Assembly (NCBI RefSeq): GCF_003946245.1
Contig: NZ_RHNN01000006.1
Location: forward strand, 62,001-126,000
Length of the DNA stretch: 64,000 nt
Reading direction: 5' to 3'
Source of the DNA: Levilactobacillus cerevisiae
GTDB lineage: Bacteria > Bacillota > Bacilli > Lactobacillales > Lactobacillaceae
The stretch's first letter is position 1; each line of letters starts with the position of its first letter. The position numbers and the translations under genes are program-made. A model generated the notes under the pieces. It did not search any database. It saw only the letters and a list, made by a program, of their open reading frames with translations, and was not told where the DNA came from. Below are positions 1 through 64,000 of the stretch, in pieces.

Positions 1-1
1 C

Positions 2-763
2 AAGGATTTGATTGAACACGATCACCCGAACATGCAGGTGACCACGAAGGCCAATTTTGGGGCGACGTCGTTCCTGTTTAAGGCGCTGCAGTCGGGGTCC
101 ATCGACATTTATCCCGAGTTTACGGGCACCGTGCTGGAGTCCCTGGTTAAGGGGGAGAAGTCGGCGAGTCATAATCCGGCGAAGACCTATCAGGTGGCCA
201 AGAACGCGCTCAAGTCGCAGTATCAAATGGCTTACCTGAAGCCAATGCAGTATCAAAATGGCTATGACCTGGCGGTGACCAAGCAGTTTGCCAAGAAATA
301 CCAGCTGAAGACGGTCTCTGATTTGGTGGCGGTCGAAGACAAGGTGCACGCGGGCTTTGATCCCGATTTCCACCAGTTAAAGGACGGCTATCCCGGGCTG
401 AGCAAGGCTTACGGCTTGAAATTTGCCAGCGTGAAAACCATGGAGCCGTCGATCCGCTACAAGGCGATTGCGAACGGCAAGGTTAACCTGGTCGACGGCT
501 ATACCACTGACCCCGAAGTGCAGGAATACCATCTCGTTGTGTTGAAGGACGACAAGCACTTCTTCCCACCGTACCAAGGCGCACCGTTGATGACCGAGAA
601 GCTGTTGACGGAACATCCAGAACTGCGGACCACGCTGAATAAATTGGCGGGGAAGGTCACCACGACCGACATGCAGAAGATGAATTACAAGGTGACGGTC
701 AAGCACGAAAAGGCCGCCACGGTGGCGCGGGATTACTTACGCAGCCACGGATTGTTGAACTAG
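2..763 (+). CDS. Osmoprotectant ABC transporter substrate-binding domain (5'-truncated by window)
   Basis: The frame is open to the left edge, so the start lies outside the window and only the last ~253 residues are seen. The protein resembles the OpuAC/ProX-type domain that binds glycine betaine, carnitine or choline outside the cell and hands it to an osmoprotectant ABC permease. Typical segments are visible: a YPEFTGT stretch, a KTVSDL segment near the middle and a VDGYTTDPE segment shortly before the C-terminal lobe. In lactobacilli this domain is often fused behind an OpuCB-type permease; whether that is so here cannot be seen. The stop at 761-763 is followed by a remnant of an unrelated oxidoreductase, so it is the last gene of its operon. 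Confidence 0.85.
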   Translation, partial: KDLIEHDHPNMQVTTKANFGATSFLFKALQSGSIDIYPEFTGTVLESLVKGEKSASHNPAKTYQVAKNALKSQYQMAYLKPMQYQNGYDLAVTKQFAKKYQLKTVSDLVAVEDKVHAGFDPDFHQLKDGYPGLSKAYGLKFASVKTMEPSIRYKAIANGKVNLVDGYTTDPEVQEYHLVVLKDDKHFFPPYQGAPLMTEKLLTEHPELRTTLNKLAGKVTTTDMQKMNYKVTVKHEKAATVARDYLRSHGLLN

Positions 764-779
764 AAGGGATGAATTTACC

Positions 780-892
780 ATGAAAGCCATTGTTGTGCGT
801 TACGCGGACGGGCCAGCTGAGTTTTGGTAAGGTGGTTGTGCTTTAGGATTTGGAGTTAGCTCAAGGCCTGGATTTAATCGTCAATAGTTAAG
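780..892 (+). pseudogene. Remnant of a quinone reductase (internally deleted)
   Basis: A good ribosome binding site (GAAGGGATG) precedes an ATG at 780 that encodes MKAIVVRYADGPAEFW and then stops at 828-830. The peptide matches the usual N-terminus of NADPH:quinone reductases. Directly after the stop, another frame reads FGKVVVL, a stop, then DLELAQGLDLIVNS, which resembles the C-terminal end of the same family. The simplest reading is one gene that lost its whole middle and left about 15 codons of the front joined to about 20 of the tail. An intact relative of the same superfamily begins at 921. Confidence 0.6.
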
Positions 893-920
893 AAATCTAT
901 CGATTGTGGAGGAGATAATT

Positions 921-1871
921 ATGAGAGCAGTTGTTGTTAATAAAGCTGGTGGACCAGAAGTCTTGCAGATTGAAGAACGGCCAATGCCTAAGGCCACGGA
1001 TGACCAATCGGTGATCAATATCAAAGCTTTTGCTGTCCATCGTTATGAAGTTTTAACGCGTGAGGGCGGCTCGCCATCGGTCAAGTTTCCGAGAGTTATT
1101 GGCGTTGAAGCCGTTGGTGAGGTTTCAGAGCCTTCTAAGAATAGTCAGTTAACCAAGGGTCAAAGAATTATGGTTGTGAATGGTGGCTTTGGTCGGGCAT
1201 TTGATGGCAGTGAAGAAGAGTTTGCCTTGGTTCCCGATAAGATTATTTATCCGGTTGATTTCGCTGGTTCATGGGCTGAATTTGCCAACTATCCGGAAAC
1301 ATTTTATACCGCATTTGGTGCTTTGAAGACCACGAAGTTGCACGCTGGGCAAACACTGTTGGTTCGTGGTGGCACGACTGGTGTCGGCATGGCGGCCTTA
1401 GTTTTGGCAAAGGCGATGGGTCTAAAAGTGACGTCGACGACAAGACGAGAAGAGCGCCGTCAGATGTTGTTAGATATGGGTGCAGATGATGTCGTGATTG
1501 ATCAAGATGGTAAACTGCAAACCGATGAAGCATATGACGGCTTACTGGACATGGTTGGTGCTTCAGTTGTCGGCGATTCATTGGCCCACGTTAAACGTGG
1601 CGGTTACTTTACAACGGTTGGCTTGCTGGCTGGCAAATGGATTTGGGAAGATTTTGATCCCTTTGAAAGCCTGGGTGGAAAATACGCTACGGCGTTTGAT
1701 GGCGTGGCTATCAATGATGAAATTGTCACTGAAATGTTCAAGTTGATTCATGATAATCACCTGACAATTCCTGTTGCAAAGGTCTTTAAACTTGATGAGA
1801 TTCAAGCAGCACAGGCCTACATCATGAAATATGACCGCCCACTTGGTCAGGTGATTGTGACAACAGATTAG
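921..1871 (+). CDS. Zinc-independent MDR family NAD(P)H:quinone oxidoreductase
   Basis: A 316-residue medium-chain dehydrogenase/reductase of the quinone reductase type, expected to reduce quinones or enones with NADPH in the cytoplasm. The start at ATG 921 is set by the GGAGGA site 7-12 bases upstream; the earlier TTG at 906 lies within that site. The N-terminal GroES-like domain is followed by a Rossmann fold with the nucleotide-binding segment VRGGTTGVGMAAL near residue 150. The catalytic zinc cysteines of alcohol dehydrogenases are absent. It stands alone, with its own promoter region formed from the decayed relative upstream, and ends before a bidirectional terminator. Confidence 0.88.
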   Translation: MRAVVVNKAGGPEVLQIEERPMPKATDDQSVINIKAFAVHRYEVLTREGGSPSVKFPRVIGVEAVGEVSEPSKNSQLTKGQRIMVVNGGFGRAFDGSEEEFALVPDKIIYPVDFAGSWAEFANYPETFYTAFGALKTTKLHAGQTLLVRGGTTGVGMAALVLAKAMGLKVTSTTRREERRQMLLDMGADDVVIDQDGKLQTDEAYDGLLDMVGASVVGDSLAHVKRGGYFTTVGLLAGKWIWEDFDPFESLGGKYATAFDGVAINDEIVTEMFKLIHDNHLTIPVAKVFKLDEIQAAQAYIMKYDRPLGQVIVTTD

Positions 1872-1989
1872 CTGACGGTTGAAAGATGAGAATGAGCATT
1901 GTTGTTACAGGTGTGTAGCTAATTTTTTTAAATAGTAGCAGTATTAGTTTTACTTCAAGGCCGTTAGAGTGTACTCTTTATCAGCGGTA

Positions 1990-2035
1990 AAAAAAGACCA
2001 ACATTCTCTGTTGTTAGAGGATGCTGGTCTTTTAG
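1990..2035. terminator. Bidirectional intrinsic terminator
   Basis: AAAAGACCAACATTCTCT pairs with AGAGGATGCTGGTCTTTT, with A and T runs on the two sides. It lies between the quinone reductase and the convergent hicB and can serve both. Confidence 0.8.
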
Positions 2036-2067
2036 TATGGCGAGAAAAATGCGCACGTTCTTTTATA

Positions 2068-2466
2068 TTAGTTTCCTACGGAGTTATAAATATCTTCAAG
2101 GGCATCCGTTGTTAAACGTGAAACATTTATTTTTCGTTTTTTTGCCATGTCATTTAGATATTCAGGCACTGTAATTGAGCGTTTAACTTTCTTGGAACTC
2201 TTACCGGCCCAAGCGTCCATATCAACTGATACATATAGAGTTGACTCATTGGTTTGAAGGTGCCAAGTTTTAGGATCTTGAACTTCTGGGAGCTTTTTTC
2301 CATCTAACATTGTTGCAATAGCATCTTCTGCACTAACGGCCAATTCAACCAGTGAGTCGGCCTGGGTGACCATTCCAGGAATATTAGGAGAATAGCCAAC
2401 GTAATAGTGTCCGTCTTCATCATTATTCTCTTGAGCAATGATTGGGTAGACTAATTTATCCGTCAT
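2068..2466 (-). CDS. hicB: HicB-family antitoxin
   Basis: A 132-residue type II antitoxin expected to bind and neutralise the HicA RNase and to repress its own promoter. The N-terminal half has the partially degraded RNase H-like fold of HicB, recognisable from YYVGYSPNIPGMVTQADS and the following AVSAEDAIATML helix. The C-terminal part, VKRSITVPEYLNDMAKKRK onwards, is a ribbon-helix-helix type DNA-binding segment. The gene lies 23 bases downstream of hicA on the same strand, the usual toxin-first order of this family. Length and both domains look complete, so the pair is probably functional. Confidence 0.9.
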   Translation of the reverse strand: MTDKLVYPIIAQENNDEDGHYYVGYSPNIPGMVTQADSLVELAVSAEDAIATMLDGKKLPEVQDPKTWHLQTNESTLYVSVDMDAWAGKSSKKVKRSITVPEYLNDMAKKRKINVSRLTTDALEDIYNSVGN

Positions 2467-2489
2467 AGTGTTTGATATGCCAAGTCAGG

Positions 2490-2681
2490 CTATTTTAAAC
2501 CTGCGTCCTTTCTAATCTTATTTTCGGTTCCCTTCTTTAATTCCCCTCCGTGAAAGGGAATCTCAGTTGTACGACCATCGGGATGCTGGTAACGTCTGTG
2601 TCCTCCCTTACCACGAGAGGGAACTCGAATGAAACCAGCACTGAGAACCTCTTTTTCTAGCTTTGCAGGACGAATTGGCAT
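2490..2681 (-). CDS. hicA: HicA-family toxin (mRNA interferase)
   Basis: A 63-residue protein with the compact double-stranded-RNA-binding-like fold of HicA toxins, which cleave mRNA ribosome-independently. The family's catalytic histidine is present in GKGGHRRY near residue 28, followed by HPDGRTTEIPFHGGELKKGT, the typical HicA core. Start ATG at 2681 has an AAGGGGGG site 7 bases upstream. It is the first gene of the hicA-hicB operon, and the promoter must lie in the AT-rich stretch at 2690-2800. Confidence 0.9.
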   Translation of the reverse strand: MPIRPAKLEKEVLSAGFIRVPSRGKGGHRRYQHPDGRTTEIPFHGGELKKGTENKIRKDAGLK

Positions 2682-2718
2682 ATCATCCCCCCTTTCTTAT
2701 TGGTAAAAGGATAACAAA

Positions 2719-2764
2719 TGATGCGTATTTTGTCCATATTAATGCTCGTGAAATACGTATTATT
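2719..2764. promoter_or_regulatory. Possible HicB operator region
   Basis: Upstream of hicA there is a perfect 10-bp palindrome, AATACGTATT (2752-2761), and a related half-site ATGCGTATT (2721-2729). HicB proteins commonly bind palindromes in this position. Assignment is by position and symmetry only. Confidence 0.4.
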
Positions 2765-2811
2765 TTTTGCGTTTTTTTTGAATTCGAAAATAACAAAAAG
2801 CAACTTTCCCC

Positions 2812-2840
2812 TTGACAGAAATGAGAAGTAGTCCTAAACT
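2812..2840 (+). promoter_or_regulatory. Sigma-A promoter of the T-box transcript
   Basis: TTGACA (2812-2817), a 17-bp spacer, then TAAACT (2835-2840). Transcription would start near 2847, about 30 bases before the T-box stem I. Confidence 0.75.
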
Positions 2841-2877
2841 TATCATTAATTTCTAACTAGTCTGTCATAAATAAAGC

Positions 2878-3135
2878 TGGGAGAAGAGTAGTGGCGTTGT
2901 CGTTGTGCAGTGAGCCCGAGTGAGTGCGAACGGGTCTGCGGCGAACCATGAAGATGAGCTCCCGATAGCTATCAAGCGGTTCACGCTGCTTGGTCGGTAG
3001 GAACCGTTAACTTTCCGGGTATCAATGGGTACCGGTGAGGCAAAGTCTGTGAGGGCTTTGTGAATTAGGGTGGTAAAACGGCGCGTTCGTCCCTTAAACT
3101 AAGCAATTAGTTTGGGGGATGAGCGCGTTTTTTTG
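2878..3135 (+). promoter_or_regulatory. T-box riboswitch, probably methionine-specific
   Basis: A leader of about 255 bases with the T-box order of elements: a closing stem GGGAG (about 2879-2883) with CTCCC (2959-2963), the conserved T-box stretch AGGGTGGTAAAACGGCGCG (3067-3085), and a terminator GCGCGTTCGTCCC with GGGATGAGCGCG followed by seven to eight T. T-boxes sense uncharged tRNA through a specifier codon on the 3' side of stem I. Here ATG at 2948-2950 lies in the expected internal loop just before the closing stem, so tRNA-Met is the likely ligand. This fits the downstream methionine synthase gene; Met T-boxes are known in Lactobacillales. The specifier assignment is inferred from position. 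Confidence 0.85.
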
Positions 3136-3329
3136 TTTCCTTTGGCGGACGTTAGAAAGAAGATTGTGGGCTAGATTGCTGGACTGGCAGCGGCGGGTAA
3201 ACGGCCGTTGACCAATCCCCTGACGCCGTGGCCGTGCACGTTGCGGCGTCACTGGCAACTCGAAACCTAGCGCTTCACGTTGCCAGTCGAACGATTTAGT
3301 CTGTATTTAAATTTAGGAGGAAAATGCTT

Positions 3330-4460
3330 ATGACCACTACTACTGAAACGAAATACCCTTACCGTTACGATGTCGTCGGCAGTCTGTTACGCCCGGCTGA
3401 TTTGAAAAAGGCGCGCGCCGAGTTCGCCCAAGGCGCTATTGACGCTGACCAGCTGAAAACCATTCGCCACGCTGAAACGAAACGGGTGGTACAGAAGCAA
3501 ATTGATTTGGGACTGAAGGCCGTAACCGACGGCGAGTTCAATCGCAGTTGGTGGCACCTCGATTTCCTCTGGGGACTGACCGGCGTGGGCCACTATGATT
3601 ACAAGCAAAGTTATAAATTCCATGGCAGCAAGACCCGGACCGACAACGCTGATTTAGTCGGCAAGATTGCCTTTAACCCGGACCATCCCTTCTTCGAGAG
3701 TTTCCAGTACTTGCAGAGCCTGGTGCCAGCGGGCGTGCTAGTCAAACAAACCATCCCGTCACCAACCATGTTGTTCCGGGACAACCGTAGTGACAACTGG
3801 CACGAGTTTTACCCGACCTGGGATGCGTACCTGGATGACCTGGCCAAGGCGTATCACGAAACGATTTTACACTTTTATGAGCTAGGGTGCCGGTACCTTC
3901 AGCTGGATGATACGACTTGGGCGTTCCTCATTAGTAAACTGAACGAGACGGCCGATGACGCCACGGCACACCAGACCTACGTGAACCTGGCGCAGGACGC
4001 CGTACACGTGATCAATACGCTGCTGGAAGGCTTGCCAGCAGATTTGACGGTGACCACCCACATTTGTCGGGGGAATTTCAAATCGACGTATCTGTTCTCT
4101 GGTAGCTACGATGACGTCGCGGATTACCTGGCGCAATTGCACTACGACGGGCTGTTCCTGGAATACGACAACGAGCGGGCCGGCAGCTTCACGCCGTTGA
4201 AAAAGATTTGGGCCAACGACCCGCATAAGCGCTTGGTGCTGGGACTGATCACGTCCAAGTTCCCAGAGCTGGAAGATGAGGCGGCGGTGAAGGCCCGGAT
4301 TGCGGACGCTGCCAAGCAAGTGCCACTAGAGAACCTGGCCATTTCCACGCAGTGTGGGTTTGCCTCAACGGAAGAGGGCAACGTGTTGACGGAGGACCAA
4401 CAGTGGGCCAAGTTGGCGTTGGTCAAGAAGGTTGCGGAAGCCGTTTGGCCAGCAGATTAG
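3330..4460 (+). CDS. MetE-like cobalamin-independent methionine synthase (short form)
   Basis: A 376-residue protein of the COG0620 type, the size of the B. subtilis YxjG/YxjH proteins, corresponding to the catalytic C-terminal barrel of MetE without its N-terminal half. It should transfer a methyl group to homocysteine in the cytoplasm. Zinc-binding residues are visible in THICRGN (His and Cys) and TQCGFAS (second Cys). ATG 3330 is chosen over ATG 3324 because the AGGAGG at 3315-3320 then has a 9-base spacing. The gene is alone behind a T-box with an ATG specifier, so expression should rise when tRNA-Met is uncharged. The methyl donor of these short forms is not known from sequence. Confidence 0.85.
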   Translation: MTTTTETKYPYRYDVVGSLLRPADLKKARAEFAQGAIDADQLKTIRHAETKRVVQKQIDLGLKAVTDGEFNRSWWHLDFLWGLTGVGHYDYKQSYKFHGSKTRTDNADLVGKIAFNPDHPFFESFQYLQSLVPAGVLVKQTIPSPTMLFRDNRSDNWHEFYPTWDAYLDDLAKAYHETILHFYELGCRYLQLDDTTWAFLISKLNETADDATAHQTYVNLAQDAVHVINTLLEGLPADLTVTTHICRGNFKSTYLFSGSYDDVADYLAQLHYDGLFLEYDNERAGSFTPLKKIWANDPHKRLVLGLITSKFPELEDEAAVKARIADAAKQVPLENLAISTQCGFASTEEGNVLTEDQQWAKLALVKKVAEAVWPAD

Positions 4461-4480
4461 AACGATAGGTTAATTGAATA

Positions 4481-4520
4481 AGTGACCGAAGGAACAGTGT
4501 CATTCTTCGGTCACTTTTTT
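4481..4520 (+). terminator. Intrinsic terminator of the metE-like gene
   Basis: AGTGACCGAAGGAA pairs with TTCTTCGGTCACT, followed by TTTTTT. Confidence 0.85.
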
Positions 4521-4680
4521 ATGTGGAAAATTATGGAAACGCCGTCATTCCGGTCCGTCGCCGACTAAATGCGATGCTGAGCAAACCAGCTGGACTTTAC
4601 ACACTATTTACAAGGTCCACATCACCTCGTTACATTCGCCGCGTACACTAAAATCATACTCAAATAAGGGGAGTGTCAGA

Positions 4681-5796
4681 ATGTCGATTGAGTTGAAAGC
4701 TTTAGGGAAAGAATATACTGCGGGAAATTGGGTGCTGGAAAATGTCAGTGCCCACATCGAGAGTGGCGAGTTCTTTGCCATCGTTGGGCCATCCGGGTGC
4801 GGGAAAAGTACCCTGTTACGGATGATTGCGGGGTTGATTCCCATTTCCGCTGGCGAATTACAGATTGACGATCAGGTGGCCACCAATTTACCACCTAAGG
4901 ATCGGAAGCTGACCATGGTTTTCCAAAGCTACGCGTTATTTCCGTTTCTATCAGTGACGGACAACGTTGCGTTTGGACTCAAGGCCCGCAAGTTTCCGGC
5001 GGATGAAGTTAAGGAACGGGTCGAAAAGGCCATCAACTTAGTTAACCTAGATGAATTCAAGGATCGTAAGCCGCGGGACCTCTCTGGTGGGCAACGCCAA
5101 CGGGTGGCGTTAGCCCGAGCGATTGCCAGCGACGCCAAGGTCTGCTTGATGGACGAACCCCTGTCCAACTTGGACGCCCAGCTGCGAATCAAGATGCGGA
5201 CCGAACTCCGGAACCTCCAACAGGAGTTGGGGTTAACCGTCATCTACGTCACCCATGATCAAGTAGAAGCGATGACCATGGCCGACCACATCATGGTGCT
5301 CCACAATCATGAGATTCAGCAGATTGGGACGCCGTTAGACATTTACAATCGTCCAGCCAACACCTTTGTGGCTAGTTTCTTTGGGACGCCGCGGATGAAC
5401 CTCTTGCCGGCACGCGTTGAAGCTGACCGGGAATTGCTGTTGGCGAACACCCTCAAATTAGGGATTCAACAGCCGTTACCCGTTGCGGAATACGTGGTGG
5501 GTATCCGGCCTAACGCCTTACGAATCCTACCGCAGGGAACCGGCGAGCCGAACGCGCAAGTCCGGACCGTTGAGTACCTGGGATCTGAAATTATTTTAGA
5601 AGCCGAACTGGCAGATGGTACGCCGATTGAACTGGTCGCCGCTGCCCAAGAAATCTATAACGTTGGGGATTGGCTGTCGATCGCCATTGACGGCCAGGCC
5701 TACATTTTTGACCACGATGGCCAAGCACAATTCATGGTGGAAGGGGGACTCAACCATGCAAGAGGGGATCACGCCGGCGTCCAAGCCGGGGCTTAA
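4681..5796 (+). CDS. ugpC: ABC transporter ATPase, UgpC/MalK type
   Basis: A 371-residue ATPase that should power the UgpAE permease. Walker A (GPSGCGKST, near residue 38), the signature LSGGQRQR, Walker B VCLMDEP and the H-loop VTHDQ are all intact. The C-terminal ~130 residues form a TOBE/OB regulatory region, with the FFGTPRMNLLPA link typical of the sugar and glycerol-3-phosphate subfamily (CUT1). It is first in the operon, and its last 41 bases overlap the start of ugpA, which implies coupled translation. Substrate is inferred from the downstream glpQ-type gene; a general sugar transporter is the alternative. Confidence 0.87.
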   Translation: MSIELKALGKEYTAGNWVLENVSAHIESGEFFAIVGPSGCGKSTLLRMIAGLIPISAGELQIDDQVATNLPPKDRKLTMVFQSYALFPFLSVTDNVAFGLKARKFPADEVKERVEKAINLVNLDEFKDRKPRDLSGGQRQRVALARAIASDAKVCLMDEPLSNLDAQLRIKMRTELRNLQQELGLTVIYVTHDQVEAMTMADHIMVLHNHEIQQIGTPLDIYNRPANTFVASFFGTPRMNLLPARVEADRELLLANTLKLGIQQPLPVAEYVVGIRPNALRILPQGTGEPNAQVRTVEYLGSEIILEAELADGTPIELVAAAQEIYNVGDWLSIAIDGQAYIFDHDGQAQFMVEGGLNHARGDHAGVQAGA

Positions 5797-6706
5797 GCCA
5801 AAAGCATTGCCACAATCGGGAGCCAAGGGATTTAACCTGCACGTGAATGACAAATGGTACGCGCTAGCCTTTCTGGGACCCTCACTCCTGATTCTAGGAG
5901 TCTTCGTCTTCTATCCAATGCTCCGAACCCTGTACCTCAGTCTGTTCTTAACCGACAATGTGGGCCGACCAACCGTCTTCATCGGCCTGCAAAATTACGT
6001 GAATTTACTGACCTCAAGTGCCTATCAGGCCAGCTTACAGGCCACTGCGGTCTACGTGATTGGCGTCGTCGCCTTCACCTTAATTCTAGGACTCCTACTG
6101 GCCCAAATGGCGGTACGCAAACTCGCTGGGATTCAGTGGTTCCGGACGATTTTTTCCGCAACCATGGGGGTTTCCGTCTCCGTTGCCGCCATCTTCTGGC
6201 TGTTTATCTTCAGCCCCTCCGTTGGTCTGTTTGACCAGATTGGCAACCTCTTACACTTGCCACTGGTTCAATGGCTCACCACGCCTGGTCCAGCCATGAT
6301 TGCCGTGATTATTTCGACGGTCTGGATGAACTTAGGCTTTACCTTCCTGATTCTCTTTGGTGCGCTCCAAATGGTGCCGCAGCCCCTGTACGAGGCGGCT
6401 GCAATTGAAGGGGCCTCACCGAGCTACCAGTTCTTCCACGTGACGATTCCCATGATTTCGCCCACGCTGTTCTTCACGTCGACGGTGACCCTGATTGGGG
6501 CGTTTAAGAGTTTCGGTCTGATCGACCTGATGACGGCTGGGGGTCCCAACAACGCCACGAACCTGATGGTCTATCAAGTCTACCGGGATGCCTTTTTAAA
6601 CGGGAACTACGGCTTAGCTAGTGCCGAATCCGTTATCTTAGCGGTCATCATCGCATTATTTACGCTATTGCAATTTAAATTCTTAGAGAAGCGGGTGACC
6701 TACTAA
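5756..6706 (+). CDS. ugpA: ABC transporter permease, UgpA type
   Basis: A 316-residue inner-membrane permease with about six hydrophobic segments. The first is LAFLGPSLLILGVFVFYPM near residue 42. The conserved cytoplasmic EAA loop is present as YEAAAIEGASPSYQFF, followed by VTIPMISPTLFF. The start is ATG 5756, with GAAGGGGG 9-16 bases upstream and lying inside ugpC; a longer frame beginning at 5615 has no ribosome site and only repeats ugpC sequence out of frame. It forms a heterodimer with UgpE in this family. Confidence 0.87.
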   Translation: MQEGITPASKPGLKPKALPQSGAKGFNLHVNDKWYALAFLGPSLLILGVFVFYPMLRTLYLSLFLTDNVGRPTVFIGLQNYVNLLTSSAYQASLQATAVYVIGVVAFTLILGLLLAQMAVRKLAGIQWFRTIFSATMGVSVSVAAIFWLFIFSPSVGLFDQIGNLLHLPLVQWLTTPGPAMIAVIISTVWMNLGFTFLILFGALQMVPQPLYEAAAIEGASPSYQFFHVTIPMISPTLFFTSTVTLIGAFKSFGLIDLMTAGGPNNATNLMVYQVYRDAFLNGNYGLASAESVILAVIIALFTLLQFKFLEKRVTY

Positions 6707-7524
6707 TGATTCAGACGAAAACCCGTAAGCCGTTGCGTTATTTGGTCTTGATTTTGCTGGCCGTGATCATCCTCGGGCCGTTCCTCTTAGGTTTCTGGAC
6801 CAGCCTGTTACCGACGGCTGATATTGCCAAGGGCGCCCTGTGGAGCACCCACATTTCCTTTGCCAACTATGCCGAAGCCGTGAAGCAAACGGCCATCCTA
6901 CGTTACTTACTCAACAGTTTTGTGATTTCCACGCTGACGATGGCGGCGCAACTGTTGTTCTGCTCGTTGGGCGCGTACGCCTTTGTTTTCCTGAAATTCA
7001 AGGGCCGCGACCTCTTGTTTTACCTGATCTTAGCAACCATGATGCTACCGTTTGAAGCGGAAGTCATTCCAAACTTTGCGACGGTCCGGAAGCTAAACCT
7101 ACTGAACAACTACGCCGTCATGGTGATTCCATTCTTGACTTCAGCCTTTGGTATTTTCATGTTGCGCCAGGCCTTCCGCCAGATTCCACCCGAATTAAAG
7201 GAAGCCGCCGACGTTGAAGGCTTGAACCACTGGCAATTTTACTGGCGGGTCACCTTGCCGTATGCCCGAATTAGTCTGTTTACGCTGGCGGCCTACAGCT
7301 TCTTGGAAAGCTGGAACCAATATCTCTGGCCAATGCTGACCACGTTTAGCGACAAGTTCCGTCCCGTGCAAGACGGTTTGCGGCAACTACAATCGCAGGA
7401 AACGTTTAACAACTGGGGCATGATTCAAGCCAGTGCGGTGATTGTGGTTGTCCCCACGCTAATTGTGCTATTCGTGGGGCAACATTACTTCAAGAACGGG
7501 TTAAATGAGGGGGCCACAAAATGA
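6706..7524 (+). CDS. ugpE: ABC transporter permease, UgpE type
   Basis: A 272-residue second permease. Its ATG overlaps the ugpA stop (TAATG), and its own stop overlaps the next start (ATGA), so the four genes are translationally coupled. The EAA loop is LKEAADVEGLNHWQFYWRV near residue 165, followed by TLPYARISLF. Six hydrophobic segments are apparent, and LESWNQYLWPM near the end is typical of the CUT1 partner permease. It should sit in the membrane with UgpA and recruit UgpC. Confidence 0.87.
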   Translation: MIQTKTRKPLRYLVLILLAVIILGPFLLGFWTSLLPTADIAKGALWSTHISFANYAEAVKQTAILRYLLNSFVISTLTMAAQLLFCSLGAYAFVFLKFKGRDLLFYLILATMMLPFEAEVIPNFATVRKLNLLNNYAVMVIPFLTSAFGIFMLRQAFRQIPPELKEAADVEGLNHWQFYWRVTLPYARISLFTLAAYSFLESWNQYLWPMLTTFSDKFRPVQDGLRQLQSQETFNNWGMIQASAVIVVVPTLIVLFVGQHYFKNGLNEGATK

Positions 7525-8888
7525 CAACACACTCTGACTCTCATAAGCGTTTATGGATTTTAGGTGGCGTCTTGCTGGCGCTGATTGCGGTGTTTGCCGG
7601 CTGGTCAATTCTGAGTAAACCGACCGCTCAAGCCCAAGGGACCAAGCGCACAAAGGTCGTCTTCTGGAACGAAATGACCGGGCCAGCGCAAGCCCAACTC
7701 AATACGTTCGTGAAGGAATTTAACAAGTCCCAAACGAAATACGAGGTGGTCCCAGAGTTTGAAGGGACCTACAACGAAGCGGTTCAAAAGATCATCAACA
7801 CGCATGGGACCGATGCCTCGCCGGCGGTCTTCCAATCAATGGATATCTCGACCAGTCAGATTTATCACACAGGCTATACCACGCCCGTGCAAAAGTTTAT
7901 TGACGAAGATCATTATGACGTCAGCAAGATTGCGCCTGGTGCGCGGGCCTTTTACGCCAACAAGGGAACGCAACTCTCGATGCCGTTTAACACGTCACAA
8001 CCAGTCCTGTACTACAACGCAACACTGTTGAAGAAGTACAAGATTACGCCACCGCCCGTTAACCCGTCTTACAGTGATATTACTCGGGTAGCGACGCAGT
8101 TAACCGAGCGCTCCCACAAAAAGGTTCAAGGGATGACGGTCGAAATTTACGGCTGGTTGTTTGAACAGTTTATGGCGAATTCTGGTGTCTCTTTGGCGAA
8201 CCAAGAAGATGGGCACGCGGGGACACCAACTGCGGTCAACTTCACGAATGCCGCCACCGTCAACACCATGAAGTGGATCCAGGACAACCTGAAGAAGGGC
8301 GTCTTCGTCAATTACGGTGCCGGGGCCAACGCACAGAACAACGAAACCGCTAGCTTCCTTTCCGGTCGACTGGGGATGTTCATGCAGAGTTCCGCGTCAA
8401 TTGGGCAACTGACAACGGGTAACCCAGATAAGCTGGGAATTACCTACTATCCACATCCAGACGGTCAAAAGAGTAATGGGGTCGCTATCGGGGGCGCTTC
8501 ACTTTGGATTTCCAATGATAAAACCAGTAACGTGCAACGCGGGGCTTGGGAATTTATCAAGTACCTGATGACGGCGAAGAGCCAAGCCGAATGGCAAGTG
8601 GCCACTGGTTATCTGGCGTTGAACACCGACTCGCAGAAGGAAGCTGTCTTGCAGAACCTCTACAAGAAGTTGCCAGCGACGAAGGTGCCTGGTGAACAGC
8701 TCCGGGCTGCGACGCCAAACCAGACCAATTCTGGGATTTTCCTGCAAGGGTTGATTCAAGAGAGAAACTTAACCCAAACCGCCATGGAACAGATTTATAA
8801 TGGGAGTGACATCAATAAGTCGCTAGCAACGGCTGAGAAGTCAATGAATACCTACATTCAAGGGAATAACCGCGCAAACGGTTACTGA
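7521..8888 (+). CDS. ugpB: Extracellular solute-binding protein, UgpB type
   Basis: A 455-residue family 1 solute-binding protein expected to capture sn-glycerol-3-phosphate or glycerophosphodiesters outside the membrane. After the N-terminal hydrophobic segment, VVFWNEMTGPAQAQLNTFV begins the binding fold, and QAEWQVATGYLALNTD near residue 365 matches the late conserved stretch. Unlike most Gram-positive binding proteins there is no lipobox cysteine: the segment ends in KPTAQAQG, so it must be held by an uncleaved signal anchor or be released by signal peptidase I at AQA. It is fourth in the ugp operon; glpQ follows 56 bases later. Confidence 0.87.
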   Translation: MTTHSDSHKRLWILGGVLLALIAVFAGWSILSKPTAQAQGTKRTKVVFWNEMTGPAQAQLNTFVKEFNKSQTKYEVVPEFEGTYNEAVQKIINTHGTDASPAVFQSMDISTSQIYHTGYTTPVQKFIDEDHYDVSKIAPGARAFYANKGTQLSMPFNTSQPVLYYNATLLKKYKITPPPVNPSYSDITRVATQLTERSHKKVQGMTVEIYGWLFEQFMANSGVSLANQEDGHAGTPTAVNFTNAATVNTMKWIQDNLKKGVFVNYGAGANAQNNETASFLSGRLGMFMQSSASIGQLTTGNPDKLGITYYPHPDGQKSNGVAIGGASLWISNDKTSNVQRGAWEFIKYLMTAKSQAEWQVATGYLALNTDSQKEAVLQNLYKKLPATKVPGEQLRAATPNQTNSGIFLQGLIQERNLTQTAMEQIYNGSDINKSLATAEKSMNTYIQGNNRANGY

Positions 8889-8944
8889 GTGTTCGGTATG
8901 GCAACCGGTATTAAGAGAGAAATGAGTTCGTAGGGAGCGGTAAA

Positions 8945-9640
8945 ATGACAGTGAAAACGTTAGTGTTTGGCCATCGCGGCTATCCGGCCAAGTTTCCAGA
9001 AAACAGTTTAGCGGGATTTGCCTACGCTTTGGACCATGGAATTGATGGATTGGAATTCGATGTCCATTTGACCAAGGATCAGGTGCCAGTCATCATGCAT
9101 GATGAACACATTGATCGAACCAGTGACGGCAAAGGGTTAATTAATGATTACACGTTAGCCGAGTTGCGGCAATTTCATTTAGCTGAAAATGAACCGATTC
9201 CCACGTTGGCCGAGTTCTTGACCTTGGTTGGCACGCATGACGTGCAATTAAATCTAGAATTCAAGACCGATAAGATTCAGTATCCAAATATTGAGAAAAT
9301 TGTGATGGGGATGGTTCACGCGACACCGTTAAAGCATCCCGTCATTTTCTCCTCGTTCCATTTACCCACGCTAAAGACATGTCAACAGCTAGCACCCAAC
9401 GAGTCGTACTGTTGGTTGACGGGCAAGCCGGTCGTCAATGCCGGGGCCTTCGTTGCCAGTGAACACTTGGATGGGCTGCATCTGAGCCACTATCAAGCAG
9501 ATGTGCCCGTCGCCGAGCGGATTTGGACCGTTGACGATCCGGCGCTCGCGAAAGAATTGTTCCGCAAAGGTGTGGCGGGTATTTTCACCGATGACTTTGT
9601 GACGATGACCGCTCTGCGCGACGAGCTGGCCGTGAATTAA
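8945..9640 (+). CDS. glpQ: Glycerophosphodiester phosphodiesterase
   Basis: A 231-residue GDPD-family enzyme that hydrolyses glycerophosphodiesters to glycerol-3-phosphate and an alcohol. The catalytic HRGYPAKFPENS, the metal ligands in EFDVHLTKD and the second catalytic histidine in MHDEHIDRTSDG are present. No signal peptide is seen, so it acts in the cytoplasm, on diesters imported by the four preceding genes; this is what points to a Ugp-like substrate for the transporter. The site GGGAGCGG lies just before ATG 8945. A strong terminator closes the operon. Confidence 0.9.
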   Translation: MTVKTLVFGHRGYPAKFPENSLAGFAYALDHGIDGLEFDVHLTKDQVPVIMHDEHIDRTSDGKGLINDYTLAELRQFHLAENEPIPTLAEFLTLVGTHDVQLNLEFKTDKIQYPNIEKIVMGMVHATPLKHPVIFSSFHLPTLKTCQQLAPNESYCWLTGKPVVNAGAFVASEHLDGLHLSHYQADVPVAERIWTVDDPALAKELFRKGVAGIFTDDFVTMTALRDELAVN

Positions 9641-9655
9641 GCGACTGTTAAATGG

Positions 9656-9697
9656 AAATACCCCGGAAGCCGTCAATTGGCATCCGGGGTATTTTTG
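9656..9697 (+). terminator. Intrinsic terminator of the ugp-glpQ operon
   Basis: AAATACCCCGGA pairs with TCCGGGGTATTTTT, with a T run after the stem. It can also stop the convergent MerR transcript. Confidence 0.85.
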
Positions 9698-9754
9698 TTT
9701 GCAAATTTAGGTCGACGAAGTACGTGTCGGAAATCCCGGCACACTTAATCCAGT

Positions 9755-10216
9755 CTAATGATTTTCTGAGCCACGCATGGCAACTTGAAAGGGATTGGGC
9801 AAATCATTGGCAATCTTTTCGGCTTGCGCAACCGCGAGCTCTTGGCCGACCAGCTCTTCGGCTGCGGGGGATGCGTACATGTTGAGCTTCATGTCGATCT
9901 CTTGTAGATTCTTAGCAATCGCTGCTTGCTTGGCTAAAATGGCCTGGCGGTGGGCCTGCAGGAGGGATTTTCGCTGATCAATGGAACTGGTGCCCTGCAT
10001 GACGTAGGCAATGTACTGGCGAATGTCAGTGATCTTCATACCCGTATCCTTCAGGCAACAGATTGTGTGGAGTAGGTGGAGGTCGCCGTCGGTAAACGCC
10101 CGATAGCCAGAGGGATTTCGACTGACAAATGGCAACAACCCCTGTTTGTCGTAGAATCTGAGGGTGTAAATGGAGAGGTCAGTCTTCTCAGCCACCTCTT
10201 TAATCGTATAGGTCAA
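9755..10216 (-). CDS. MerR family transcriptional regulator
   Basis: A 153-residue regulator with the N-terminal winged helix of MerR proteins: YTIKEVAEKTDLSIYTLRFYDKQGLLP, then NPSGYRAFTDGDL. The rest is a long helix and a tail without a clear metal-binding cysteine cluster, similar to regulators responding to aldehydes or redox stress. The start is TTG at 10216, supported by a GGAGG site 8 bases upstream. It is divergent from the reductase at 10313, and the shared region holds a MerR-type promoter with a 19-bp spacer, so it probably controls that gene. Confidence 0.87.
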   Translation of the reverse strand: MTYTIKEVAEKTDLSIYTLRFYDKQGLLPFVSRNPSGYRAFTDGDLHLLHTICCLKDTGMKITDIRQYIAYVMQGTSSIDQRKSLLQAHRQAILAKQAAIAKNLQEIDMKLNMYASPAAEELVGQELAVAQAEKIANDLPNPFQVAMRGSENH

Positions 10217-10235
10217 AATTTTTTCCTCCGATCGC

Positions 10236-10266
10236 TTGCCCTAGAGTTATGTCTAGGGTTTAGACT
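10236..10266 (+). promoter_or_regulatory. MerR-type promoter with long spacer and operator dyad
   Basis: TTGCCC (10236-10241), a 19-bp spacer and TAGACT (10261-10266). The dyad CCCTAGA (10239-10245) and TCTAGGG (10252-10258), separated by six bases, sits in the spacer, where MerR proteins bind and untwist DNA to activate. It should drive the reductase gene. Confidence 0.75.
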
Positions 10267-10312
10267 CATTATATTCAAACAACAGCGTTCTGACAAGTGA
10301 GGAGAAGATCAT

Positions 10313-11329
10313 ATGCAAAAAACAGTTTTAGTAACCGGTGGTAATGGCTTTCTGGCGCTCCACATCATTCAAAAATTATTGGCGCAGGGTTATGCCGTTC
10401 GGGCCACGTTACGGTCATTGGACAAGGCAGCCGGTGTACAACAAACTTTGCGGGCGGCGGGAACCGACCATTTAGACCAGCTCACCTTCGCGGCGGCGGA
10501 CTTGACCAGTGACGCTGGATGGGCGGCTGCCATGCAAGGCGTGACAGCTGTCATGAGTGTGGCCGCCCCCGTCTTTGTGAACGATAAGCACGTGACGGGT
10601 AACGTCGAAAACGCAGCCACCGTGGGGACGAAGCGGATCTTACAATCGGCATTGGCAGCCGGCGTGCAGCGCGTGGTGATGACCGCCAATCTGGGTGCGG
10701 TGGGCTTTAGCAATTTTGATGCGCAACACGTCGTCACCGAGGATGATTGGACCGCCGTGGACCAACGGGGGCTATCGGCCTATGAAAAGTCAAAATTGAT
10801 TGCGGAACGGACGGCCTGGGACTTTGTTGCCGAACACCCGGCCTTAGAGTTGGCCACGGTGAACGCGGGCGCCATGCTGGGACCGGCGTTGGGCGACCAC
10901 GTGACCAGCAGCTTTGGCCTGGTCACGCGCTTACTGGATGGGCAGCCAACACCGAATTTGACAGTCAACGTGGCCGATGTACGCGACGTTGCGGCCATTC
11001 ACGTGTTGGCCATGAGCACGCCCAGCGCGGCAGGTAAGCGGTTTTTAGCTATTGAGGACGGCGCCATTTCCATGCAGGCGATGGTCGACCTGATTCGCCA
11101 GCAACGACCAGCCTTGGCGGGCAAGCTCCCCAAGCGCTTATTACCAAATGGGCTGATTCACCTGCTGGCACCGTTTAACCAGGCAATTCGTGAAGCCGAC
11201 TTAACCTTGAAATTGGGCCATCGCGTCAGCAATCAACGCGCTCGTGACCTGGGCTGGCAACCTGTCAGTGACACCCAAACTGCCGTGCTGGCGGCGGTGG
11301 ACAGTCTGCAACGGGCGGGTCAACTTTAG
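10313..11329 (+). CDS. NAD(P)-dependent epimerase/dihydroflavonol-reductase-like oxidoreductase
   Basis: A 338-residue extended short-chain reductase. The N-terminal nucleotide-binding motif is VLVTGGNGFLALHI, with Ala in place of the last usual Gly of GxxGxxG. The catalytic tyrosine and lysine are in YEKSK near residue 157. Such proteins reduce aldehydes, ketones or flavonoid-like compounds in the cytoplasm; the substrate cannot be told. A GGAGAAG site precedes ATG 10313. The divergent MerR gene and the MerR-type promoter suggest induction by a reactive carbonyl or similar stress. Confidence 0.82.
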   Translation: MQKTVLVTGGNGFLALHIIQKLLAQGYAVRATLRSLDKAAGVQQTLRAAGTDHLDQLTFAAADLTSDAGWAAAMQGVTAVMSVAAPVFVNDKHVTGNVENAATVGTKRILQSALAAGVQRVVMTANLGAVGFSNFDAQHVVTEDDWTAVDQRGLSAYEKSKLIAERTAWDFVAEHPALELATVNAGAMLGPALGDHVTSSFGLVTRLLDGQPTPNLTVNVADVRDVAAIHVLAMSTPSAAGKRFLAIEDGAISMQAMVDLIRQQRPALAGKLPKRLLPNGLIHLLAPFNQAIREADLTLKLGHRVSNQRARDLGWQPVSDTQTAVLAAVDSLQRAGQL

Positions 11330-11330
11330 A

Positions 11331-11373
11331 AGAACAGCGAACCTGGTCTTGTTGGCCAGATTCGCTGTTTTCG
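11331..11373 (+). terminator. Intrinsic terminator
   Basis: ACAGCGAACCTGG pairs with CCAGATTCGCTGT, followed by TTTTCG. It lies between convergent genes. Confidence 0.75.
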
Positions 11374-11389
11374 TATGTCAGTGACTAGA

Positions 11390-11944
11390 TTAGTTGTTCA
11401 ACCGGTGAGCAAATTCTGCACCCAATTGTTCGGCAACAAGCGTGTATGGTGCCAGGGCTTCTTCGGGGTCCTTGAATTGGCCAGCTTCATCCAGGGCGTC
11501 CCGTTTCAAGTCGATTTGCAGGTTGTTCGTCAGCATGGGCATTTTCAAGCCACGGACGACGAGTTGCATCCCCAATGCGGCCTGGAAACCACCGTGTCCG
11601 CCGTAAGAAACCAAGCTGACGGACTTGCCGCGCCATTCGGCGTAGAGCGTGTCGAGTGCATTTTTCAGGGGAGCGGGATAGCCCCAGTTGTATTGGGGAA
11701 ATAATAAAATGAAGGCGTCGTAGCCTTGAATCAGCTGGCTCCAGGCCTTGGTGTGGTCGAGTTGGTAATTGCCATCGGAAGGCATCGCTTCTTCATCCAG
11801 GAAGGGCAGATTGATTTTGGCCAGATCAATCAAATCAATGCTGAGGCCTTCGTGGGCAACGTGTTCTTGTAACCAGGTGGCGATGCTGGGACTGATTCGG
11901 CTGGGACGGATGGAGCCGATAATTAAACCAATTTTTTTCGTCAT
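11390..11944 (-). CDS. NADPH-dependent FMN reductase family protein
   Basis: A 184-residue flavodoxin-fold reductase. The FMN phosphate loop is IGSIRPSRIS near residue 8, and PQYNWGYPAPLKNALDTL near residue 85 is the hallmark segment of the family. It transfers electrons from NADPH to flavin, quinones or nitro or azo compounds in the cytoplasm. It is divergent from the MarR gene at 12014, with a 13-bp palindrome between them, so MarR control is likely. Confidence 0.88.
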   Translation of the reverse strand: MTKKIGLIIGSIRPSRISPSIATWLQEHVAHEGLSIDLIDLAKINLPFLDEEAMPSDGNYQLDHTKAWSQLIQGYDAFILLFPQYNWGYPAPLKNALDTLYAEWRGKSVSLVSYGGHGGFQAALGMQLVVRGLKMPMLTNNLQIDLKRDALDEAGQFKDPEEALAPYTLVAEQLGAEFAHRLNN

Positions 11945-11968
11945 GTGAATTCCCCTTTAAACTTATTC

Positions 11969-12013
11969 GTGCAATATGCACACATCTTAGCACCGTTCTG
12001 GTATAATAGCAAC
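11969..12013 (+). promoter_or_regulatory. marR promoter (extended -10) and MarR-type operator
   Basis: A perfect palindrome GTGCA-ATA-TGCAC spans 11969-11981. An extended -10, TGG-TATAAT (TATAAT at 12002-12007), follows. The expected transcription start about seven bases downstream falls on or next to the A of the marR ATG at 12014. Confidence 0.65.
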
Positions 12014-12457
12014 ATGGATAATGAAATTTTTGAAGCACTATTTGAGATCGTGACGTTTTTTAATCAGCCACAACAGGATCGTCAGTTGTTACAGCAAGCC
12101 AATATTCCCCTGGAACCGGCCGCTTTGCCCATTATTGTGCGGGTCGGTCACCAACCGGAAATCAGTATTGGCGAACTGGCCAACCAGATTGGGCGGAATC
12201 ATTCGTCTATCAGTCGGCAGGTCGATAAGTTGGTCACAGCAGGATGGCTCGTGGAGGTCGAGCGGCGTGATCAGCGGATTCGGCAGGTAGCGTTGAGTCC
12301 TCAGGGCCAGCGGGCTTTGTTGCAGATCAAGGTCGCCCGTGAAGCCGCTCTGCGTGATAAATTAAAAGACTACACGAATGCTGATCGCGTGGCGCTGTTA
12401 CAGGTGTTGCAGCAGTTAGCGACGACCTTAACGGGACTGAATACGTACCACGAGTAA
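12014..12457 (+). CDS. MarR family transcriptional regulator (apparently leaderless)
   Basis: A 147-residue winged-helix regulator: a dimerisation helix, then ISIGELANQIGRNHSSISRQVDKL as the recognition helix, the wing VEVERRDQRIRQVALS, and C-terminal helices. ATG 12014 is the only sensible start, because the longer open frame runs back through promoter sequence. No ribosome binding site exists and the -10 ends 6 bases before the ATG, so the mRNA probably has no 5' leader. Likely represses itself and the divergent FMN reductase. Confidence 0.85.
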   Translation: MDNEIFEALFEIVTFFNQPQQDRQLLQQANIPLEPAALPIIVRVGHQPEISIGELANQIGRNHSSISRQVDKLVTAGWLVEVERRDQRIRQVALSPQGQRALLQIKVAREAALRDKLKDYTNADRVALLQVLQQLATTLTGLNTYHE

Positions 12458-12474
12458 TCAGCGGAGATGAGCGA

Positions 12475-13143
12475 ATGATAAAACGCGGAAAAATTTGGCA
12501 ACGATGTGCGATAATGGTTGGCTTTTATGGATTTTGGTGGTTGCGGACAGTGGGGTGGGTCGCACTGAACGCGGGCAATGGCGCCTCGGGCTGGCCAATC
12601 AGTATTTTGCTGGGAGAAGGCGTGTTGTTACTGGCACCCTGGGCACTGATTCTGGGGGCGTTTGCGGCCTTCTCGGGCGGCTGGGGCCAGATTACGGCGG
12701 CCTTAGTGACGCTAACTGTTTTGTCCAGTCAATTTTTAAGTGGGTACGCGGCCGGTATTCTGCCCGGCCTCACGTTGTTTACCGGCTGGGTGTTGGCGAC
12801 GGCTAAACTGAAGTGTCCCTTCGGCCGGTCAACGACCTGGATGGCCGGTATTTTGAGTGCCCTGACCTTGCTCTGCCTGCTGTCACCACAAGCGAGTGCT
12901 CGACTGTACGTGGCGGGCTACCACTCCCCGTATCCGGCAGTGGTCAGCACGTATACGGCGGATCGGAGCAACTTGAAGAGTGACCAGTACATCGGTTATG
13001 ATCCGGTCAAGCCAGCAGTTGCTGAACCGGCACTGCTGGGAGAGAGCGGCTACCCATTAACGAATCAAAATACCATGGCCATTCGCGTTTACCGGCTAGG
13101 CTTTCTGTATTGGCCGCTGGAAGATCGCTGGTGGGTGGTGTGA
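12475..13143 (+). CDS. Polytopic membrane protein of unknown function
   Basis: A 222-residue protein I do not recognise. About four hydrophobic helices fill the first 145 residues (starting near 15, 45, 75 and 120), followed by a hydrophilic C-terminal part of about 75 residues that includes VAGYHSPYPAVVSTYTADRS and is probably outside the membrane. The start lies 18 bases after the marR stop, with GGAGATGAG as ribosome site, so it is probably co-transcribed with the regulator. An efflux or sensor role linked to MarR is possible but unsupported by motifs. Confidence 0.6.
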   Translation: MIKRGKIWQRCAIMVGFYGFWWLRTVGWVALNAGNGASGWPISILLGEGVLLLAPWALILGAFAAFSGGWGQITAALVTLTVLSSQFLSGYAAGILPGLTLFTGWVLATAKLKCPFGRSTTWMAGILSALTLLCLLSPQASARLYVAGYHSPYPAVVSTYTADRSNLKSDQYIGYDPVKPAVAEPALLGESGYPLTNQNTMAIRVYRLGFLYWPLEDRWWVV

Positions 13144-13205
13144 AATTAGCTTAAAGCACGCTGACAAGGTCCCTAGCCGACAAAATACGAGTTGTAAGCA
13201 ATCTA

Positions 13206-13257
13206 AAAAGCGGACGTCCGCGTTACCGGGCGTCCGCGTTACCGGGCGTCCGCTTTT
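13206..13257 (+). terminator. Terminator containing a 16-bp tandem repeat
   Basis: AAAAGCGGACG pairs with CGTCCGCTTTT. Between and including part of the arms, the unit CGTCCGCGTTACCGGG occurs twice in tandem (13215-13230 and 13231-13246), plus seven bases of a third. The loop was evidently expanded by duplication. Confidence 0.65.
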
Positions 13258-13293
13258 GCTCATTTCTGAGCACCTGTCGTTTTAGACAAAAAA

Positions 13294-13344
13294 ATTAACC
13301 CGATTGAATCGAACTGGGATTTAGTCTGATTCAAGCAGGTTAAT
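13294..13344 (-). terminator. Terminator-like hairpin, minus orientation
   Basis: ATTAACCCGATTGAATC pairs with GATTCAAGCAGGTTAAT; the A run just upstream would be a T run on the minus strand. No minus-strand gene ends here, so its client is unknown. Confidence 0.4.
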
Positions 13345-13893
13345 TATTCAATTGGGGACAGACAGAGTTAAGGCATTTTCCGGGTACCTTAATCGCTGTT
13401 ACCAAAAAAGCTTTAGTTTGTCGTTAGTTTGTTAAGCAATTGTTTACGACATCTTTACTATAACAGAGAAATCAAGGCTTGCGGGCGAATTTGGTGATTT
13501 GTAATATTACAATTTTACTGAGACGTTTTAATGACGTGACATATTATGAATGAATGCAAATGAGTGTTGAAATAAATGGCAACAGGTGGTAGTTAAAACG
13601 GGTGGTTATACAGAAAACGCATTCATATTGCGTGGAAAAATTTTATTTTACTGGGTTGGCGATTCAGTATTTCCTGAGAACCCGGTTGTTTTCCGTCAAT
13701 TGGTGAGTTGGGTTCGGAAAAGTCGGACTAATGTTCATTTAATTACTAGCTTATAGGTTGAAATTAGTTGATTTACCAAATATTATATTATTAATAACGA
13801 ACTATAAATTTAATTATCATTGATTTGTTCGTCCTTTCTGCTAAACTAGAACTTGCTAAGGAAATCCATTACATATTCTGAGGAGTGAGTTTG
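13345..13893. other. AT-rich intergenic region upstream of phnD
   Basis: About 550 bases that are much richer in A and T than the flanks, with no credible gene in either strand. The stretch nearest phnD contains ATTATATTATTAATAACG and probably holds the promoter. I see no riboswitch and no clear Pho box. Confidence 0.4.
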
Positions 13894-14844
13894 ATGCATT
13901 TAAAGGGTAAGGGGAAATTGCTCTTAATCATGGCAACGTTATTAATTTTGCCAACAACACTAGCTGCGTGTGGGAAAGCGACAAGCAGTGCGGGGTCCAA
14001 ATCAGCAGCGTACACGCCTAAAAAGTTGTCGGTAGAATTTGTGCCGTCATCTAATGCCGGCACCATTGAGGCTAAAGCCAAGCCACTGGAAGGCCTCTTG
14101 AAGAAGGAATTAGGGATTCCAGTCACGGTTAGCGTTTCGACCGATTACAACACCATCGTTGAAGCCATGGGCTCGAAGAAGGTCGATATTGGTTTCCTGC
14201 CGCCAGATGCCTACGTCTTGGCGCACAAACAATATGGTGACAAAGTACTATTGCAGGCGCAACGCTACGGGGTTACTGAACCTGATGACAAGGCCTCCAA
14301 AGAACTGGTCAACTTCTACCGTTCACAAATTTTAGTGCGTAAGGACAGCGGTATCAAGTCAATCAAAGATTTGAAGGGCAAGAAGATTGCCGTGCAAGAT
14401 ACCACATCGACTGCTGGTTGGATCTTCCCTGCCGTTGAAATGTTGGAGCACGGTGTCAACATTAATAAGTCGGGCATCCAAACGGTCACGGTCAAAGGGC
14501 ATGACCAAGGTGTCCTGTCAGTTTACAACAAGAACACGGACGCGGCCTTTGTCTTCCAAGGTGCCCGCAACATCGTGATGAAAGATCAAAAGGATATCAT
14601 GAGCAAAGTTGTGCCCATCTACACAACCGGCAAGATTCCTAACGATACCATCACGGCACGGGGCGACATGAGCGACAAGTGGCAAAAGAAGATTTCTAAT
14701 GCCTTCAAAGCCATCGCTAAGACGAAGCAAGGTCACGATATTATCTCTAGCGTGTACTCCCATCAAGGCTATGTCGATTCCAAGGACAGCAACTTTAATG
14801 TTATCCGGCAGTACGACAAGCAAGCCAAGCAGCTGGATAAATAG
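13894..14844 (+). CDS. phnD: Phosphonate/phosphate-ester ABC transporter binding lipoprotein
   Basis: A 316-residue PhnD-type binding protein. The signal peptide ends in a lipobox, TTLAAC, so the mature protein is lipid-anchored outside. The fold begins at KLSVEFVPSSNAGTIEAKAKPLEGLL; DIGFLPPDAYVLA near residue 100 and VQDTTSTAGWIFPA near residue 165 are conserved phosphonate-binding segments. Start ATG 13894 is favoured over GTG 13885 because the GAGGAG site then has suitable spacing. Known relatives bind phosphonates, phosphite or phosphate esters; the ligand here is not known. A hairpin separates it from phnC. Confidence 0.88.
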   Translation: MHLKGKGKLLLIMATLLILPTTLAACGKATSSAGSKSAAYTPKKLSVEFVPSSNAGTIEAKAKPLEGLLKKELGIPVTVSVSTDYNTIVEAMGSKKVDIGFLPPDAYVLAHKQYGDKVLLQAQRYGVTEPDDKASKELVNFYRSQILVRKDSGIKSIKDLKGKKIAVQDTTSTAGWIFPAVEMLEHGVNINKSGIQTVTVKGHDQGVLSVYNKNTDAAFVFQGARNIVMKDQKDIMSKVVPIYTTGKIPNDTITARGDMSDKWQKKISNAFKAIAKTKQGHDIISSVYSHQGYVDSKDSNFNVIRQYDKQAKQLDK

Positions 14845-14890
14845 CACGTTAACCGCATAATTATTAGTTGAATACAGGCAGAATGGGAGA

Positions 14891-14930
14891 AGTAGTGAGG
14901 AAGCGCGTTTAGCACCTTGCTACTTTTTTA
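14891..14930 (+). terminator. Partial terminator between phnD and phnC
   Basis: AGTAGTGAGG (14891-14900) pairs, with two G-U pairs, with CCTTGCTACT (14915-14924), followed by a T run. Such an internal terminator would lower expression of the transporter core relative to the binding protein. Confidence 0.65.
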
Positions 14931-14946
14931 TGGGGGAACTAACAGA

Positions 14947-15711
14947 ATGAAACCAGCACCAATCATCTCGTTTAAAGAGGTCAACAAAATTTATAGCAAC
15001 GGCACAGTCGGTTTGAAGGACATTAATTTTGATATTCTGCGCGGCCAGTTCTTGGTGGTTGTAGGCTTATCGGGGGCGGGGAAGAGCACGTTACTCCGCA
15101 CCATCAACCGGATGCATGAGATTACGTCCGGGGAGATCACGATTGAAGACGAAACCATCAGCGACTACAAGGGCCAGTCGCTCCGCCTGTTGCGACGGAA
15201 AATTGGCATGATTTTTCAAGGCTTCAATTTGATCAATCGGTCCAGCGTGGAGCGTAACGTGCTGTCCGGTCGGGTGAGCTACTACCCAACCTGGAAGACA
15301 ATCTGTGGCCTGTTTACCAAGGCAGATCGTGAAATGGCAGTCCGTGCGCTCCAGCGCGTTCAACTGGCTGATAAGATCTACACCCGCGCGGACGAATTAT
15401 CCGGTGGGCAACAGCAACGGGTCGCGATTGCGCGGACACTCATGCAGGAACCCAAAGTTATTTTGGCCGACGAACCCGTGGCCTCACTGGATCCCTTAAC
15501 GACCAAGACGGTCATGGATACGCTCCAGCGACTGAACCGTGAGGATAATATCACGGTGATTGTGAATCTCCATTCGGTCCCGTTAGCGCGACAGTATGCG
15601 GACCGAATTATTGGCTTGCGCGCGGGTGAGCTAGTCTATGATCGGCCCATTGCCGAGGTTACCGAAGCAGATTTGAATGAAATCTACGTAGCGGAGGCGG
15701 AAAAAGCATGA
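14947..15711 (+). CDS. phnC: Phosphonate-type ABC transporter ATPase
   Basis: A 254-residue ATPase of the PhnC type. Walker A is GLSGAGKST near residue 40, the signature is [12 protein letters not shown], Walker B is VILADEP, and the H-loop region is VNLHSV, as in this subfamily. ATG 14947 is chosen because GGGGGAA lies 9-15 bases upstream; the longer open frame has no ribosome site. Its stop overlaps the phnE1 start (ATGATG), so the two are coupled. It powers the two following permeases. Confidence 0.88.
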
Positions 15712-16502
15712 TGTTACCAGAAATTCCTCGCCGCTCGTGGAGCCAGCGGTGGCACGTTAAGGGCTTGGTGGGAACCGGTATTTTACTGGTTCTATTAGTG
15801 GCATCTTCACGGATGACCGGAGTTGATGTCGGCATGTTCTTCAGCAATTTTGGTCAATTTCTAAATCTGTTAGTCCGGATGTCTTCACCCACCTGGTCCT
15901 ATACCGCGGTAATTATCCGCCCATTACTGGAAACCATTCAGATGGCGATTCTAGGGACCACGATTGGGGCTGCGTTTGCTATCCCCTTTGCCGTATTGAG
16001 CGCGAGCAACCTGATTCACAACCGCTTTTTACGGGGCGTGACCCGGCTATTTTTGGATTTGGTACGAACATTACCGGATCTGTTACTGGCCGCAATTTTC
16101 GTTGCCGTCTTTGGCATTGGCTCCACCGCGGGGGTCGTCACGTTGGCCATCTTCTCGTTTGGGATGGTCTCCAAATTGTTCTATGAAGTGATTGAGGCCA
16201 TTGATATGGGGCCGCTAGAGGCCTTGGAGTCAGTCGGTGCTAGTAAGATCACCATCATTTGGTTCGCCGTGCTCCCACAGATTCTCAATCAATTTGTCAG
16301 CTATTTTCTATACACGTTAGAAATCAACGTGCGAGCATCGACCGTGCTGGGATACCTAGGAGCCGGTGGGATTGGGGTCTTTCTACAGCGGTCGCTCAAC
16401 GAGTTCAATTACAGTCAAACGGCTGTCATCATTCTGGCAACGTTGGCCGTGGTCTTGGTGATTGACGGCGTTAGTAACCACTTAAGGCGGGTGCTGCTCT
16501 AA
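15708..16502 (+). CDS. phnE: Phosphonate-type ABC transporter permease 1
   Basis: A 264-residue permease of the PhnE family with about six membrane segments, the first [18 protein letters not shown] near residue 20. The conserved cytoplasmic loop is [23 protein letters not shown] near residue 170, and [15 protein letters not shown] follows, both characteristic of PhnE. It overlaps phnC by four bases and its stop overlaps the start of the second permease by one. Together the two form the membrane pore. Confidence 0.87.
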
Positions 16503-17314
16503 TGATGACGACAACTTTAATTGAAAAGTCGCACCGCACCCTCTGGCAACGTTGGAACTGGCTCATTTGGGTCGTCGTCATCGGTGGGCTCTATTATTGG
16601 ACGGTTAACGGCTTGAAGTTTACCGGCCTCCAAGAGTCCGCGGGCACTGTCTCCCGGTCGATTGCGGCCGGGTTAGCCCACCCCCAGTGGTCCTACGTCT
16701 ACGATGGGACGGGTGAAGACCTGACCTCGTTGATTTTACAAACGTTGGCGATTGCCTTTCTGGGGACGATTGTTTCGGCAGTCATCAGTGTGCCCTTTGC
16801 CTTCTGGGCGGCACGGGGGACGCATGAGCACTTTTTCCTCCGTTCTGGCAGTGGCAAGGTCGTGCTGACTTTGATTCGGACCTTCCCGGAAATTGTGCTG
16901 GCAATTATGTTCATCAAGGCCGTTGGACCGGGCTCCTACGCGGGGGTCTTGGCCGTTAGCATCCATTCCATTGGGATGCTGGGGAAACTGTTTAGTGAGG
17001 CCATTGAGAATATGGATCGTGGGTCTGAAGAGGCCATCGTCAGTGCTGGTGGCCGAGCAGGGCAAGTCTTTGCTTTGGCAACAGTTCCCACGATCATGCC
17101 AGAATTCTTTTCCTACACGCTGTATCGTTTTGAAATAGCCGTTCGGTCCGCTTCCATCCTCGGGATGGTCGGGGCCGGTGGGATTGGAACGCCCATGATT
17201 TTTGCGATTCAGACCCGGAACTGGCCTAAGGTCGGGATTATTCTGTTAGGAATCGTGTTGATGGTGCTCTTAATTGATACGTTATCCGAACAGTTGCGGA
17301 AGAGGCTAATTTAA
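16502..17314 (+). CDS. phnE2: Phosphonate-type ABC transporter permease 2
   Basis: A 270-residue paralogue of the preceding gene: SEEAIVSAGGRAGQVFALATVP forms the loop contacting the ATPase, and RSASILGMVGAGGIGTP follows. Six hydrophobic segments are apparent. The two-permease arrangement (C-E1-E2) is common in Firmicutes. It overlaps phnE1 by one base and is followed after two bases by the nucleotidase gene, so all belong to one operon. Confidence 0.87.
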   Translation: MMTTTLIEKSHRTLWQRWNWLIWVVVIGGLYYWTVNGLKFTGLQESAGTVSRSIAAGLAHPQWSYVYDGTGEDLTSLILQTLAIAFLGTIVSAVISVPFAFWAARGTHEHFFLRSGSGKVVLTLIRTFPEIVLAIMFIKAVGPGSYAGVLAVSIHSIGMLGKLFSEAIENMDRGSEEAIVSAGGRAGQVFALATVPTIMPEFFSYTLYRFEIAVRSASILGMVGAGGIGTPMIFAIQTRNWPKVGIILLGIVLMVLLIDTLSEQLRKRLI

Positions 17315-17316
17315 CA

Positions 17317-18873
17317 ATGAAAGTGAAAATTCTCTCCACCAGTGATGTCCACGGGTACGTGTATCCGACCAACTACCGTGATCGCCAGGATGACCAGGCA
17401 TTTGGTATGTTAAAGGCGGCCACGGTGATTCGCCAAATTCAAGCGGAGGCGACGGCCGATGAGATTGTTGTCACGATTGAAAATGGGGATTGGATTCAAG
17501 GCTCTCCGCTAGCAAGTTTTCTAGCCCAGGCACCGTCACCAGACCAATCCTTATTCACCGCACTCACGGCCGCACTACACTACGACGCCGGTGTGTTGGG
17601 TAATCATGAGTTTAACTACGGCCAAGCCTATATTCGCCAGGCCGAAAGCCAACGTAACTACCCGTTGCTGGGCGCCAACATCAGTGGCGGTATGGCGCAA
17701 GGACTTCTTGACGCGCCGTACCAAATCATTGAGAAACACGGCGTGAAGATCGCGATTCTTGGCCTGACCACGGCATACGTTCCGGTCTGGGAACGCGCGG
17801 AGCACGTCGCCGGGTTAGAATTCACCTCAGCCGTGGCAACGGCGCAGCGGTTAGTGCCGCAATTGCGCGAGCAAGCCGACGTGGTGATTGTTGCCTACCA
17901 TGGTGGGTTTGAGGCTGACCTGGAGACGGGCGCGCCGACCGAACGACTAACCGGGGAAAATGAGGGCTATCGCTTACTTACGGCCGTTCCGAGCATCGAT
18001 GCGCTGGTTACCGGGCACCAACACCGCCAGATTGCGGGGGTCTATCAGGGCGTCCCCACGACGCAACCCGGCGAAAAGGGTGCAGCCGTGGGGCTGATTG
18101 AACTGACCTTAGATGCGCACAAGCAGGTTGTCGGTCAGACGGCCAAGCTGTTAAGCACGGCCAACGCAGACCCTGATCAGCAGTTAAGCCACATCGCGGC
18201 ACGGGTGAAGACCCGGGTCGAGGACTGGTTGGACGAACCAATTGGTGAGTTGACCGGGGCCTCCTTAACCGTAAGTGACCCCATGATGGCACGCCTACAG
18301 GGACATCCATATTTGCAATTTGTGAATGAAGTCGAAATGGCGGCGGGTGGCGTCGACATTGCCGCGACGGCCCTCTTCAACGACGATGTTCGCGGCCTGG
18401 CCAGTCACACGACGCGCCGGCAACTCCTCAACAGTTATCCGTATCCTAATACGTTGGTTGTGGAGCGGGTGACCGGCCGTGAGTTGCGCAACGCCCTGGA
18501 GCGCTGTGCCAGTTTCTTTGCGGTCAATCAGGGAAAAGTTGGCGTGGCCAGGGCGTTCACTAGTCCCAAGTTAGCCCTGTACAATTACGACGTGTACAGC
18601 GGTCTGTCGTATCAGTTTGATGTCACCCAACCGGTAGGCCAGCGAGTGACCCAATTGACGTACCACGGGGTTGCGGTCCAACCGACACAAACGTTAGAGG
18701 TTGCCATGAATCAGTACCGGGGCAACGGCGGTGGTGACTATCCCATGTTTTCTGCCGCTAAGGTCATTCGGGAGATTAATGTCGACATGGCAGAGCTGAT
18801 CAGTCAGTATTTTAAGGCACATCCCGTTGTGACCGGTCGACCACAGACCAACTTCACCGTCGTCACGCATTAA
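17317..18873 (+). CDS. Cytoplasmic bifunctional metallophosphatase/5'-nucleotidase
   Basis: A 518-residue enzyme of the 5'-nucleotidase/2',3'-cyclic phosphodiesterase family. The N-terminal calcineurin-like domain has all metal motifs: SDVHGY at residue 8, ENGDWIQGSPL, GNHEFNYG, AYHGGFE and GHQHRQ. The C-terminal substrate-binding domain follows from about residue 320 and includes NQYRGNGGGDY near the end. Most relatives are secreted or wall-bound, but here there is no signal peptide, so it acts inside. Placed directly after the phn transporter, it probably cleaves imported phosphate esters or nucleotides. A hairpin terminator closes the operon. Confidence 0.87.
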   Translation: MKVKILSTSDVHGYVYPTNYRDRQDDQAFGMLKAATVIRQIQAEATADEIVVTIENGDWIQGSPLASFLAQAPSPDQSLFTALTAALHYDAGVLGNHEFNYGQAYIRQAESQRNYPLLGANISGGMAQGLLDAPYQIIEKHGVKIAILGLTTAYVPVWERAEHVAGLEFTSAVATAQRLVPQLREQADVVIVAYHGGFEADLETGAPTERLTGENEGYRLLTAVPSIDALVTGHQHRQIAGVYQGVPTTQPGEKGAAVGLIELTLDAHKQVVGQTAKLLSTANADPDQQLSHIAARVKTRVEDWLDEPIGELTGASLTVSDPMMARLQGHPYLQFVNEVEMAAGGVDIAATALFNDDVRGLASHTTRRQLLNSYPYPNTLVVERVTGRELRNALERCASFFAVNQGKVGVARAFTSPKLALYNYDVYSGLSYQFDVTQPVGQRVTQLTYHGVAVQPTQTLEVAMNQYRGNGGGDYPMFSAAKVIREINVDMAELISQYFKAHPVVTGRPQTNFTVVTH

Positions 18874-18898
18874 AGGGTACCGCCAAAATAGTACCATC

Positions 18899-18943
18899 TA
18901 AAAAGTCCGTAACCGTTGAACGCCAACGATTGCGGACTTTTTA
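18899..18943. terminator. Bidirectional terminator
   Basis: AAAAAGTCCGTAACCGTTG pairs with CAACGATTGCGGACTTTTT. It serves the phn operon and the convergent oxidoreductase. Confidence 0.85.
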
Positions 18944-19924
18944 CTAGCTTTGAATTTGAATGACTAATTTTCCTAAGTTTTCACCGCGCTGTAAGATCTT
19001 TAGCCCCTCAGCGGCATCATCAAAGGGCAAAATCCGGTCAACGATGGGGTCGAATTCACCCACGGCTAGCTTCTGGCCCACGACACCGGCCATGAAACCG
19101 AGGTCGGCAATCTCTTGGGAATTGTTCGAGTGGTAGACGCCACCTAGCGCGGAGCGGGTGATGCCCAGGGCCTTGCTGTCTAGGTCTAAATCAGCCGGCA
19201 TGCCGTCGCCAATCGCAATAATTTGGCCGTTGTAAGCCATGCGGTCGACATCGGCGGCGAGTTCTGCGCCCCCAATGGTGTTGATGCTCAGACCAACACC
19301 CTTTCCATCCGTTGCTTTCATGACCGCGGCCGTCACGTCTTCTTGGTGGTAGTCGATAATCACGTCGGCACCCACCTTTTCAATCAAGGGCCGTTTGCGC
19401 GCCGAGGTCGTGGTAATGGTTTTCAAATGCAGGTCATGGGCGAATTGTAGGGCGGCTATCCCCACGGCCCCGCCACCAGCGTGAATGAGCACCGTTGGTA
19501 ATTCGGACAGGTTGGCCTTGCGATACAGGGCCTGGTAAGCCGTCAATGTGCCACACAGACTGGCAGCCGCCAGTTCAAAGCTCACGTTGCTGGGAATGGG
19601 CGCCAGACTTAACGGCGTGGTGACCGTAAACTCTGCGAGACTCCCGGCTCGGCGGAGATCGCCGTGGTACATGACCCGGTCACCGACCGCCCAGTCCGTC
19701 ACGTGTGCGCCCACTGCCACAATTTCACCGGCACAGTCCATGCCCACGACCCGCGGTGCCGTCGTGGTGCTATCTGCGATAACCTTATAGTCCGCCGGGT
19801 TCAAGCCAACGGCCCGTACGTAAACTTTCACTTCATCGGCGCTGGGGGTGGGTTCGGGAACATCGGTTAGGGTAAGGTCATCCAAGGTGTGGGGTGCAGG
19901 CCCCGTAATCGTCCAAGCTTTCAT
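18944..19924 (-). CDS. MDR family zinc-type alcohol dehydrogenase/quinone reductase
   Basis: A 326-residue medium-chain reductase. The GroES-like domain contains RAVGLNPADYKV and GMDCAGEIVAVG, and the Rossmann fold contains LIHAGGGAVGIAALQFA near residue 150. The catalytic zinc ligands of true alcohol dehydrogenases are missing, so NADPH-dependent reduction of quinones or enones is more likely. ATG 19924 (MKAWTITG) is preferred over 19933 because AAGGA then has an 8-base spacing. It is a single-gene unit; no adjacent regulator is seen. Confidence 0.85.
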   Translation of the reverse strand: MKAWTITGPAPHTLDDLTLTDVPEPTPSADEVKVYVRAVGLNPADYKVIADSTTTAPRVVGMDCAGEIVAVGAHVTDWAVGDRVMYHGDLRRAGSLAEFTVTTPLSLAPIPSNVSFELAAASLCGTLTAYQALYRKANLSELPTVLIHAGGGAVGIAALQFAHDLHLKTITTTSARKRPLIEKVGADVIIDYHQEDVTAAVMKATDGKGVGLSINTIGGAELAADVDRMAYNGQIIAIGDGMPADLDLDSKALGITRSALGGVYHSNNSQEIADLGFMAGVVGQKLAVGEFDPIVDRILPFDDAAEGLKILQRGENLGKLVIQIQS

Positions 19925-20184
19925 GCAAATCATCCTTCTTTGTTTGTCTACTAATTCGGGGAAAAGGGACTTCCGTCAAGCGCATCAGCCGGCAAAAATA
20001 GTTGTGTGCCTCACTGGTTATGGTAGCTGATTTCTACCGCTAATCAAAATAGTTTGTTTGATTGTGACCGTTATCATTTTAGCCTATTATTAAAAGTATG
20101 TTGCAATCGAACCTAATGGGATGCAATTTTCATGAAAACTTGGTAAAATTAATTAACTAAAAATGAGATTTGGAGGTGGACGCC

Positions 20185-20226
20185 TTGCACCAACCGTATG
20201 CTGCATTCCCAATTCCTGACCGCTAA
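20185..20226 (+). CDS. Possible 13-residue leader peptide upstream of the P-type ATPase
   Basis: A strong GGAGGTGG site at 20172-20179 precedes TTG 20185, which opens a frame of 13 codons (reading MHQPYAAFPIPDR) ended by TAA at 20224-20226. It lies 37 bases upstream of the ATPase start. The ribosome site is good, the start codon weak. The rest of the 330-base gap is AT-rich and shows no other feature. Confidence 0.3.
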   Translation: MHQPYAAFPIPDR

Positions 20227-20263
20227 GCTGAATTTTTTCAAATAGAAAGGAAGATTTATTTAC

Positions 20264-23014
20264 ATGCCTAAAGACTCAAAAGAACCCGTTAGTACCCCCA
20301 CCGAAGCTGAAACCACTGACCCTGGACCCAGCCAGCAGTCGCCCCTATGGCAACGTTCGACTGAGTCCTTACTTGTCGACTTTGCCACGGATAAAGATGC
20401 CGGCCTGACCACTGCCGAGGCCCAAGCGCGGCTGAAGCAAAATGGCCCCAACGAGTTGACCGCCAAGAAACAGTCGAATTTACTGCGTTTCTTGAAGCAA
20501 TTTAACAACTCCATCATCTACATCCTGGCGGCGGCTGCCCTGATGACGTTTTTCATGCATCACTACTCCGATTCCATTGTTATCGGCCTGGTGATCATTG
20601 CGAACGCCTTTATCGGCTATTTCCAGGAACGTTCAGCGGATAACGCTTTGGACCGCATCAAGGCTTTACTGGTTTCCGAGGCCGTCGTCATTCGTGACGG
20701 CCAGAAGATTACGTTGCCGGCGCGCGAGCTGGTGACCGGAGACATCGTCCAGTTGGAAGCCGGGGATACCGTCCCCGCTGACCTCCGATTGATCGACGCG
20801 GATAACTTAAAAATCCAAGAGTCCGCCTTGACCGGTGAAACGGATTCCGTGGAAAAGGGGGAGGATCCCTTGGACGTGGCCGACCTGGCGCTAGCCGAAC
20901 GGACCAACCAGGCCTTTGCCTCCACCGCCGTTACCAATGGGTCTGGCCGGGGAATCGTGACCGTTACCGGGACCCAAACCGAGATTGGTCATATCCAGCA
21001 AAATGTTGCCGAGGTTAAGCAACAGACGACACCATTAATGAAAAACTTGAACAGTTTAGGCTTGGGTTTATCCATTGCCATTCTAATTGCGGCCGTCCTG
21101 TTATTTATCTTGGGGATGATCACCCACGTCTACAGTTTACCAACCCTGTTGATTGCCGTAATCACGATGGTCGTTGGGTCCATGCCTGAAGGTCTGCCGG
21201 CCAGCACGTCGGTGGTCCTTGCCATGGGAACCCAGGCGATGACCAAGCAAAATATTATCGTTAAGACGCTGCCTGCCGTGGAAACACTGGGGGCCGTCGA
21301 CATCGTTAACACCGATAAAACCGGGACGTTAACTAAAAATGAAATGACCGTGACCGACATTTTGACGCCGCAGGATACCTATACCGTGTCTGGTGTGGGT
21401 TACGACGCGGCCGGCCACATTCAAAATGACGAGGGCCAAGAAGTTGATTGGCAGGCTGACAGTGATTTGGAATGGCTGGTCCAAATTGCCGGCCAGACCT
21501 CCGATGCCGAATTCCATGAGGAAGATGGCCAGTGGGTCTTGACCGGGGAACCCACCGATGGGGCGTTAACGGCGCTCTACCACAAGATGGTCGGCACGGA
21601 CCCGGCACCCCAAGAAATTGATTCGCTACCGTTTGATTCCGCCATCCGCTACTCGGCGCGACTCGTCGATCACCGCGGCCAACGCTACCTGCTGGTCAAG
21701 GGAGCGCCCCAAACGTTAACGCGCTTGATGGCCGATCAGGGTGAAACCGTGGACGAAGCCGCTTGGCAAGCTCGGTTGTCTGAATTGACGCAACAGGGGA
21801 AACGGGTGGTGGCCTTGGGGTACCAACCCGTAGCCGCCGACGCCGATGAAGTCGACGATATCGCGGTCGGTCAGAACTTCCATTTAGCCGGAATGGCCGG
21901 CATCATCGACCCCCCACGTCCTGGAGTGGCCGATGCCGTGCGGCAATTACGGTACGCCGGAATTAAAGTTAAAATGATTACCGGGGATGACCCGGAAACA
22001 GCCGCGGCTATCGCCCAACAGCTGAACCTGTCCGAACAGGCCAAGGCCATTACCGGTCCCGAACTGGCGCAATTGAGTGATGCCGAACTGGCCGCTCAGA
22101 TTGACAAGTACACCGTGTTTGCCCGGACGACACCTGCTGACAAATTGCGGATCGTGAAGGCCCAACAGTCTCGTGGTCACGTGGTTTCCATGACCGGTGA
22201 TGGGGTCAACGATGCGCCTGCCTTGAAGCAAGCCGACATTGGGGTCGCCATGGGAATTCGGGGAACCGACGTTGCCAAGGATTCCGCCGACATGGTGTTG
22301 GCGGACGACGACTTCACCTCAATCTTAAGCGCTGTGCGGGAAGGCCGGCACGTCTTCGATAACATTCGGAAGACGATTCGGTTCTTACTGCCAACCAGTT
22401 TCGCCGAAGGATTGATTGTGGTCCTCAGTATTTTGATGGATCAAGAGTTGCCCCTGTTCCCCACACAACTGTTGTGGATTAACATGGTGTCCGCCTTGAC
22501 GATTCAATTTGCCTTCATCTTCGAACCCGCCGAAAGTGGCATCATGAAGCGGGGACCACGGGATGTCACCCGGGGAATCTTGTCCAAGCTGGATATTTTC
22601 GAAGTCACCTACGTGTCGCTACTGATCTCTGGGTTGGGGATGTTTGCCTACGACCTCTTAACGGGCCAGGGTCTCTCCGCCGTCATCGGGAGTACCATGA
22701 CGCTAAACGTGATCATCTTCGGCAAGATTTTCTATCTGTTCAACCTGCAAAATGACCATCCCGTGCTGTCGAAATACTTCTTCAGAAATAAGATGAGCTT
22801 CGCGATTGTGGGGCTCTTGCTGGTGCTGCAAGCTGTGATTATTTACTGGCCAGCCATGCAGGGTGTCTTCCACACCACGTCCGTCAACTTTGTCTATGGT
22901 TGGGGAATCCCAATTGTAGCTGGTATCGTGGTGTTGGTAGTCACAGAAATTGCGAAAGCCATCCGTCACCGCATCGACGCTAGTACCGTTACTCGCGAGC
23001 AACGCAACTTTTAA
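20264..23014 (+). CDS. P-type cation-transporting ATPase (P2-type, CtpF/PacL-like)
   Basis: A 916-residue ATP-driven cation pump in the membrane. The order is: cation ATPase N-terminal domain, two membrane helices, actuator domain with LTGETDS, helix 4 with the SMPEGLP motif, phosphorylation site DKTGTLT near residue 350, nucleotide-binding domain, hinge MTGDGVNDAPALKQADIGVAMG, and four to six C-terminal helices. The sixth helix reads LLWINMVSALTIQFAFIFEPAE, without the TD pair of SERCA-type calcium pumps, and resembles CtpF-like pumps. The transported ion is therefore uncertain (calcium, sodium or another cation). Start has AAAGGAAG upstream. Confidence 0.87.
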   Translation: MPKDSKEPVSTPTEAETTDPGPSQQSPLWQRSTESLLVDFATDKDAGLTTAEAQARLKQNGPNELTAKKQSNLLRFLKQFNNSIIYILAAAALMTFFMHHYSDSIVIGLVIIANAFIGYFQERSADNALDRIKALLVSEAVVIRDGQKITLPARELVTGDIVQLEAGDTVPADLRLIDADNLKIQESALTGETDSVEKGEDPLDVADLALAERTNQAFASTAVTNGSGRGIVTVTGTQTEIGHIQQNVAEVKQQTTPLMKNLNSLGLGLSIAILIAAVLLFILGMITHVYSLPTLLIAVITMVVGSMPEGLPASTSVVLAMGTQAMTKQNIIVKTLPAVETLGAVDIVNTDKTGTLTKNEMTVTDILTPQDTYTVSGVGYDAAGHIQNDEGQEVDWQADSDLEWLVQIAGQTSDAEFHEEDGQWVLTGEPTDGALTALYHKMVGTDPAPQEIDSLPFDSAIRYSARLVDHRGQRYLLVKGAPQTLTRLMADQGETVDEAAWQARLSELTQQGKRVVALGYQPVAADADEVDDIAVGQNFHLAGMAGIIDPPRPGVADAVRQLRYAGIKVKMITGDDPETAAAIAQQLNLSEQAKAITGPELAQLSDAELAAQIDKYTVFARTTPADKLRIVKAQQSRGHVVSMTGDGVNDAPALKQADIGVAMGIRGTDVAKDSADMVLADDDFTSILSAVREGRHVFDNIRKTIRFLLPTSFAEGLIVVLSILMDQELPLFPTQLLWINMVSALTIQFAFIFEPAESGIMKRGPRDVTRGILSKLDIFEVTYVSLLISGLGMFAYDLLTGQGLSAVIGSTMTLNVIIFGKIFYLFNLQNDHPVLSKYFFRNKMSFAIVGLLLVLQAVIIYWPAMQGVFHTTSVNFVYGWGIPIVAGIVVLVVTEIAKAIRHRIDASTVTREQRNF

Positions 23015-23055
23015 TAAGCTGTTGTCAGGCGTGCGTTTAAAGATGGGTGGTTGAA

Positions 23056-23223
23056 ATGAAACGTAAAATTCACTGGGTACCGGTGGGCATCATGCTCCTC
23101 GCAGCGGTCTTCGTCGACCTCAGTCGCGATAGCTTGCCAGAGTGGCTAGTCATCGGCTTTACGATTGGGTGGGTCCTGATCGTCGCTGTCTGCGTGTACC
23201 AAATGGTGAGTATTAAGCGTTAA
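23056..23223 (+). CDS. Small two-helix membrane protein (55 aa)
   Basis: A short frame, MKRKIHWVPVGIMLLAAVF to a stop at 23221-23223, following the ATPase by 41 bases. Two hydrophobic stretches are visible (about residues 8-19 and 31-50), joined by VDLSRDSLPEW, and the ends are basic. The only upstream site is GGTGGTTGAA. Coding is supported by composition and the clean membrane pattern, not by homology. It may be co-transcribed with the ATPase and followed by repeat element A1. Confidence 0.55.
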   Translation: MKRKIHWVPVGIMLLAAVFVDLSRDSLPEWLVIGFTIGWVLIVAVCVYQMVSIKR

Positions 23224-23232
23224 TTAAATGGG

Positions 23233-23411
23233 AGAGTGGGATAAAAGGCGGTTAGCTGGTGAGCATTAAGGCTGATAGCCGGATAATCCCGGGCTTGGAT
23301 TATTTGGCTATCAGTTTTAAGCGGAGCCAGCTGCCTTTTGTCGCACGTTTCAACAATATAGCATTGGAGATACAACGTGAGTCTGGGGATTTATCCCAGA
23401 CTCTTTTTTTA
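23233..23411 (+). repeat. Structured intergenic element A, copy 1, ending in a terminator
   Basis: A long imperfect hairpin: GATAAAAGGC...AGCTGG pairs with CCAGCTGCCTTTTGTC; inside, CTGATAGCC pairs with GGCTATCAG and AATCC with GGATT around a CGGGCTT loop. Two internal-loop strands, CTGGTGAGCATTAA and TTAAGCGGAGCC, are shared by all copies. Downstream, GAGTCTGGG and CCCAGACTC plus seven T form an intrinsic terminator (23380-23411). Other copies at 25046, 46288 and 63484. Confidence 0.75.
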
Positions 23412-23616
23412 TAGTTGGCTGTACGACGCTGAAAACGACAACGTAGGTATAACCCACCGACATAGCAGAGGTAGAAGACTAAGCTATTGGCATTGTTGTG
23501 GTTAACTACCGGCTTCCCTTATACCTTGAGGGACACAATCTAGGAATATTTAGCGAAACCCCTAGCCCTTAGCACCCGATAATCCTATACTGGTAGAAAA
23601 GGGGGCGGAACATAAA

Positions 23617-25038
23617 ATGTTGAAGAAAAGTTCCGATTGTACCGAGATTTTAGTGGGTAAGGCCGCCAGTATGGACGGTTCCACCATTGTGGCACGTAAC
23701 GAGGATGGTTACGGCCCCATCAATCCAATTAAGTTTGTGGTCCACCCAGCAACGGACCAACCGGGTGCCACGTTCACGTCAATTACCACGGGCGTTAACG
23801 TTCCCTTACCCGATCATGCTTTGCGCTACACCGGCACGCCCCAGGCTGACCAGAGTGATGGCCAGTACGAAGAAGCCGGCATCAATGAATTAAACGTCGG
23901 CATGAGTGCCACCGAAACCACGGCGACCAACGCCCGCGTTCTGGGTTACGACCCACTGGTTGACGATGGGATTAACGAAGAAGCCATGGTCACCCTGGTT
24001 TTGCCATACATCAAGACTGCCAAGGAGGGTGCCCAACGCTTGGGTGCGCTGCTTGAAAAATACGGCACCGGTGAGAGCAACAGCATTGCCTTCAACGATC
24101 ATGATGAAATTTGGTACCTGGAGACGGCCGGTGGTCATCACTGGGCAGCCATGCGTTTGCCAGAAAATACTTACGCCATCGCGCCTAACCAGACGTTGAT
24201 GCAAGAGGTTGACCTCAACGACAGTGACAACTTCTTGGTTGCGACTGACCTGGTCGACTTTGTTGAAAAGAACCATTTGAACCCCACGCCTGGCACCTTT
24301 AACTTCCGCGAAATCTTCGGCACGCACGGTGAAGATGATGCGTACTACAACACGCCGCGGACCTGGTACGGCCAAAAGTTATTCAATCCAGAAATTACGG
24401 ATCAACAGCCAACCGACCAGGACATGCCATTTACCCGCGTGCCCGCTAAGAAGTTGGCGATTGAGGATGTGCAGTTCTTCTTGAGCTCACACTACAACGG
24501 CACGCCGTACGATCCATTTGGCACCTACGCTTCCGGCTCAGCCGATGACCAGAAGAAGTACCGGCCAATCGCGATGGACCGGAATCAGTGTTCCTCCATT
24601 TTGCAAATTAGAAACGATGTACCGGCCGATCACGCCGCCATTCAGTGGATCGCCATGGGCTTCTTCGCCTACGCACCTTACGTGCCATTCTTCACGAACA
24701 TCGACGACACGCCGGTTGATTACCAGAACACGACGACTTCAGTTGATGTCGAGAACGTTTACTGGTTGAATAAGACCTTGTCCGTGATTATTGAACCCCA
24801 TTTCCACGAGTATGTCGAAGCCGTTAACGCCTTCCGCGAAGGTTGCCAGTCCTATGCTCGTTCTCGGGTCGCAGCGACCGACGCCAGCATCACGGGCGAC
24901 GCGACAGCCTTCCTGACCAAGAGCAATGCCGAAACGGCGGGTGAGATTTCCAAACGAACCCACCAACTGTTCGACGACCTGGTTAAACACGGCTTGTTGT
25001 TATCCAAGACGGCTTGGGAAAAGGGTCAAAACCTGTAA
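23617..25038 (+). CDS. pepD: C69 family dipeptidase
   Basis: A 473-residue Ntn-hydrolase of the lactobacillus PepD family, which splits dipeptides in the cytoplasm. The catalytic cysteine is Cys8 in SSDCTEILVGKAAS, followed by DGSTIVARNED, the family signature. Most relatives carry the cysteine a few residues from the start, as here, and remove the leader. GGGGGCGG lies upstream of ATG 23617. The gene is flanked on both sides by same-orientation copies of element A (23233 and 25046), which could permit its loss or duplication. Confidence 0.9.
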   Translation: MLKKSSDCTEILVGKAASMDGSTIVARNEDGYGPINPIKFVVHPATDQPGATFTSITTGVNVPLPDHALRYTGTPQADQSDGQYEEAGINELNVGMSATETTATNARVLGYDPLVDDGINEEAMVTLVLPYIKTAKEGAQRLGALLEKYGTGESNSIAFNDHDEIWYLETAGGHHWAAMRLPENTYAIAPNQTLMQEVDLNDSDNFLVATDLVDFVEKNHLNPTPGTFNFREIFGTHGEDDAYYNTPRTWYGQKLFNPEITDQQPTDQDMPFTRVPAKKLAIEDVQFFLSSHYNGTPYDPFGTYASGSADDQKKYRPIAMDRNQCSSILQIRNDVPADHAAIQWIAMGFFAYAPYVPFFTNIDDTPVDYQNTTTSVDVENVYWLNKTLSVIIEPHFHEYVEAVNAFREGCQSYARSRVAATDASITGDATAFLTKSNAETAGEISKRTHQLFDDLVKHGLLLSKTAWEKGQNL

Positions 25039-25045
25039 CAAAATA

Positions 25046-25219
25046 GAGAGTGGGACAAAAGGCGGTTAGCTGGTGAGCATTAAGGCTGATAGCCGGATAA
25101 TCCCGGGTTGGGATTATTTGGCTATCAGGTTTAAGCGGAACCCGCTGCATATTGTCGCACGTTTCGACAATATAGCTTTGGAGACACAAGGTGAGTCTGG
25201 GGTTTTGTCCCAGACTCTT
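25046..25219 (+). repeat. Structured intergenic element A, copy 2
   Basis: Very similar to copy 1 over about 175 bases. The inner stem CTGATAGCC/GGCTATCAG and loop are intact, but the outer stem is damaged (ACAAAAGGC against GCATATTGT). The terminal hairpin GAGTCTGGG/CCCAGACTC remains while its T run is reduced to TT. The 5' strand GGGACAAAA still matches TTTTGTCCC in the terminal hairpin. Confidence 0.7.
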
Positions 25220-25291
25220 GGCGGCTAATTGATTGCCGCTAGAAAAAGAGTGAGTGGTGAAAAGTTGAGGATAGACTAGGAGGAGACAACC

Positions 25292-26293
25292 ATGAAGTGG
25301 ATGAAATTCATCTTGGCCAGCAGTGTGGGACTGTGTTTGTGGGGCGGCGTGACAACTGCCCGCGCAGCCAAGAAAGTCACGTTACCGGCGTATCCGAAGC
25401 AGCGGGTCTTTACGTTTAAGACGAAGGGCACCAAAGTTTACAGTTATCCGCGGGCGGCCTACCAGCACAGCGATGTGTTAGGGGCCGACCAAAGCACGAC
25501 TAAGAAGTGGACGGTCGATAAGGTGGTCACCGTGAAGGGCAAACGCTACGTGCGGCTCGCTTTGGTTAGCGCCAAAGCGTTGCCACACGGCACCATTGTC
25601 CCAAATGCCACCAAGACCAAGACAACCTTGGTCGGCGGTTACGTGGCCCTGAGCAAGCTGAAGTATCACCAACAGATTGCGCAAATGAAGGCCATGAAGA
25701 AAACCGCTTACTGGACGCCAACCACCACAACTGATTTTTGGAACATGCCCGCCAAGTCTTTGGGGAAGACGGCGGCGAACCATTACGGCCACACGTACGG
25801 CTACCAGACAATCTACGCGATTCAATCGTTGACGACCACCAGTAAAAAGCGCTATTTGTACTTTGAAACGGCGGCTGGCAAGGCGATTGGCTGGTTGCCA
25901 CAGAGCGCGGTCATCCGCGGCCAATATCCGGATCTCTTGAAACGAGAGCTGAACCGGAATTTGACAGCCGACACGACGGCGTTGACCACGGTGGATAAGG
26001 CCGGTCACGTCAAGGTTGGCGTGGCATTGAAGAATGGCCAAGTCCAACGGGTGGCCCTGTTGAAGCAAAACAGTACCACGGCCGTCTATGATTTTAAGGA
26101 CGGCAAGGCGGTCAAACTAACGACGCGCACATCAGCGGGCAAGGTCAAGCAGTCCGTAGCGATGACCCAAACAACCACGAACCTGACGTTCAAGGCCCAA
26201 TCGGACTTTGACATTCAGGGGTACACGTACCAGGTGAAGGTCACGCCGGCCGGTAGGGTCAGTGTCCTGAGCGTTGGTGGGTGGATTGCTTAA
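25292..26293 (+). CDS. Secreted lactobacillus surface protein of unknown function
   Basis: A 333-residue protein with a clear signal peptide (SVGLCLWGGVTTARAA, cleavage likely after ARA). The mature part is basic and threonine-rich, with SH3-like or SLAP-like repeats suggested by TKGTKVYSYPRAAYQHSD and KGKRYVRLAL near residues 45 and 80, and GKAIGWLPQSAV near 200. Such segments often bind cell wall polymers. No catalytic motif is visible. The start has AGGAGGAG 8-15 bases upstream. I do not recognise a named family. Confidence 0.65.
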   Translation: MKWMKFILASSVGLCLWGGVTTARAAKKVTLPAYPKQRVFTFKTKGTKVYSYPRAAYQHSDVLGADQSTTKKWTVDKVVTVKGKRYVRLALVSAKALPHGTIVPNATKTKTTLVGGYVALSKLKYHQQIAQMKAMKKTAYWTPTTTTDFWNMPAKSLGKTAANHYGHTYGYQTIYAIQSLTTTSKKRYLYFETAAGKAIGWLPQSAVIRGQYPDLLKRELNRNLTADTTALTTVDKAGHVKVGVALKNGQVQRVALLKQNSTTAVYDFKDGKAVKLTTRTSAGKVKQSVAMTQTTTNLTFKAQSDFDIQGYTYQVKVTPAGRVSVLSVGGWIA

Positions 26294-26306
26294 GTTAAAG
26301 TAAATG

Positions 26307-26345
26307 AAAATCCGGTCGCTGCGTCTTGGCTGACCGGATTTTTTG
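26307..26345 (+). terminator. Intrinsic terminator
   Basis: AAAATCCGGTC pairs with GACCGGATTTTTT after the surface protein gene. Confidence 0.8.
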
Positions 26346-26401
26346 GCGTCCTTGACTGACAGCCAGCTCTAAGTGTTAAGCTAAACGCGAGGTGAAAGAC
26401 A

Positions 26402-26959
26402 ATGGCAAAAACAGAGCTACAAAAATTAGCAGCCGGCGAGCCTTACCATTTTCTAGACGACGAGGTGGCCGCACGAAAGGCCCAAGCCGCAAAGCTGTGT
26501 CAGGAGTTCAACGCGATTCCAGCCACTGATCCCGCCGCTCAGACGGCTAAAATCAAGGAAATCTTGGGCAGTCACGGTGAGTGGGTTTCCGTTCAGGCCA
26601 CGTTCAACTGCGATAACGGCCAGAACATCCACGTTGGCGAGGACTTCTTGAGTAATTACAATCTCACCATCTTAGACATTGCGCCGGTGACGATTGGTAG
26701 CCACGTGATGATTGGGCCCAATGTGGATATTTACACGGTCAATCATCCCCTGACGCCAACCGGTCGGCGAGAGTATCTGGCGCAGGCAACACCAGTCACC
26801 ATCGGCAATGACGTTTGGATCGGTGGCAAGGTGGCCATCATGCCCGGCGTGACGATTGGCGATAACGTGGTAGTTGCGGCCGGTGCCGTGGTCACCAAGG
26901 ATGTCCCAGCAAACACGTTGGTCGGCGGCGTCCCGGCTAGAAAACTGAAAATGCTGTAA
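26402..26959 (+). CDS. Sugar O-acetyltransferase (maltose/galactoside acetyltransferase type)
   Basis: A 185-residue left-handed beta-helix acetyltransferase of the LacA/Maa/NodL type, which moves acetyl from acetyl-CoA to sugars. The N-terminal Mac domain ([14 protein letters not shown]) is followed by hexapeptide repeats; the catalytic histidine is in [12 protein letters not shown] near residue 115, and [29 protein letters not shown] marks the helix. A GAGGTGAAAG site precedes ATG 26402. It is one of three related acetyltransferases in this window (also 47814 and 53979). Confidence 0.88.
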
Positions 26960-26961
26960 TC

Positions 26962-27002
26962 AAAAATCCTGGTAGCCAATGATGACTATCCAGGATTTTT
27001 TG
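26962..27002 (+). terminator. Intrinsic terminator
   Basis: AAAAATCCTGGTAG pairs with CTATCCAGGATTTTTT. Confidence 0.85.
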
Positions 27003-27132
27003 AGTTCTATAGAAAGATGAAATGTTGGCATCGCCCTCTACACGGCAGGGATATGACACTTGAATATCGACAACATTGTCTAAGAATGCAGGCCCACGCC
27101 TCGTCAGATGGACTGTGATCACAGCATCGTCA

Positions 27133-27340
27133 TGTTGAAGAACAAGATTAACCGGAGGAGGCCAGAGATGCAGGCAGCTGTGACAACGGTGTTAGCTGGG
27201 AACCAGCTTACAGCGTGGGACGTGTTTGGAGACTGGCGAATTTTGCCAGGCTTCAAACCGAGCCGGAGGACCGCCTCTCAGGCCGTAGGCGGTCCCCATA
27301 GCAGCCGGAATCTCTGGCAGCCGCAGGTGGCAATTTACCG
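27133..27340 (+). ncRNA. Structured element C, copy 1 (candidate RNA)
   Basis: About 200 bases closely similar to 63732-63945. A closing stem GCCAGAG (27161-27167) with CTCTGGC (27312-27318) encloses three stems: GCTGT...ACAGC with inner AGCTGG/CCAGCT; GTTTGGAGACTGGC with GCCAGGCTTCAAAC; and GGACCGCCT with AGGCGGTCC. GTGG/CCGC at the end forms a short last hairpin. In the other copy several stems differ on both sides yet still pair. A 52-codon frame on this copy is destroyed in the other, arguing against a protein. It ends at the thiZ stop. Confidence 0.65.
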
Positions 27341-28090
27341 CTAATCGGGATTGGCACTCGCCAAGCTATCCGCACGCAACAACTCGTAGATTTCGGCTTT
27401 CAAAGGTGCCTGCGCCGCTAACCAGTCCCGATTGCGGACCGCTGGCGTCAACGCGATGTCTTGCACCACGTGGGCTGGGCGCGCGGAGAGCACCAGAATG
27501 CGGTCGGACAGGTAGATGGCCTCCTCGATGTCGTGGGTGACCAACAGGGTCGTTCGTTTTAAATTCGCCGGCAGCCCCAGTAGCCAATCCTGCATCAAGC
27601 CCCGGGTCATCGCGTCCAGTGCGCCAAACGGCTCATCGAGCAACCGGTAGTTGGCGGGGTTCAACATCGTGCGTAACAGAGCCACCCGTTGCCGCATCCC
27701 CCCGGAAAGCTGGTGGGGGAGAAAGTGGCGGTACGGCAGCAGGCCACAGATCGTGAGGAGCTCCGTCACCCGTTCTTGATCGATTGGTTGATGGTTGATC
27801 CGTTGATACAGCGTGATATTCTGATCGACGTCGTACCACGGAAACAACATGTCCTCCTGTGGCAAGTAACTGAACGTGGTGTTGAGCCCGGTGATGGCGT
27901 GACCGTCGACGGCGAGGGTCCCCATGGACGGCTGTAACAACCCCGTCAACAATTTTAAAATGGTCGATTTACCAGCCCCGCTCGGCGCAATCAGCGACAC
28001 GAAGCTGCCATCCGCAATCGTGGCGGTGACGTCGTTTAAGATGTCCAGCTTATCCAGCGTCAGGCCAACGTTTTTCAGCGTGATCGTCAT
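27341..28090 (-). CDS. thiZ: Thiamine-precursor ABC transporter ATPase
   Basis: A 249-residue ATPase of the nitrate/taurine/HMP subfamily. Walker A is APSGAGKST near residue 36, the signature LSGGMRQRVALL, Walker B YRLLDEP, and the H-loop VTHDIEEAI. Last gene of the three-gene operon controlled by the TPP riboswitch, two bases after thiY. It should power uptake of the pyrimidine moiety of thiamine (HMP) or a related precursor. The stop codon directly abuts element C. Confidence 0.87.
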   Translation of the reverse strand: MTITLKNVGLTLDKLDILNDVTATIADGSFVSLIAPSGAGKSTILKLLTGLLQPSMGTLAVDGHAITGLNTTFSYLPQEDMLFPWYDVDQNITLYQRINHQPIDQERVTELLTICGLLPYRHFLPHQLSGGMRQRVALLRTMLNPANYRLLDEPFGALDAMTRGLMQDWLLGLPANLKRTTLLVTHDIEEAIYLSDRILVLSARPAHVVQDIALTPAVRNRDWLAAQAPLKAEIYELLRADSLASANPD

Positions 28091-28092
28091 GC

Positions 28093-29097
28093 TTATTTAC
28101 CGACGTACTGGTTGGTGTAGAGCGTGTCCGCCGGAATGGCCTTCTTGATGAGACCGTATTCCTTCATGAAGCCGGTGTAGTTGTTCCAGACCTTGGCGTC
28201 CATTTTGCCCCAGTTGGCCGCGTCATCCGTGTAGTTCGCCGACAGGAACGCTTGCGACTCTTCTAAAAAGCTCAAGTCATAGTCCTTGGCATACTTATGG
28301 AGAATCTTGGCGTCCGCCTTGGGATGAGCGATGACGTCCTGGTAGCCTTTCTTGGTGGCGCTCATGAATGCCTGCACCAGCTTGGAATTTTGCTTGAGCT
28401 GGGTATTGTTGGTGATGATCACCGGCGTGTAGTAGTCTAAACGCTTGTCCAGCTGGCGGAGCGGCATGTAGTTCACCTTGATGCCGTCGTCCTTCGCCCG
28501 AATAACGTCCCAGCCTTGGAACCACCACTGGAGGTCGTTCTTCTTGCCCAGGCTCTTGGGACCATCGCCGGTCGCACCGACAATTTTAAGTGACTTCGGG
28601 TTGACGTGGTCCTTGCTCATGACTGCCTTCAGGACGGCCTCTTCACTAGGCGTTTGCCAACCGGCATAGGTCTTACCCGCGAAATCCTTAGGTGAGGTGA
28701 TGCCGCTCGACTTCAGCGATACGAAACCGGACGTGTTGTGCTTGATCACGGTTCCGATGGCCTTCACGGGGATGTTCTTGCCATCGGCGTGGGCGTAGGT
28801 GACATCCTCTTGATAGCTGACACCAAATTGGGCCTTGTTGGCACCAACCATCCCGATACTGGTGGCGTTATCGCCGGGTTCAATAATTTTGACGTTTAGG
28901 CCGGCAGCCTTGAAATACCCCTTGTCCTTCGCCACGTAGAGCCCGGTGTGGTTGGTGTTGGGAACGTAGTCGAGCACAATGGACACGTCCGTCAACTTCT
29001 TAGCTGATTTGGAATCGGATGATTGACTCTTAGACGTGCCGCACGCAGTCAGCGATAGTAGGACTGGCACCAGTAACCAAAGTTTCGTTAATTTCAT
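28093..29097 (-). CDS. thiY: Thiamine-precursor ABC transporter binding lipoprotein (NMT1/THI5-like)
   Basis: A 334-residue binding protein with lipobox LTACG. The NMT1/THI5 fold is clear from VLDYVPNTNHTGLYVAKDKGYF near residue 42, then EPGDNATSIGMVGANKAQFGVSYQED. ThiY proteins bind N-formyl-aminopyrimidine or HMP; the upstream TPP riboswitch supports a thiamine precursor rather than nitrate or sulfonate. Its start overlaps the thiX stop by four bases, implying translational coupling. Confidence 0.88.
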   Translation of the reverse strand: MKLTKLWLLVPVLLSLTACGTSKSQSSDSKSAKKLTDVSIVLDYVPNTNHTGLYVAKDKGYFKAAGLNVKIIEPGDNATSIGMVGANKAQFGVSYQEDVTYAHADGKNIPVKAIGTVIKHNTSGFVSLKSSGITSPKDFAGKTYAGWQTPSEEAVLKAVMSKDHVNPKSLKIVGATGDGPKSLGKKNDLQWWFQGWDVIRAKDDGIKVNYMPLRQLDKRLDYYTPVIITNNTQLKQNSKLVQAFMSATKKGYQDVIAHPKADAKILHKYAKDYDLSFLEESQAFLSANYTDDAANWGKMDAKVWNNYTGFMKEYGLIKKAIPADTLYTNQYVGK

Positions 29098-29846
29098 GAT
29101 AATCTCCCTTGAATAACTATTTTATAATATAACTTTTGAAAACCCCGAGTGACGATGTTTAACCCTAAACTCAAAACGATGACGCAGAGAATGGCGGCGA
29201 AGACCTTGTCGATTTGGTAGCCGTTCTTCACCCGAATCATGTAATAACCCAGGCCGGCTTCGGCGCTCAGCCATTCCCCAATGATGGCGCCGCTGACGCA
29301 ATAGGTAGCGGCGATGCGTAGGCCGGCGAAGAAGCCCTGCATGCCCCGCGGAATCTTTAACAGGCGATAGACCTGCCAACTCTTCGCGCCCATCGTTTGC
29401 AGAAACCGAATCTGATCCAGTGAGACCTTGCCCAACGCCTCCGAAAAGGCCACGATAATGGGAAAGTAGCTCATGAGTACGACCAGGATGATCTTCGGGG
29501 CCATGCCAAAGCCGAACCAGAGGCTCAGTAGCGGTCCTAAAACCATGACCGGCAACGTCTGCGAGATGACCAGCAGCGGGTAAAACGATTGGTACAACAA
29601 CTGCCAACGGTCCATGACCAACGCCGTGCAGAACGCTAACAGACAGGCAATCCCCAGGCCAATCAAGGATTCGTAGAGCGTGACCCACGAATTTTGCAGC
29701 AGGCCTTGCCCATCCGTGACCAGGGCCTGAGCGACCGCCACCGGACTGGGCAAAATGAACGCGGGCGTGTGCAGCAGGGTCACCGCGAGTTGCCAGATTC
29801 CCAGCAGGAGCACTAGGCTGCCGAGCGGGTATAACCGATGTTTCAT
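29094..29846 (-). CDS. thiX: Thiamine-precursor ABC transporter permease
   Basis: A 250-residue permease with about six membrane helices and the EAA-type loop SLDQIRFLQTMGAKSWQVYRL near residue 145, followed by KIPRGMQGFFAGLRIA. ATG 29846 (MKHRLYPLG) is preferred because AAAGGTGG lies 7 bases upstream and because earlier codons in the open frame run through the riboswitch and its terminator. It is the first gene of thiX-thiY-thiZ. Confidence 0.87.
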   Translation of the reverse strand: MKHRLYPLGSLVLLLGIWQLAVTLLHTPAFILPSPVAVAQALVTDGQGLLQNSWVTLYESLIGLGIACLLAFCTALVMDRWQLLYQSFYPLLVISQTLPVMVLGPLLSLWFGFGMAPKIILVVLMSYFPIIVAFSEALGKVSLDQIRFLQTMGAKSWQVYRLLKIPRGMQGFFAGLRIAATYCVSGAIIGEWLSAEAGLGYYMIRVKNGYQIDKVFAAILCVIVLSLGLNIVTRGFQKLYYKIVIQGRLS

Positions 29847-29864
29847 GTAAAACCACCTTTCCAT

Positions 29865-30003
29865 CAAAAAAGCCCTAACCGGGGGAGTGTCACCGCCAGG
29901 ATAGAGCATCCGTGCGTTTCTCCCTGCGCCAGTGTTAACTGACAGGTTCAATGGGTCAAAGTTCACAACTTCCTCTCGTGCCGTTTAACGGTATCCCCAG
30001 AAA
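29865..30003 (-). promoter_or_regulatory. TPP riboswitch with downstream terminator
   Basis: On the minus strand the THI-box core is readable: GGGGATACCG, then ACGAGAGG (in place of the usual CTGAGAGG), GACCCATTGAACCTG, AACACTGGCGCAGGGA. About 40 bases later CCTGGCGG can pair, with G-U pairs, with CCGGTTAGG followed by six T (plus-strand A run near 29866-29871), a terminator that TPP binding should favour. It controls thiXYZ by feedback. Confidence 0.92.
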
Positions 30004-30020
30004 CTTTTTAAGTTGTTGTT

Positions 30021-30049
30021 AGTATAGCATGCTCGTGAAAACGGGACAA
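30021..30049 (-). promoter_or_regulatory. Promoter of the TPP riboswitch transcript
   Basis: On the minus strand TTGTCC (30049-30044), a 17-bp spacer and TATACT (30026-30021), about 20 bases before the riboswitch. Confidence 0.75.
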
Positions 30050-30430
30050 CCCAATTTTCTAGTTTCAAATTAAATCCTGTGAAATTTGATTGCATACCAC
30101 TAATGGGTTTGTGGGCAAATGAGGTTGTTGCGAAATCGTCGTTTGTCACCGGTCATTCGACTAATAATTAGTGGCTAAGCCAGCCATATTAGGGGTTAAA
30201 ATATCCGACACCAAAATGGTCAGTTACCAAACAGATAGTGGTCCTTAATTTGCTCGCCAAGCAAACCGGATGGTCAGGGGGGTGTCGGCACGGATGAGTA
30301 TCGTAGAATAGACTCAAAGCCGCGCTGATTGCGGTCAGCGTGGTTTGGTTGTACTCGGCTTTAAAAATGAAATAATGGAAAATGTCTGGCGACTACCATC
30401 AAAGTGGCTGGCATAGATTTAGAGCTGGGA
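30050..30430. other. Intergenic region without a recognised gene
   Basis: No credible gene. The only clear structure is a hairpin AAGCCGCGCTGA/TCAGCGTGGTTT at about 30319-30348, itself bracketed by AAAGCCG and CGGCTTT. It has no T run of note, so I cannot assign a role. Confidence 0.35.
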
Positions 30431-30433
30431 GTA

Positions 30434-30463
30434 GGGGACTTCGTGATCGCGGAGTCTCTTTTT
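30434..30463 (+). terminator. Intrinsic terminator upstream of the FusB-like leader
   Basis: GGGACTT pairs with GAGTCTC around a CG-rich loop, followed by TTTTT. It isolates the FusB-like unit from upstream reading. Confidence 0.6.
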
Positions 30464-30464
30464 C

Positions 30465-30494
30465 TTGCGTCGGGCCCAGCGGTTGCGGTATACT
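30465..30494 (+). promoter_or_regulatory. Promoter of the FusB-like gene
   Basis: TTGCGT (30465-30470), 18-bp spacer, TATACT (30489-30494). Transcription would begin about 40 bases before the leader peptide. Confidence 0.65.
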
Positions 30495-30541
30495 TACAAG
30501 CACTTCAGCTAAAACAGCTGAACGCAAGGAGATGATCGACG

Positions 30542-30583
30542 ATGATGGCATCGTTATTTGTACGGATGAGTGCTGCTAGTTAG
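30542..30583 (+). CDS. Putative leader peptide of the FusB-like gene
   Basis: AAGGAG (30526-30531) is followed after 10 bases by ATG ATG and a 13-codon frame (MMASLFVRMSAAS) ending at TAG 30581-30583, one base before the first hairpin. An alternative ATG at 30532 gives MIDDDGIVICTDECC in another frame but touches the ribosome site. A small stem, TTCAGCT/AGCTGAA, lies just upstream. Leader peptides of this kind control fusB expression in staphylococci. Confidence 0.55.
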   Translation: MMASLFVRMSAAS

Positions 30584-30584
30584 C

Positions 30585-30640
30585 GACACTTTTCTGCAAA
30601 ACCCTTTCAGAGAAGTGTCAGGTTTAAATCTGAAAGGAAG
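30585..30640 (+). promoter_or_regulatory. Alternative hairpins masking the FusB-like ribosome site
   Basis: Hairpin 1: GACACTTTTCTG (30585-30596) with CAGAGAAGTGTC (30608-30619). Hairpin 2: CCTTTCAGA (30603-30611) with TCTGAAAGG (30629-30637). They share bases 30608-30611, so only one can form. Hairpin 2 covers most of the AAAGGAAG ribosome site (30634-30640) of the gene at 30649. This is the layout of a translational attenuator. Confidence 0.65.
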
Positions 30641-30648
30641 CAACATTC

Positions 30649-31296
30649 ATGGAACCCACTATTTCCACCTACGAATACAGTTATATTACCCAACAAATCA
30701 ACACGCTGGTCAGCGCTTATCTATCCGTTAACGATAAACACATGCGTAGTATCGTCCGCGATACCACGTTAGAACGGATTAAGCCGCTACTGCCAGGTGA
30801 CGACCCCCGCGCCCAAGAATTCTTGACGCGGCTACAGCCCGACCGGTTAACCCGTAAGGCTGCGGCGGAGATTTTACCGTTGCTGGAACCGCTAGTTATC
30901 CCGTTTCCGGAGCTGTCGGTCAAGCAGTTGAGCAAGCTGTTTCGTAAGGTGAAGAAGCTCAAGCAGCCGGAATGGCCCAGCTTGAACTTACACGAACTGA
31001 CCTATTTAGGTTGGAACGACGGCGGTAGCCAGAAGAAATATCTGGTGGCCCCGTATCAGGATCGGCTGATCGGCATCCAGGGCGACCTGGCGCCACAAGT
31101 GGTCAAGGGCGTCTGCAGCATTTGCCAGACGATTGGCAACGTCTCACTCTTTGTGTCGACGACCAAACGCTCTGGACTGGGCACCTACACCCGTAATGGC
31201 AATTACATCTGTCGCGACAGTGCGCAGTGTAACCGCCAGCTGACCGACCCCCAAGCGCTGACTGATTTCATTACGGTCGTGCGCCCGAAAAAATAA
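30649..31296 (+). CDS. FusB/FusC-family EF-G-binding protein
   Basis: A 215-residue protein of the FusB family, which binds elongation factor G on stalled ribosomes and releases it, giving fusidic acid protection. The N-terminal helical bundle (residues 1-100) is followed by a C-terminal zinc-binding domain with Cys156-x2-Cys159 and Cys188-x5-Cys194, the four-cysteine treble-clef layout of the family. Length matches the family. Chromosomal homologues occur widely in Gram-positives and need not confer clinical resistance. Expression is probably controlled by the leader peptide and hairpins upstream. Confidence 0.87.
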   Translation: MEPTISTYEYSYITQQINTLVSAYLSVNDKHMRSIVRDTTLERIKPLLPGDDPRAQEFLTRLQPDRLTRKAAAEILPLLEPLVIPFPELSVKQLSKLFRKVKKLKQPEWPSLNLHELTYLGWNDGGSQKKYLVAPYQDRLIGIQGDLAPQVVKGVCSICQTIGNVSLFVSTTKRSGLGTYTRNGNYICRDSAQCNRQLTDPQALTDFITVVRPKK

Positions 31297-31303
31297 TGAA
31301 GCT

Positions 31304-31342
31304 TTGTGCGAGGACTCTGTTAGGGGGTCCTCGTTTTTGTGT
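31304..31342 (+). terminator. Intrinsic terminator of the FusB-like gene
   Basis: GCGAGGAC...GTCCTCG followed by TTTTT. Closely similar in sequence to the terminator at 31813. Confidence 0.8.
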
Positions 31343-31473
31343 GCATTTTTGAAAATAGGCGTGTCCAAACTTAGTAGAAGTCGATATGAGCGCTGGTCAC
31401 ACAGGCCAAGCCGAAAGCTGTGGCTTTACCTGGTATCCATGCTACGATTGCTGAGAAAAGTTGGGATGTGAAC

Positions 31474-31782
31474 GTGATTAGTCAGACGAAAAATACAGTG
31501 TCAGCCTACGTAGATGATTTGATTGCCGAGAGAATGGTAGACCCGCGTTTTCGCCCCGGCATGATACAACAGAAGGTCCAGCTAGAGTTGGCCCTTAGCT
31601 TAGTCTTAGCGCGCGAAAAGGCCCAAATGTCACGAAGTCAGCTGGCCGAACGGACGAATATCAGTGAACGCATCATTAGTCAGATTGAAAATGGCGATGG
31701 CAATCCATCATTGCAGACATTGGTTAGGCTTTCTATTGCTTTGCACCAGCCATTAAGTGTGACGTTTAGTCATTCGCTTTAG
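31474..31782 (+). CDS. XRE-family helix-turn-helix regulator (orphan HigA-like)
   Basis: A protein of about 102 residues with a Cro/C1-type helix-turn-helix at the C-terminal half: MSRSQLAERTNISERIISQIENGDGNPSLQTLVRLSIAL. The N-terminal part, VSAYVDDLIAERMVDPRFRPG, resembles HigA/type II antitoxins. GTG 31474 is a tentative start; the frame is open back to 31420 and no start has a strong ribosome site. No toxin gene lies beside it, so it is either an orphan antitoxin or a stand-alone regulator. Confidence 0.7.
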   Translation: MISQTKNTVSAYVDDLIAERMVDPRFRPGMIQQKVQLELALSLVLAREKAQMSRSQLAERTNISERIISQIENGDGNPSLQTLVRLSIALHQPLSVTFSHSL

Positions 31783-31812
31783 CTATATAGTCATTAGACC
31801 ACCTAATCAGTT

Positions 31813-31845
31813 AACGAGGACTCTGTTCAGGGTACTCGTTTTTGT
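31813..31845 (+). terminator. Intrinsic terminator of the XRE gene
   Basis: CGAGGACTCTGTTCAGGG then TACTCGTTTTTGTGT, nearly the same sequence as the terminator at 31304. Confidence 0.7.
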
Positions 31846-32030
31846 GTTGCACAGGGAAAGCGCTTCACAATAAGAATCTCGTGAAAGTTTCCTGAATTCG
31901 CCAGGATTATTGGTCATCTTTGTTATAATAGTCAATGCTGCATAAATGAGTATCGAACGACTGACTGTGGGTGTCAGGCCCGCGGTCGTGAAGGATTTAC
32001 TAGGCATAAGGGAATGAATAAAAGGGAGGA

Positions 32031-32072
32031 ATGAGCATGAATTTAACAACGACTAAGGTGGGACGCGCATGA
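32031..32072 (+). CDS. Upstream 13-residue frame overlapping the EamA start
   Basis: GGGAGG (32024-32029) lies only one base before ATG 32031 and seven before ATG 32037; either start gives a short frame (MSMNLTTTKVGRA or MNLTTTKVGRA) whose TGA overlaps the transporter start as ATGA. This arrangement would couple transporter translation to the short frame. Confidence 0.45.
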   Translation: MSMNLTTTKVGRA

Positions 32073-33004
32073 AACCACAACATCATTTACGCGGCGTCTT
32101 GTTGGCGAGTGTGGCCTGCATTTTGTGGGGAATCTCTGGGGTTGCCGCGAGTACCCTCTTTACGTTAAATCCCCATGTGACGGCATTATGGCTCACCCAG
32201 ATTCGGATGATCAGCGCCGGCGTGATCTTATTGGTCTTCGGCCAGGTCGCGGGTATCAAGCCGTTTGAAATTTGGCGGCAAAAAGCGACTGGCCTGCGCG
32301 TAATCAGCTACGGCCTATTGGGATTGGTGCCGGTTCAGCTGTGCTACTTCGAGGCCGTGAAGGTGGGCAACGCGCCAGTTGCGACCATCATCCAATTTCT
32401 CGGGCCCTTCATCATCAGTCTGTATTTCCTGTTATTCAAGCACGTGACGCCGACCCGACCAGAGGCGCTGGGGATGTTCATGGCGTTCGTCGGGACGCTG
32501 CTGATTGTGACCCACGGCCATTTGAACAGCCTGGCCATCTCGCCGGTCGTCCTCTTCTGGGGCGGCCTGTCAGCGATTGGTGTGGCGACCAACACGTTGT
32601 TGCCACGACCGTTATTGCCAAAATTTGGGGCCGTCTCCGTTACCGGGTGGGGACTGCTGGTCGCTGGCATCTGTCTAAATATTTTCGGTCCCGTCTGGCA
32701 GGAACACGTCACGTTAAACTGGGTCGGTTGGAGCATGATTGCTATCATTATCGTCTTTGGCACGGTCATCCCGTTCCTGATGTTTGCGCACGCGCTGGCC
32801 TATATTTTACCCACCACGGCGAGCCTGCTGGATGCGTTTGAACCGCTGTCGGCAACCATCTTCTCCGTGATGTTCCTCAGTGTTCAGCTGACCAAGTTCG
32901 ACTTGATTGGCGGGGGACTGGTGATCTTAGCGGTGATGGTGCTGTCGTTAAATGGGCGCCAGATGCTTCGCCTAATCCACCGCTTCCGCACCAACGCGGG
33001 CTAA
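32069..33004 (+). CDS. EamA/DMT family transporter
   Basis: A 311-residue membrane protein with ten predicted helices in two EamA repeats, as in RhaT/YdcZ-like drug/metabolite exporters. The first repeat starts LLASVACILWGISGVAAS, and the mid-protein segment YFEAVKVGNAPVATIIQFLGPFIISLYFLLF and the late YILPTTASLLDAFEPLSATIFSV are family hallmarks. The substrate is not predictable. The start has AAGGTGGGA upstream and overlaps the stop of a short frame. Downstream lies element B copy 1. Confidence 0.88.
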   Translation: MKPQHHLRGVLLASVACILWGISGVAASTLFTLNPHVTALWLTQIRMISAGVILLVFGQVAGIKPFEIWRQKATGLRVISYGLLGLVPVQLCYFEAVKVGNAPVATIIQFLGPFIISLYFLLFKHVTPTRPEALGMFMAFVGTLLIVTHGHLNSLAISPVVLFWGGLSAIGVATNTLLPRPLLPKFGAVSVTGWGLLVAGICLNIFGPVWQEHVTLNWVGWSMIAIIIVFGTVIPFLMFAHALAYILPTTASLLDAFEPLSATIFSVMFLSVQLTKFDLIGGGLVILAVMVLSLNGRQMLRLIHRFRTNAG

Positions 33005-33014
33005 ACTGGTTTTT

Positions 33015-33195
33015 GACTCGCCTTACCGGGCGGGGATAATAGGCTGGAACGCTGGGGGAGGGCGCCCGAAGCCGTGGTGCGGTCTTCGGGCTTGCTTTGA
33101 GCCTCATAGTGCGAGTCTCAAAGACACCATTTTCTAAGTAGACCTCTTAGAAAATCCCCGGCTGAGCCTATTATCCCCGCCCTCACGGCTAAGAC
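33015..33195 (+). repeat. Structured intergenic element B, copy 1
   Basis: A perfect 17-bp outer stem, GGGCGGGGATAATAGGC (33028-33044) with its complement (33166-33182), encloses three hairpins: GCCCGAAG/CTTCGGGC, CTTTGAG/CTCAAAG and ATTTTCTAAG/CTTAGAAAAT. Conserved single strands are CTGGAACGCTG after the first arm and CGGCTGA before the last. It lies right after the EamA gene in the same sense. Confidence 0.75.
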
Positions 33196-33315
33196 TGGTT
33201 TAGCCCGGGTGGTGCTTTGCTTGTCTCTGCTTGTTTTCTTTTTAGCTGGCATGAGTGAGCGCCAACGTTGAAGTGGGGATCTGAACGCAATCGTTACTGA
33301 AATCAATATGTACAA

Positions 33316-33361
33316 AAATGGCGCAAGGCTTGTCAAAAGTGACAGGTCTTACGCCATTTTA
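33316..33361. terminator. Long hairpin between two inverted B elements
   Basis: AAAATGGCGCAAGGC pairs with GTCTTACGCCATTTT around TTGTCAAAAGTGACA, itself paired. It is symmetrical and may terminate both strands. Confidence 0.6.
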
Positions 33362-33444
33362 AGTCGTGGTGGTTTGGTTTAAATGAATATAAATCTAAAG
33401 TGAAGCCTAAGGTGACTCGCAACACCGTCGCAACTGACGCACAC

Positions 33445-33625
33445 CGTGTCAGCCGTGAGGGCAGGAAAAATATATTCAGCCGGGGATTCTCTAAGTGACT
33501 TGCTTAGAGAATGGTGTCTTTGAAACGCGGTTTTAGCGGTTCAAAGCAAGCGCGAAGACCGCACTTTGGATTCGGGCGTCCTCCCCCAGCGTTCCAGTAT
33601 ATTTTTCCTGCCCGGTAAGGCGCGG
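33445..33625 (-). repeat. Structured intergenic element B, copy 2 (inverted)
   Basis: Same architecture as copy 1, on the minus strand. The outer stem is now GGGCAGGAAAAATATA (33459-33474) with its complement (33598-33613): different sequence, still perfectly paired. Inner hairpins include ATTCTCTAAG/CTTAGAGAAT and CTTTGAA/TTCAAAG. It follows copB in the sense of that gene. Confidence 0.75.
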
Positions 33626-33637
33626 ACAAGGACAATG

Positions 33638-35776
33638 CTAGTCAGTTGCGACCGTCTTGAGCTTGAGGGTCATGGCGTTGATGGCGACAATGACCGTGCT
33701 CAACGACATCACGATCGCACCAACCATTGGGTTCAAGATGAAGCCAATCGGCGCGAGCACGCCAGCGGCCAGTGGAATCGCAATCAGGTTGTACCCAGCA
33801 CCCCACCAAAGGTTTTCGGTCATCTTACGGTGAGTTGCGCGAGCCAAGTCTAAGAACTGGATGACGTCGGCCGGATCACTGGAGACCAGGATGATGTCGG
33901 CGGATTCAATCGCAACGTCGGTCCCAGACCCAATGGCCATCCCAATGTCGGCACGGGCCAAGCTAGGCGCATCATTGACCCCATCCCCGATGAAGAGGAT
34001 CTTGCCCTTCTGCTGGTACTCTTGGACTAAGCGTTCCTTGTCCTCGGGTAAGAGTCGTGCCTGGACCTCAGTGATGCCAATGCTTGCGGCAACCTTGTTG
34101 GCCGTCTCTTGGTTATCCCCAGTCAGCATGACGGGCGTAATCCCTTGGTGCTTCAGTGAGGAAATTAACATCTTGGCGTTCGGTTTGATCTGATCGCCTT
34201 GCGCGACTAAGCCGAGCACCTGATCGCCGGCAACCAGGTAGCTGATGGAGTTTCCTTCGGCAGCGAACTGGCTGAACTGATCGTGGTCGTAGTCCAACTG
34301 CTTTTTCTCCAAATAGTTTACGGAAACGACACCGTACGTGGTCCCAGCGATGGTCCCAAATTGGCCCATCCCAGTTTCCTGACGGGTGTCCGTGGCGGCG
34401 GTAACCGTTAAGCCCTTAGCTTTGGCGGCCGTTAAAATCCCGGTAGCCAGTGGGTGACTGGAGCCACTTTCGAGGTCAGCCAAGCGTTGTAAGACCGTTT
34501 GTTCATCTAAATCAGCGGCCAAACTAACCAGGTGATTGACTTTGAATTCACCCATCGTTAACGTGCCAGTTTTGTCCATTAAGGCATACTTTATTTGATT
34601 AACTTGTTCCATGGCGGTCCGGTTACGGATCAAGAGGCCGTTTTGGGCGGCCAGAGCCGTACTCCGGGAGACAACCAGTGGTACGGCCAATCCCAATGCA
34701 TGGGGGCAGGCGATGACGAAGACGGCGACGGCCACGGGTAAAGCGGTGGCGAGGTTACCAACGGTTAACCAGACGACGAAGGCCAGAATCCCGACGAAGA
34801 GGGCGGCGTAGAAGAGCCAGCCGGCAACTTTGTCGGCCAAATTTTCAGCCTTGGACTTGGCCCCTTTGGCATCGGTGATTAATTTCATGACTTGGGCTAA
34901 ATAGCCGGAATCCCCGGTTCCCGTGACTTTAGCGGTCAGGGTCCCGGTACCATTAACGGCACCACCAATCAGCTCATCATCGATGGACTTGTTCACGGCC
35001 TTGGATTCACCCGTGACCAGCGATTCGTTAACGGCTGAGGTCCCACTGATAATTTTAGCGTCAGCTGGAATTTGTTCACCGGCACGAATGACCACCGTTT
35101 GTCCGACTTGTAAGTTACTTAACTGCACGTCGGTAATATTTCCTTGGTCGTCCTGGACGTGGGCTTCTTGTGGTAAGAGCTTGCCCAAGGCATCTACGGC
35201 GGACCCGGCGTTCATAATGGTATTCATTTCAATCCAGTGGCCCAACAACATAATTACAATCAAGGTTGAGAGTTCCCAGAAGAAATTGTTCACAACTGGC
35301 GTGACGTGGTAAACGTTGTTGGCAATGACGGCGTAGATGCTGTAGATGTACGCCACGCCAATGCCCATGGCAATCAGGGTCATCATGGCGGGCCGCTTCA
35401 TTTGAATTTCAGCCTTGGCGCCACTGAAGAAGGCACCACCGCCGTAGAAGAAGAGCACCGTGCCGAGAATGGCGACCACCCAATCACTCCCGGGAAAAAG
35501 CCACTGGGTGGGAACGAGGTGCATGCCCATCATGGGGGACATCAGAACGACCGGAATGGTAAGGATCAGGGAGACCCAGAACTTCCGTTTCAGGTTGCCC
35601 ATGTGCATCATGTGGCCATCGCCCATGTCCATATCCATGTCGTTCATATCCATCTTGCTCATATCCATGTGTTCGGTTTCGTCCGGGGCACTGGTCGCCA
35701 TCTTGCTGGCACCCATGCCCTTAGCGTCGTGCTGCATGTTCATGTGGCTCATGCCTAAATTTCGTTCATTTTTCAT
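33638..35776 (-). CDS. copB: Copper-exporting P1B-type ATPase
   Basis: A 712-residue copper pump. The N-terminal ~60 residues are rich in Met, His and Asp (HMDMSKMDMNDMDMDMGDG), a metal-binding tail in place of CXXC domains. The membrane metal site is CPH (VIACPHALG), typical of the CopB subgroup. TGES, DKTGTLTMGE near residue 400, the nucleotide-binding region and GDGVNDAPSLARADIGMAIG are intact. Start overlaps the copY stop by four bases, so the two are coupled and CopY-controlled. Confidence 0.93.
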   Translation of the reverse strand: MKNERNLGMSHMNMQHDAKGMGASKMATSAPDETEHMDMSKMDMNDMDMDMGDGHMMHMGNLKRKFWVSLILTIPVVLMSPMMGMHLVPTQWLFPGSDWVVAILGTVLFFYGGGAFFSGAKAEIQMKRPAMMTLIAMGIGVAYIYSIYAVIANNVYHVTPVVNNFFWELSTLIVIMLLGHWIEMNTIMNAGSAVDALGKLLPQEAHVQDDQGNITDVQLSNLQVGQTVVIRAGEQIPADAKIISGTSAVNESLVTGESKAVNKSIDDELIGGAVNGTGTLTAKVTGTGDSGYLAQVMKLITDAKGAKSKAENLADKVAGWLFYAALFVGILAFVVWLTVGNLATALPVAVAVFVIACPHALGLAVPLVVSRSTALAAQNGLLIRNRTAMEQVNQIKYALMDKTGTLTMGEFKVNHLVSLAADLDEQTVLQRLADLESGSSHPLATGILTAAKAKGLTVTAATDTRQETGMGQFGTIAGTTYGVVSVNYLEKKQLDYDHDQFSQFAAEGNSISYLVAGDQVLGLVAQGDQIKPNAKMLISSLKHQGITPVMLTGDNQETANKVAASIGITEVQARLLPEDKERLVQEYQQKGKILFIGDGVNDAPSLARADIGMAIGSGTDVAIESADIILVSSDPADVIQFLDLARATHRKMTENLWWGAGYNLIAIPLAAGVLAPIGFILNPMVGAIVMSLSTVIVAINAMTLKLKTVATD

Positions 35777-36216
35777 TCTTCACAGCTCCCTTCACAACCG
35801 TCTGGCAGGCAGTCACAGTGGACTGAGGCCGGCGCGGTTGGCAATTTCTTGGCCAAAACGTCGATCAAATTCTGGACGTCGGCCTGACTCATTTCGGTTT
35901 CCTCTAACACGTGGGCGATCGCGGTTCCCCGGTGCATCGCACACATTTGACTGAGCTCGTTGGTGAGGGCGGTATCCATGGCGTTTTGCTCGGGAATCAG
36001 CGGGGTGTAAATGAACTGGCGGCCCTGTTTGGTGGTGGCCAGCGCACCCTTCTTAACCAGTCGCCCGATCAACGTCTTAATGGTGGCGGGCTTCCAATCG
36101 TGTTGCTGTTCTAGTAAATCAATGATGGTGCGGCTGTCGGTCTGTTTGAGCGTCCAGACAATCCGCATGACGCGCCATTCTGCGTCGGAAATGGTGACGG
36201 CTACTGCTGTGGCCAT
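35773..36216 (-). CDS. copY: Copper-responsive repressor CopY
   Basis: A 147-residue BlaI/MecI-type winged-helix repressor: ISDAEWRVMRIVW opens the fold and ATIKTLIGRLVKKGAL is the recognition region. The C-terminal metal site reads CDCLPDGCEGSC, that is CxCx4CxxxC rather than the usual CxCx4CxC, so the fourth cysteine is shifted by two. ATG 36216 is chosen because AAGGAG lies 9 bases upstream; a TTG nine bases earlier also fits the frame. First gene of copYB; binds the cop box at 36270. Confidence 0.92.
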   Translation of the reverse strand: MATAVAVTISDAEWRVMRIVWTLKQTDSRTIIDLLEQQHDWKPATIKTLIGRLVKKGALATTKQGRQFIYTPLIPEQNAMDTALTNELSQMCAMHRGTAIAHVLEETEMSQADVQNLIDVLAKKLPTAPASVHCDCLPDGCEGSCEE

Positions 36217-36264
36217 GGGTAACAACTCCTTTTTTGTAAGACGTGTATTCTTAATTCATGGCTT

Positions 36265-36294
36265 GAGTTTACATCTGTAAACGCAAAGTGTCAA
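36265..36294 (-). promoter_or_regulatory. copYB promoter with cop box
   Basis: On the minus strand TTGACA (36294-36289), a 17-bp spacer and TAAACT. The cop box TACATCTGTA (36270-36279; consensus TACANNTGTA) overlaps the -10, so CopY binding blocks the promoter. Confidence 0.88.
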
Positions 36295-36348
36295 GGGGGA
36301 AGTCTCGCTGAGTGATGGTCGAGTGAGTGGTGGACTAGCCAGACAGGT

Positions 36349-36450
36349 GGATTAAAAGGCCGTCACTAGGGGGCTATGACTGATAATAGGATAATTCTGA
36401 AGATAAGGATACTCGGACGTGCGATTATTTTGGCGATTGTTAAGCTGACA
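36349..36450 (+). repeat. Decayed copy of element A (tentative)
   Basis: In order, ATTAAAAGGC, CTGATAATAGGATAATTC, GATTATTTTGGCGATT and GTTAAGCTGAC resemble the 5' arm, the inner arms and the 3' strand of element A. Pairing is largely lost. It is only a suggestive similarity by eye. Confidence 0.3.
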
Positions 36451-36477
36451 CCCGCAACGATTTGCGAAGTGACTAGC

Positions 36478-36514
36478 ATAAGCTGAACTTATGGGGGTTA
36501 AACAACTAGTTGTT
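36478..36514. promoter_or_regulatory. Two palindromes upstream of the old yellow enzyme gene
   Basis: ATAAG-CTGAA-CTTAT (36478-36492) and the perfect 14-bp AACAACTAGTTGTT (36501-36514). Both lie just upstream of the probable promoter and are candidate regulator sites. Confidence 0.5.
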
Positions 36515-36572
36515 ATTATTTTCACAAATGCTAGTGTACACTGAACCTATTAAGAAATAGGAGGAATCACTC

Positions 36573-37802
36573 ATGACAAAACACTTAACAGACCAGGTTA
36601 CTTTCCGCCACGGCGCCACCACGAATAATCGCTTAGTCCAGTCGCCAATGCTGACAAACAGTGGCAAAGACGATGGCTATGTGACGCAGGATACAATCGA
36701 TTACTATAATGCGCGGTCCCAGTCGGCCGGCATGGTCATTGTGGAATACACGTATGTCAGTCATGCCGGTGGTCCCTCCCGTTCTTGGGCCGACAATCGC
36801 CTTCAGCTGGGGTTATACAAGGATGATCAGAAACCAGGCTTTGCCAAATTAGCCAAGGTGCTAAAGAAGGATGGTAACAAGGCCATTCTCCAACTGGTCC
36901 ACTCCGGGCGCGAGTCCAATTACAGAGCCAAGCAGGGCGAAAAAGTTTACGCGCCGTCAGCCTTTGATTTTGGCTTTCTGGACTACGAAGTGACAGAGTT
37001 GACCGACGCCGAGATTCGCCAGATTATCCAAGACTTTGGGGCCGCCACCAAGCGAGCCATCGACTGCGGTTTTGATGGCGTCGAACTTCACGGCGCCAAC
37101 CACTACCTGTTGCAGGAATTCTTCTCCGCCTGGTCTAACCGGCGAACGGATGAATGGGGCGGTCAAACGCTGGATTCCCGGATGCATTTTATTTTGGAAG
37201 TCGCCCGAGAAATCTTCCGGGTGGTGAAGGCATATGCCCCCAGCGACTTTATCGTGGGCTACCGCTTGAGTCCTGAAGAAATTCATGGCGACAACGTGGG
37301 GTACGATTACAAGGAATCCAACCAACTGATCAAAAAGCTGACAGAAACGTTCGACTTTGACTACATCCATTTATCATTACCACAATATAACGCCCGGCCT
37401 GCTGGAGTTGCGCAGACGTACGCGCAAATGGCCAAGCCGAATTTAACACCAGCTACCAAGCTGATGATTGTGGGGAATGTCATGTCCGAGGCAGATGCGG
37501 TCGATGCTTTAAACGATACTGACCTCGTCGCAGTTGGTCGGGCAACGTTGATCGATCCCGAGTTTGGTCTGAAAATTTGTGAGGGCCGCGGGGATGAAAT
37601 TATCCGTGAAATTTCGCCAGCTCAGGTGAAGGCAGCGAAGTTGACCCCGGGCCTGGTTAACCTGTTCTCAGATCCCAAGATGGAACCCCACTTGCCCGGT
37701 CGTGAATCCATTTATCCGCTACACGTGGCTGGCTCACTGGACAAGTCCGTTTTGAAGAACGGAACGAGTGCGTCCTATAATTTGGATGCGTTTAAAAAAT
37801 AA
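36573..37802 (+). CDS. Old yellow enzyme family NADH:flavin oxidoreductase
   Basis: A 409-residue FMN-dependent TIM-barrel reductase of the OYE/YqiG type. FMN and substrate segments include ILQLVHSGRES near residue 110, and the active-site pair in FDGVELHGANHYLLQEFFSAWSNRRTDEWGG (read here in parts: GVELHGANHYLLQEF and SNRRTDEWGG) near residues 168-195. The C-terminal VGNVMSEADAVDAL and LVAVGRATLIDPEF bind the FMN phosphate. It reduces activated alkenes. AGGAGG precedes the ATG. A LysR gene follows in the same direction. Confidence 0.87.
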   Translation: MTKHLTDQVTFRHGATTNNRLVQSPMLTNSGKDDGYVTQDTIDYYNARSQSAGMVIVEYTYVSHAGGPSRSWADNRLQLGLYKDDQKPGFAKLAKVLKKDGNKAILQLVHSGRESNYRAKQGEKVYAPSAFDFGFLDYEVTELTDAEIRQIIQDFGAATKRAIDCGFDGVELHGANHYLLQEFFSAWSNRRTDEWGGQTLDSRMHFILEVAREIFRVVKAYAPSDFIVGYRLSPEEIHGDNVGYDYKESNQLIKKLTETFDFDYIHLSLPQYNARPAGVAQTYAQMAKPNLTPATKLMIVGNVMSEADAVDALNDTDLVAVGRATLIDPEFGLKICEGRGDEIIREISPAQVKAAKLTPGLVNLFSDPKMEPHLPGRESIYPLHVAGSLDKSVLKNGTSASYNLDAFKK

Positions 37803-37815
37803 ATTGTCATGAGGT

Positions 37816-37851
37816 AGAGCCGTGAGTCCGTTAAGACGCACGGCTCTTTGC
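37816..37851 (+). terminator. Intrinsic terminator
   Basis: AGAGCCGTG pairs with CACGGCTCT, followed by a short T stretch. Confidence 0.65.
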
Positions 37852-37888
37852 GGTATAATTAACCTAATAATGAAGGGCGGAATGACCG

Positions 37889-38794
37889 ATGAACTTGGAA
37901 CAGATGGCCTACTTAGTTGAACTGAAGCGCACGCAAACGTTGTCCCAGGCGGCACGGAATCTGAACATCAGTCAGGCAGGATTAAGCCAGTCGTTGGACA
38001 GTTTGGAAGCCGAGCTGGGGGTCAAACTGTTCACCCGGACCCGCAGCGGCACCCGGCCAACGAAGGCGGGAGAGAAGATGATTGGCCACGCGCAGGAGAT
38101 CGAATCGCAGTTACAGATGATGCAGACGCTGGCTGAACAACAAAAGCAGGTTGCCGAACCCCCGCTACGGATCGGTGTGATGAACGAGGTGCCCAATTCC
38201 CTGTTGGATTGGCTACTGGCTTTTCAGGACCGCCAGCCACAGTTCAAGGCATACTTGGCGGAAGCAGACAGTGAGCAGATTATTGCGGGCGTCAAAAATA
38301 ACGATTTTGATATTGGAATTGTGGCGGTCAACGCCGCCAAGCTGGAAACAATCCAGTCGTTGGACTTCACCGAAATTGGGCAGGGACAGTTCAAATTGTA
38401 CATGACCACGAATCACTACCTGGCGGACTACCCGGATCCCATCCCATTAGATTTGCTGAAGGAACAGGAATTTGCGTTGTTCATTGATGATTATATTTCA
38501 GAATTTGTGGCGGCAATTGCTGCCCAGACGGGGCCACTCAACGTGATTTTACAGTCAACGGCGTTCCGGGTGGTGCTCGAGACCATGAAGAAGTTCCAGG
38601 CGGTTTCCATCATTCGGACGACCCAAGTTCGGAATCGGTTATACGATTTTGAACAACACAGCTTAGTGGCACATGAGCTGACTGGCCTCGGGTTGCCAGC
38701 CGTTCCGACCTTTAAATATGGCATTATTAAATTGCCCCATAAGCAATTGACGTCAGTTCAGAAGCAGTTTGTTCAAGGGATTAAGCCGATGTAA
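37889..38794 (+). CDS. LysR family transcriptional regulator
   Basis: A 301-residue regulator. The N-terminal winged helix is clear: QMAYLVELKRTQTLSQAARNLNISQAGLSQSLDSLEAELGVKLF (parts: LSQAARNLNISQAGLSQSL near residue 18). The effector-binding domain begins near residue 90 (PPLRIGVMNEVPNSLLDWLL). Its position just after the old yellow enzyme gene suggests it regulates that gene, although they are separated by a terminator. The start has GGGCGGA upstream. Confidence 0.87.
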   Translation: MNLEQMAYLVELKRTQTLSQAARNLNISQAGLSQSLDSLEAELGVKLFTRTRSGTRPTKAGEKMIGHAQEIESQLQMMQTLAEQQKQVAEPPLRIGVMNEVPNSLLDWLLAFQDRQPQFKAYLAEADSEQIIAGVKNNDFDIGIVAVNAAKLETIQSLDFTEIGQGQFKLYMTTNHYLADYPDPIPLDLLKEQEFALFIDDYISEFVAAIAAQTGPLNVILQSTAFRVVLETMKKFQAVSIIRTTQVRNRLYDFEQHSLVAHELTGLGLPAVPTFKYGIIKLPHKQLTSVQKQFVQGIKPM

Positions 38795-38962
38795 TTCCCG
38801 AAACTGGAAGCGGTGTCAGCTCTGAAAATTAAAACTATGGTAATAATATGACAAATATACTTATAAGAAGTTAAAATTTTAGCAAGTTTGTCCGCCAACC
38901 GGCCATCGCTCCGTGGGTTTTGTATAATAGACTGTACGAAATTGAAAGGAGCGTTGACGCTC

Positions 38963-40228
38963 GTGGTGTTATTTAAACGTTGGCTCCGCCGGGGAGTACT
39001 GCTGAGTTTGCTGGCAGTCCTTTTGGGTGGTGGCCCGGCAACTAGTGCGGCTGCCAAGACCGTCACCAAGGTTCAGGCGCGAGCCGCCTACGTGATGGAT
39101 GCGCAGAGTGGGCAAGTGTTGTACCAGCAAAACGCTGACAAACGCTACCCCATCGCCTCATTATCGAAATTACTGACCGTTTATTTGACGGTTAAAGCCA
39201 TTAATGATGGCAAAATTAACTGGAATGATCAGGTCCCGATTAGTCAGGACCTTTTAAAACTCAGTCACAGCTACGCTTACTCCTCACTGCGGATGAAAAA
39301 GGGCGAGACGTTTACCGTCAAACAACTGGTGGCTGCGGCCATGATTGCCTCGTCCAACAGTGCGGCGACGGCCTTGGGTGAGTACGTGGCTGGGAGTAAT
39401 GCCAAATTCATTCAGTTGATGAATCAACAGAGTGAGGACTGGGGCATTGAAGCCAACTTCATCAGTTCGTCCGGCTTGGACAACACCGATTTGAAGGACT
39501 ACAACTTGGTGCTTCCAGACACGGGCAAAAAGGCAGAAAATCTGGTTTCGGCGAAGGCCATTACAACGGTGGCCCAACACCTGATTCAGGCCGACCCAGG
39601 GATCGTGCAGATTTCCAGTCAGAAGGAAGCTAGCATCAACGGGACCGAAATTTATAACGAAAACACGTGTTTAAAGGGTCAGTCACACTATGACAAGGCG
39701 ACCAATATTGATGGCTTGAAGACCGGTTATACGGAAAACGCCAAGTTGTGTTTCACCGCGACTTACACGGTGAATGGGCAGCGGATGATTGCCACGATTT
39801 TGGGGGGCGACACCACGTTCTCTGCGATGAATAAGCTGATTAAGCAGTTGAAGAAGTCGTACCAATTGGAAACGACCGCGCTGACCGATCGGCGGATTTC
39901 GTTGGCTAATGGGTTAGCGACGACCGTGACGGCCGAACCGACCAATAGTCAGGCCGGCGTCTGGTATCAGAACAAGACTGCTGGGTTGACCACCAAGGTG
40001 GAAACCAAGTTGACCCCGGCGCAAATGAGTTCGGGAACCGTCAACGCTGGTGATCCCGTGGCACAGGCAACGGTCATCGACACGCAAACCGGCTCCAAGC
40101 AAGAGGTTACGTACCACTCGCAACAATCGGCCACCCTCTTCGCGGACCGAGTCGTCTTCACGTCCCAATCCCAAGTGGACCAATTGCTACAAGCATTGGT
40201 GAAACCGCTGGATTCGGCGTTTGAGTAA
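38963..40228 (+). CDS. dacA: D-alanyl-D-alanine carboxypeptidase (PBP5-type)
   Basis: A 421-residue S11 peptidase that trims peptidoglycan stem peptides outside the membrane. The signal peptide (RRGVLLSLLAVLLGGGPATSAAA) is followed by the active site SLSK near residue 60, the SSN motif and KTG in DGLKTGYTENA. The C-terminal PBP5 beta-domain begins near residue 310. GTG 38963 is chosen because AAAGGAG lies 11 bases upstream; the frame extends further without a ribosome site. Unusually the last ~15 residues lack an obvious amphipathic membrane anchor. Confidence 0.88.
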   Translation: MVLFKRWLRRGVLLSLLAVLLGGGPATSAAAKTVTKVQARAAYVMDAQSGQVLYQQNADKRYPIASLSKLLTVYLTVKAINDGKINWNDQVPISQDLLKLSHSYAYSSLRMKKGETFTVKQLVAAAMIASSNSAATALGEYVAGSNAKFIQLMNQQSEDWGIEANFISSSGLDNTDLKDYNLVLPDTGKKAENLVSAKAITTVAQHLIQADPGIVQISSQKEASINGTEIYNENTCLKGQSHYDKATNIDGLKTGYTENAKLCFTATYTVNGQRMIATILGGDTTFSAMNKLIKQLKKSYQLETTALTDRRISLANGLATTVTAEPTNSQAGVWYQNKTAGLTTKVETKLTPAQMSSGTVNAGDPVAQATVIDTQTGSKQEVTYHSQQSATLFADRVVFTSQSQVDQLLQALVKPLDSAFE

Positions 40229-40240
40229 TTTTTAGATAGG

Positions 40241-40276
40241 AAAGGGGTCGTGACGTTGGTCACGGCCCCTTTTGAC
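40241..40276 (+). terminator. Intrinsic terminator of dacA
   Basis: AAAGGGGTCGTGAC pairs with GTCACGGCCCCTTTT. Confidence 0.85.
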
Positions 40277-40363
40277 GATCACTGATGTCAATGTCGGAGG
40301 AAATGCTAAATTCGCTGGCAACCTTTAAGGCAGGTAGTCGGATTGAAGCGCTAGGGCTAATTT

Positions 40364-40747
40364 TCAAAAACTAAGGTCGTCAATCCTGAGAATAGCTGAG
40401 ATTAGATGTTGCTGCATCACAGGAAAATCTGTGACGGTACCAGTAACTTGAAGAACGTCTTCGTGTCGTGTGATTGAAAATTCTTCGCAGGTGTTATGAA
40501 TCACGCGTTTCCGTAAAGCGCTATCGGTATTGATGCCCAGCAAAGACAGATTATTCACCGTTTCACCGTCATCGTCCAGTTGGACACGATTGTTGGGCAG
40601 GGCTGAGACATACAAACGAATGTTATCGCCAATATTATTGTGGAATGGCGTACTGATCTCATCACTCTCGCTGTTCTGAAGATGTGTGACTTGGAATTGG
40701 CTGCGAAGCCAGTTGGTGTAATCATTAAGCCATTTGTCGGTTTCCAA
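40364..40747 (-). CDS. DUF1828 domain protein (short form)
   Basis: A 127-residue protein. The DUF1828 pattern is seen in TPFHNNIGDNIRLYVSAL, then VQLDDDGETVNNLSLLGI. Proteins of this family often have a second DUF1829 domain of about 100 residues; here the chain ends just after the first domain (ILRIDDLSF), so it is either a natural short form or a truncated gene. Function is unknown. No partner gene is adjacent; it sits between two terminators. Confidence 0.65.
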   Translation of the reverse strand: METDKWLNDYTNWLRSQFQVTHLQNSESDEISTPFHNNIGDNIRLYVSALPNNRVQLDDDGETVNNLSLLGINTDSALRKRVIHNTCEEFSITRHEDVLQVTGTVTDFPVMQQHLISAILRIDDLSF

Positions 40748-40847
40748 TAGAGCTGCCTCCAGTGTTGGTTTTGGGCGAAATAATTTCTTTATCTATCAAA
40801 TTGATTATACGTCAGAAATGCGGGTAATGAGACCATCGTAACTGTTA

Positions 40848-40893
40848 AAAAATACTAGCGTGAGGATTTTCCAAATTCCCACGCTAGTATTAA
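40848..40893. terminator. Terminator of the FtsX-type ABC operon
   Basis: AATACTAGCGTGAG pairs with CCCACGCTAGTATT, with A/T runs on both sides; the minus-strand T run follows the permease gene. Confidence 0.8.
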
Positions 40894-40906
40894 AAAACAA
40901 GCCATG

Positions 40907-43480
40907 TTAATCCACCGAAGCCAGCGCATCCAACATATTAATCCGCTTCAATTTTCGGTGCATGATGGCCATGACCAACAGGCTAAAGGCCAGCGTTAAC
41001 AGTGCCGCGTAGACGTAGCTCACCCAGTGAATGCCGGGGGAGAACATCAGGCTGTCGGTCTCGGCCGTAGTTAAAATGTAGCTGTGCAGCCAATCGCCCA
41101 GGAAGCAGCCAAAGAAGATGCCCAGCCCCGTCAAGATGAGGTTCTCCCGGAAGATGTACATGGTGACCTCGCCGTCATAGAAGCCCAGCACCTTGATGGT
41201 CGATAGCTCCCGAATCCGTTCGGAAACGTTGATATTGGTGAGGTTGTACAGCACCACCAACGCCAGCGCACCAGCCGCAACCACGAAGATCACGACCACC
41301 AGATTCATGGTGTCCAGCATCTGGAAATTGTTTTTCTTTTCCGTGCTCAGCAGGGTGACGTTCAACATGCCCAGAGTCTTCAACAGGTTATTGGCAAAGG
41401 CGTTCTGCTGCTTTTGCCCGTGGTGGTTAAACTGAACCAAGTTGCCATTGTAGACGGGTTTCGCCCCGAAAATCTGCTGGTAGTAGCTCGGGGACAGGTA
41501 GATGAAATGGTTGACGTAATTTTCCGCAATGGCCGCGATGCGCACGTGCTTGAGTGACCGATTGCCCAGTTTGATTGGCAGTTGGTCGCCGACCTTGACG
41601 TCGTAGAGCTTGGCCAATTTCTCGTCGATGATGGCGCCCCGATTGTTGAGGTGGTAGGCGGTGTGACTGATGCGGTTCCGCAGGACGACAAAACTGTTCA
41701 GGTCCTGGGGATGTTGCGGCACGCCCAGCGTGGCCGTTTGGTTGGCGACGTCTGAACGTTCCACCGTGACCTGGGATTGTTTCACGACCAGGTCATTTTT
41801 GTACAGTGACTGGCGGTGGAGCGCCTGTCGTTGCTTCGTCGTTTGCGAACCGTTACGAACAACGATGGCGTCATAGTGCCACAGCTGATTGAATTGTTTC
41901 ACACTGATGTCGCCGATAGAATCCTTCAGGCCGAAGCCGGTGATCATCATGGCCATACAGCCAGCGATGCCCAGCACCGTCATCAGGAGGCGTTGCTTGT
42001 AGCGAAAGAGATTACGGAGCGTGACTTTTTGATTGAAATTCAGCCGCCGCCACAGACCGTGCCAGCGTTCCAGCCAGAGCGTCTTCCCGGCCTTGGGCGC
42101 CTTCGGTTGCATCAACGTGGCCGGTAAGCTGTGCAAGTCGACCCGCAGGACAATCAGCGCGCTCCCAATGGTGCAGGCCAGCGCAATCACCAGCGCAATC
42201 AGAATGTCGCCCCAGAGGTATTGCACGTTGATGGCCGGCAGATTGTACATGCTGCCGTACGCCTGCGCGATGAAGCGGGGGAAAAAATTGACGCCGAAAC
42301 CCACGCCCAGCAACGTTCCCAAGAGACTGGCGAGCCCGCCGTAAAGAATAAACTCACTCCCAATGGTGGCATTGCTGTAGCCTAGAGCCTTCAGTGTCCC
42401 CATTTGGACCCGCAACTCGGCGACCATCCGCGTCATGGTCGTCAGGCAGATCAGGGCCGCAATCGCAATGAAAAATAGCGGGAAGACCGCGGACAGTGCC
42501 ACGACCCGTTGCGTATTCTCGTGGTATTCGCTGTACCCTGGATTGGCGGCGCGACTCGAGAACAGGTAGGTGGGTTGGGCAATCGCCGTGATGGCGGCCT
42601 GGGCGTGGGTGATTTGGGCCTGTGCCTTTTGCAAAACCGGTGAATTGGCCGGTAACTGTTGCGCTAGTGCTTGGACCTTAGCGGCTTGTGGCGCAAGTTT
42701 GGCTCGGGCCTGTCGCTGGAGTTGGGCCTGGCGTTTGGCCGCTTGGGGGGCTAACCAGCGTTTGAGCTGGGCTGAATTGGTCTTATTTAGGCGCTTATAT
42801 TTCGCCGTATAAGGCGTGACGCCGCGCAGATTCTTGAAGCCAACATCCACCCGGCTGGCAACCGTCTGTGTCAGCGTGCCCGGCTTGACCAGCGCGAAGT
42901 AATCCAGCGTTCCCTTGCCCACGGTCGTCACGCCGCGGGTGGTCCGCTCAATGTAGCGCGGGGAGTTCACGAAGCCGACAATCTTAAACGTCCGCCGGGT
43001 AAACTGGCGGTTCAAAGCGCTGGTTGTAGCGATGCGGTAGGTCGCGCCCAGCTTGAGGTTGGGCTGTAACGTCCGCGCCTGCTGGTCCAACACGATTTCG
43101 TTTGCGCGCCGGGGCAAATGGCCGCTGACCACCGTGACTCGGTTGAGCTTACCGCTGGGTAGTTCGGCCACCCGCACGACCTGATTGTTATTCAACTGAT
43201 TGATGTCTAAGTATTTCACGGCTTGATACGAAATCTGGTCGCGGTGCTGGTGCAAAACGGCTAGGTCGCTCTGGGTCACCCCAGCCGTTGATTGCACGCT
43301 GTTGGTGGCCAGGTTCTGCTTGGCGTAGTAATCCGTGGCCGCCTGCAACATGTCCGGTCCCGTAGCACGAATCCCCGTGTAGAAAGCGACGCCGAGAAAG
43401 ATGATCAGCATGATTGAGATGAACCGGGCCTTCGAGCTGCCAATTTCACGCAGTAAAAGTTTCCAAAAACTCTTTGTCAT
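40907..43480 (-). CDS. FtsX-family ABC transporter permease (large form)
   Basis: An 857-residue permease with an N-terminal helix, a large extracellular domain (residues ~45-330), three helices beginning VVALSAVFPLFFIAIAALI near residue 330, a second extracellular region, and three C-terminal helices ending near NMLDALASVD. This duplicated FtsX plan matches MacB-like or BceB-like exporters acting on peptides, lipids or lipoproteins. The extracellular domain includes an Ala/Gln-rich coiled stretch (AAKRQAQLQRQARAKLAPQ). ATG 43480 is favoured by the GGTAGGTGG just upstream, which overlaps the ATPase stop. Confidence 0.85.
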   Translation of the reverse strand: MTKSFWKLLLREIGSSKARFISIMLIIFLGVAFYTGIRATGPDMLQAATDYYAKQNLATNSVQSTAGVTQSDLAVLHQHRDQISYQAVKYLDINQLNNNQVVRVAELPSGKLNRVTVVSGHLPRRANEIVLDQQARTLQPNLKLGATYRIATTSALNRQFTRRTFKIVGFVNSPRYIERTTRGVTTVGKGTLDYFALVKPGTLTQTVASRVDVGFKNLRGVTPYTAKYKRLNKTNSAQLKRWLAPQAAKRQAQLQRQARAKLAPQAAKVQALAQQLPANSPVLQKAQAQITHAQAAITAIAQPTYLFSSRAANPGYSEYHENTQRVVALSAVFPLFFIAIAALICLTTMTRMVAELRVQMGTLKALGYSNATIGSEFILYGGLASLLGTLLGVGFGVNFFPRFIAQAYGSMYNLPAINVQYLWGDILIALVIALACTIGSALIVLRVDLHSLPATLMQPKAPKAGKTLWLERWHGLWRRLNFNQKVTLRNLFRYKQRLLMTVLGIAGCMAMMITGFGLKDSIGDISVKQFNQLWHYDAIVVRNGSQTTKQRQALHRQSLYKNDLVVKQSQVTVERSDVANQTATLGVPQHPQDLNSFVVLRNRISHTAYHLNNRGAIIDEKLAKLYDVKVGDQLPIKLGNRSLKHVRIAAIAENYVNHFIYLSPSYYQQIFGAKPVYNGNLVQFNHHGQKQQNAFANNLLKTLGMLNVTLLSTEKKNNFQMLDTMNLVVVIFVVAAGALALVVLYNLTNINVSERIRELSTIKVLGFYDGEVTMYIFRENLILTGLGIFFGCFLGDWLHSYILTTAETDSLMFSPGIHWVSYVYAALLTLAFSLLVMAIMHRKLKRINMLDALASVD

Positions 43481-43489
43481 GGTCGCCAC

Positions 43490-44191
43490 CTACCATTCAA
43501 TGGCGGCGATGGGCGTCGGGTCGGGGTTCTGCTGAATCGACTGCACCTTGGCGTCATTAATATGAATAATTTGATCGCCCATCTTGGCAATGGCGCCGTT
43601 GTGGGTCACGATGATGACGGTCATATTGGTCTGGCGCGCGCCGTCCTGAATGACTTGGAGTACCTGCTTGCCAGTCTGATAATCCAGCGCGCCGGTGGGC
43701 TCGTCGCACAATAACAGTTTGGGATTCTTGGCAATCGCCCGGGCAATCGCGACCCGCTGCTGTTCACCACCGGAGAGTTGCGCGGGAAAATTGCCGGCGC
43801 GGTCAGCCAGGCCCACGAGTCCCAACGTTTCGTCCACGTCGCGGGCATCGCTGGTAATTTGCGAGGCCAGTTCGACGTTTTCCTTGGCGGTCAGGTTGGG
43901 GACCAGGTTGTAAAATTGAAAGACAAAGCCCACGTCCTGGCGGCGGTAGGTAGTGAGTTGCTTGGGCGTGAACCGGGCAATGTCGGTGCCGTCAATCAGG
44001 ACTTGGCCACTGGTTGGGCTGTCCATGCCACCGAGAATGTTGAGCAGCGTCGACTTGCCCGCGCCACTGGGCCCAAGAATCGTGACCACTTGGCCGCGTT
44101 CCACGCTAAAGGTGAGGGCGTCGTTGGCAATGGTGGTCTGGTCGCCCTGGGTGAAGGATCTGGTTTCGTTTTTAACTTCTATGTAGGCCAT
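43490..44191 (-). CDS. ABC exporter ATPase, MacB/LolD type
   Basis: A 233-residue ATPase. Walker A is GPSGAGKST near residue 42, the signature [12 protein letters not shown], Walker [13 protein letters not shown] and the H-loop VTHNG, the set typical of LolD/MacB partners of FtsX permeases. It precedes the permease gene directly and they form a two-gene operon. No adjacent two-component system is seen, so an antibiotic-peptide sensing role is not supported. Confidence 0.88.
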
Positions 44192-44324
44192 ATTTAGGTC
44201 TCGCTTTCGTCTAAATTAGGATGTTGCTGGTAAGCCACGATGGTTTGCGTTTTAGCATAACCTAATTGTAGGCGGAAACCAGCCGCAACACAATGGTAAC
44301 CGGTTACACTAGTGGGTGACTGCC

Positions 44325-44500
44325 GGCTTGCCGTTCGCCAAATTTAGGCTGGAACGCTGTCGGTAGGACGGCCCAAGCCGAAGGACGGTCTTGATCCTCG
44401 CTTTGAACCGCCAAACTCGGCGTTTCAAAGTCGCCATTTTCCAAGAAACCCCAATGGAAAATCCTACGGCTGAGCCTAAATTTGGCTCACTCATGCCTAC
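44325..44500 (+). repeat. Structured intergenic element B, copy 3
   Basis: Outer stem GCCAAATTTAGGC (44337-44349) with its perfect complement (44474-44486). Inside are CTTTGAA/TTCAAAG extended by CGCC/GGCG and ATTTTCCA/TGGAAAAT. The conserved strands CTGGAACGCTG and CGGCTGA are in the same places as in copies 1 and 2. The rest of the 44192-44610 gap shows no gene. Confidence 0.75.
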
Positions 44501-44610
44501 GTTGATCAGGCAAATTTCAGTTGTTGAATGCTCACCAGAATAGTAATTTTTACCATGACGTCTCTAATAGCTGCCAGTCGTTCACTGTCATGATGGGTGA
44601 GGAACACGAA

Positions 44611-44642
44611 AAAGGCAATCCTCAATTAGCGGGGATTGCCTG
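44611..44642 (-). terminator. Terminator of the DUF2255 gene
   Basis: On the minus strand GGCAATCCCC pairs with GGATTGCC followed by TTTTT. Confidence 0.75.
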
Positions 44643-44663
44643 TCCGTGTTTATTTTCGTAATT

Positions 44664-45053
44664 TTAGCGAGGCAAGACGTGCAGCGTCGCGTAAACGGGG
44701 CCCTCAGAAATCATCTTAGGCAGGGACTTTTGGCCGTCGTACTTGGCCTTGTAGGCTGCGGTGATCTTGGCGTCCAGTTCAGCGGAGTGGTCGGCCATTT
44801 CAAAACGGGTGGCGAAGTTGTTGTCGCCTACGCTGATTTCGCCAGCACATTGTGCCGTTGCGGCCATAAACCACTTGGTTTGGTCGCCGTTCCAGCCGCG
44901 GGAGTAAACGCTACCATCCACGATGACTTCCCAGATAGGGGATTCCTCTTCAAAGGTGGTCATGTCGGGGTTGTAAGGCTTCATGGTTAACGTGTGGTTG
45001 TTTGCAAACATCTCTAATTGTTCAGTCGTCCATTGTGTAGTTGTTGTATCCAT
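44664..45053 (-). CDS. DUF2255 family protein
   Basis: A 129-residue protein with the DUF2255 pattern: IWEVIVDGSVYSRGWNGDQTKWF near residue 40, and the conserved ending in AAYKAKYDGQKSLPKM. The fold resembles a split beta-barrel of flavin-reductase-like proteins, and genes of this family tend to sit beside oxidoreductases, as here beside the aldo/keto reductase at 45435. Function is not known. A second member is at 49428. Start has GGAGGAA upstream. Confidence 0.75.
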   Translation of the reverse strand: MDTTTTQWTTEQLEMFANNHTLTMKPYNPDMTTFEEESPIWEVIVDGSVYSRGWNGDQTKWFMAATAQCAGEISVGDNNFATRFEMADHSAELDAKITAAYKAKYDGQKSLPKMISEGPVYATLHVLPR

Positions 45054-45371
45054 AGGTAAATTCCTCCATTATTCTGCGAGTTCGTGTCAACGGTTAGTCA
45101 GCCGCGTCTGCGAGAACGCGGGAGAATTTCTTGTCTTTCACTTACAATTCGTAAGTATATACCGTTTGAATATAATTGCAAATACAAATCATGATTAAAA
45201 TGGCAAATAGTAGTGGAATTTACTGTTCGCTTTAGGATTTTAAATGGTCGCCAATCCGTGATTTAACGGTATTTCTAACGGTTTAGCACGTGATTAGTGA
45301 ATAGCCAGAAAAATCAGATAAATAAATTAACTGATTGGGTGATAAGCCAGCAAAAAAATTTGAAATTTCCC

Positions 45372-45402
45372 TTGCCTTAGTCCCACACGAAGGTATTATA
45401 CT
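45372..45402 (+). promoter_or_regulatory. MerR-type promoter upstream of an aldo/keto reductase
   Basis: TTGCCT (45372-45377), a 19-bp spacer and TATACT (45397-45402). The spacer region holds a short dyad CCTT (45375-45378) and AAGG (45390-45393). The long spacer is typical of MerR-activated promoters; the regulator would have to be encoded elsewhere. Confidence 0.55.
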
Positions 45403-45434
45403 CAGAACCATAAGCAATCAAGGAGGAATGACAC

Positions 45435-46280
45435 ATGCCAACAATTACGGATACATTTGATTTGAATAACGGACTCAAGATGCCCAAGGTTGGGTTTGGA
45501 ACCTGGCAAACGCGCCCAGGCAAGGAAACGGTCGATGCCGTCAGTAACGCACTGAAGGCCGGTTACCGCTTCATTGATACCGCCAAGGCGTACGAAAACG
45601 AACAGAGTGTCGGCGAAGCCATCGCTGCTAGCGACGTGGCCCGCGAAGACATCTTTGTCCAAACGAAACTGCCCGCTGAATCCAAGAGTTATGACGCCGC
45701 ACTGGCTGATTTTGACAGCAGTTTAGCCGCCTTAAACTTGGACTACGTGGATTCTTACATTATTCACGCGCCATGGCCATGGGCCCAAATGGGTTCCAAC
45801 CATGACGCAGATAATCGCGACGTTTGGCGTGCGATGCAAGACATCTATGACAGTGGCCGGGCCAAGTCAATTGGAGTCTCGAACTTCAATTCACATGACC
45901 TGGAAAACCTGTTAACGTGGGATGGCTTGACAGTGACGCCTGCCGTTGACCAGATTCAATACTACGTCGGTCATACGCAGGACTCCATCGTCAAGACGGC
46001 TGAGGCCAACAAGATCGTGGTCCAAGCCTACTCACCATTAGCAACCGGTGGCTTGGTAGACAGTCCAGAACTGGAACGCGTCGCTGGCAACTACGGCGTC
46101 TCAATTCCACAACTGGCTTTACGTTTCGTCATCCAAAATGGCGTAGCGCCACTACCAAAGGCCCGCGCAATGGCCCACGTGGAAGCCAACGCCCAATTAG
46201 ATTTCGAAATCAACGACAAGGACATGGCCTTCTTGAACCGCCTGAGCGACGCCAATGGCTGGCATCCGGTGGGAGATTAG
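45435..46280 (+). CDS. Aldo/keto reductase
   Basis: A 281-residue NADPH-dependent TIM-barrel reductase of the 2,5-diketogluconate-reductase type. The catalytic tetrad is present: Asp and Tyr in FIDTAKAYENE, Lys in QTKLPA and His in YIIHAPW. VGVSNFNSHDL-like SIGVSNFNSHDLENL and PLPKAR near the end fit the family. AAGGAGG precedes the ATG. The MerR-type promoter upstream points to induction by reactive aldehydes or similar stress. Followed by element A copy 3. Confidence 0.9.
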   Translation: MPTITDTFDLNNGLKMPKVGFGTWQTRPGKETVDAVSNALKAGYRFIDTAKAYENEQSVGEAIAASDVAREDIFVQTKLPAESKSYDAALADFDSSLAALNLDYVDSYIIHAPWPWAQMGSNHDADNRDVWRAMQDIYDSGRAKSIGVSNFNSHDLENLLTWDGLTVTPAVDQIQYYVGHTQDSIVKTAEANKIVVQAYSPLATGGLVDSPELERVAGNYGVSIPQLALRFVIQNGVAPLPKARAMAHVEANAQLDFEINDKDMAFLNRLSDANGWHPVGD

Positions 46281-46287
46281 GGAAAAG

Positions 46288-46402
46288 AGCGCGGAGCAGG
46301 GCGGTCAGCTGGCGAGCATTAACGGCGCTAAGTGAATAACCCCGGGCTTGGGTTATTTGCTTAGCGTTGTTAAGCGGAACCAGTTGCCCTGCGGAGCGCG
46401 TT
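46288..46402 (+). repeat. Structured intergenic element A, copy 3
   Basis: GCAGGGC...AGCTGG pairs with CCAGTTGCCCTGC; inner stem CGCTAAG/CTTAGCG and AATAACCC/GGGTTATT with loop CGGGCTT. These stem sequences differ from copies 1, 2 and 4 on both sides. The strands CTGGCGAGCATTAA and TTAAGCGGAACC are conserved. Confidence 0.75.
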
Positions 46403-46505
46403 TCAGAGGCTGCCAGGACCAGGATATAATGGCGAGAGCCAGTCCAAGTCCCTAAGCTATCCCGAACCAAACAAGTTTCCAATAACGATGATTTAAAGCA
46501 ACGCT

Positions 46506-46609
46506 AAAGAATCAAGGTATCGAGGGTATCAAGATACTAAAGAATCAAAGTACTAAGGTACCAAAGACACAAAGTCTCAAAGTACCAAGAACCAAAGCCC
46601 CAAAGAATC
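46506..46609 (+). repeat. Degenerate tandem array of an 8-base unit
   Basis: Thirteen units with consensus AAAGNNNC run without interruption: for example AAAGAATC, AAGGTATC, AAGATACT, AAAGTACT, AAGGTACC, AAAGACAC, AAAGTCTC, AAAGTACC, AAAGCCCC. One unit has nine and one seven bases. The purine start is constant while the middle varies. The stretch is not translated in any good frame. Confidence 0.7.
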
Positions 46610-46656
46610 ACCCAGGTTTCCCATCAAGAAACCATAACCAACACGCAACATAACAA

Positions 46657-46702
46657 TCAAAAAATCCGCACTGATACTCCCCCGTATCGGCGCGGATTTT
46701 TT
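46657..46702. terminator. Intrinsic terminator
   Basis: AAAAAATCCGCACTGATAC pairs with GTATCGGCGCGGATTTTTT. Confidence 0.85.
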
Positions 46703-46901
46703 GACACTCGTCTATGCACATACGAGGTTGGAAATGTCAGTTTCATATTTGTGAGCATGATTCTTTTAAACCCTAAGACATTATTAAATCAAACGATTTC
46801 TAGGTACAAGCAATTGCATCCGTTAGTGAAACCCGGTAAAATTCACGCAATCGGTGTGCACAGCCGAGGTTACTAAGGGATTGAGAGAGGAAGATAGTCA
46901 C

Positions 46902-47648
46902 GTGAAAATTTTCAGAAGACTGACAGTTGTGGGCCTTCTGGTATTGGCGTTTGGGTGGTTGAGAACGCAACCGGAACTGGTAAACGCGGCCACGACCCGT
47001 GCCAGTCAAGAATGGCAACGGCTCACCGCGGTGGTGGCCCAGCAGGTCGTGCCAACCACGACCACGAATCAGTCAAGTAGCAGTCAGCCGACAACGACGC
47101 GGACCAAGGGCACGCTTTGGCGCAATACCAAGGAGCGTGCTAGTCAGGCTAAGGTCACGACGACGCCAATTGAAGCCATTGTGCAAGGGGTTCAGTTGGG
47201 GCGCACGTACCATTATCAGTTTGCGGATAATCTCCCGGCGGCTGGGAAACGGGCCTTTCAGCAGGCTGTTCAGGTTTATAATCAGACCGGAATCGTCCGG
47301 CTGGTACCGGGAACGGCCAGTCAAAGTGGCAACCAGATTACCTTCAAGGCCTATCACAAACAGATGCCGGCGGGCGACACGACCCTGGAATTGGGTCACG
47401 GGGGGCCACAGATTACGCAGAAGATTTCAATCAGCGGCCTGACCTCGCGTAACGCGGCCACGGCCAGCTTGAATGCCACGTATCCCGAGGCATTGCGCGC
47501 TTCAGTGGCGATTCATGAGCTCGGCCACGCGTTAGGCCTCGACCACAGCAATGCAACAACTTCAGTGATGTATCCGTTAGACCAAGGGCGGACGTCGTTG
47601 GCGAAAGCCGATGTCGCCAGTCTCAAGGCAATTTACGAACAGAGTTAG
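46902..47648 (+). CDS. Secreted matrixin-type zinc metalloprotease
   Basis: A 248-residue exported protease. GTG 46902 follows GAGGAAG and gives a signal peptide LTVVGLLVLAFGWLRT with probable cleavage near VNAA. A Thr/Ser-rich linker (residues 45-75) precedes the catalytic domain. The zinc motif is HELGHALGLDH near residue 207, followed by the Met-turn SVMYP, together the metzincin signature of M10 peptidases. Small M10 proteases of this kind occur in lactobacilli; substrates are unknown. A terminator follows. Confidence 0.87.
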   Translation: MKIFRRLTVVGLLVLAFGWLRTQPELVNAATTRASQEWQRLTAVVAQQVVPTTTTNQSSSSQPTTTRTKGTLWRNTKERASQAKVTTTPIEAIVQGVQLGRTYHYQFADNLPAAGKRAFQQAVQVYNQTGIVRLVPGTASQSGNQITFKAYHKQMPAGDTTLELGHGGPQITQKISISGLTSRNAATASLNATYPEALRASVAIHELGHALGLDHSNATTSVMYPLDQGRTSLAKADVASLKAIYEQS

Positions 47649-47655
47649 CTGTATA

Positions 47656-47702
47656 CAAAAATCCCCAGCTACCGCGAAATGGCGGTGACCGGGGATTTTT
47701 AA
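47656..47702 (+). terminator. Intrinsic terminator
   Basis: AAAAATCCCCAGCTACCGC pairs with GCGGTGACCGGGGATTTTT. Confidence 0.85.
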
Positions 47703-47772
47703 GATTCTATCTATGCCTAAAAGCTATGAATAATGATTTAATCTAGGTATTGGATATAGTTGTGCCCGCCAG

Positions 47773-47790
47773 CTATACTACTCGGTATAG
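47773..47790. promoter_or_regulatory. Palindromic operator overlapping the -10 of an acetyltransferase gene
   Basis: CTATAC-TACTCG-GTATAG. The first arm contains a possible -10 TATACT, with TTGGAT 18 bases upstream. The neighbouring LysR protein (48401) is a candidate ligand. Confidence 0.5.
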
Positions 47791-47813
47791 AAACACGTAA
47801 AGGAGCGGTAAAA

Positions 47814-48404
47814 ATGACAGAATCAGCAATTTTCCAACGGGCACTCGCGGGCAAGCCCTTGGATTTCACGGGCGAGGATTTTCAAAAAATCAATCAGACC
47901 GTCCAGCGGACCCAGGAACTCTTGAAAAAGTTCAACCACATTGACCAAACGGCTGAACAGCGGCGCGCCACGTTAAGTCAGGTTGTCGGCTACAGTGTGC
48001 CGGTGTCGGCTGAAATCAACGCGCCCGTCCACAGCGACTTTGGGCCGCACATCTTTATCAGTGACCACGTATTTGTGAATCAGGGCGTGATGTTCGTGGA
48101 TCTGGGCGGCATTTACCTAGGCGACGGGGCACTGATTGGCCCCGGGACCATGCTGATTACGGTCAACCATTTGGAAGACCCCGCCCACAGACGCGACGTT
48201 CAGGCGCAGGCCATCCACATTGAAAAGAATGCCTGGGTTGGCGCCGGCGCCATGATTCTCCCGGGCGTGACGGTGGGCGAAAACGCCATCGTCGGGGCTG
48301 GGGCAATCGTGACCAAGGACGTGCCGGCCAATATGATTGTGGTGGGGTCGCCCGCCAGAGTTTTGCGGCGCGTCAAGGGGACGGCGGCGGAACAAAACGA
48401 CTAG
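47814..48404 (+). CDS. Hexapeptide-repeat O-acetyltransferase
   Basis: A 196-residue beta-helix acetyltransferase. The N-terminal part (FQRALAGKPLDFTGEDF) is a variant Mac domain; repeats include HIFISDHVFVNQGVMFVDLGG and NAWVGAGAMILPGVTVGENAIVGAGAIV. The catalytic histidine is in TVNHLEDPAHRRD near residue 118. ATG 47814 has AAAGGAGCGG upstream; the longer frame crosses the promoter. Its stop overlaps the stop of the convergent LysR gene by three bases. Confidence 0.85.
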   Translation: MTESAIFQRALAGKPLDFTGEDFQKINQTVQRTQELLKKFNHIDQTAEQRRATLSQVVGYSVPVSAEINAPVHSDFGPHIFISDHVFVNQGVMFVDLGGIYLGDGALIGPGTMLITVNHLEDPAHRRDVQAQAIHIEKNAWVGAGAMILPGVTVGENAIVGAGAIVTKDVPANMIVVGSPARVLRRVKGTAAEQND

Positions 48405-49282
48405 TTGTCGGTTGGCGCCAACTCTGTTCTGACCTGCGCCAAGAGGGCTTGGGCCGCAGCCGATAAACGCTGGCCCTTCAACCACACTAGGCTGGAGCCG
48501 GAAGACATCCGCGGTGCGAGTGGCACGAAGGTCAGATCGGATTGATTGGTGTTAATGATGCCGTCGAGTCCCAGCGCGTTGCCCACCCCGGCGGAGACCA
48601 ATAGCGATGCGTTGTAGAGCAGGTTGTACGTGGCCGTCACGGTTAAATTGGCTTGCGTGAACCCGAAGAGGTCGTGGATCCGATTGGCACCGCCCTGTTG
48701 AGGCAAGATCAGTTTCGTTTGCGCCACGTCCGCCAGACTAACTGTGGCCTGTTGCGCTAGCGGCGAGCTGTTCTGCACCAGCAGGCCCCAACGACTTTCG
48801 CCGGGTAACCGGAGGAAATCGTAGTCGGTCTTATCGACGGGCTCCATGACGACGCCGAAATCAAAGACCCCGGAGCTGAGTTGTTGGTGGATGTTCGCGG
48901 CGTCGGTACTGACGAGGTTAATTTGAACGTGGGGATGGGCTTGATTGAGGTGGCCAATGGCCTGGGCGACCGTCAACATGCTCCGGGCCTCGGCGCTACC
49001 GACGAAGACGGAACCGCTGATGTCCTTGGCCTGATGAATGTTGGCCAGCGTCTTGTCGGTCAACGAGAGAATCTGGCGGGCCTGATTGGCAAAGTATTCG
49101 CCGTCGGTGGTCAGTTGAATAGTCCGGTTCCCCCGTTCAAAGAGGGTCGTGCCGAGCTCGTCTTCCAGCTCCTTTAACTGCCGGGACACGGTGGGCTGGG
49201 ACACGTGTAACCGCTCGGAGGCCTTACTAATGTTTTTTTCCTGAACAACCATTAAAAAGTAACGCAACACACGTAGTTCCAA
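48401..49282 (-). CDS. LysR family transcriptional regulator
   Basis: A 293-residue regulator: LRYFLMVVQEKNISKASERL opens the winged helix and HVSQPTVSRQLKELEDELG is the recognition helix. The effector domain starts near residue 90 (GSVFVGSAEARSM). It is convergent with the acetyltransferase at 47814 and divergent from the DUF2255-MerR-AKR unit at 49428, so it could control either. A dyad typical of LysR sites lies in the divergent region. Confidence 0.88.
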   Translation of the reverse strand: MELRVLRYFLMVVQEKNISKASERLHVSQPTVSRQLKELEDELGTTLFERGNRTIQLTTDGEYFANQARQILSLTDKTLANIHQAKDISGSVFVGSAEARSMLTVAQAIGHLNQAHPHVQINLVSTDAANIHQQLSSGVFDFGVVMEPVDKTDYDFLRLPGESRWGLLVQNSSPLAQQATVSLADVAQTKLILPQQGGANRIHDLFGFTQANLTVTATYNLLYNASLLVSAGVGNALGLDGIINTNQSDLTFVPLAPRMSSGSSLVWLKGQRLSAAAQALLAQVRTELAPTDN

Positions 49283-49342
49283 GATAATCGACTCCTTTGG
49301 CTGACTGACCCGAAGATGGGGCCATATAACTCATCTGTATAG

Positions 49343-49362
49343 TGCTTGCCTTAATCTAAGCA
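49343..49362. promoter_or_regulatory. LysR-type dyad in a divergent intergenic region
   Basis: TGCTT (49343-49347), ten bases, AAGCA (49358-49362). Spacing and symmetry resemble LysR boxes, and the LysR gene starts 60 bases away. Confidence 0.4.
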
Positions 49363-49427
49363 TGCCACATAGGCGAAGTCAACTCAGACGGCAGTCTTGG
49401 TAAATAAAAATGATTGGAGTGAGCAAC

Positions 49428-49811
49428 ATGAAAGAATGGACGTCAACCCGGCTGCAAGCGTTTGCGGTCGCCGATGATCTCCGCATCTCGCCATTTTACA
49501 GCGATGGCCGGACCTATGGCACACCGACCTGGATTTGGTCGGTGGTGGTCGGCAACCACTTGTACGTGCGCGCCTGGAACGGACCGCAATCGTCATGGTA
49601 CCAGTCCGCGGTGGCCCAACGAGCGGGCCGGATTTACTTGGCGGGGTGTAATTTCAACGTCACCTTTACCCCGGTGGCCAGTCAACCCGCACTGACGGCC
49701 ACCGTGGACGCCGCTTATCGGCGCAAGTACGTGGAGAGTGACTACCTGTTGCCAATGCTGCAGGCGGGACCGCGGTCGGCGACGGTAGAAATTCTACCAG
49801 AAAACTTATAG
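49428..49811 (+). CDS. DUF2255 family protein
   Basis: A 127-residue protein related to that at 44664: WIWSVVVGNHLYVRAWNGPQSSWYQ near residue 38 and DAAYRRKYVESDYLLPML near the end. ATG 49428 is preferred over 49410 because GGAGTGAG then lies at good distance. It heads a probable operon with a MerR gene and an aldo/keto reductase remnant. Role unknown; association with redox genes is repeated in both copies. Confidence 0.75.
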   Translation: MKEWTSTRLQAFAVADDLRISPFYSDGRTYGTPTWIWSVVVGNHLYVRAWNGPQSSWYQSAVAQRAGRIYLAGCNFNVTFTPVASQPALTATVDAAYRRKYVESDYLLPMLQAGPRSATVEILPENL

Positions 49812-49830
49812 AAACGAGGAGGGATGCCAA

Positions 49831-50196
49831 GTGAAAATTAATGAGGCCGCGAAACGCCTGCACACCAGTGCGTGGACGCTACGCTACTATGAACAAATTG
49901 CCTTGATTGCGCCGGTCACCCGGATCAGCGGGATGCGCGACTATGACGAAACGACGATTGCCCAGCTCCAAAAAATTCTCGACTGGCGGGCTTGCGGCGT
50001 GACGCTGGACGAAATCAAACAGTTGGCGCAGCTGGATTTACAAGACGACACTGGAGAATCGCAGCGTGAAATTTTACGCAACCAAGCCGGCGTGTTGCGC
50101 GACCAAATTGCTCACTTGCAAGGTTCCCTGAATCGCCTGGAAACGCAGATAGAACACTTACCAACTAAGGAGTTGATGACTAGTGGTTTACACTAA
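49831..50196 (+). CDS. MerR family transcriptional regulator
   Basis: A 121-residue regulator: [25 protein letters not shown] and [19 protein letters not shown] form the DNA-binding part, with a long coiled-coil helix near residues 75-112. No metal-binding cysteines. GTG 49831 has GAGGAGGGA upstream. The gene overlaps the start of the aldo/keto reductase remnant by 14 bases, so its presumed target gene in this unit is damaged. It could still act on other promoters such as that at 45372. Confidence 0.85.
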
Positions 50197-50540
50197 CTTA
50201 AATAATGGCGTCCGGATGCCGCTGCAGGGCTACGGCGTTTTTCAAATCACAGACCTGGACCAATGCGAGCAGGCAGTGGTCGACGCCCTGCATACCGGGT
50301 ATCGGCTGATTGATACGGCCGCGACGTACGGCAACGAAGCGGCGGTCGGCCGGGCCATCAAACGCAGTGGTGTGGCGCGTTCAGACCTCTTCATTTCATC
50401 AAAAGTATGGATTCAAGACGCTGGGTACCAGCGAACCATGGATTCGTTTAACAAGACGCTGGCCAACCTGCAGACGGACTACCTGGACTTGTACCTGATT
50501 CACATGCCTTACGGCGACTAGCAGGGCAGCTGGCGGCCGA
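50183..50540 (+). pseudogene. Aldo/keto reductase, 3'-truncated remnant
   Basis: The first 112 residues of a normal aldo/keto reductase are intact, with [15 protein letters not shown] and LIHMPYGD. The frame stops at 50519-50521; the codons after the stop still read QGSWR, matching the usual GSWR continuation, so the stop replaced a codon and similarity ends about 50537. The remaining two thirds of the gene are gone, and the sequence passes directly into a gene remnant on the other strand. Without the second half of the barrel it should be inactive. Confidence 0.8.
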
Positions 50541-51145
50541 GTTCAGTTCAAAGGGAATCTGGCGTTGGCGAAATTCTCGGTCGAAATTGCCATTTTCAGC
50601 CATGACGGTACCGATGAAGATCAACAAGCTGACCACGATGAGACCCTGTTGCACGGCCAAATTTGGGAGCCAAATACTGCCAATGAACAGCGCCTCACCC
50701 ACGACGTAGGCAATCAAAAACGGCTGGGTCGTGGTGGCGTGTAGCGGGTCGGCAATCATGGTCCGCAGGTAGAGGTACATGTAAATCAATTGGTTAAACG
50801 AGTATGCCAAGATGAACCCGGTATAGTGCCCGGCGAACACGTAGCGGTGACGGCGATCGCCACAATTTGCAAGAGCGCGAAGCAGACGTTTCTGAGGTTA
50901 TTTTTTCCGTGCAGGTCAAAGTACAGGACCATGTTCGTCCAGGTGTTGAAGAAGAACAGGAACAGTACCCAGAACGTGACGAAGCCGTACAGGTTGAAGT
51001 GGGCCGACAAGTTTTCCACGAAACTGTGGATGATGACGACGTAGACCAGGTCCGAGAATAGGTCCAGCCAGGAAATTTTACGGTTAGCGATGGTGTTGGT
51101 AATGGTGCGGGGCGCGCCCCACCAGGATTTATGTTCGGTATGCAA
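50538..51145 (-). pseudogene. LtrA (low temperature requirement A) family protein, frameshifted and truncated
   Basis: The N-terminal part (WWGAPRTITNTIANRKISWLDLFSDLVYVVIIHSF) is typical of LtrA membrane proteins. The frame is lost near 50835-50845: reading passes from AIAVTAT into the frame of VFAGHYTGFILAYSFNQLIYMYLYLRT, which continues to about IPFELN at 50545. There similarity ends at the join with the aldo/keto reductase remnant. Start is TTG 51145 with GGGGGG upstream. Full LtrA proteins are about 370-400 residues, so roughly half is missing. Confidence 0.8.
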
Positions 51146-51362
51146 TTGAAAGCCCCCCCAAAAAGTTTTTAGTATTCGCTAATGATTATACACTTGGTGG
51201 CGCGAAAGTTGGGGCCGAAAGCATGCCTCGGGTGGTCGACGCAGAGCATCCCCTAGGTATACAGGAACTGAATGGCACGGCATGAAGACTAAGCATTTTA
51301 CATTGTGTGGCAACAACCGTATGATAATGGCAACAAATTAAATGAACGAAGGAGATCATCAA

Positions 51363-52310
51363 ATGACACTGACAAATCAACCGAAAATTGCGTTAGGTGC
51401 CTGGGCTTGGGGCGACACACCGGACGGCCAAGTCTTTGGCAATCATTTGACCGCTGCGGACTTAAAGCCAGTCGTGGCCGATGCGATGGCTGCCGGATTA
51501 ACGCTGTGGGACACGGCCTACGCTTACGGGTCCGGGGCTTCCGAAGACAAACTTGGTGAGCTGCTCCAGGACTATCCCCGTGACAGTTACCAGCTCTCCA
51601 CGAAGTTCACGCCCCAGATGGCCGCGGGCGACAGTGACCACGAGGTAGCGGACATGCTCGCGGGCAGTTTGAAACGGTTGCACACGGATTACATCGACAT
51701 CTATTGGATTCACAACCCCGGTGACGTGGAAAAATGGACGCCCCAACTGATTCCATTGGTTAAGAGTGGCCAAATCAAGCGGGTGGGCGTCTCCAACCAC
51801 AACCTCGCGCAGATCAAGCGAGCCAACGAGATTCTGGGTGAGGCCGGCATTCAGATTTCCGCCGTTCAGAACCATTTCAGCCTGTTATACCGGTCATCTG
51901 AAGAAGCCGGCATCATTGACTATTGTCGCGAACATGACATGACGTTCTTTGCCTACATGGTGCTGGAACAGGGCCTGTTGAGCGGCCGGTACAGCGTGGA
52001 CAATCCACTCCCAGCCGACAGCATGCGTGGTCAAATCTACAACCAGGTGCTGCCACAAGTGAGTGCGTTAACCGCTGGCCTGAAGGAAATTGGAGCACGG
52101 CAAAACGCCTCGGCGGCTGAGGTAGCGACGGCTTACGCGATTACCAAGGGCACCACGCCCATCATTGGCGTCACCAAGGCCAAGTATATTCCGAGCGAAG
52201 CCAAGGCGATGGGCTTAACGTTGAGCGCTGCTGAAATCAGTCAATTAGAGGATTTAGCAGCGGCCGCCAACGTTGATACCAAAGGCTCCTGGGAAGCACC
52301 AATGGCTTAA
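51363..52310 (+). CDS. Aldo/keto reductase (YcsN/Tas-like)
   Basis: A 315-residue aldo/keto reductase of the larger type. The tetrad is in LWDTAYAYGSG (Asp, Tyr), STKFTP (Lys) and IYWIHNPG (His); GVSNHNLAQIKRAN and the NADPH-binding ATAYAITKGTTPIIGVTKAKY follow. AAGGAG lies 9 bases before ATG 51363. It may head the run of same-strand genes up to 56300, although a 92-base gap precedes the next gene. Confidence 0.88.
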   Translation: MTLTNQPKIALGAWAWGDTPDGQVFGNHLTAADLKPVVADAMAAGLTLWDTAYAYGSGASEDKLGELLQDYPRDSYQLSTKFTPQMAAGDSDHEVADMLAGSLKRLHTDYIDIYWIHNPGDVEKWTPQLIPLVKSGQIKRVGVSNHNLAQIKRANEILGEAGIQISAVQNHFSLLYRSSEEAGIIDYCREHDMTFFAYMVLEQGLLSGRYSVDNPLPADSMRGQIYNQVLPQVSALTAGLKEIGARQNASAAEVATAYAITKGTTPIIGVTKAKYIPSEAKAMGLTLSAAEISQLEDLAAAANVDTKGSWEAPMA

Positions 52311-52402
52311 ATAAGGTAAGATAAAAACGATATAAAATTACGAGTCATGCAGTTCCTGTGCGATTGTAGCGCTGAACCTGCATTATTTTAGGAGGAATTT
52401 TA

Positions 52403-53044
52403 ATGACAAACGTAATGATTCTTGGCGCTCACGGTGCCATGGCACAAATTTTAACGACCCGTTTGTTAAACGAAACGGATGTGACCTTGACCCTCTTCTT
52501 GCGCAAGGCTTCGCGGCTCTTACCGCTTGCCAGCAATCCCCGGGTGACCTTGGTTGACGGTGACGTCCACGATACGGCGGTGGTCGCCCACGCCATGGCA
52601 GACGCGGATATTGTTTACTCGAACTTGGGTGGAGAGGACCTGGACGCCCAGACCCAAAGCGTGGTTGACGCCATGCAACAGACGGGCAAGCAACGACTGA
52701 TCTACATCAGCTCACTGGGCGCGCATAACGAAGTCACTGGCAAATTCGGCGAGTGGAACGAACAGATGATTGGCGCCTACCTGCCAGCTTTCCGCAAAAC
52801 CAGTGACTTGGTTGAAAAGTCTGGACTAACCTTCACCGAAATTCGGCCAGCCTGGTTGACCGATAACGATGAGGTCGATTACGAAGTTGAGACGGTGGCC
52901 GATGGTTTTAAGGGGACCGAGGTTTCTCGCCAGAGTGTGGCCGACTTTGCCTTTAAAGTGATCAGCGACCCCAGCACTTATGAGAACGTGAGCGTGGGCC
53001 TGGACAAGGCCGGTACCGCCGGTGATAAGCCGAGTTGGTACTAG
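52403..53044 (+). CDS. NAD(P)-binding NmrA/SDR-like protein
   Basis: A 213-residue atypical short-chain dehydrogenase. The nucleotide-binding motif is MILGAHGAMAQILTTRL near the start, and LIYISSLGAHNEV near residue 95 is the usual third strand. There is no YxxxK pair at the expected place, so it may be a sensor or a reductase of the NmrA/YwnB type. AGGAGG precedes the ATG. Its last ten bases and stop precede the amidohydrolase start by 11 bases, so the two are co-transcribed. Confidence 0.82.
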   Translation: MTNVMILGAHGAMAQILTTRLLNETDVTLTLFLRKASRLLPLASNPRVTLVDGDVHDTAVVAHAMADADIVYSNLGGEDLDAQTQSVVDAMQQTGKQRLIYISSLGAHNEVTGKFGEWNEQMIGAYLPAFRKTSDLVEKSGLTFTEIRPAWLTDNDEVDYEVETVADGFKGTEVSRQSVADFAFKVISDPSTYENVSVGLDKAGTAGDKPSWY

Positions 53045-53055
53045 GAGGGCAGCAA

Positions 53056-53967
53056 ATGACAGTCATTGATGTCTTTGCCCACGTCTTACCACCGAAATTT
53101 TTGGCACGAATGGCAGTCATTCATCCGCAAATTATGGATCAGTTTCCTTATATGAAAAACGACCTCTTAACGGACATTGAGCAGCACAAAGCGGCACTTC
53201 CCGCTGACCACCAACAGATTATTTCGGCGGTCAATCTCAATCCCGAGGACTTCGTGGAACCGGAGCAAGCAGCCGAGTTGTGCCGGGAAGCGAATGATGA
53301 ATTGGCTGAAATGGTGCGAGCCAACCGGGACATTTTCCCAGCCGGGGTGGCGATGTTGCCCATGAATAATGTGCCGGCTGCGCTACGGTTGATTGACGAG
53401 CAGGTGGTGGGTAGCGATGCGTTGGTGGGTGTCCAACTGTTCACGCAGGCGCTCGGCCAACCAATTACCGTCGCGGCTTACGAACCGATCTTTGCCAAGC
53501 TGGCGGAAATTGGGGCGCCCGTTTGGCTACATCCCGTCTTCGACACGCACAAGACCGACAACAAATTGACTTTCAGCTGGGAGTACGAGCTGACGCAGGC
53601 CATGAACGACATCGTGGCGGCCAAATATTTCCGCAAATACCCTGGCTTAAAAATTATTGTGCACCATGCCGGAGCGATGGTCCCGTACTTTAGTCAGCGC
53701 ATCAAGTACATTCAGTCCGCCGAAAACTACGCGGATTTCCAAAAGTTTTACGTGGATACCGCAATTCTCGGCAATCCCCAGGCGTTGGCCTTGGCCGTAG
53801 ACTTCTTTGGCAGTGACCACGTGTTGTTCGGCACCGACTCACCGTTCGGGATTCCCCCCGTGGGTCCAACCGCGGTGATTGAACAAGCCGTCAACGACAT
53901 GGCCGTGTCGCCGCAAGTGAAAGCCGGTATTCTCAGTGGCAATTGGCAGGCGTTACAACAGAAATGA
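53056..53967 (+). CDS. Amidohydrolase family protein (ACMSD-like)
   Basis: A 303-residue metal-dependent TIM-barrel enzyme related to aminocarboxymuconate semialdehyde decarboxylase and resorcylate decarboxylases. Later ligands are present: VWLHPVFD near residue 158, IIVHHAGAM near residue 203 and FGTDSPFG near residue 258. The N-terminal metal motif, usually HxH, reads DVFAHVLP, with Phe in place of the first His. Decarboxylation or hydrolysis of a small acid is plausible; the substrate is unknown. ATG 53056 has AGGAGGG upstream. Confidence 0.8.
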
Positions 53968-53978
53968 GGGCGCACAAC

Positions 53979-54563
53979 ATGATGACGGAACATGACAAAT
54001 TATTAGCGGGCGAGCCCTACGATTACCGCGACCCGGCGCTTCAGACGATGATTGCCCGTGGCAAGGACCTACTGGCCGTGATTAATCAGCAGCCAGCCAG
54101 TGAACGGCGCGCGGCGGCCTTGCAGGCATTTTTCGGGAAGGTCGGTCAACGGCTGGTCATTAACGGTGCGTTCAGTGCCGTCTATGGCAGCCACATCTCA
54201 GTGGGCGACGACGTGTTCATCAACGGCAATTGTACGTTTCAAGATTCGAATCGCATCACATTGGGCGACCGGGTCATCATTGCCCCGGACGTTAAACTCT
54301 ACTGCGGGGGCCATGCGTTGGATGCGACCCAGCGCTTTGGCGTGCGGCCAGATGGCACTCGTTATCTGGTGACCACGACCAAGCCCATCACCATTGGCAA
54401 CGACGTCTGGATTGGTGGCAACGTGACCGTCATTGGCGGCGTGCACATTGGCAATAACGTGGTGGTTGGCGCTGGCGCGGTCGTCACGAAGGATGTGCCG
54501 GACAACACAGTGGTCGGCGGTGTTCCGGCCCGCGTCATCAAGACGTTGCCGCCATTGGCCTAA
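53979..54563 (+). CDS. Sugar O-acetyltransferase (maltose acetyltransferase type)
   Basis: A 194-residue beta-helix acetyltransferase with a complete Mac domain ([17 protein letters not shown]), catalytic histidine in [13 protein letters not shown] near residue 112, and [29 protein letters not shown]. The start uses GAGGG 9 bases upstream; earlier in-frame codons lie inside the amidohydrolase gene. It is the third paralogue in this window and is embedded in the redox-gene run. Confidence 0.86.
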
Positions 54564-54591
54564 CCGAAACGCATGAAGGAGATTGATTAGG

Positions 54592-55260
54592 ATGGCAACA
54601 ACCCCTCTTTTTCGAGCAATTAATTTAACCGTCGCCGAGGAGCAGCGCGACAGCTGCTTGGCGGTGGGCCAACGCAACCTGTTGACGTCGATTCAAAATG
54701 AACCCGGGACGCTGGCCATGTACATGGGTCACGTGGACGCGGCGGGATTGGACAATTGGGTCGTGGAGCTTTACCGTGACCAGAGTAGCTATGAGGTCCA
54801 CGCGAAGTCGCCCCAGTTTGCGGCGTTCCGCGCGGTCGCAAAGGATGCCGTGACCGACCAAATGGTGTTGGAACTGACGCCGGTCTTGCTGGCAGAACAG
54901 CCGACACCCCTGCGACTGGCGGACGGCCACGATCAATTTGTCCAACTGACGACGCTAACGCTTCAGCCAGATCAGGCGGCGGCGTATCAGCAATTGGTGT
55001 TGGCGACCTTACAGCCGGCAGTGGCCAACGAGCCGGGACTCTTGGCGCTAAACGTTGGCCGGTCAACGGCGGATTCGCGGCAGTGGAACGTGGTTGAAAT
55101 TTACCAGGACGCCGCGGCTTATGAGCACCATTGCCAAACGCCGGCGTTTCAACAGTACCAGCGTGAGAGTCAGGCCATGATTCAAGCGGCCCAGGCAACG
55201 GTTCTGGTTGGCGATACGTTGGTCAATCAGGGGAATTTAGCCTATCAGCGTCGCGGATAA
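54592..55260 (+). CDS. Tandem-domain antibiotic biosynthesis monooxygenase-like protein
   Basis: A 222-residue protein with two ABM (dimeric ferredoxin-like) domains. Domain 1 (residues 5-100) has NEPGTLAMYMGHV and YEVHAKSPQFAAF; domain 2 (112-215) has NEPGLLALNVGRS and YEHHCQTPAFQQYQ. Most family members have one domain and dimerise, so this is a fused pair. Members act as cofactor-less oxygenases or heme-handling proteins; here redox protection is a guess. AAGGAG lies 10 bases before ATG 54592. Confidence 0.82.
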   Translation: MATTPLFRAINLTVAEEQRDSCLAVGQRNLLTSIQNEPGTLAMYMGHVDAAGLDNWVVELYRDQSSYEVHAKSPQFAAFRAVAKDAVTDQMVLELTPVLLAEQPTPLRLADGHDQFVQLTTLTLQPDQAAAYQQLVLATLQPAVANEPGLLALNVGRSTADSRQWNVVEIYQDAAAYEHHCQTPAFQQYQRESQAMIQAAQATVLVGDTLVNQGNLAYQRRG

Positions 55261-55292
55261 CGTAGACGCGAACGAACAAAGGACGGTTAACG

Positions 55293-56300
55293 ATGGATTA
55301 CACAAAATTAGGCAATACAGGGTTGGACGTGTCCCGTTTATGCTTGGGCACGATGGGCTTTGGCGACGCGTCGACGGGGATGTTTCCCTGGGCGGTCGAC
55401 GAAGAACAGAGCACGGCGGTCATTCAGCAGGCGCTCGATGCGGGCATCAACTTTTTTGACACCGCCAATATTTACTCCCATGGCGACAGCGAACGCTTCG
55501 TTGGTCGGGCACTGAACAAGCTGGCGGACCGGGATAAGATCGTGCTCGCTACCAAGGTTTTCTTCACGCCGGAGCAGGGGCCCAATTTGGCCGGCCTTTC
55601 CCGCAAGGCCATTTTGTCACAGATTGATCAGAGCTTGGAACGCCTCCAGACAGATTACGTCGACCTCTACATTATTCACCGGTGGGATTACAACACGCCA
55701 ATTGAGGAGACCATGGAAGCCCTGCATGACGTGGTAAAGTCGGGTAAGGCGCGCTACATCGGGGCGTCGGCGATGTTTGCCTGGCAATTTGAAAAGGCCC
55801 AGGCCGTGGCAGAAAAACACGGCTGGACCAAGTTTGTTTCCATGCAGAACCATTTGAACCTGTTGTACCGCGAAGAGGAACGGGAAATGTTGCCGCTGTG
55901 TGCGGACCAGAACATTGCGGTGACCCCGTACAGTCCATTGGCTTCCGGTCGGTTGACCCGGGATTGGGCGGGCGAGACCAAGCGTTACGAAACGGACAAG
56001 GTCGCTCGTTCCAAGTACGACGACAGTAAGCAACTGGACCTGCCCATCATTCAACGGGTTGGTGAGGTAGCTGACAAATACGGCGTGGACCGCGTCCAGG
56101 TGGCGTTGGCCTGGTTACTGCAGAAGCCAACCGTGACGGCCCCCATCATTGGCGCCACGAAGGGCAGTCATTTAATCGGAGCAATCAAGGCGCTGGACCT
56201 ACAGCTGAGCGCTGAAGATGTGCACTACTTAGAAGAACCGTACCTGCCACACGAATTGGTGGGCCCGCTCAAGGCTGATGAGATGAATTATCAACGGTAA
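55293..56300 (+). CDS. Aldo/keto reductase (YhdN/potassium-channel-beta-like)
   Basis: A 335-residue reductase. N-terminal YTKLGNTGLDVSRLCLGTMGFG, catalytic FFDTANIYSHGDSE (Asp, Tyr), LATKVFFTP (Lys) and YIIHRWD (His), followed by ALAWLLQKPTVTAPIIGATKGSH for cofactor binding. It is the last of six same-strand genes and differs from the reductase at 51363, so the two probably have different substrates. A bidirectional terminator follows. Confidence 0.9.
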   Translation: MDYTKLGNTGLDVSRLCLGTMGFGDASTGMFPWAVDEEQSTAVIQQALDAGINFFDTANIYSHGDSERFVGRALNKLADRDKIVLATKVFFTPEQGPNLAGLSRKAILSQIDQSLERLQTDYVDLYIIHRWDYNTPIEETMEALHDVVKSGKARYIGASAMFAWQFEKAQAVAEKHGWTKFVSMQNHLNLLYREEEREMLPLCADQNIAVTPYSPLASGRLTRDWAGETKRYETDKVARSKYDDSKQLDLPIIQRVGEVADKYGVDRVQVALAWLLQKPTVTAPIIGATKGSHLIGAIKALDLQLSAEDVHYLEEPYLPHELVGPLKADEMNYQR

Positions 56301-56311
56301 ACAGGATACCA

Positions 56312-56356
56312 GAAAATTGTCGTACCCGAGTATCTTGGGCACGACAATTTTTTTAC
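56312..56356. terminator. Bidirectional terminator
   Basis: AAAATTGTCGTACCC pairs with GGGCACGACAATTTTTTT, between the reductase and the convergent toxin gene. Confidence 0.85.
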
Positions 56357-56706
56357 AACATTTTAACAACGATTTTTTTCAAATATTCAAGCTGTTCAGT
56401 CGAAATGGTGGCGTCAAGTTCTGAAGCGTTTCTCGCAAGCATATCGTAGCCCAATATTTGCGATAGTATGATGCTTGATGGCCGTTTGGCGAGGATTGGT
56501 AAAAGATAACGACTACGTAGTCGTTTAGATGTAATTGGAAATACGATGGACATACCCTCTCTGTTGTAGGTGTCATTAGACACAACAACGACAGGTCGAC
56601 GAATGTTACCAGTCTGTTGGTTATGGCCACCTTCTTCATGGCCGGCATGTGGTTCGCAGTCTACCCAGTACAGGTGTCCCTGTCTAATCGGTATTTTCTT
56701 TACCAT
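56353..56706 (-). CDS. MazF/PemK-family toxin
   Basis: A 117-residue endoribonuclease toxin. The fold is clear from RQGHLYWVDCEPHAGHEEGG and RRPVVVVSNDTYN near residue 38, then IVFPITSKR and ILSQILGYDM. The conserved Arg and Thr/Ser positions of the MazF active site appear present. It starts inside the antitoxin gene (23-base overlap). The unusual point is its partner, which is of the RelB/DinJ family rather than MazE. Confidence 0.88.
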   Translation of the reverse strand: MVKKIPIRQGHLYWVDCEPHAGHEEGGHNQQTGNIRRPVVVVSNDTYNREGMSIVFPITSKRLRSRYLLPILAKRPSSIILSQILGYDMLARNASELDATISTEQLEYLKKIVVKML

Positions 56707-56953
56707 AATTTCTCCCGTCGTCGGCTAATCCGATGCTTTTGTTGAAGTCAGCGATATCTTTTGGATCATCGTTCCAAATGTCGGGAAATTCAGGCCCCGT
56801 TGGTGTGAAGGGAAGTTTATTCGTTTTCCCGACTTCAACCAAAAACATATTAACGGCGGTGCTTAAGTCGAGGCCCATGCCAGAAACGACCTTAGCAGCG
56901 TGGTCCTTAACGTCTTGATTTAATCGAATAGTTAGTGTCGTATTTTTAGACAT
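56684..56953 (-). CDS. RelB/DinJ-family antitoxin
   Basis: An 89-residue antitoxin with an N-terminal ribbon-helix-helix: TLTIRLNQDVKDHAAKVVSGMGLDLSTAVNMFL, then VGKTNKLPFTP, the DinJ hallmark. The C-terminal tail (FPDIWNDDPKDIADFNKS) should wrap the toxin. It is first in the operon and overlaps the toxin gene. It probably represses the promoter through the short palindrome at 56968-56979. Confidence 0.87.
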   Translation of the reverse strand: MSKNTTLTIRLNQDVKDHAAKVVSGMGLDLSTAVNMFLVEVGKTNKLPFTPTGPEFPDIWNDDPKDIADFNKSIGLADDGRNYGKENTD

Positions 56954-56967
56954 AACACATCACCTCA

Positions 56968-56979
56968 TACAGAACTGTA
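56968..56979. promoter_or_regulatory. Possible antitoxin operator
   Basis: TACAG-AA-CTGTA, 15 bases upstream of the antitoxin start. Confidence 0.4.
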
Positions 56980-57040
56980 ACACATTAAGCCTACGTTGTA
57001 CCACAAATATGCTCTGACGGCGTTAAGCAAATCTGAGGGC

Positions 57041-58792
57041 TTACTTAAACGTCTTATTCGTAAACGACTGCACAGCCCCGGTCTTAGCCTGCTTGTTGAC
57101 GTTGGCGGTTAATTTCACTTCGTCGCCGGCCTCGAGTAGCGCGGCCTTCGGGTAATCGCCCGTGCCGACCGACCAGAGGTAATCGTTGCCCTTGATGGCG
57201 AACAGAACGCTCTGGCTACTACCGTTGGGCACGATGGCAACCCGGGAGACGATACCGCTGACCTTGGTCAATTTCGTGGCCGTGGAACTGGCAGTGGATC
57301 CCGCCGCGGCGAGTTGCACGCGGTACTGGTCCAACGCCTGGGCGGCCGTGGTGGCGTAGGCCTTCACGCTTTGGTCGGCCGCCTTGATGTAGGCGTAGCT
57401 ACGGAAGGCACCAGTGGAATCGAGCAGGGAAACAATCCAGGTCGGCGTGCCATCAATGTTGTACATAATGGGCATCGTGGCCGACCATTTCTGGGCAACG
57501 TATTCCTTCTCGGCAATCTTCTTGGCCCCGGTACTGTCCATGACCCCGATATTTTTTCCGGTGTAGTAAGTCAGCGTCCCGGTCCGCGCGTTGATCATGG
57601 AGTAACCCATGGTCGAATCGGCGCTGGTCTTGGGCGAGGTGAAGTCGTTGAAGTAGGAAATATTACCGTTTTTATCAGCGACGGGTGTCACGCCGTCTTC
57701 GGTCCCGTTGTCGTTGGGCAGCTTGACGCCGGTCTTGTTAAAGTAGGCGTTAAAGAAGCCATTGCCGTAGCGGCCGAAAATCTCATTCATTTCCGCAGCG
57801 GTTGACGAGGCAATCGATTCATTAATAAATGCGGGGGCACCGGCCGCCGTGTACAGCTTGGTGGCGCCGGTCTTGGCGTTTAACACGACCACGTGGAGGC
57901 TACGGTAGTTGATCCGTCTTGAGACACCGCGGGCTTTGTAGACGGTTTGGATGAAGAAGGGTTCACCCTGATCGTTGACTTCGAGTTGGGGTTGGCCTTC
58001 CTGCACCCAGCTGGGGAAACGGTTATAGATGACCCGTTGTGCGTCGTCGAACAGGTAGGCGCTCGGGGTGTATTTCATGGACTGCTTCACGAAACGCGGT
58101 TCGGCGTTGACGTTGGTCGCGTCGATGATAAAGTAGCCCGGCGTGTTGCGCGCCCGTTGCCAGCGCCAGAAACCGTCGAACTCGACCGGCGCAATGTAGA
58201 CGGTCTTGCCCTTGACGACCTGAGTCTGGAGGTCGCCCAGCTTGTAGTAAGACGTGTTGGGCACCGTGCTCATGGCCTTGTTCATCTTGTTACGCACAGT
58301 CTTGGGTGAAATGGCGATGGGCGTGGCGTTCTTGTCCAGCAGTGGCGCGGTTTCAACCGTCTTGATGCGTAAAGAATTGTAGACGGCCTTGACGCCAAAA
58401 CGCGTTTGTAAGGAGCCAAACAGACCGAGGACGACCAAGAGTGCTAGGACGCCAGCCGCAAGCTTGGTACCAAAATTAATGCGGGGCAGGCGGAAGTTGA
58501 AGCGTTCCTCAAAGAGGTTGCGCGGGCGTTTTCCTTTGCGCTCGACTTCGACTTTGGGCTGCGGACTACTGATTAATAGTAGGGGCAGGTAAAGGATGCC
58601 GTAAATCAAATTCATGCTGATTAGGCTGGCTGGCGTTTTGCTGGGGAGTGAGCTGAAAACGATGCCCAGCGCAACTAAGTAAAAGATAACGTAAGTGCTG
58701 ACGAGTAACTGCCAGCGGTTGGGGCGTTGGATGCAGGCCAGAACGGTCATGCCCAACGCGGTCAGGGTACCAAATAAGGCGACTAAAAGCAT
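57041..58792 (-). CDS. Large membrane-anchored protein of unknown function
   Basis: A 583-residue protein I do not assign. Helices lie near residues 3-20, 28-48, 58-77 and 108-128; the remaining ~450 residues are hydrophilic and probably extracellular. In that part FDGFWRWQRARNTPGYFIIDATN and YRSLHVVVLNAKTGATKLYT suggest repeated beta-rich domains, and a Ser/Thr/Ala-rich linker (GSTASSTATK) precedes a final OB-like domain of about 75 residues. Similar lactobacillus proteins are sometimes labelled cell-shape determining, without proof. AAAGGAG precedes the ATG. Confidence 0.7.
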   Translation of the reverse strand: MLLVALFGTLTALGMTVLACIQRPNRWQLLVSTYVIFYLVALGIVFSSLPSKTPASLISMNLIYGILYLPLLLISSPQPKVEVERKGKRPRNLFEERFNFRLPRINFGTKLAAGVLALLVVLGLFGSLQTRFGVKAVYNSLRIKTVETAPLLDKNATPIAISPKTVRNKMNKAMSTVPNTSYYKLGDLQTQVVKGKTVYIAPVEFDGFWRWQRARNTPGYFIIDATNVNAEPRFVKQSMKYTPSAYLFDDAQRVIYNRFPSWVQEGQPQLEVNDQGEPFFIQTVYKARGVSRRINYRSLHVVVLNAKTGATKLYTAAGAPAFINESIASSTAAEMNEIFGRYGNGFFNAYFNKTGVKLPNDNGTEDGVTPVADKNGNISYFNDFTSPKTSADSTMGYSMINARTGTLTYYTGKNIGVMDSTGAKKIAEKEYVAQKWSATMPIMYNIDGTPTWIVSLLDSTGAFRSYAYIKAADQSVKAYATTAAQALDQYRVQLAAAGSTASSTATKLTKVSGIVSRVAIVPNGSSQSVLFAIKGNDYLWSVGTGDYPKAALLEAGDEVKLTANVNKQAKTGAVQSFTNKTFK

Positions 58793-58993
58793 AGGTGAAC
58801 TCCTTTTATGTATGGCTGAGGGATGGTGCGTGCTTCTCTAGTTTACCGTAGTTAGTGGGCGGGGGATAGGGGAACAGCGGGATTGGTGGTTGAAGACTAA
58901 AACGGGGAATGATTGAGAGCGTAGATAATATATGAAAATGTGATGATCGTTGTAAAAAAGAGCGAATAGTATATAATTATTGAAAATTCGTGA

Positions 58994-59020
58994 CATTTAG
59001 TGTTAAAATAACGTTAAATG
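58994..59020. promoter_or_regulatory. Inverted repeat upstream of dinJ
   Basis: CATTTAGTGTTA (58994-59005) and TAACGTTAAATG (59009-59020) are complementary with two G-U-type differences. The site sits between a TATAAT at 58972 and the antitoxin start, where RelB/DinJ proteins bind. No other feature is seen in 58793-58970. Confidence 0.55.
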
Positions 59021-59036
59021 AAGTGGAGATGATTTG

Positions 59037-59324
59037 ATGGATACCTCAGCTAAGGACCGGTTAACTATTCAGGTTGATCATGAACGTAAAATTGCCGCGC
59101 AAGAAATTGCAAATAATCTGGGAACCGACTTGCCTAATTTACTCAATATTTTTATTGCTCGAGTGGTCAAAGAAAAGGGCTTACCCTTTCAACTTGTTGA
59201 AAATCCAAGGGATGAAGAACTAGAGCTCGCACTTAAGCAAGCTAGAGCAGGTGAAACAAACCGCTATTCATTTTCTGAGTTTGACCAGTACTTGAAAGAT
59301 TTGGAAGCTAAAGAGAATGCTTGA
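59037..59324 (+). CDS. dinJ: RelB/DinJ-family antitoxin
   Basis: A 95-residue antitoxin: RLTIQVDHERKIAAQEIANNLGTDLPNLLNIFI is the ribbon-helix-helix, followed by VVKEKGLPFQL, the DinJ signature. The charged tail RDEELELALKQARAGE fits the toxin-wrapping helix. ATG 59037 has GTGGAG upstream. Its stop overlaps the start of a YafQ-type toxin gene that is inactivated, so it is now a solitary antitoxin. Confidence 0.85.
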   Translation: MDTSAKDRLTIQVDHERKIAAQEIANNLGTDLPNLLNIFIARVVKEKGLPFQLVENPRDEELELALKQARAGETNRYSFSEFDQYLKDLEAKENA

Positions 59325-59611
59325 TCACGTAGAGACAACAACGATATTTGCGAACGATATTTGATCGAAATATTAAGAAATTAGCCAAAAAACATTATGA
59401 TCTGACGAAATTGCGCAGAGTGATTCAAATTATTTAAATGGAAGATCAGTTGACCTTGCAAAAGGATTATCACCTGCACACATTAAAGGGAGACAAAGCA
59501 GGAATTTACGAACTTCACCTTGAACGAAATTGGTTACTCTTGTATCAAATTACAGGAACGACCGAGCTGACATTGCTCTTGTTAAGGACGGGTACGCACG
59601 ATATTATTTAA
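59317..59611 (+). pseudogene. yafQ: YafQ-family toxin, inactivated twice
   Basis: ATG 59317 overlaps the dinJ stop. The start reads MLDHVETTTIF and then shifts frame because of a near-perfect 13-base tandem duplication (AACGATATTTGCG at 59340-59352, AACGATATTTGAT at 59353-59365). Without one unit the frame continues FDRNIKKLAKKHYDLTKLRRVI, typical YafQ. A second lesion is an in-frame TAA at 59435-59437. After it the frame continues LQKDYHLHTLKGDKAG and LERNWLLLYQI to the end at 59611. Confidence 0.85.
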
Positions 59612-59636
59612 CGTACCCATTGCAGTTGTTTTAAAT

Positions 59637-59695
59637 AAAAACGTCCTCACTCCAGCCTTCTTCGTCACGAAAGAGGCTGGAGTGAGGACGTTTTC
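59637..59695. terminator. Long bidirectional terminator
   Basis: AAAACGTCCTCACTCCAGCC pairs with GGCTGGAGTGAGGACGTTTT around a loop with a smaller CTTTCGTGACG-like stem. It separates the antitoxin unit from the convergent MerR gene. Confidence 0.85.
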
Positions 59696-59752
59696 AATCG
59701 GAGGAATCATGACAGATGGGTGAGATTGAACTCACCTGAAGTTGGCAGTGAA

Positions 59753-60148
59753 TTAGTCAGTTTGCTCACTCGTAGAACTCAGCCGCGCCTTCTCTGCTTG
59801 CAGCCGCGCAATCTTTTTCGTCAGGAAATCCTTTTGCAACGCAATGGCTGCGATTCTTTGGCCGAGTTGGTGGTCCAGGTCTTGCAGGAACGCAATCCCG
59901 GTGTCGTAGGACTCTGGGGTGATATCAGCTTGCTGGAAAAGTGCCGAGAATGCCTTGATGTCAGCAATCGAAGCTCCTAACGCGCGTAAATGAACGATTT
60001 TGGTGAGGGCATCTAAATCAGCGGTGCTATATTCACGACGGCCCTGGGCGTCACGCTGAATTGGCGCTAGGAGTCCCTCCTTTTCATAGTAGCGCAGGGC
60101 GTCGTAGGTGACATTGAATTGGTGAGCGACTTCTTTGATGGTTTTCAT
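59753..60148 (-). CDS. MerR family transcriptional regulator
   Basis: A 131-residue regulator: TIKEVAHQFNVTYDALRYYEKEGLLAP and GRREYSTADLDALTKIVHLRALG form the DNA-binding domain; a long dimerisation helix and a Gln/Lys-rich tail follow. No conserved cysteines. ATG 60148 has AGGAG at the right distance; the longer frame crosses the promoter. It is divergent from the SDR gene at 60246, whose promoter has a 19-bp spacer, and probably activates it. Confidence 0.87.
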   Translation of the reverse strand: MKTIKEVAHQFNVTYDALRYYEKEGLLAPIQRDAQGRREYSTADLDALTKIVHLRALGASIADIKAFSALFQQADITPESYDTGIAFLQDLDHQLGQRIAAIALQKDFLTKKIARLQAEKARLSSTSEQTD

Positions 60149-60177
60149 TTTGATAGCTCCTCTTTTAACTTTTTGGC

Positions 60178-60208
60178 TTGCGCTAGTGTAACACCAGCGT
60201 GATAGGAT
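60178..60208 (+). promoter_or_regulatory. MerR-type promoter of the SDR gene
   Basis: TTGCGC (60178-60183), 19-bp spacer, TAGGAT (60203-60208). The spacer holds CGCTAGTG (60181-60188) and CACCAGCG (60192-60199), a dyad with one mismatch. Confidence 0.7.
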
Positions 60209-60245
60209 GGCCATACTAAAAGTTTCAAGAAAGAGGTTATTTGGT

Positions 60246-61004
60246 ATGGTAAATCAAAAAATTATCACGTTAGTCACTGGTGGCAATCGGGGGATGGGCT
60301 TAGAAATCGTCCGGGAGTTAGCACAGCACGGGCAGCAAGTCCTGCTGGGAGCGCGCGATTTAGCCAAGGGGCAAGCCGCGGCCGCAACGCTGCAGCAAGA
60401 GAACTTAGACGTGACGGCTGTGGCGTTGGACGTGACGAATCCGGATTCGGTCAGCCAAGCCGCCGCAGAAATCAAGCAGACTTATGGCTATTTAACGGTT
60501 TTAATCAACAACGCCGGGGCCGTTTTTGATGCCAGACAGCTGCCCTCCGAGGTCGATCAGTCTAAGCTTCGCGCGGATTTTGACCTGAATTATTTTGGCC
60601 TGATTGACGTCACGCAAAAGCTGTTGCCGTTACTCAAACTGGCGGAGCAAGCCAAAATCATCAACATTTCCAGTATGATGGGGTCGTTGACCGAGGCGTT
60701 GAACCCCGAATCCGCCGTATCACGGGCGATTGCGGTCGGGTACCAGTCGGCTAAGGCGGCGGCCAACATGTTTACCGTTCAGCTGGCCAAGGAGCTTCAG
60801 CGCGCAGGGCTACCGGTGACCGTGAACGCTATTGATCCGGGGATGGTTGCGACGCACTTTGGTGGGGTCACCCCCGAGATGGCGCAGAAGATGGGCGCTA
60901 ATCCCGTGGCGGCCGGTGTTGCTCGAACGGTTGAATTGGCCACGGACTTTACGAACCTGGCGACGGGAACGTTTAGTAACAGTGACGGGCCAGTTGCTTG
61001 GTAG
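60246..61004 (+). CDS. Short-chain dehydrogenase/reductase
   Basis: A 252-residue classical SDR. The cofactor motif is TGGNRGMG near residue 12, with NNAG at residue 92; catalytic residues are Ser in INISSMMGS, and YQSAK (Tyr and Lys) near residue 170. Carbonyl reduction in the cytoplasm is expected; PxPxxG-type ending (NPVAAGVARTVELA) resembles carbonyl reductases. ATG 60246 has AAGAGG upstream; the longer frame covers the promoter. Forms a regulator-target pair with the MerR gene. Confidence 0.9.
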   Translation: MVNQKIITLVTGGNRGMGLEIVRELAQHGQQVLLGARDLAKGQAAAATLQQENLDVTAVALDVTNPDSVSQAAAEIKQTYGYLTVLINNAGAVFDARQLPSEVDQSKLRADFDLNYFGLIDVTQKLLPLLKLAEQAKIINISSMMGSLTEALNPESAVSRAIAVGYQSAKAAANMFTVQLAKELQRAGLPVTVNAIDPGMVATHFGGVTPEMAQKMGANPVAAGVARTVELATDFTNLATGTFSNSDGPVAW

Positions 61005-61142
61005 GCGGGTTTCGTTATAAATTTAAAAATAAAGGCTAAGTTTGTTTACGTTGGTTGCCTTTTCCTGTATCTTAGGGAATAGAGAAACAGTCATTGTGAC
61101 TGGCAAAATTGGAGATCCGCTACCGTAAGTGCGGTGTTTAAT

Positions 61143-61172
61143 GGCGAGGCTGGTTTACAGTCTCGTTTTTTT
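61143..61172 (+). terminator. Intrinsic terminator
   Basis: GCGAGGCTG...CAGTCTCG then TTTTTTT, about 140 bases after the SDR gene. Confidence 0.7.
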
Positions 61173-61249
61173 GACGATTTTTTTAAGAGCGATTGACAGG
61201 GCATCAGGTGACAGTAAGCCAGGTTTATCAAACAAACTTAGAGTCACGC

Positions 61250-61283
61250 AAAAAGGCGCTTGAAAAAATTCAAGCGCCTTTAC
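61250..61283 (-). terminator. Terminator of the 30-aa membrane protein gene
   Basis: AAAGGCGCTTGAA pairs with TTCAAGCGCCTTT; on the minus strand a T run follows. Confidence 0.8.
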
Positions 61284-61309
61284 CATTCAATTTTCACGAA
61301 ACGGTTAAT

Positions 61310-61402
61310 TTACCCACGGAACATGAAGATGCCCCGAACAATTTCGGCACCAATCAAAACAATCATTGCGGACCAGGTTAATAATGTGGCTAAGCTCCCC
61401 AT
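61310..61402 (-). CDS. Small single-helix membrane protein (30 aa)
   Basis: A 30-codon frame on the minus strand starting at ATG 61402, with AGGAGG 8 bases upstream and a terminator right after the stop. The peptide has one hydrophobic helix (LATLLTWSAMIVLIGAEIV) and ends GIFMFRG. The strong ribosome site and terminator make it a convincing gene despite its size. Similar tiny proteins occur in lactobacilli; function is unknown. Confidence 0.7.
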   Translation of the reverse strand: MGSLATLLTWSAMIVLIGAEIVRGIFMFRG

Positions 61403-61551
61403 AATGCTGACCTCCTTGTGCACGTTTTAACTAACTTCATTGTACGCCGATCCCGGGAAACTAGCAATGGGTGCGCTTACATTTCGACTGGTTTAACCGC
61501 CTTTGATTAGGAATATAACGGTTTTTGACGCCAGCACTTAGTCCTAAATAG

Positions 61552-62400
61552 TTAAGAGTTCGTGACCGCAATCAAATCCGCAAACGTGGCCGTACTGATT
61601 CCGGGTTCGACCCGTAGCCGGGAGAGGTTATAGCGCCCCTCTGAGAGCTTGGCGAAGCCCTCCTGGGTCGTCAGTGCCAGCTTGTAGCCGGCCTTTTTCG
61701 CTAACTTGTGGGTGGTCTTGTTGGCCCGCCCAGCTGGATAACAGACCATCTGCGTGTCCTGCTTGAGGTTGGTGTCGAGCCACTGCTTCGACGCCAGCAA
61801 TTCCTGTTTCTGCTGAGCGGCCGTCAAAGCGTTGAGGTCTAAGTGTTGCACGGTATGGCTAGCAAAATCCACGCGACCAGTGGCCTTCATTGATCGCATT
61901 TGCGCTAACGACAAGTGGTTTGACTTGTGCGTGAAGCCCGTAATCGCGTTGATGGTAACGTGTTGCCGATATTTTTTGAGCGTCGGTAACAGCTTACGAT
62001 TGTCCTGGTAGGCGTCGTCCAGCGTAATCCAGACGACCTTCTTCTGGGGCACAGTGTTGGTTGTGAGCGCCCGAATGGCCTGGGCCGTGGTCAATGTCTG
62101 ATAATGATGGCGTTTCAAATAAGTCAGCTCCGCTACCGCCTGCTTCTTCGGCACGCAGAGTTGGTTGCCGCTAGAAATGCTGTGATACATGAGAATCGGT
62201 AACTTCAGCGGGTGTTTTAACTTCACCCAGGCCTTCGTCGTTTTGATCTCGGTCGCAGACACGTCGTCTTGAACCACATCATTTTCCGTTGCTGGCGCCG
62301 TCCGAACGTTGGTCTTCCGCATTTGCGTGAGCGTGACGGTGCCGATAATTAAGGCTACCAAGGCAATACAGCCACCGAGTAGCCACCACTTTTTTCGCAT
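61552..62400 (-). CDS. Polysaccharide deacetylase (membrane-anchored)
   Basis: A 282-residue carbohydrate esterase 4 protein. A signal anchor (LLGGCIALVALIIGTVTLTQ) is followed by a linker and the NodB domain: LPILMYHSIS near residue 68, ITLDDAYQDN (motif 1, DD present, with Ala-Tyr in place of the usual Gly), SHTVQHLDL (metal-binding H-x3-H), and CYPAGRANKTT. It should remove N- or O-acetyl groups from cell wall or capsule polymers outside the cell. The gene is alone. Confidence 0.87.
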   Translation of the reverse strand: MRKKWWLLGGCIALVALIIGTVTLTQMRKTNVRTAPATENDVVQDDVSATEIKTTKAWVKLKHPLKLPILMYHSISSGNQLCVPKKQAVAELTYLKRHHYQTLTTAQAIRALTTNTVPQKKVVWITLDDAYQDNRKLLPTLKKYRQHVTINAITGFTHKSNHLSLAQMRSMKATGRVDFASHTVQHLDLNALTAAQQKQELLASKQWLDTNLKQDTQMVCYPAGRANKTTHKLAKKAGYKLALTTQEGFAKLSEGRYNLSRLRVEPGISTATFADLIAVTNS

Positions 62401-62471
62401 AATGATTCCCCCAAAAATCGATTTACTTGTGTTACATCTATTATAAGAGGGTTAATCGAAAAATGCATGAA

Positions 62472-63296
62472 TTAATCAGCGCGCTGGCTTAATCGGCGGT
62501 AGTAGTCGATGGAGTCAGGGGGGAGGTTCAGGGCCGCAATCACCTCACTGTCAGTCTTTTGCGGGTGCCGGCGGAGATAGTTAACTAAGTAACCTTGATA
62601 GAGGACAGTGGGGCTGAGCGCAAAGCCGACGAGGGCTTCGTCTGGCTTCAAATACTTGTGGAGGCCCGGCAGTGTCAGGTGGGGATCCGCCGCGGCACGT
62701 TGCTTTAGAAACCAATCGTCGCAGGCAAAACGCTGTTGAAGCGGCGTGATGAATTCCTGAAACGTTTGGAGAAAGGGTTGGACGGCTGCGGGCCAGGTCG
62801 CGGGGGCTAATTTTGCCGTCACGCCGGGCTTGAGGAAGCTCTGAACCGGGTAGCCTTGGGCGACCAGCAGGAGGGTCAGCCGGGTGTAAACGTGTAGCCG
62901 GCCATCTGCCAGTAACGCGTCCAGGTCGTCCACCCACCGGTAATTCAGGGGTTGCGGCGCTTGCTTGGGCTTGCTTTTTAGGTCCAGCGTCGGCAGGTAG
63001 GGTGTCCACCCGTGAGAGAAGAGAAACTTGAAGTAGATGTTGAGGTGGGACAGAATCTTGTTGTAGGTCTGATTTTGAATTTGCCGCGCGGTCAGCAGCA
63101 TGCTCAAATACTGATCGACGTCTTGTGTTTGGAGCTGGTTGACCTGGTGGGTGCGCTCGTAAGTCGGATTGAAGTTCTCTAAGTAGTGGAAGAAGTCAGT
63201 CAGCGTGGCGGTGTATTCGTCACGGGTGGCCGCGGCCATTGACCGGTCGTTGAGCAGCCGGTTGAAGGCGTCTTGATACGGATAGGCTTGCGGCAT
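62472..63296 (-). CDS. Tyrosine-recombinase-like protein, probably without catalytic activity
   Basis: A 274-residue protein with the SAM-like core-binding domain of XerC/D integrases: AATRDEYTATLTDFFHYLENF and YNKILSHLNIYFKFLF (residues 20-95). The C-terminal part has the right length but not the usual residues: where the first catalytic Arg is expected the segment reads TLLLVAQGYPVQSF. The later His-x-x-Arg box is not apparent. A tyrosine pair lies in DSIDYYRRLSQ near the end. It could be a DNA-binding relative of Xer or a decayed enzyme. Confidence 0.6.
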   Translation of the reverse strand: MPQAYPYQDAFNRLLNDRSMAAATRDEYTATLTDFFHYLENFNPTYERTHQVNQLQTQDVDQYLSMLLTARQIQNQTYNKILSHLNIYFKFLFSHGWTPYLPTLDLKSKPKQAPQPLNYRWVDDLDALLADGRLHVYTRLTLLLVAQGYPVQSFLKPGVTAKLAPATWPAAVQPFLQTFQEFITPLQQRFACDDWFLKQRAAADPHLTLPGLHKYLKPDEALVGFALSPTVLYQGYLVNYLRRHPQKTDSEVIAALNLPPDSIDYYRRLSQRAD

Positions 63297-63440
63297 CTAA
63301 CCGCCTCACTTTCTGTTGGATTGGTCGCTTGCGGATAATTACTTTAACCTAGAGTATACCACGGTGACTGTTAAATTGGCGGCGTAAACCTGCTACATGG
63401 TTGAGATATAACGCGAATATTGGCAACACGGTCTAAACCT

Positions 63441-63665
63441 GCCGGCTTACCGTTCGCCAAATTTAGGCCGGAACGCTGTGGTAAGAGTGTGGCAGATGGC
63501 GGTTAACTGGTGAGCATTAACGGTGATAACCGAATAATCCTGGGCCTGGATTGTTTGGTTATCAGTGTTAAGCGGAGCCGGTTGCCATTTGCCACACGTT
63601 TCGGAAACGTGAAATCAGCGGACCAATTCCCACGGCTGAGCCTAAATTTGGCTCACTCACGCCTA
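63441..63665 (+). repeat. Structured intergenic element B, copy 4, with element A inside
   Basis: Outer arms as in copy 3: GCCAAATTTAGGC (63456-63468) with its complement (63640-63652), CGGAACGCTG after the first and CGGCTGA before the second. The internal hairpins of B are missing; in their place is a complete element A (63484-63605). Confidence 0.75.
63484..63605 (+). repeat. Structured intergenic element A, copy 4 (nested in B)
   Basis: GTGTGGCAGATGGC...AACTGG pairs with CCGGTTGCCATTTGCCACAC; inner TGATAACC/GGTTATCA and AATAATCC/GGATTGTT around TGGGCCT. The conserved strands CTGGTGAGCATTAA and TTAAGCGGAGCC are present. Outer and inner stems differ from the other copies on both sides. Confidence 0.75.
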
Positions 63666-63731
63666 CGTAGACTGTATCCAATTACGGCAGACAAACTTTG
63701 CTAATCCAACGATTGTCACGGTAATGTTATA

Positions 63732-63945
63732 TTGAAGGACAGTCATAACCGGAGGAGGCCAGAGGTGGAGGCAGCTGTGACAACGGTGTTGACTGAGTGA
63801 TTTTTCTCAGTTTACAGCGTGGGACGTGTTTGGAGACTGTCGGTTTGGGACAGGTTTCAAACCGAGCCGGAGGACCGCTCCTCAGGCCGCAGGCGGTCCC
63901 CATAGCAGCCGGAATCTCTGGCAGCCGCAGGTGGTAATTAACCAC
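63732..63945 (+). ncRNA. Structured element C, copy 2 (candidate RNA)
   Basis: Same plan as 27133-27340. Closing stem GCCAGAG (63758-63764) with CTCTGGC (63916-63922). Stems that changed on both sides: ACTGAG/CTCAGT here for AGCTGG/CCAGCT in copy 1; ACTGTC/GGACAG for ACTGGC/GCCAGG; terminal GTGG/CCAC for GTGG/CCGC. Loops GACAACGGTGTT and CGAGCCGGAGGACCGC are identical. Confidence 0.65.
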
Positions 63946-63956
63946 TAGTTTAGTAA

Positions 63957-63993
63957 TAAAAAAAGGCCGTGACAGGTATCGTCACAGCCTTCA
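63957..63993 (-). terminator. Terminator of a gene right of the window
   Basis: AAGGCCGTGAC pairs with GTCACAGCCTT; the A run at 63958-63964 is a T run on the minus strand. Confidence 0.7.
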
Positions 63994-64000
63994 AGCAAAT

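Follow-up and report, generated by a model that had tools for sequence, protein, structure and literature searches.

What kind of element is a hairpin that recurs four times, with differing stems and shared internal loops, in a 64,000-nt stretch of the Levilactobacillus cerevisiae genome (hereafter the window), and does its fold matter as RNA or as DNA? The question was raised by a sequence-only reading, which had placed four copies, quoted the strands of their stems and internal loops, and taken change on both sides of a stem as a mark of selection on structure. All four places proved right, each copy opening with AGAGTG or AGAGCG at the first position given for it in Table 1, and the quoted stem pairs and internal-loop strands were correct. 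The CGGGCTT loop, which the same reading had described as shared, is indeed common to copies in this genome, but it is not common across Lactobacillaceae. Each of the four copies folds as a single long hairpin, with z-scores of -6.8 to -10.1 and 0 of 200 shuffles folding equally well. The 473-aa open reading frame beside copies 1 and 2 has Levilactobacillus relatives at 83-97% amino-acid identity.

Table 1. The four copies of the element in the window, with their parts and neighbouring genes.
Feature	Position in window	Strand	Remark
Copy 1, whole unit	23233..23410	+	
Copy 1, long hairpin	~23236-23346		followed by CACGTTT tail
Copy 1, second hairpin	~23379-23410		terminator-like, with T run
Copy 1, 5' core strand	23261..23269	+	GAGCATTAA
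Copy 1, 3' core strand	23317..23325	+	TTAAGCGGA
Copy 2, whole unit	25047..25219	+	starts 8 nt past stop codon of 473-aa gene 23617-25038
Copy 2, long hairpin	~25050-25160		
Copy 2, second hairpin	~25193-25217		terminator-like
Copy 3, long hairpin and tail	46286..46407	+	starts 5 nt past stop codon of 281-aa gene 45435-46280
Copy 3, long hairpin	~46289-46399		
Copy 4, long hairpin and tail	63484..63605	+	inside a larger, different repeat, 63439-63671
Copy 4, long hairpin	~63487-63597		

The element is dispersed well beyond the window, with roughly a hundred locations in the own genome. The pattern made by its two core strands, GAGCATTAA-N32..62-TTAAGCGGA, occurs 65 times in the 3.38-Mb Levilactobacillus genome, while the reversed form occurs 0 times, which excludes chance. 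When 67 diverse copies were made into a covariance model (R1), it gave at least 116 matches in the same genome at E <= 0.01, including five antisense echoes of listed copies and some fragments; this number is a lower bound, because the search scored 150 of 807 candidates. The exact core is present in 32 of 35 Levilactobacillus genomes, with 1 to 65 copies each, and, when lengthened by one C, in 49 of 301 Lactobacillaceae genomes belonging to 11 of 40 genera (the reversed control gave 0 in either search). Comparison of 59 copies from the own genome revealed one subfamily of 23, to which copies 1 and 2 belong, as well as others of six and five copies with different surroundings. The unit of the 23-copy subfamily runs from AGAGTG through the long hairpin and its tail to a second hairpin, ~175 nt in all, after which similarity ends.

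In general, the unit consists of a ~110-nt hairpin and a CACGTTT-type tail, often with a terminator-like hairpin ~26 nt beyond. Three features vary least: the 5' strand bears a bulge of 4 nt (GNTT in 37 of 67 copies), a helix of ~6 bp opens with A-U in 57 of 67 copies, and a GA/NGA internal loop adjoins a G-C step. GA-GC-A-UUAA and UUAA-GC-GGA do not vary in the exact-core set, as must be so in copies chosen by that core, and the invariance of UUAA/UUAA in alignment A1 arises because its copies were chosen by the exact core pattern. Among model matches lacking that pattern, stems of the types UUAG/CUAA, UUAC/GUAA, UUGC/GCAA and CUAAC/GUUAG are seen, some loops read GA/GCA, and in a few copies the core is lost or changed. 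Thus the UUAA/UUAA stem itself covaries among copies chosen independently of it. Two likenesses suggested by the core were set aside. The attC sites of integrons have the consensus GTTRRRY, which GTTAAGC resembles, but the base before TTAA varies; and tandem G-A pairs, as in a kink-turn, are conceivable in the GA/NGA loop, which however has a bulge of one base only.

The two-sided change of the stems around conserved internal loops, on which the initial reading had based its claim, holds in a larger set of copies: in the 67-copy alignment 37 of the 44 pairs vary on both sides, and many stem pairs are found as all four Watson-Crick types. Covariation over these 44 pairs was 0.670, against 0.192 (sd 0.008) in shuffles, which ignore relatedness, and at most 0.164 when partners were slid, a control that retains it; 90.4% of the cells were paired, against 64.7% in shuffles. 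Another alignment, in which relaxed and distant copies were among the 54 used, gave 0.794 against 0.192 shuffled and at most 0.141 slid, although it was made against the model, a procedure that favours the structure. Change of this kind can also be seen at a single locus. Two relatives, G029 and G014, have a counterpart of copy 3 behind the same gene (G016 has none), and by eye the outer stem of copy 3 differs from that of G029 by two double substitutions that preserve pairing, and from that of G014 by more. Since the arms vary together while a small core stays constant, selection appears to guard the folded shape.

Model matches were also obtained in four further families of Bacilli (f2, f5, f13 and f18). 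R1, under strict filters, matched five other genomes among 250 Bacilli searched, its own included. A second model, R2, was built to include copies from f5, f13 and f18, so matches near those are expected; f2 was not included. R2 matched 12 of 29 genomes in f2 (up to 94 matches), 13 of 18 in f5 (up to 79) and 12 of 41 in f13 (up to 24), with strict filters in one of these searches. In these three families the copies often stand in head-to-tail arrays of ~123-125 nt. As judged by eye, matches in all four families have the same core features at about the same spacing, and a CACGTTT- or CACCGTTT-type tail stands behind many copies in f5 and f13 and some in f2; f2 copies have an internal loop shortened by one base on the 5' strand, and the bulged A is missing from most copies in f13. 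In a sample of the phylum (398 genomes, strict filters) only the own genome and one f18 genome were matched, a result which, with eight candidates scored per genome, says little about absence.

Mismatches in the stems bear on which strand folds. In the 67-copy set G-U outnumbers A-C by 200 to 47, and of 35 decided columns 29 show a G-U excess (sign test, p 1.2e-4, the columns sharing ancestry). With an aligner that scores both mismatches alike, the own genome gave a G-U:A-C ratio of 105:23 and other Lactobacillaceae one of 130:42; elsewhere the excess was absent or weak, with 10:9 in f5, 16:12 in f13, 44:32 in f2 and, from few copies, 9:3 in f18. This excess argues that in Lactobacillaceae it is the fold of the gene-sense strand that matters, most simply as RNA, though deamination of the coding strand could contribute. 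These sequence comparisons suggest selection at the level of RNA in Lactobacillaceae, and do not do so clearly in f2, f5, f13 and f18; the choice between RNA and hairpin DNA leans to RNA in Lactobacillaceae without being settled.

The position of the copies is likewise strand-specific. Genes were taken by script as the longest open reading frames (>=80 aa). On this basis the start of 71 of 187 copies lies no more than 15 nt from the stop codon of a sense-strand gene, as against 5 of 187 in the mirror-image antisense arrangement. The first set comprises the 150 copies whose flanks were long enough; here 55 begin between -3 and +11 nt past a sense stop codon, and three lie in the antisense mirror image (<=15 nt). 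The other 37 copies, all from f2, gave 16 sense and two antisense; they are what remained of 47 matches after one duplicate locus, tandem neighbours and one cut locus were dropped. By these gene calls, 79 of 150 and 21 of 37 copies are more than 15 nt from any stop codon, antisense, or in other arrangements. Copy 1, which begins 9 nt past the TAA of a short reading frame with counterparts in three relatives, was counted as far from a stop codon. Between codirectional genes the 150-copy set has 66 sense and 30 antisense copies; 45 more lie between convergent and five between divergent genes, and the rest have no called neighbour. Of the 150 copies, 46 have a terminator-like hairpin and T run in the 130 nt behind them (median start 26 nt downstream); the antisense side gives 17, and mononucleotide shuffles, which keep composition only, give 2.6. 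In the other 104 the strict scan found no such site.

A strand-specific fold, dispersal and tandem arrays are also what would be expected of a single-stranded-DNA hairpin element akin to REP/RAYT or to the ends of IS200/IS605, in which the fold serves a mobilising enzyme that acts on one strand and the vicinity of stop codons merely offers harmless landing sites. This explanation also fits the constancy of unpaired bases at set points along the stem, and the G-U excess suits a one-strand DNA hairpin equally well. REPs are accompanied by RAYT transposases; no such association with a Y1 transposase is seen for the element here. The Y1 domain (PF01797, the one single-strand enzyme looked for; RAYT subtype not separated from IS200 TnpA) is present in 23 of 35 Levilactobacillus genomes, but its distribution does not track the copies: it is absent from G002 and G020, with 44 and 32 exact-core copies, and from G008 and G033, with 20 each, and is present in G024, which has 0. 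We therefore rejected the Y1 transposase as the mobiliser, given its absence from several copy-rich genomes. Closeness to stop codons in the sense orientation only is, moreover, hard to explain by DNA landing alone, and we regard a single-stranded-DNA element as unlikely.

The covariation could, alternatively, have come about without selection, if template switching during replication copied one arm onto the other and gene conversion spread the result. Locus L226, where the bulge and the loop of the core are paired out, has the appearance of such an event. At site B, shared by L003, L005 and L068, flanks and outer stem are identical, yet L068 differs completely in its inner and middle stems, a pattern indicative of replacement or conversion by another copy; part of the covariation, therefore, need not be stepwise compensation in place. 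However, under template switching neither the bulge nor the GA/NGA loop should survive, and both persist in most copies and in other families; nor does it predict an excess of G-U over A-C, which in Lactobacillaceae is 3 to 4.6-fold. As an account of the family we find it quite improbable.

Comparison of relatives at individual sites indicates how the element comes and goes. At the site of copy 2, none of 28 other Levilactobacillus loci has a copy, by eye and by model (~120 nt only being compared in L067). Where copy 1 stands, a plain terminator follows the stop codon in three relatives. At site C the element is present in L013 and L014, and in L011 and L012 the same gene is followed by a terminator alone; at site D, the element of L027 lies between a stop codon and a terminator that in L026 and L028 have no element between them. 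At site A, L068 has lost the interior of the hairpin and L006 retains a remnant at most. Terminator-only sites in relatives suggest that the element enters beside terminator hairpins or replaces them. Most copies at any one site are absent from relatives, which makes it doubtful that the host gene benefits. The compared sites have diverged; we could discern no target duplication in them, and exact junctions are not fixed. A non-autonomous DNA transposon (MITE), with ends recognised by a DDE transposase and the hairpin as its long terminal inverted repeats, would account for the short unit, the many copies and the sharp AGAGTG 5' end of the 23-copy subfamily, but it is highly improbable, given that the outermost stem varies and covaries instead of being fixed, that no duplication was discerned at those diverged sites and that the steady parts are internal unpaired bases.

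Some copies are carried on plasmids. A whole copy is present on an annotated L. curvatus plasmid (84 bits with the model, after a weak first match at E 0.01), its AGAGTG start lying 9 nt past a coding sequence; searches of plasmids with window copies 3 and 1 gave nothing else convincing. The L166 copy matches nine plasmids, seven from Lactiplantibacillus, one from Pediococcus and one from Leuconostoc; of the three inspected, two have the 5' half only and the Leuconostoc copy has its middle deleted. One representative each of f2, f13, f5 and f18 matched no plasmid. Carriage by phages was considered and rejected: 17 IMG/VR stretches fit the exact pattern, and we take them as chance because the model yields one weak match among them (21.3 bits, E 0.0094).

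The initial reading could not assign the element with certainty to a named RNA family, and Rfam 15 has no match to it at the gathering score. At that score the window gave only a TPP riboswitch, elsewhere in the sequence, and 20 loci with copies gave two tRNAs only; below it, copy 1 gave only weak, chance-like matches. We found no description of the element in Lactobacillaceae in the literature covered, most subscription papers lying outside that scope, and its novelty is unproven. Compared by architecture only, the closest known system would be EFAR/Efa-1 of Enterococcus faecalis, which, as far as can be told, works alike. EFAR is reported to be mobile, with stem-loops (terminators) as its targets. 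Both elements are intergenic, occur in dozens of copies and have two adjacent stem-loops, Efa-1 being described as 163 bp in 65 copies with an adjacent stem-loop pair (PMC2267715, Cozzuto et al. 2008), against ~175 nt here. This architecture is found in subfamily 1 (23 copies, ~175 nt, two hairpins); some other subfamilies are without the second hairpin. The portion of the EFAR/Efa-1 account consulted (PMC2267715), compared by description only, does not mention a constant core, a position at stop codons or covariation.

Two other groups of repeats resemble the element in part. The bcr1-bcr3 repeats of the Bacillus cereus group are described as MITE-like, ~147-167 bp long and often in UTRs, and the presence of bcr3 in a transcript is reported to correlate with its decay rate (PMC3446304, PMC2267715). 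By these descriptions they share with our element the short, MITE-like form and the UTR placement; unlike it, they are presented as group-specific. The REP/BIME palindromes of E. coli are dispersed, part of them lying within 15 nt of stop codons, where ribosome stalling has been reported, and with 20-40 bp for REPs they are smaller than the ~110-nt hairpin here, as far as the excerpted sources go (PMC12306157, PMC3733652).

We lean slightly towards a reading of the element, drawn from sequence, as a mobile 3'-UTR hairpin cassette that forms the tail of host mRNAs and has a core recognised by a protein common to Bacilli. The cassette would insert next to, or in place of, terminator hairpins, be transcribed as the end of the mRNA and fold as RNA; its core may then be bound by a protein or nuclease that Bacilli have in common. 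Because of its position and of the reports on REPs and bcr repeats, we propose that it could shape the 3' end of the mRNA, hindering 3'-to-5' decay, and that copies within ~15 nt of a stop codon perhaps slow the terminating ribosome, as for REPs in E. coli. More tentatively, and we think this doubtful, all copies may belong to one deep, structured selfish family that lives as host 3' UTRs in at least five families of Bacilli, has a core bound by a host protein, spreads by way of its RNA fold and includes EFAR-like repeats as branches.

The element joins repeats that seem separate and species-specific into one structural family, for which there is now a core open to testing and a model for detection. 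A mobile element that often sits within a few bases of stop codons, in the sense orientation, could set the ends of mRNAs. What palindromic repeats do, and what mobilises them, is an old question, which here becomes testable in harmless food bacteria.

Within the window, copy 4 of the hairpin is enclosed by a larger repeat that carries long complementary ends; the same ends recur at window 44320, where the sequence that they enclose is different. Five copies of the hairpin in the genome of the window (loci L092, L112, L121, L122 and L126) are near-identical and share this frame. Other repeats of the window include an inverted repeat, with 177-nt arms of 80% complementarity spaced by 250 nt, and a second repeated block (81-90% identity over 80 and 140 nt). 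Behind copy 3, at window ~46500-46590, there is a run of degenerate short repeats resembling CAAAGTAC/CAAGGTAT.

Repeats and riboswitch located in the window
Feature	Window positions	Strand	Remarks
Larger repeat	63439-63671 and 44320-44505		Long complementary ends, GCCAAATTTAGGC ... GCCTAAATTTGGC
Inverted repeat	33019-33195 and 33446-33622		Between two ORFs
Second repeated block	27119-27343 and 63716-63947		
TPP riboswitch	29904-30009	minus	Score above the Rfam gathering score

In three families of Bacilli outside Lactobacillaceae (f2, f5 and f18), the hairpin is found in head-to-tail arrays with a period of ~123-125 nt, at loci L282/L301 and at many sites in genomes G998, G966, G563 and G522. 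Partial elements were seen on plasmids. A half element, consisting of the 5′ arm and core only, lies behind a sucrose operon on a Lactiplantibacillus plantarum plasmid (L333, from ~3810), and the same half element is likewise positioned behind a sucrose operon on a Pediococcus acidilactici plasmid (L334, from ~5746). A Leuconostoc plasmid (L335, ~4000) carries a hairpin copy with the middle deleted.

In one copy from the genome of the window (L226, 322-447, minus strand), the bulged A and the internal loop are paired out, giving the appearance of one arm copied from the other.
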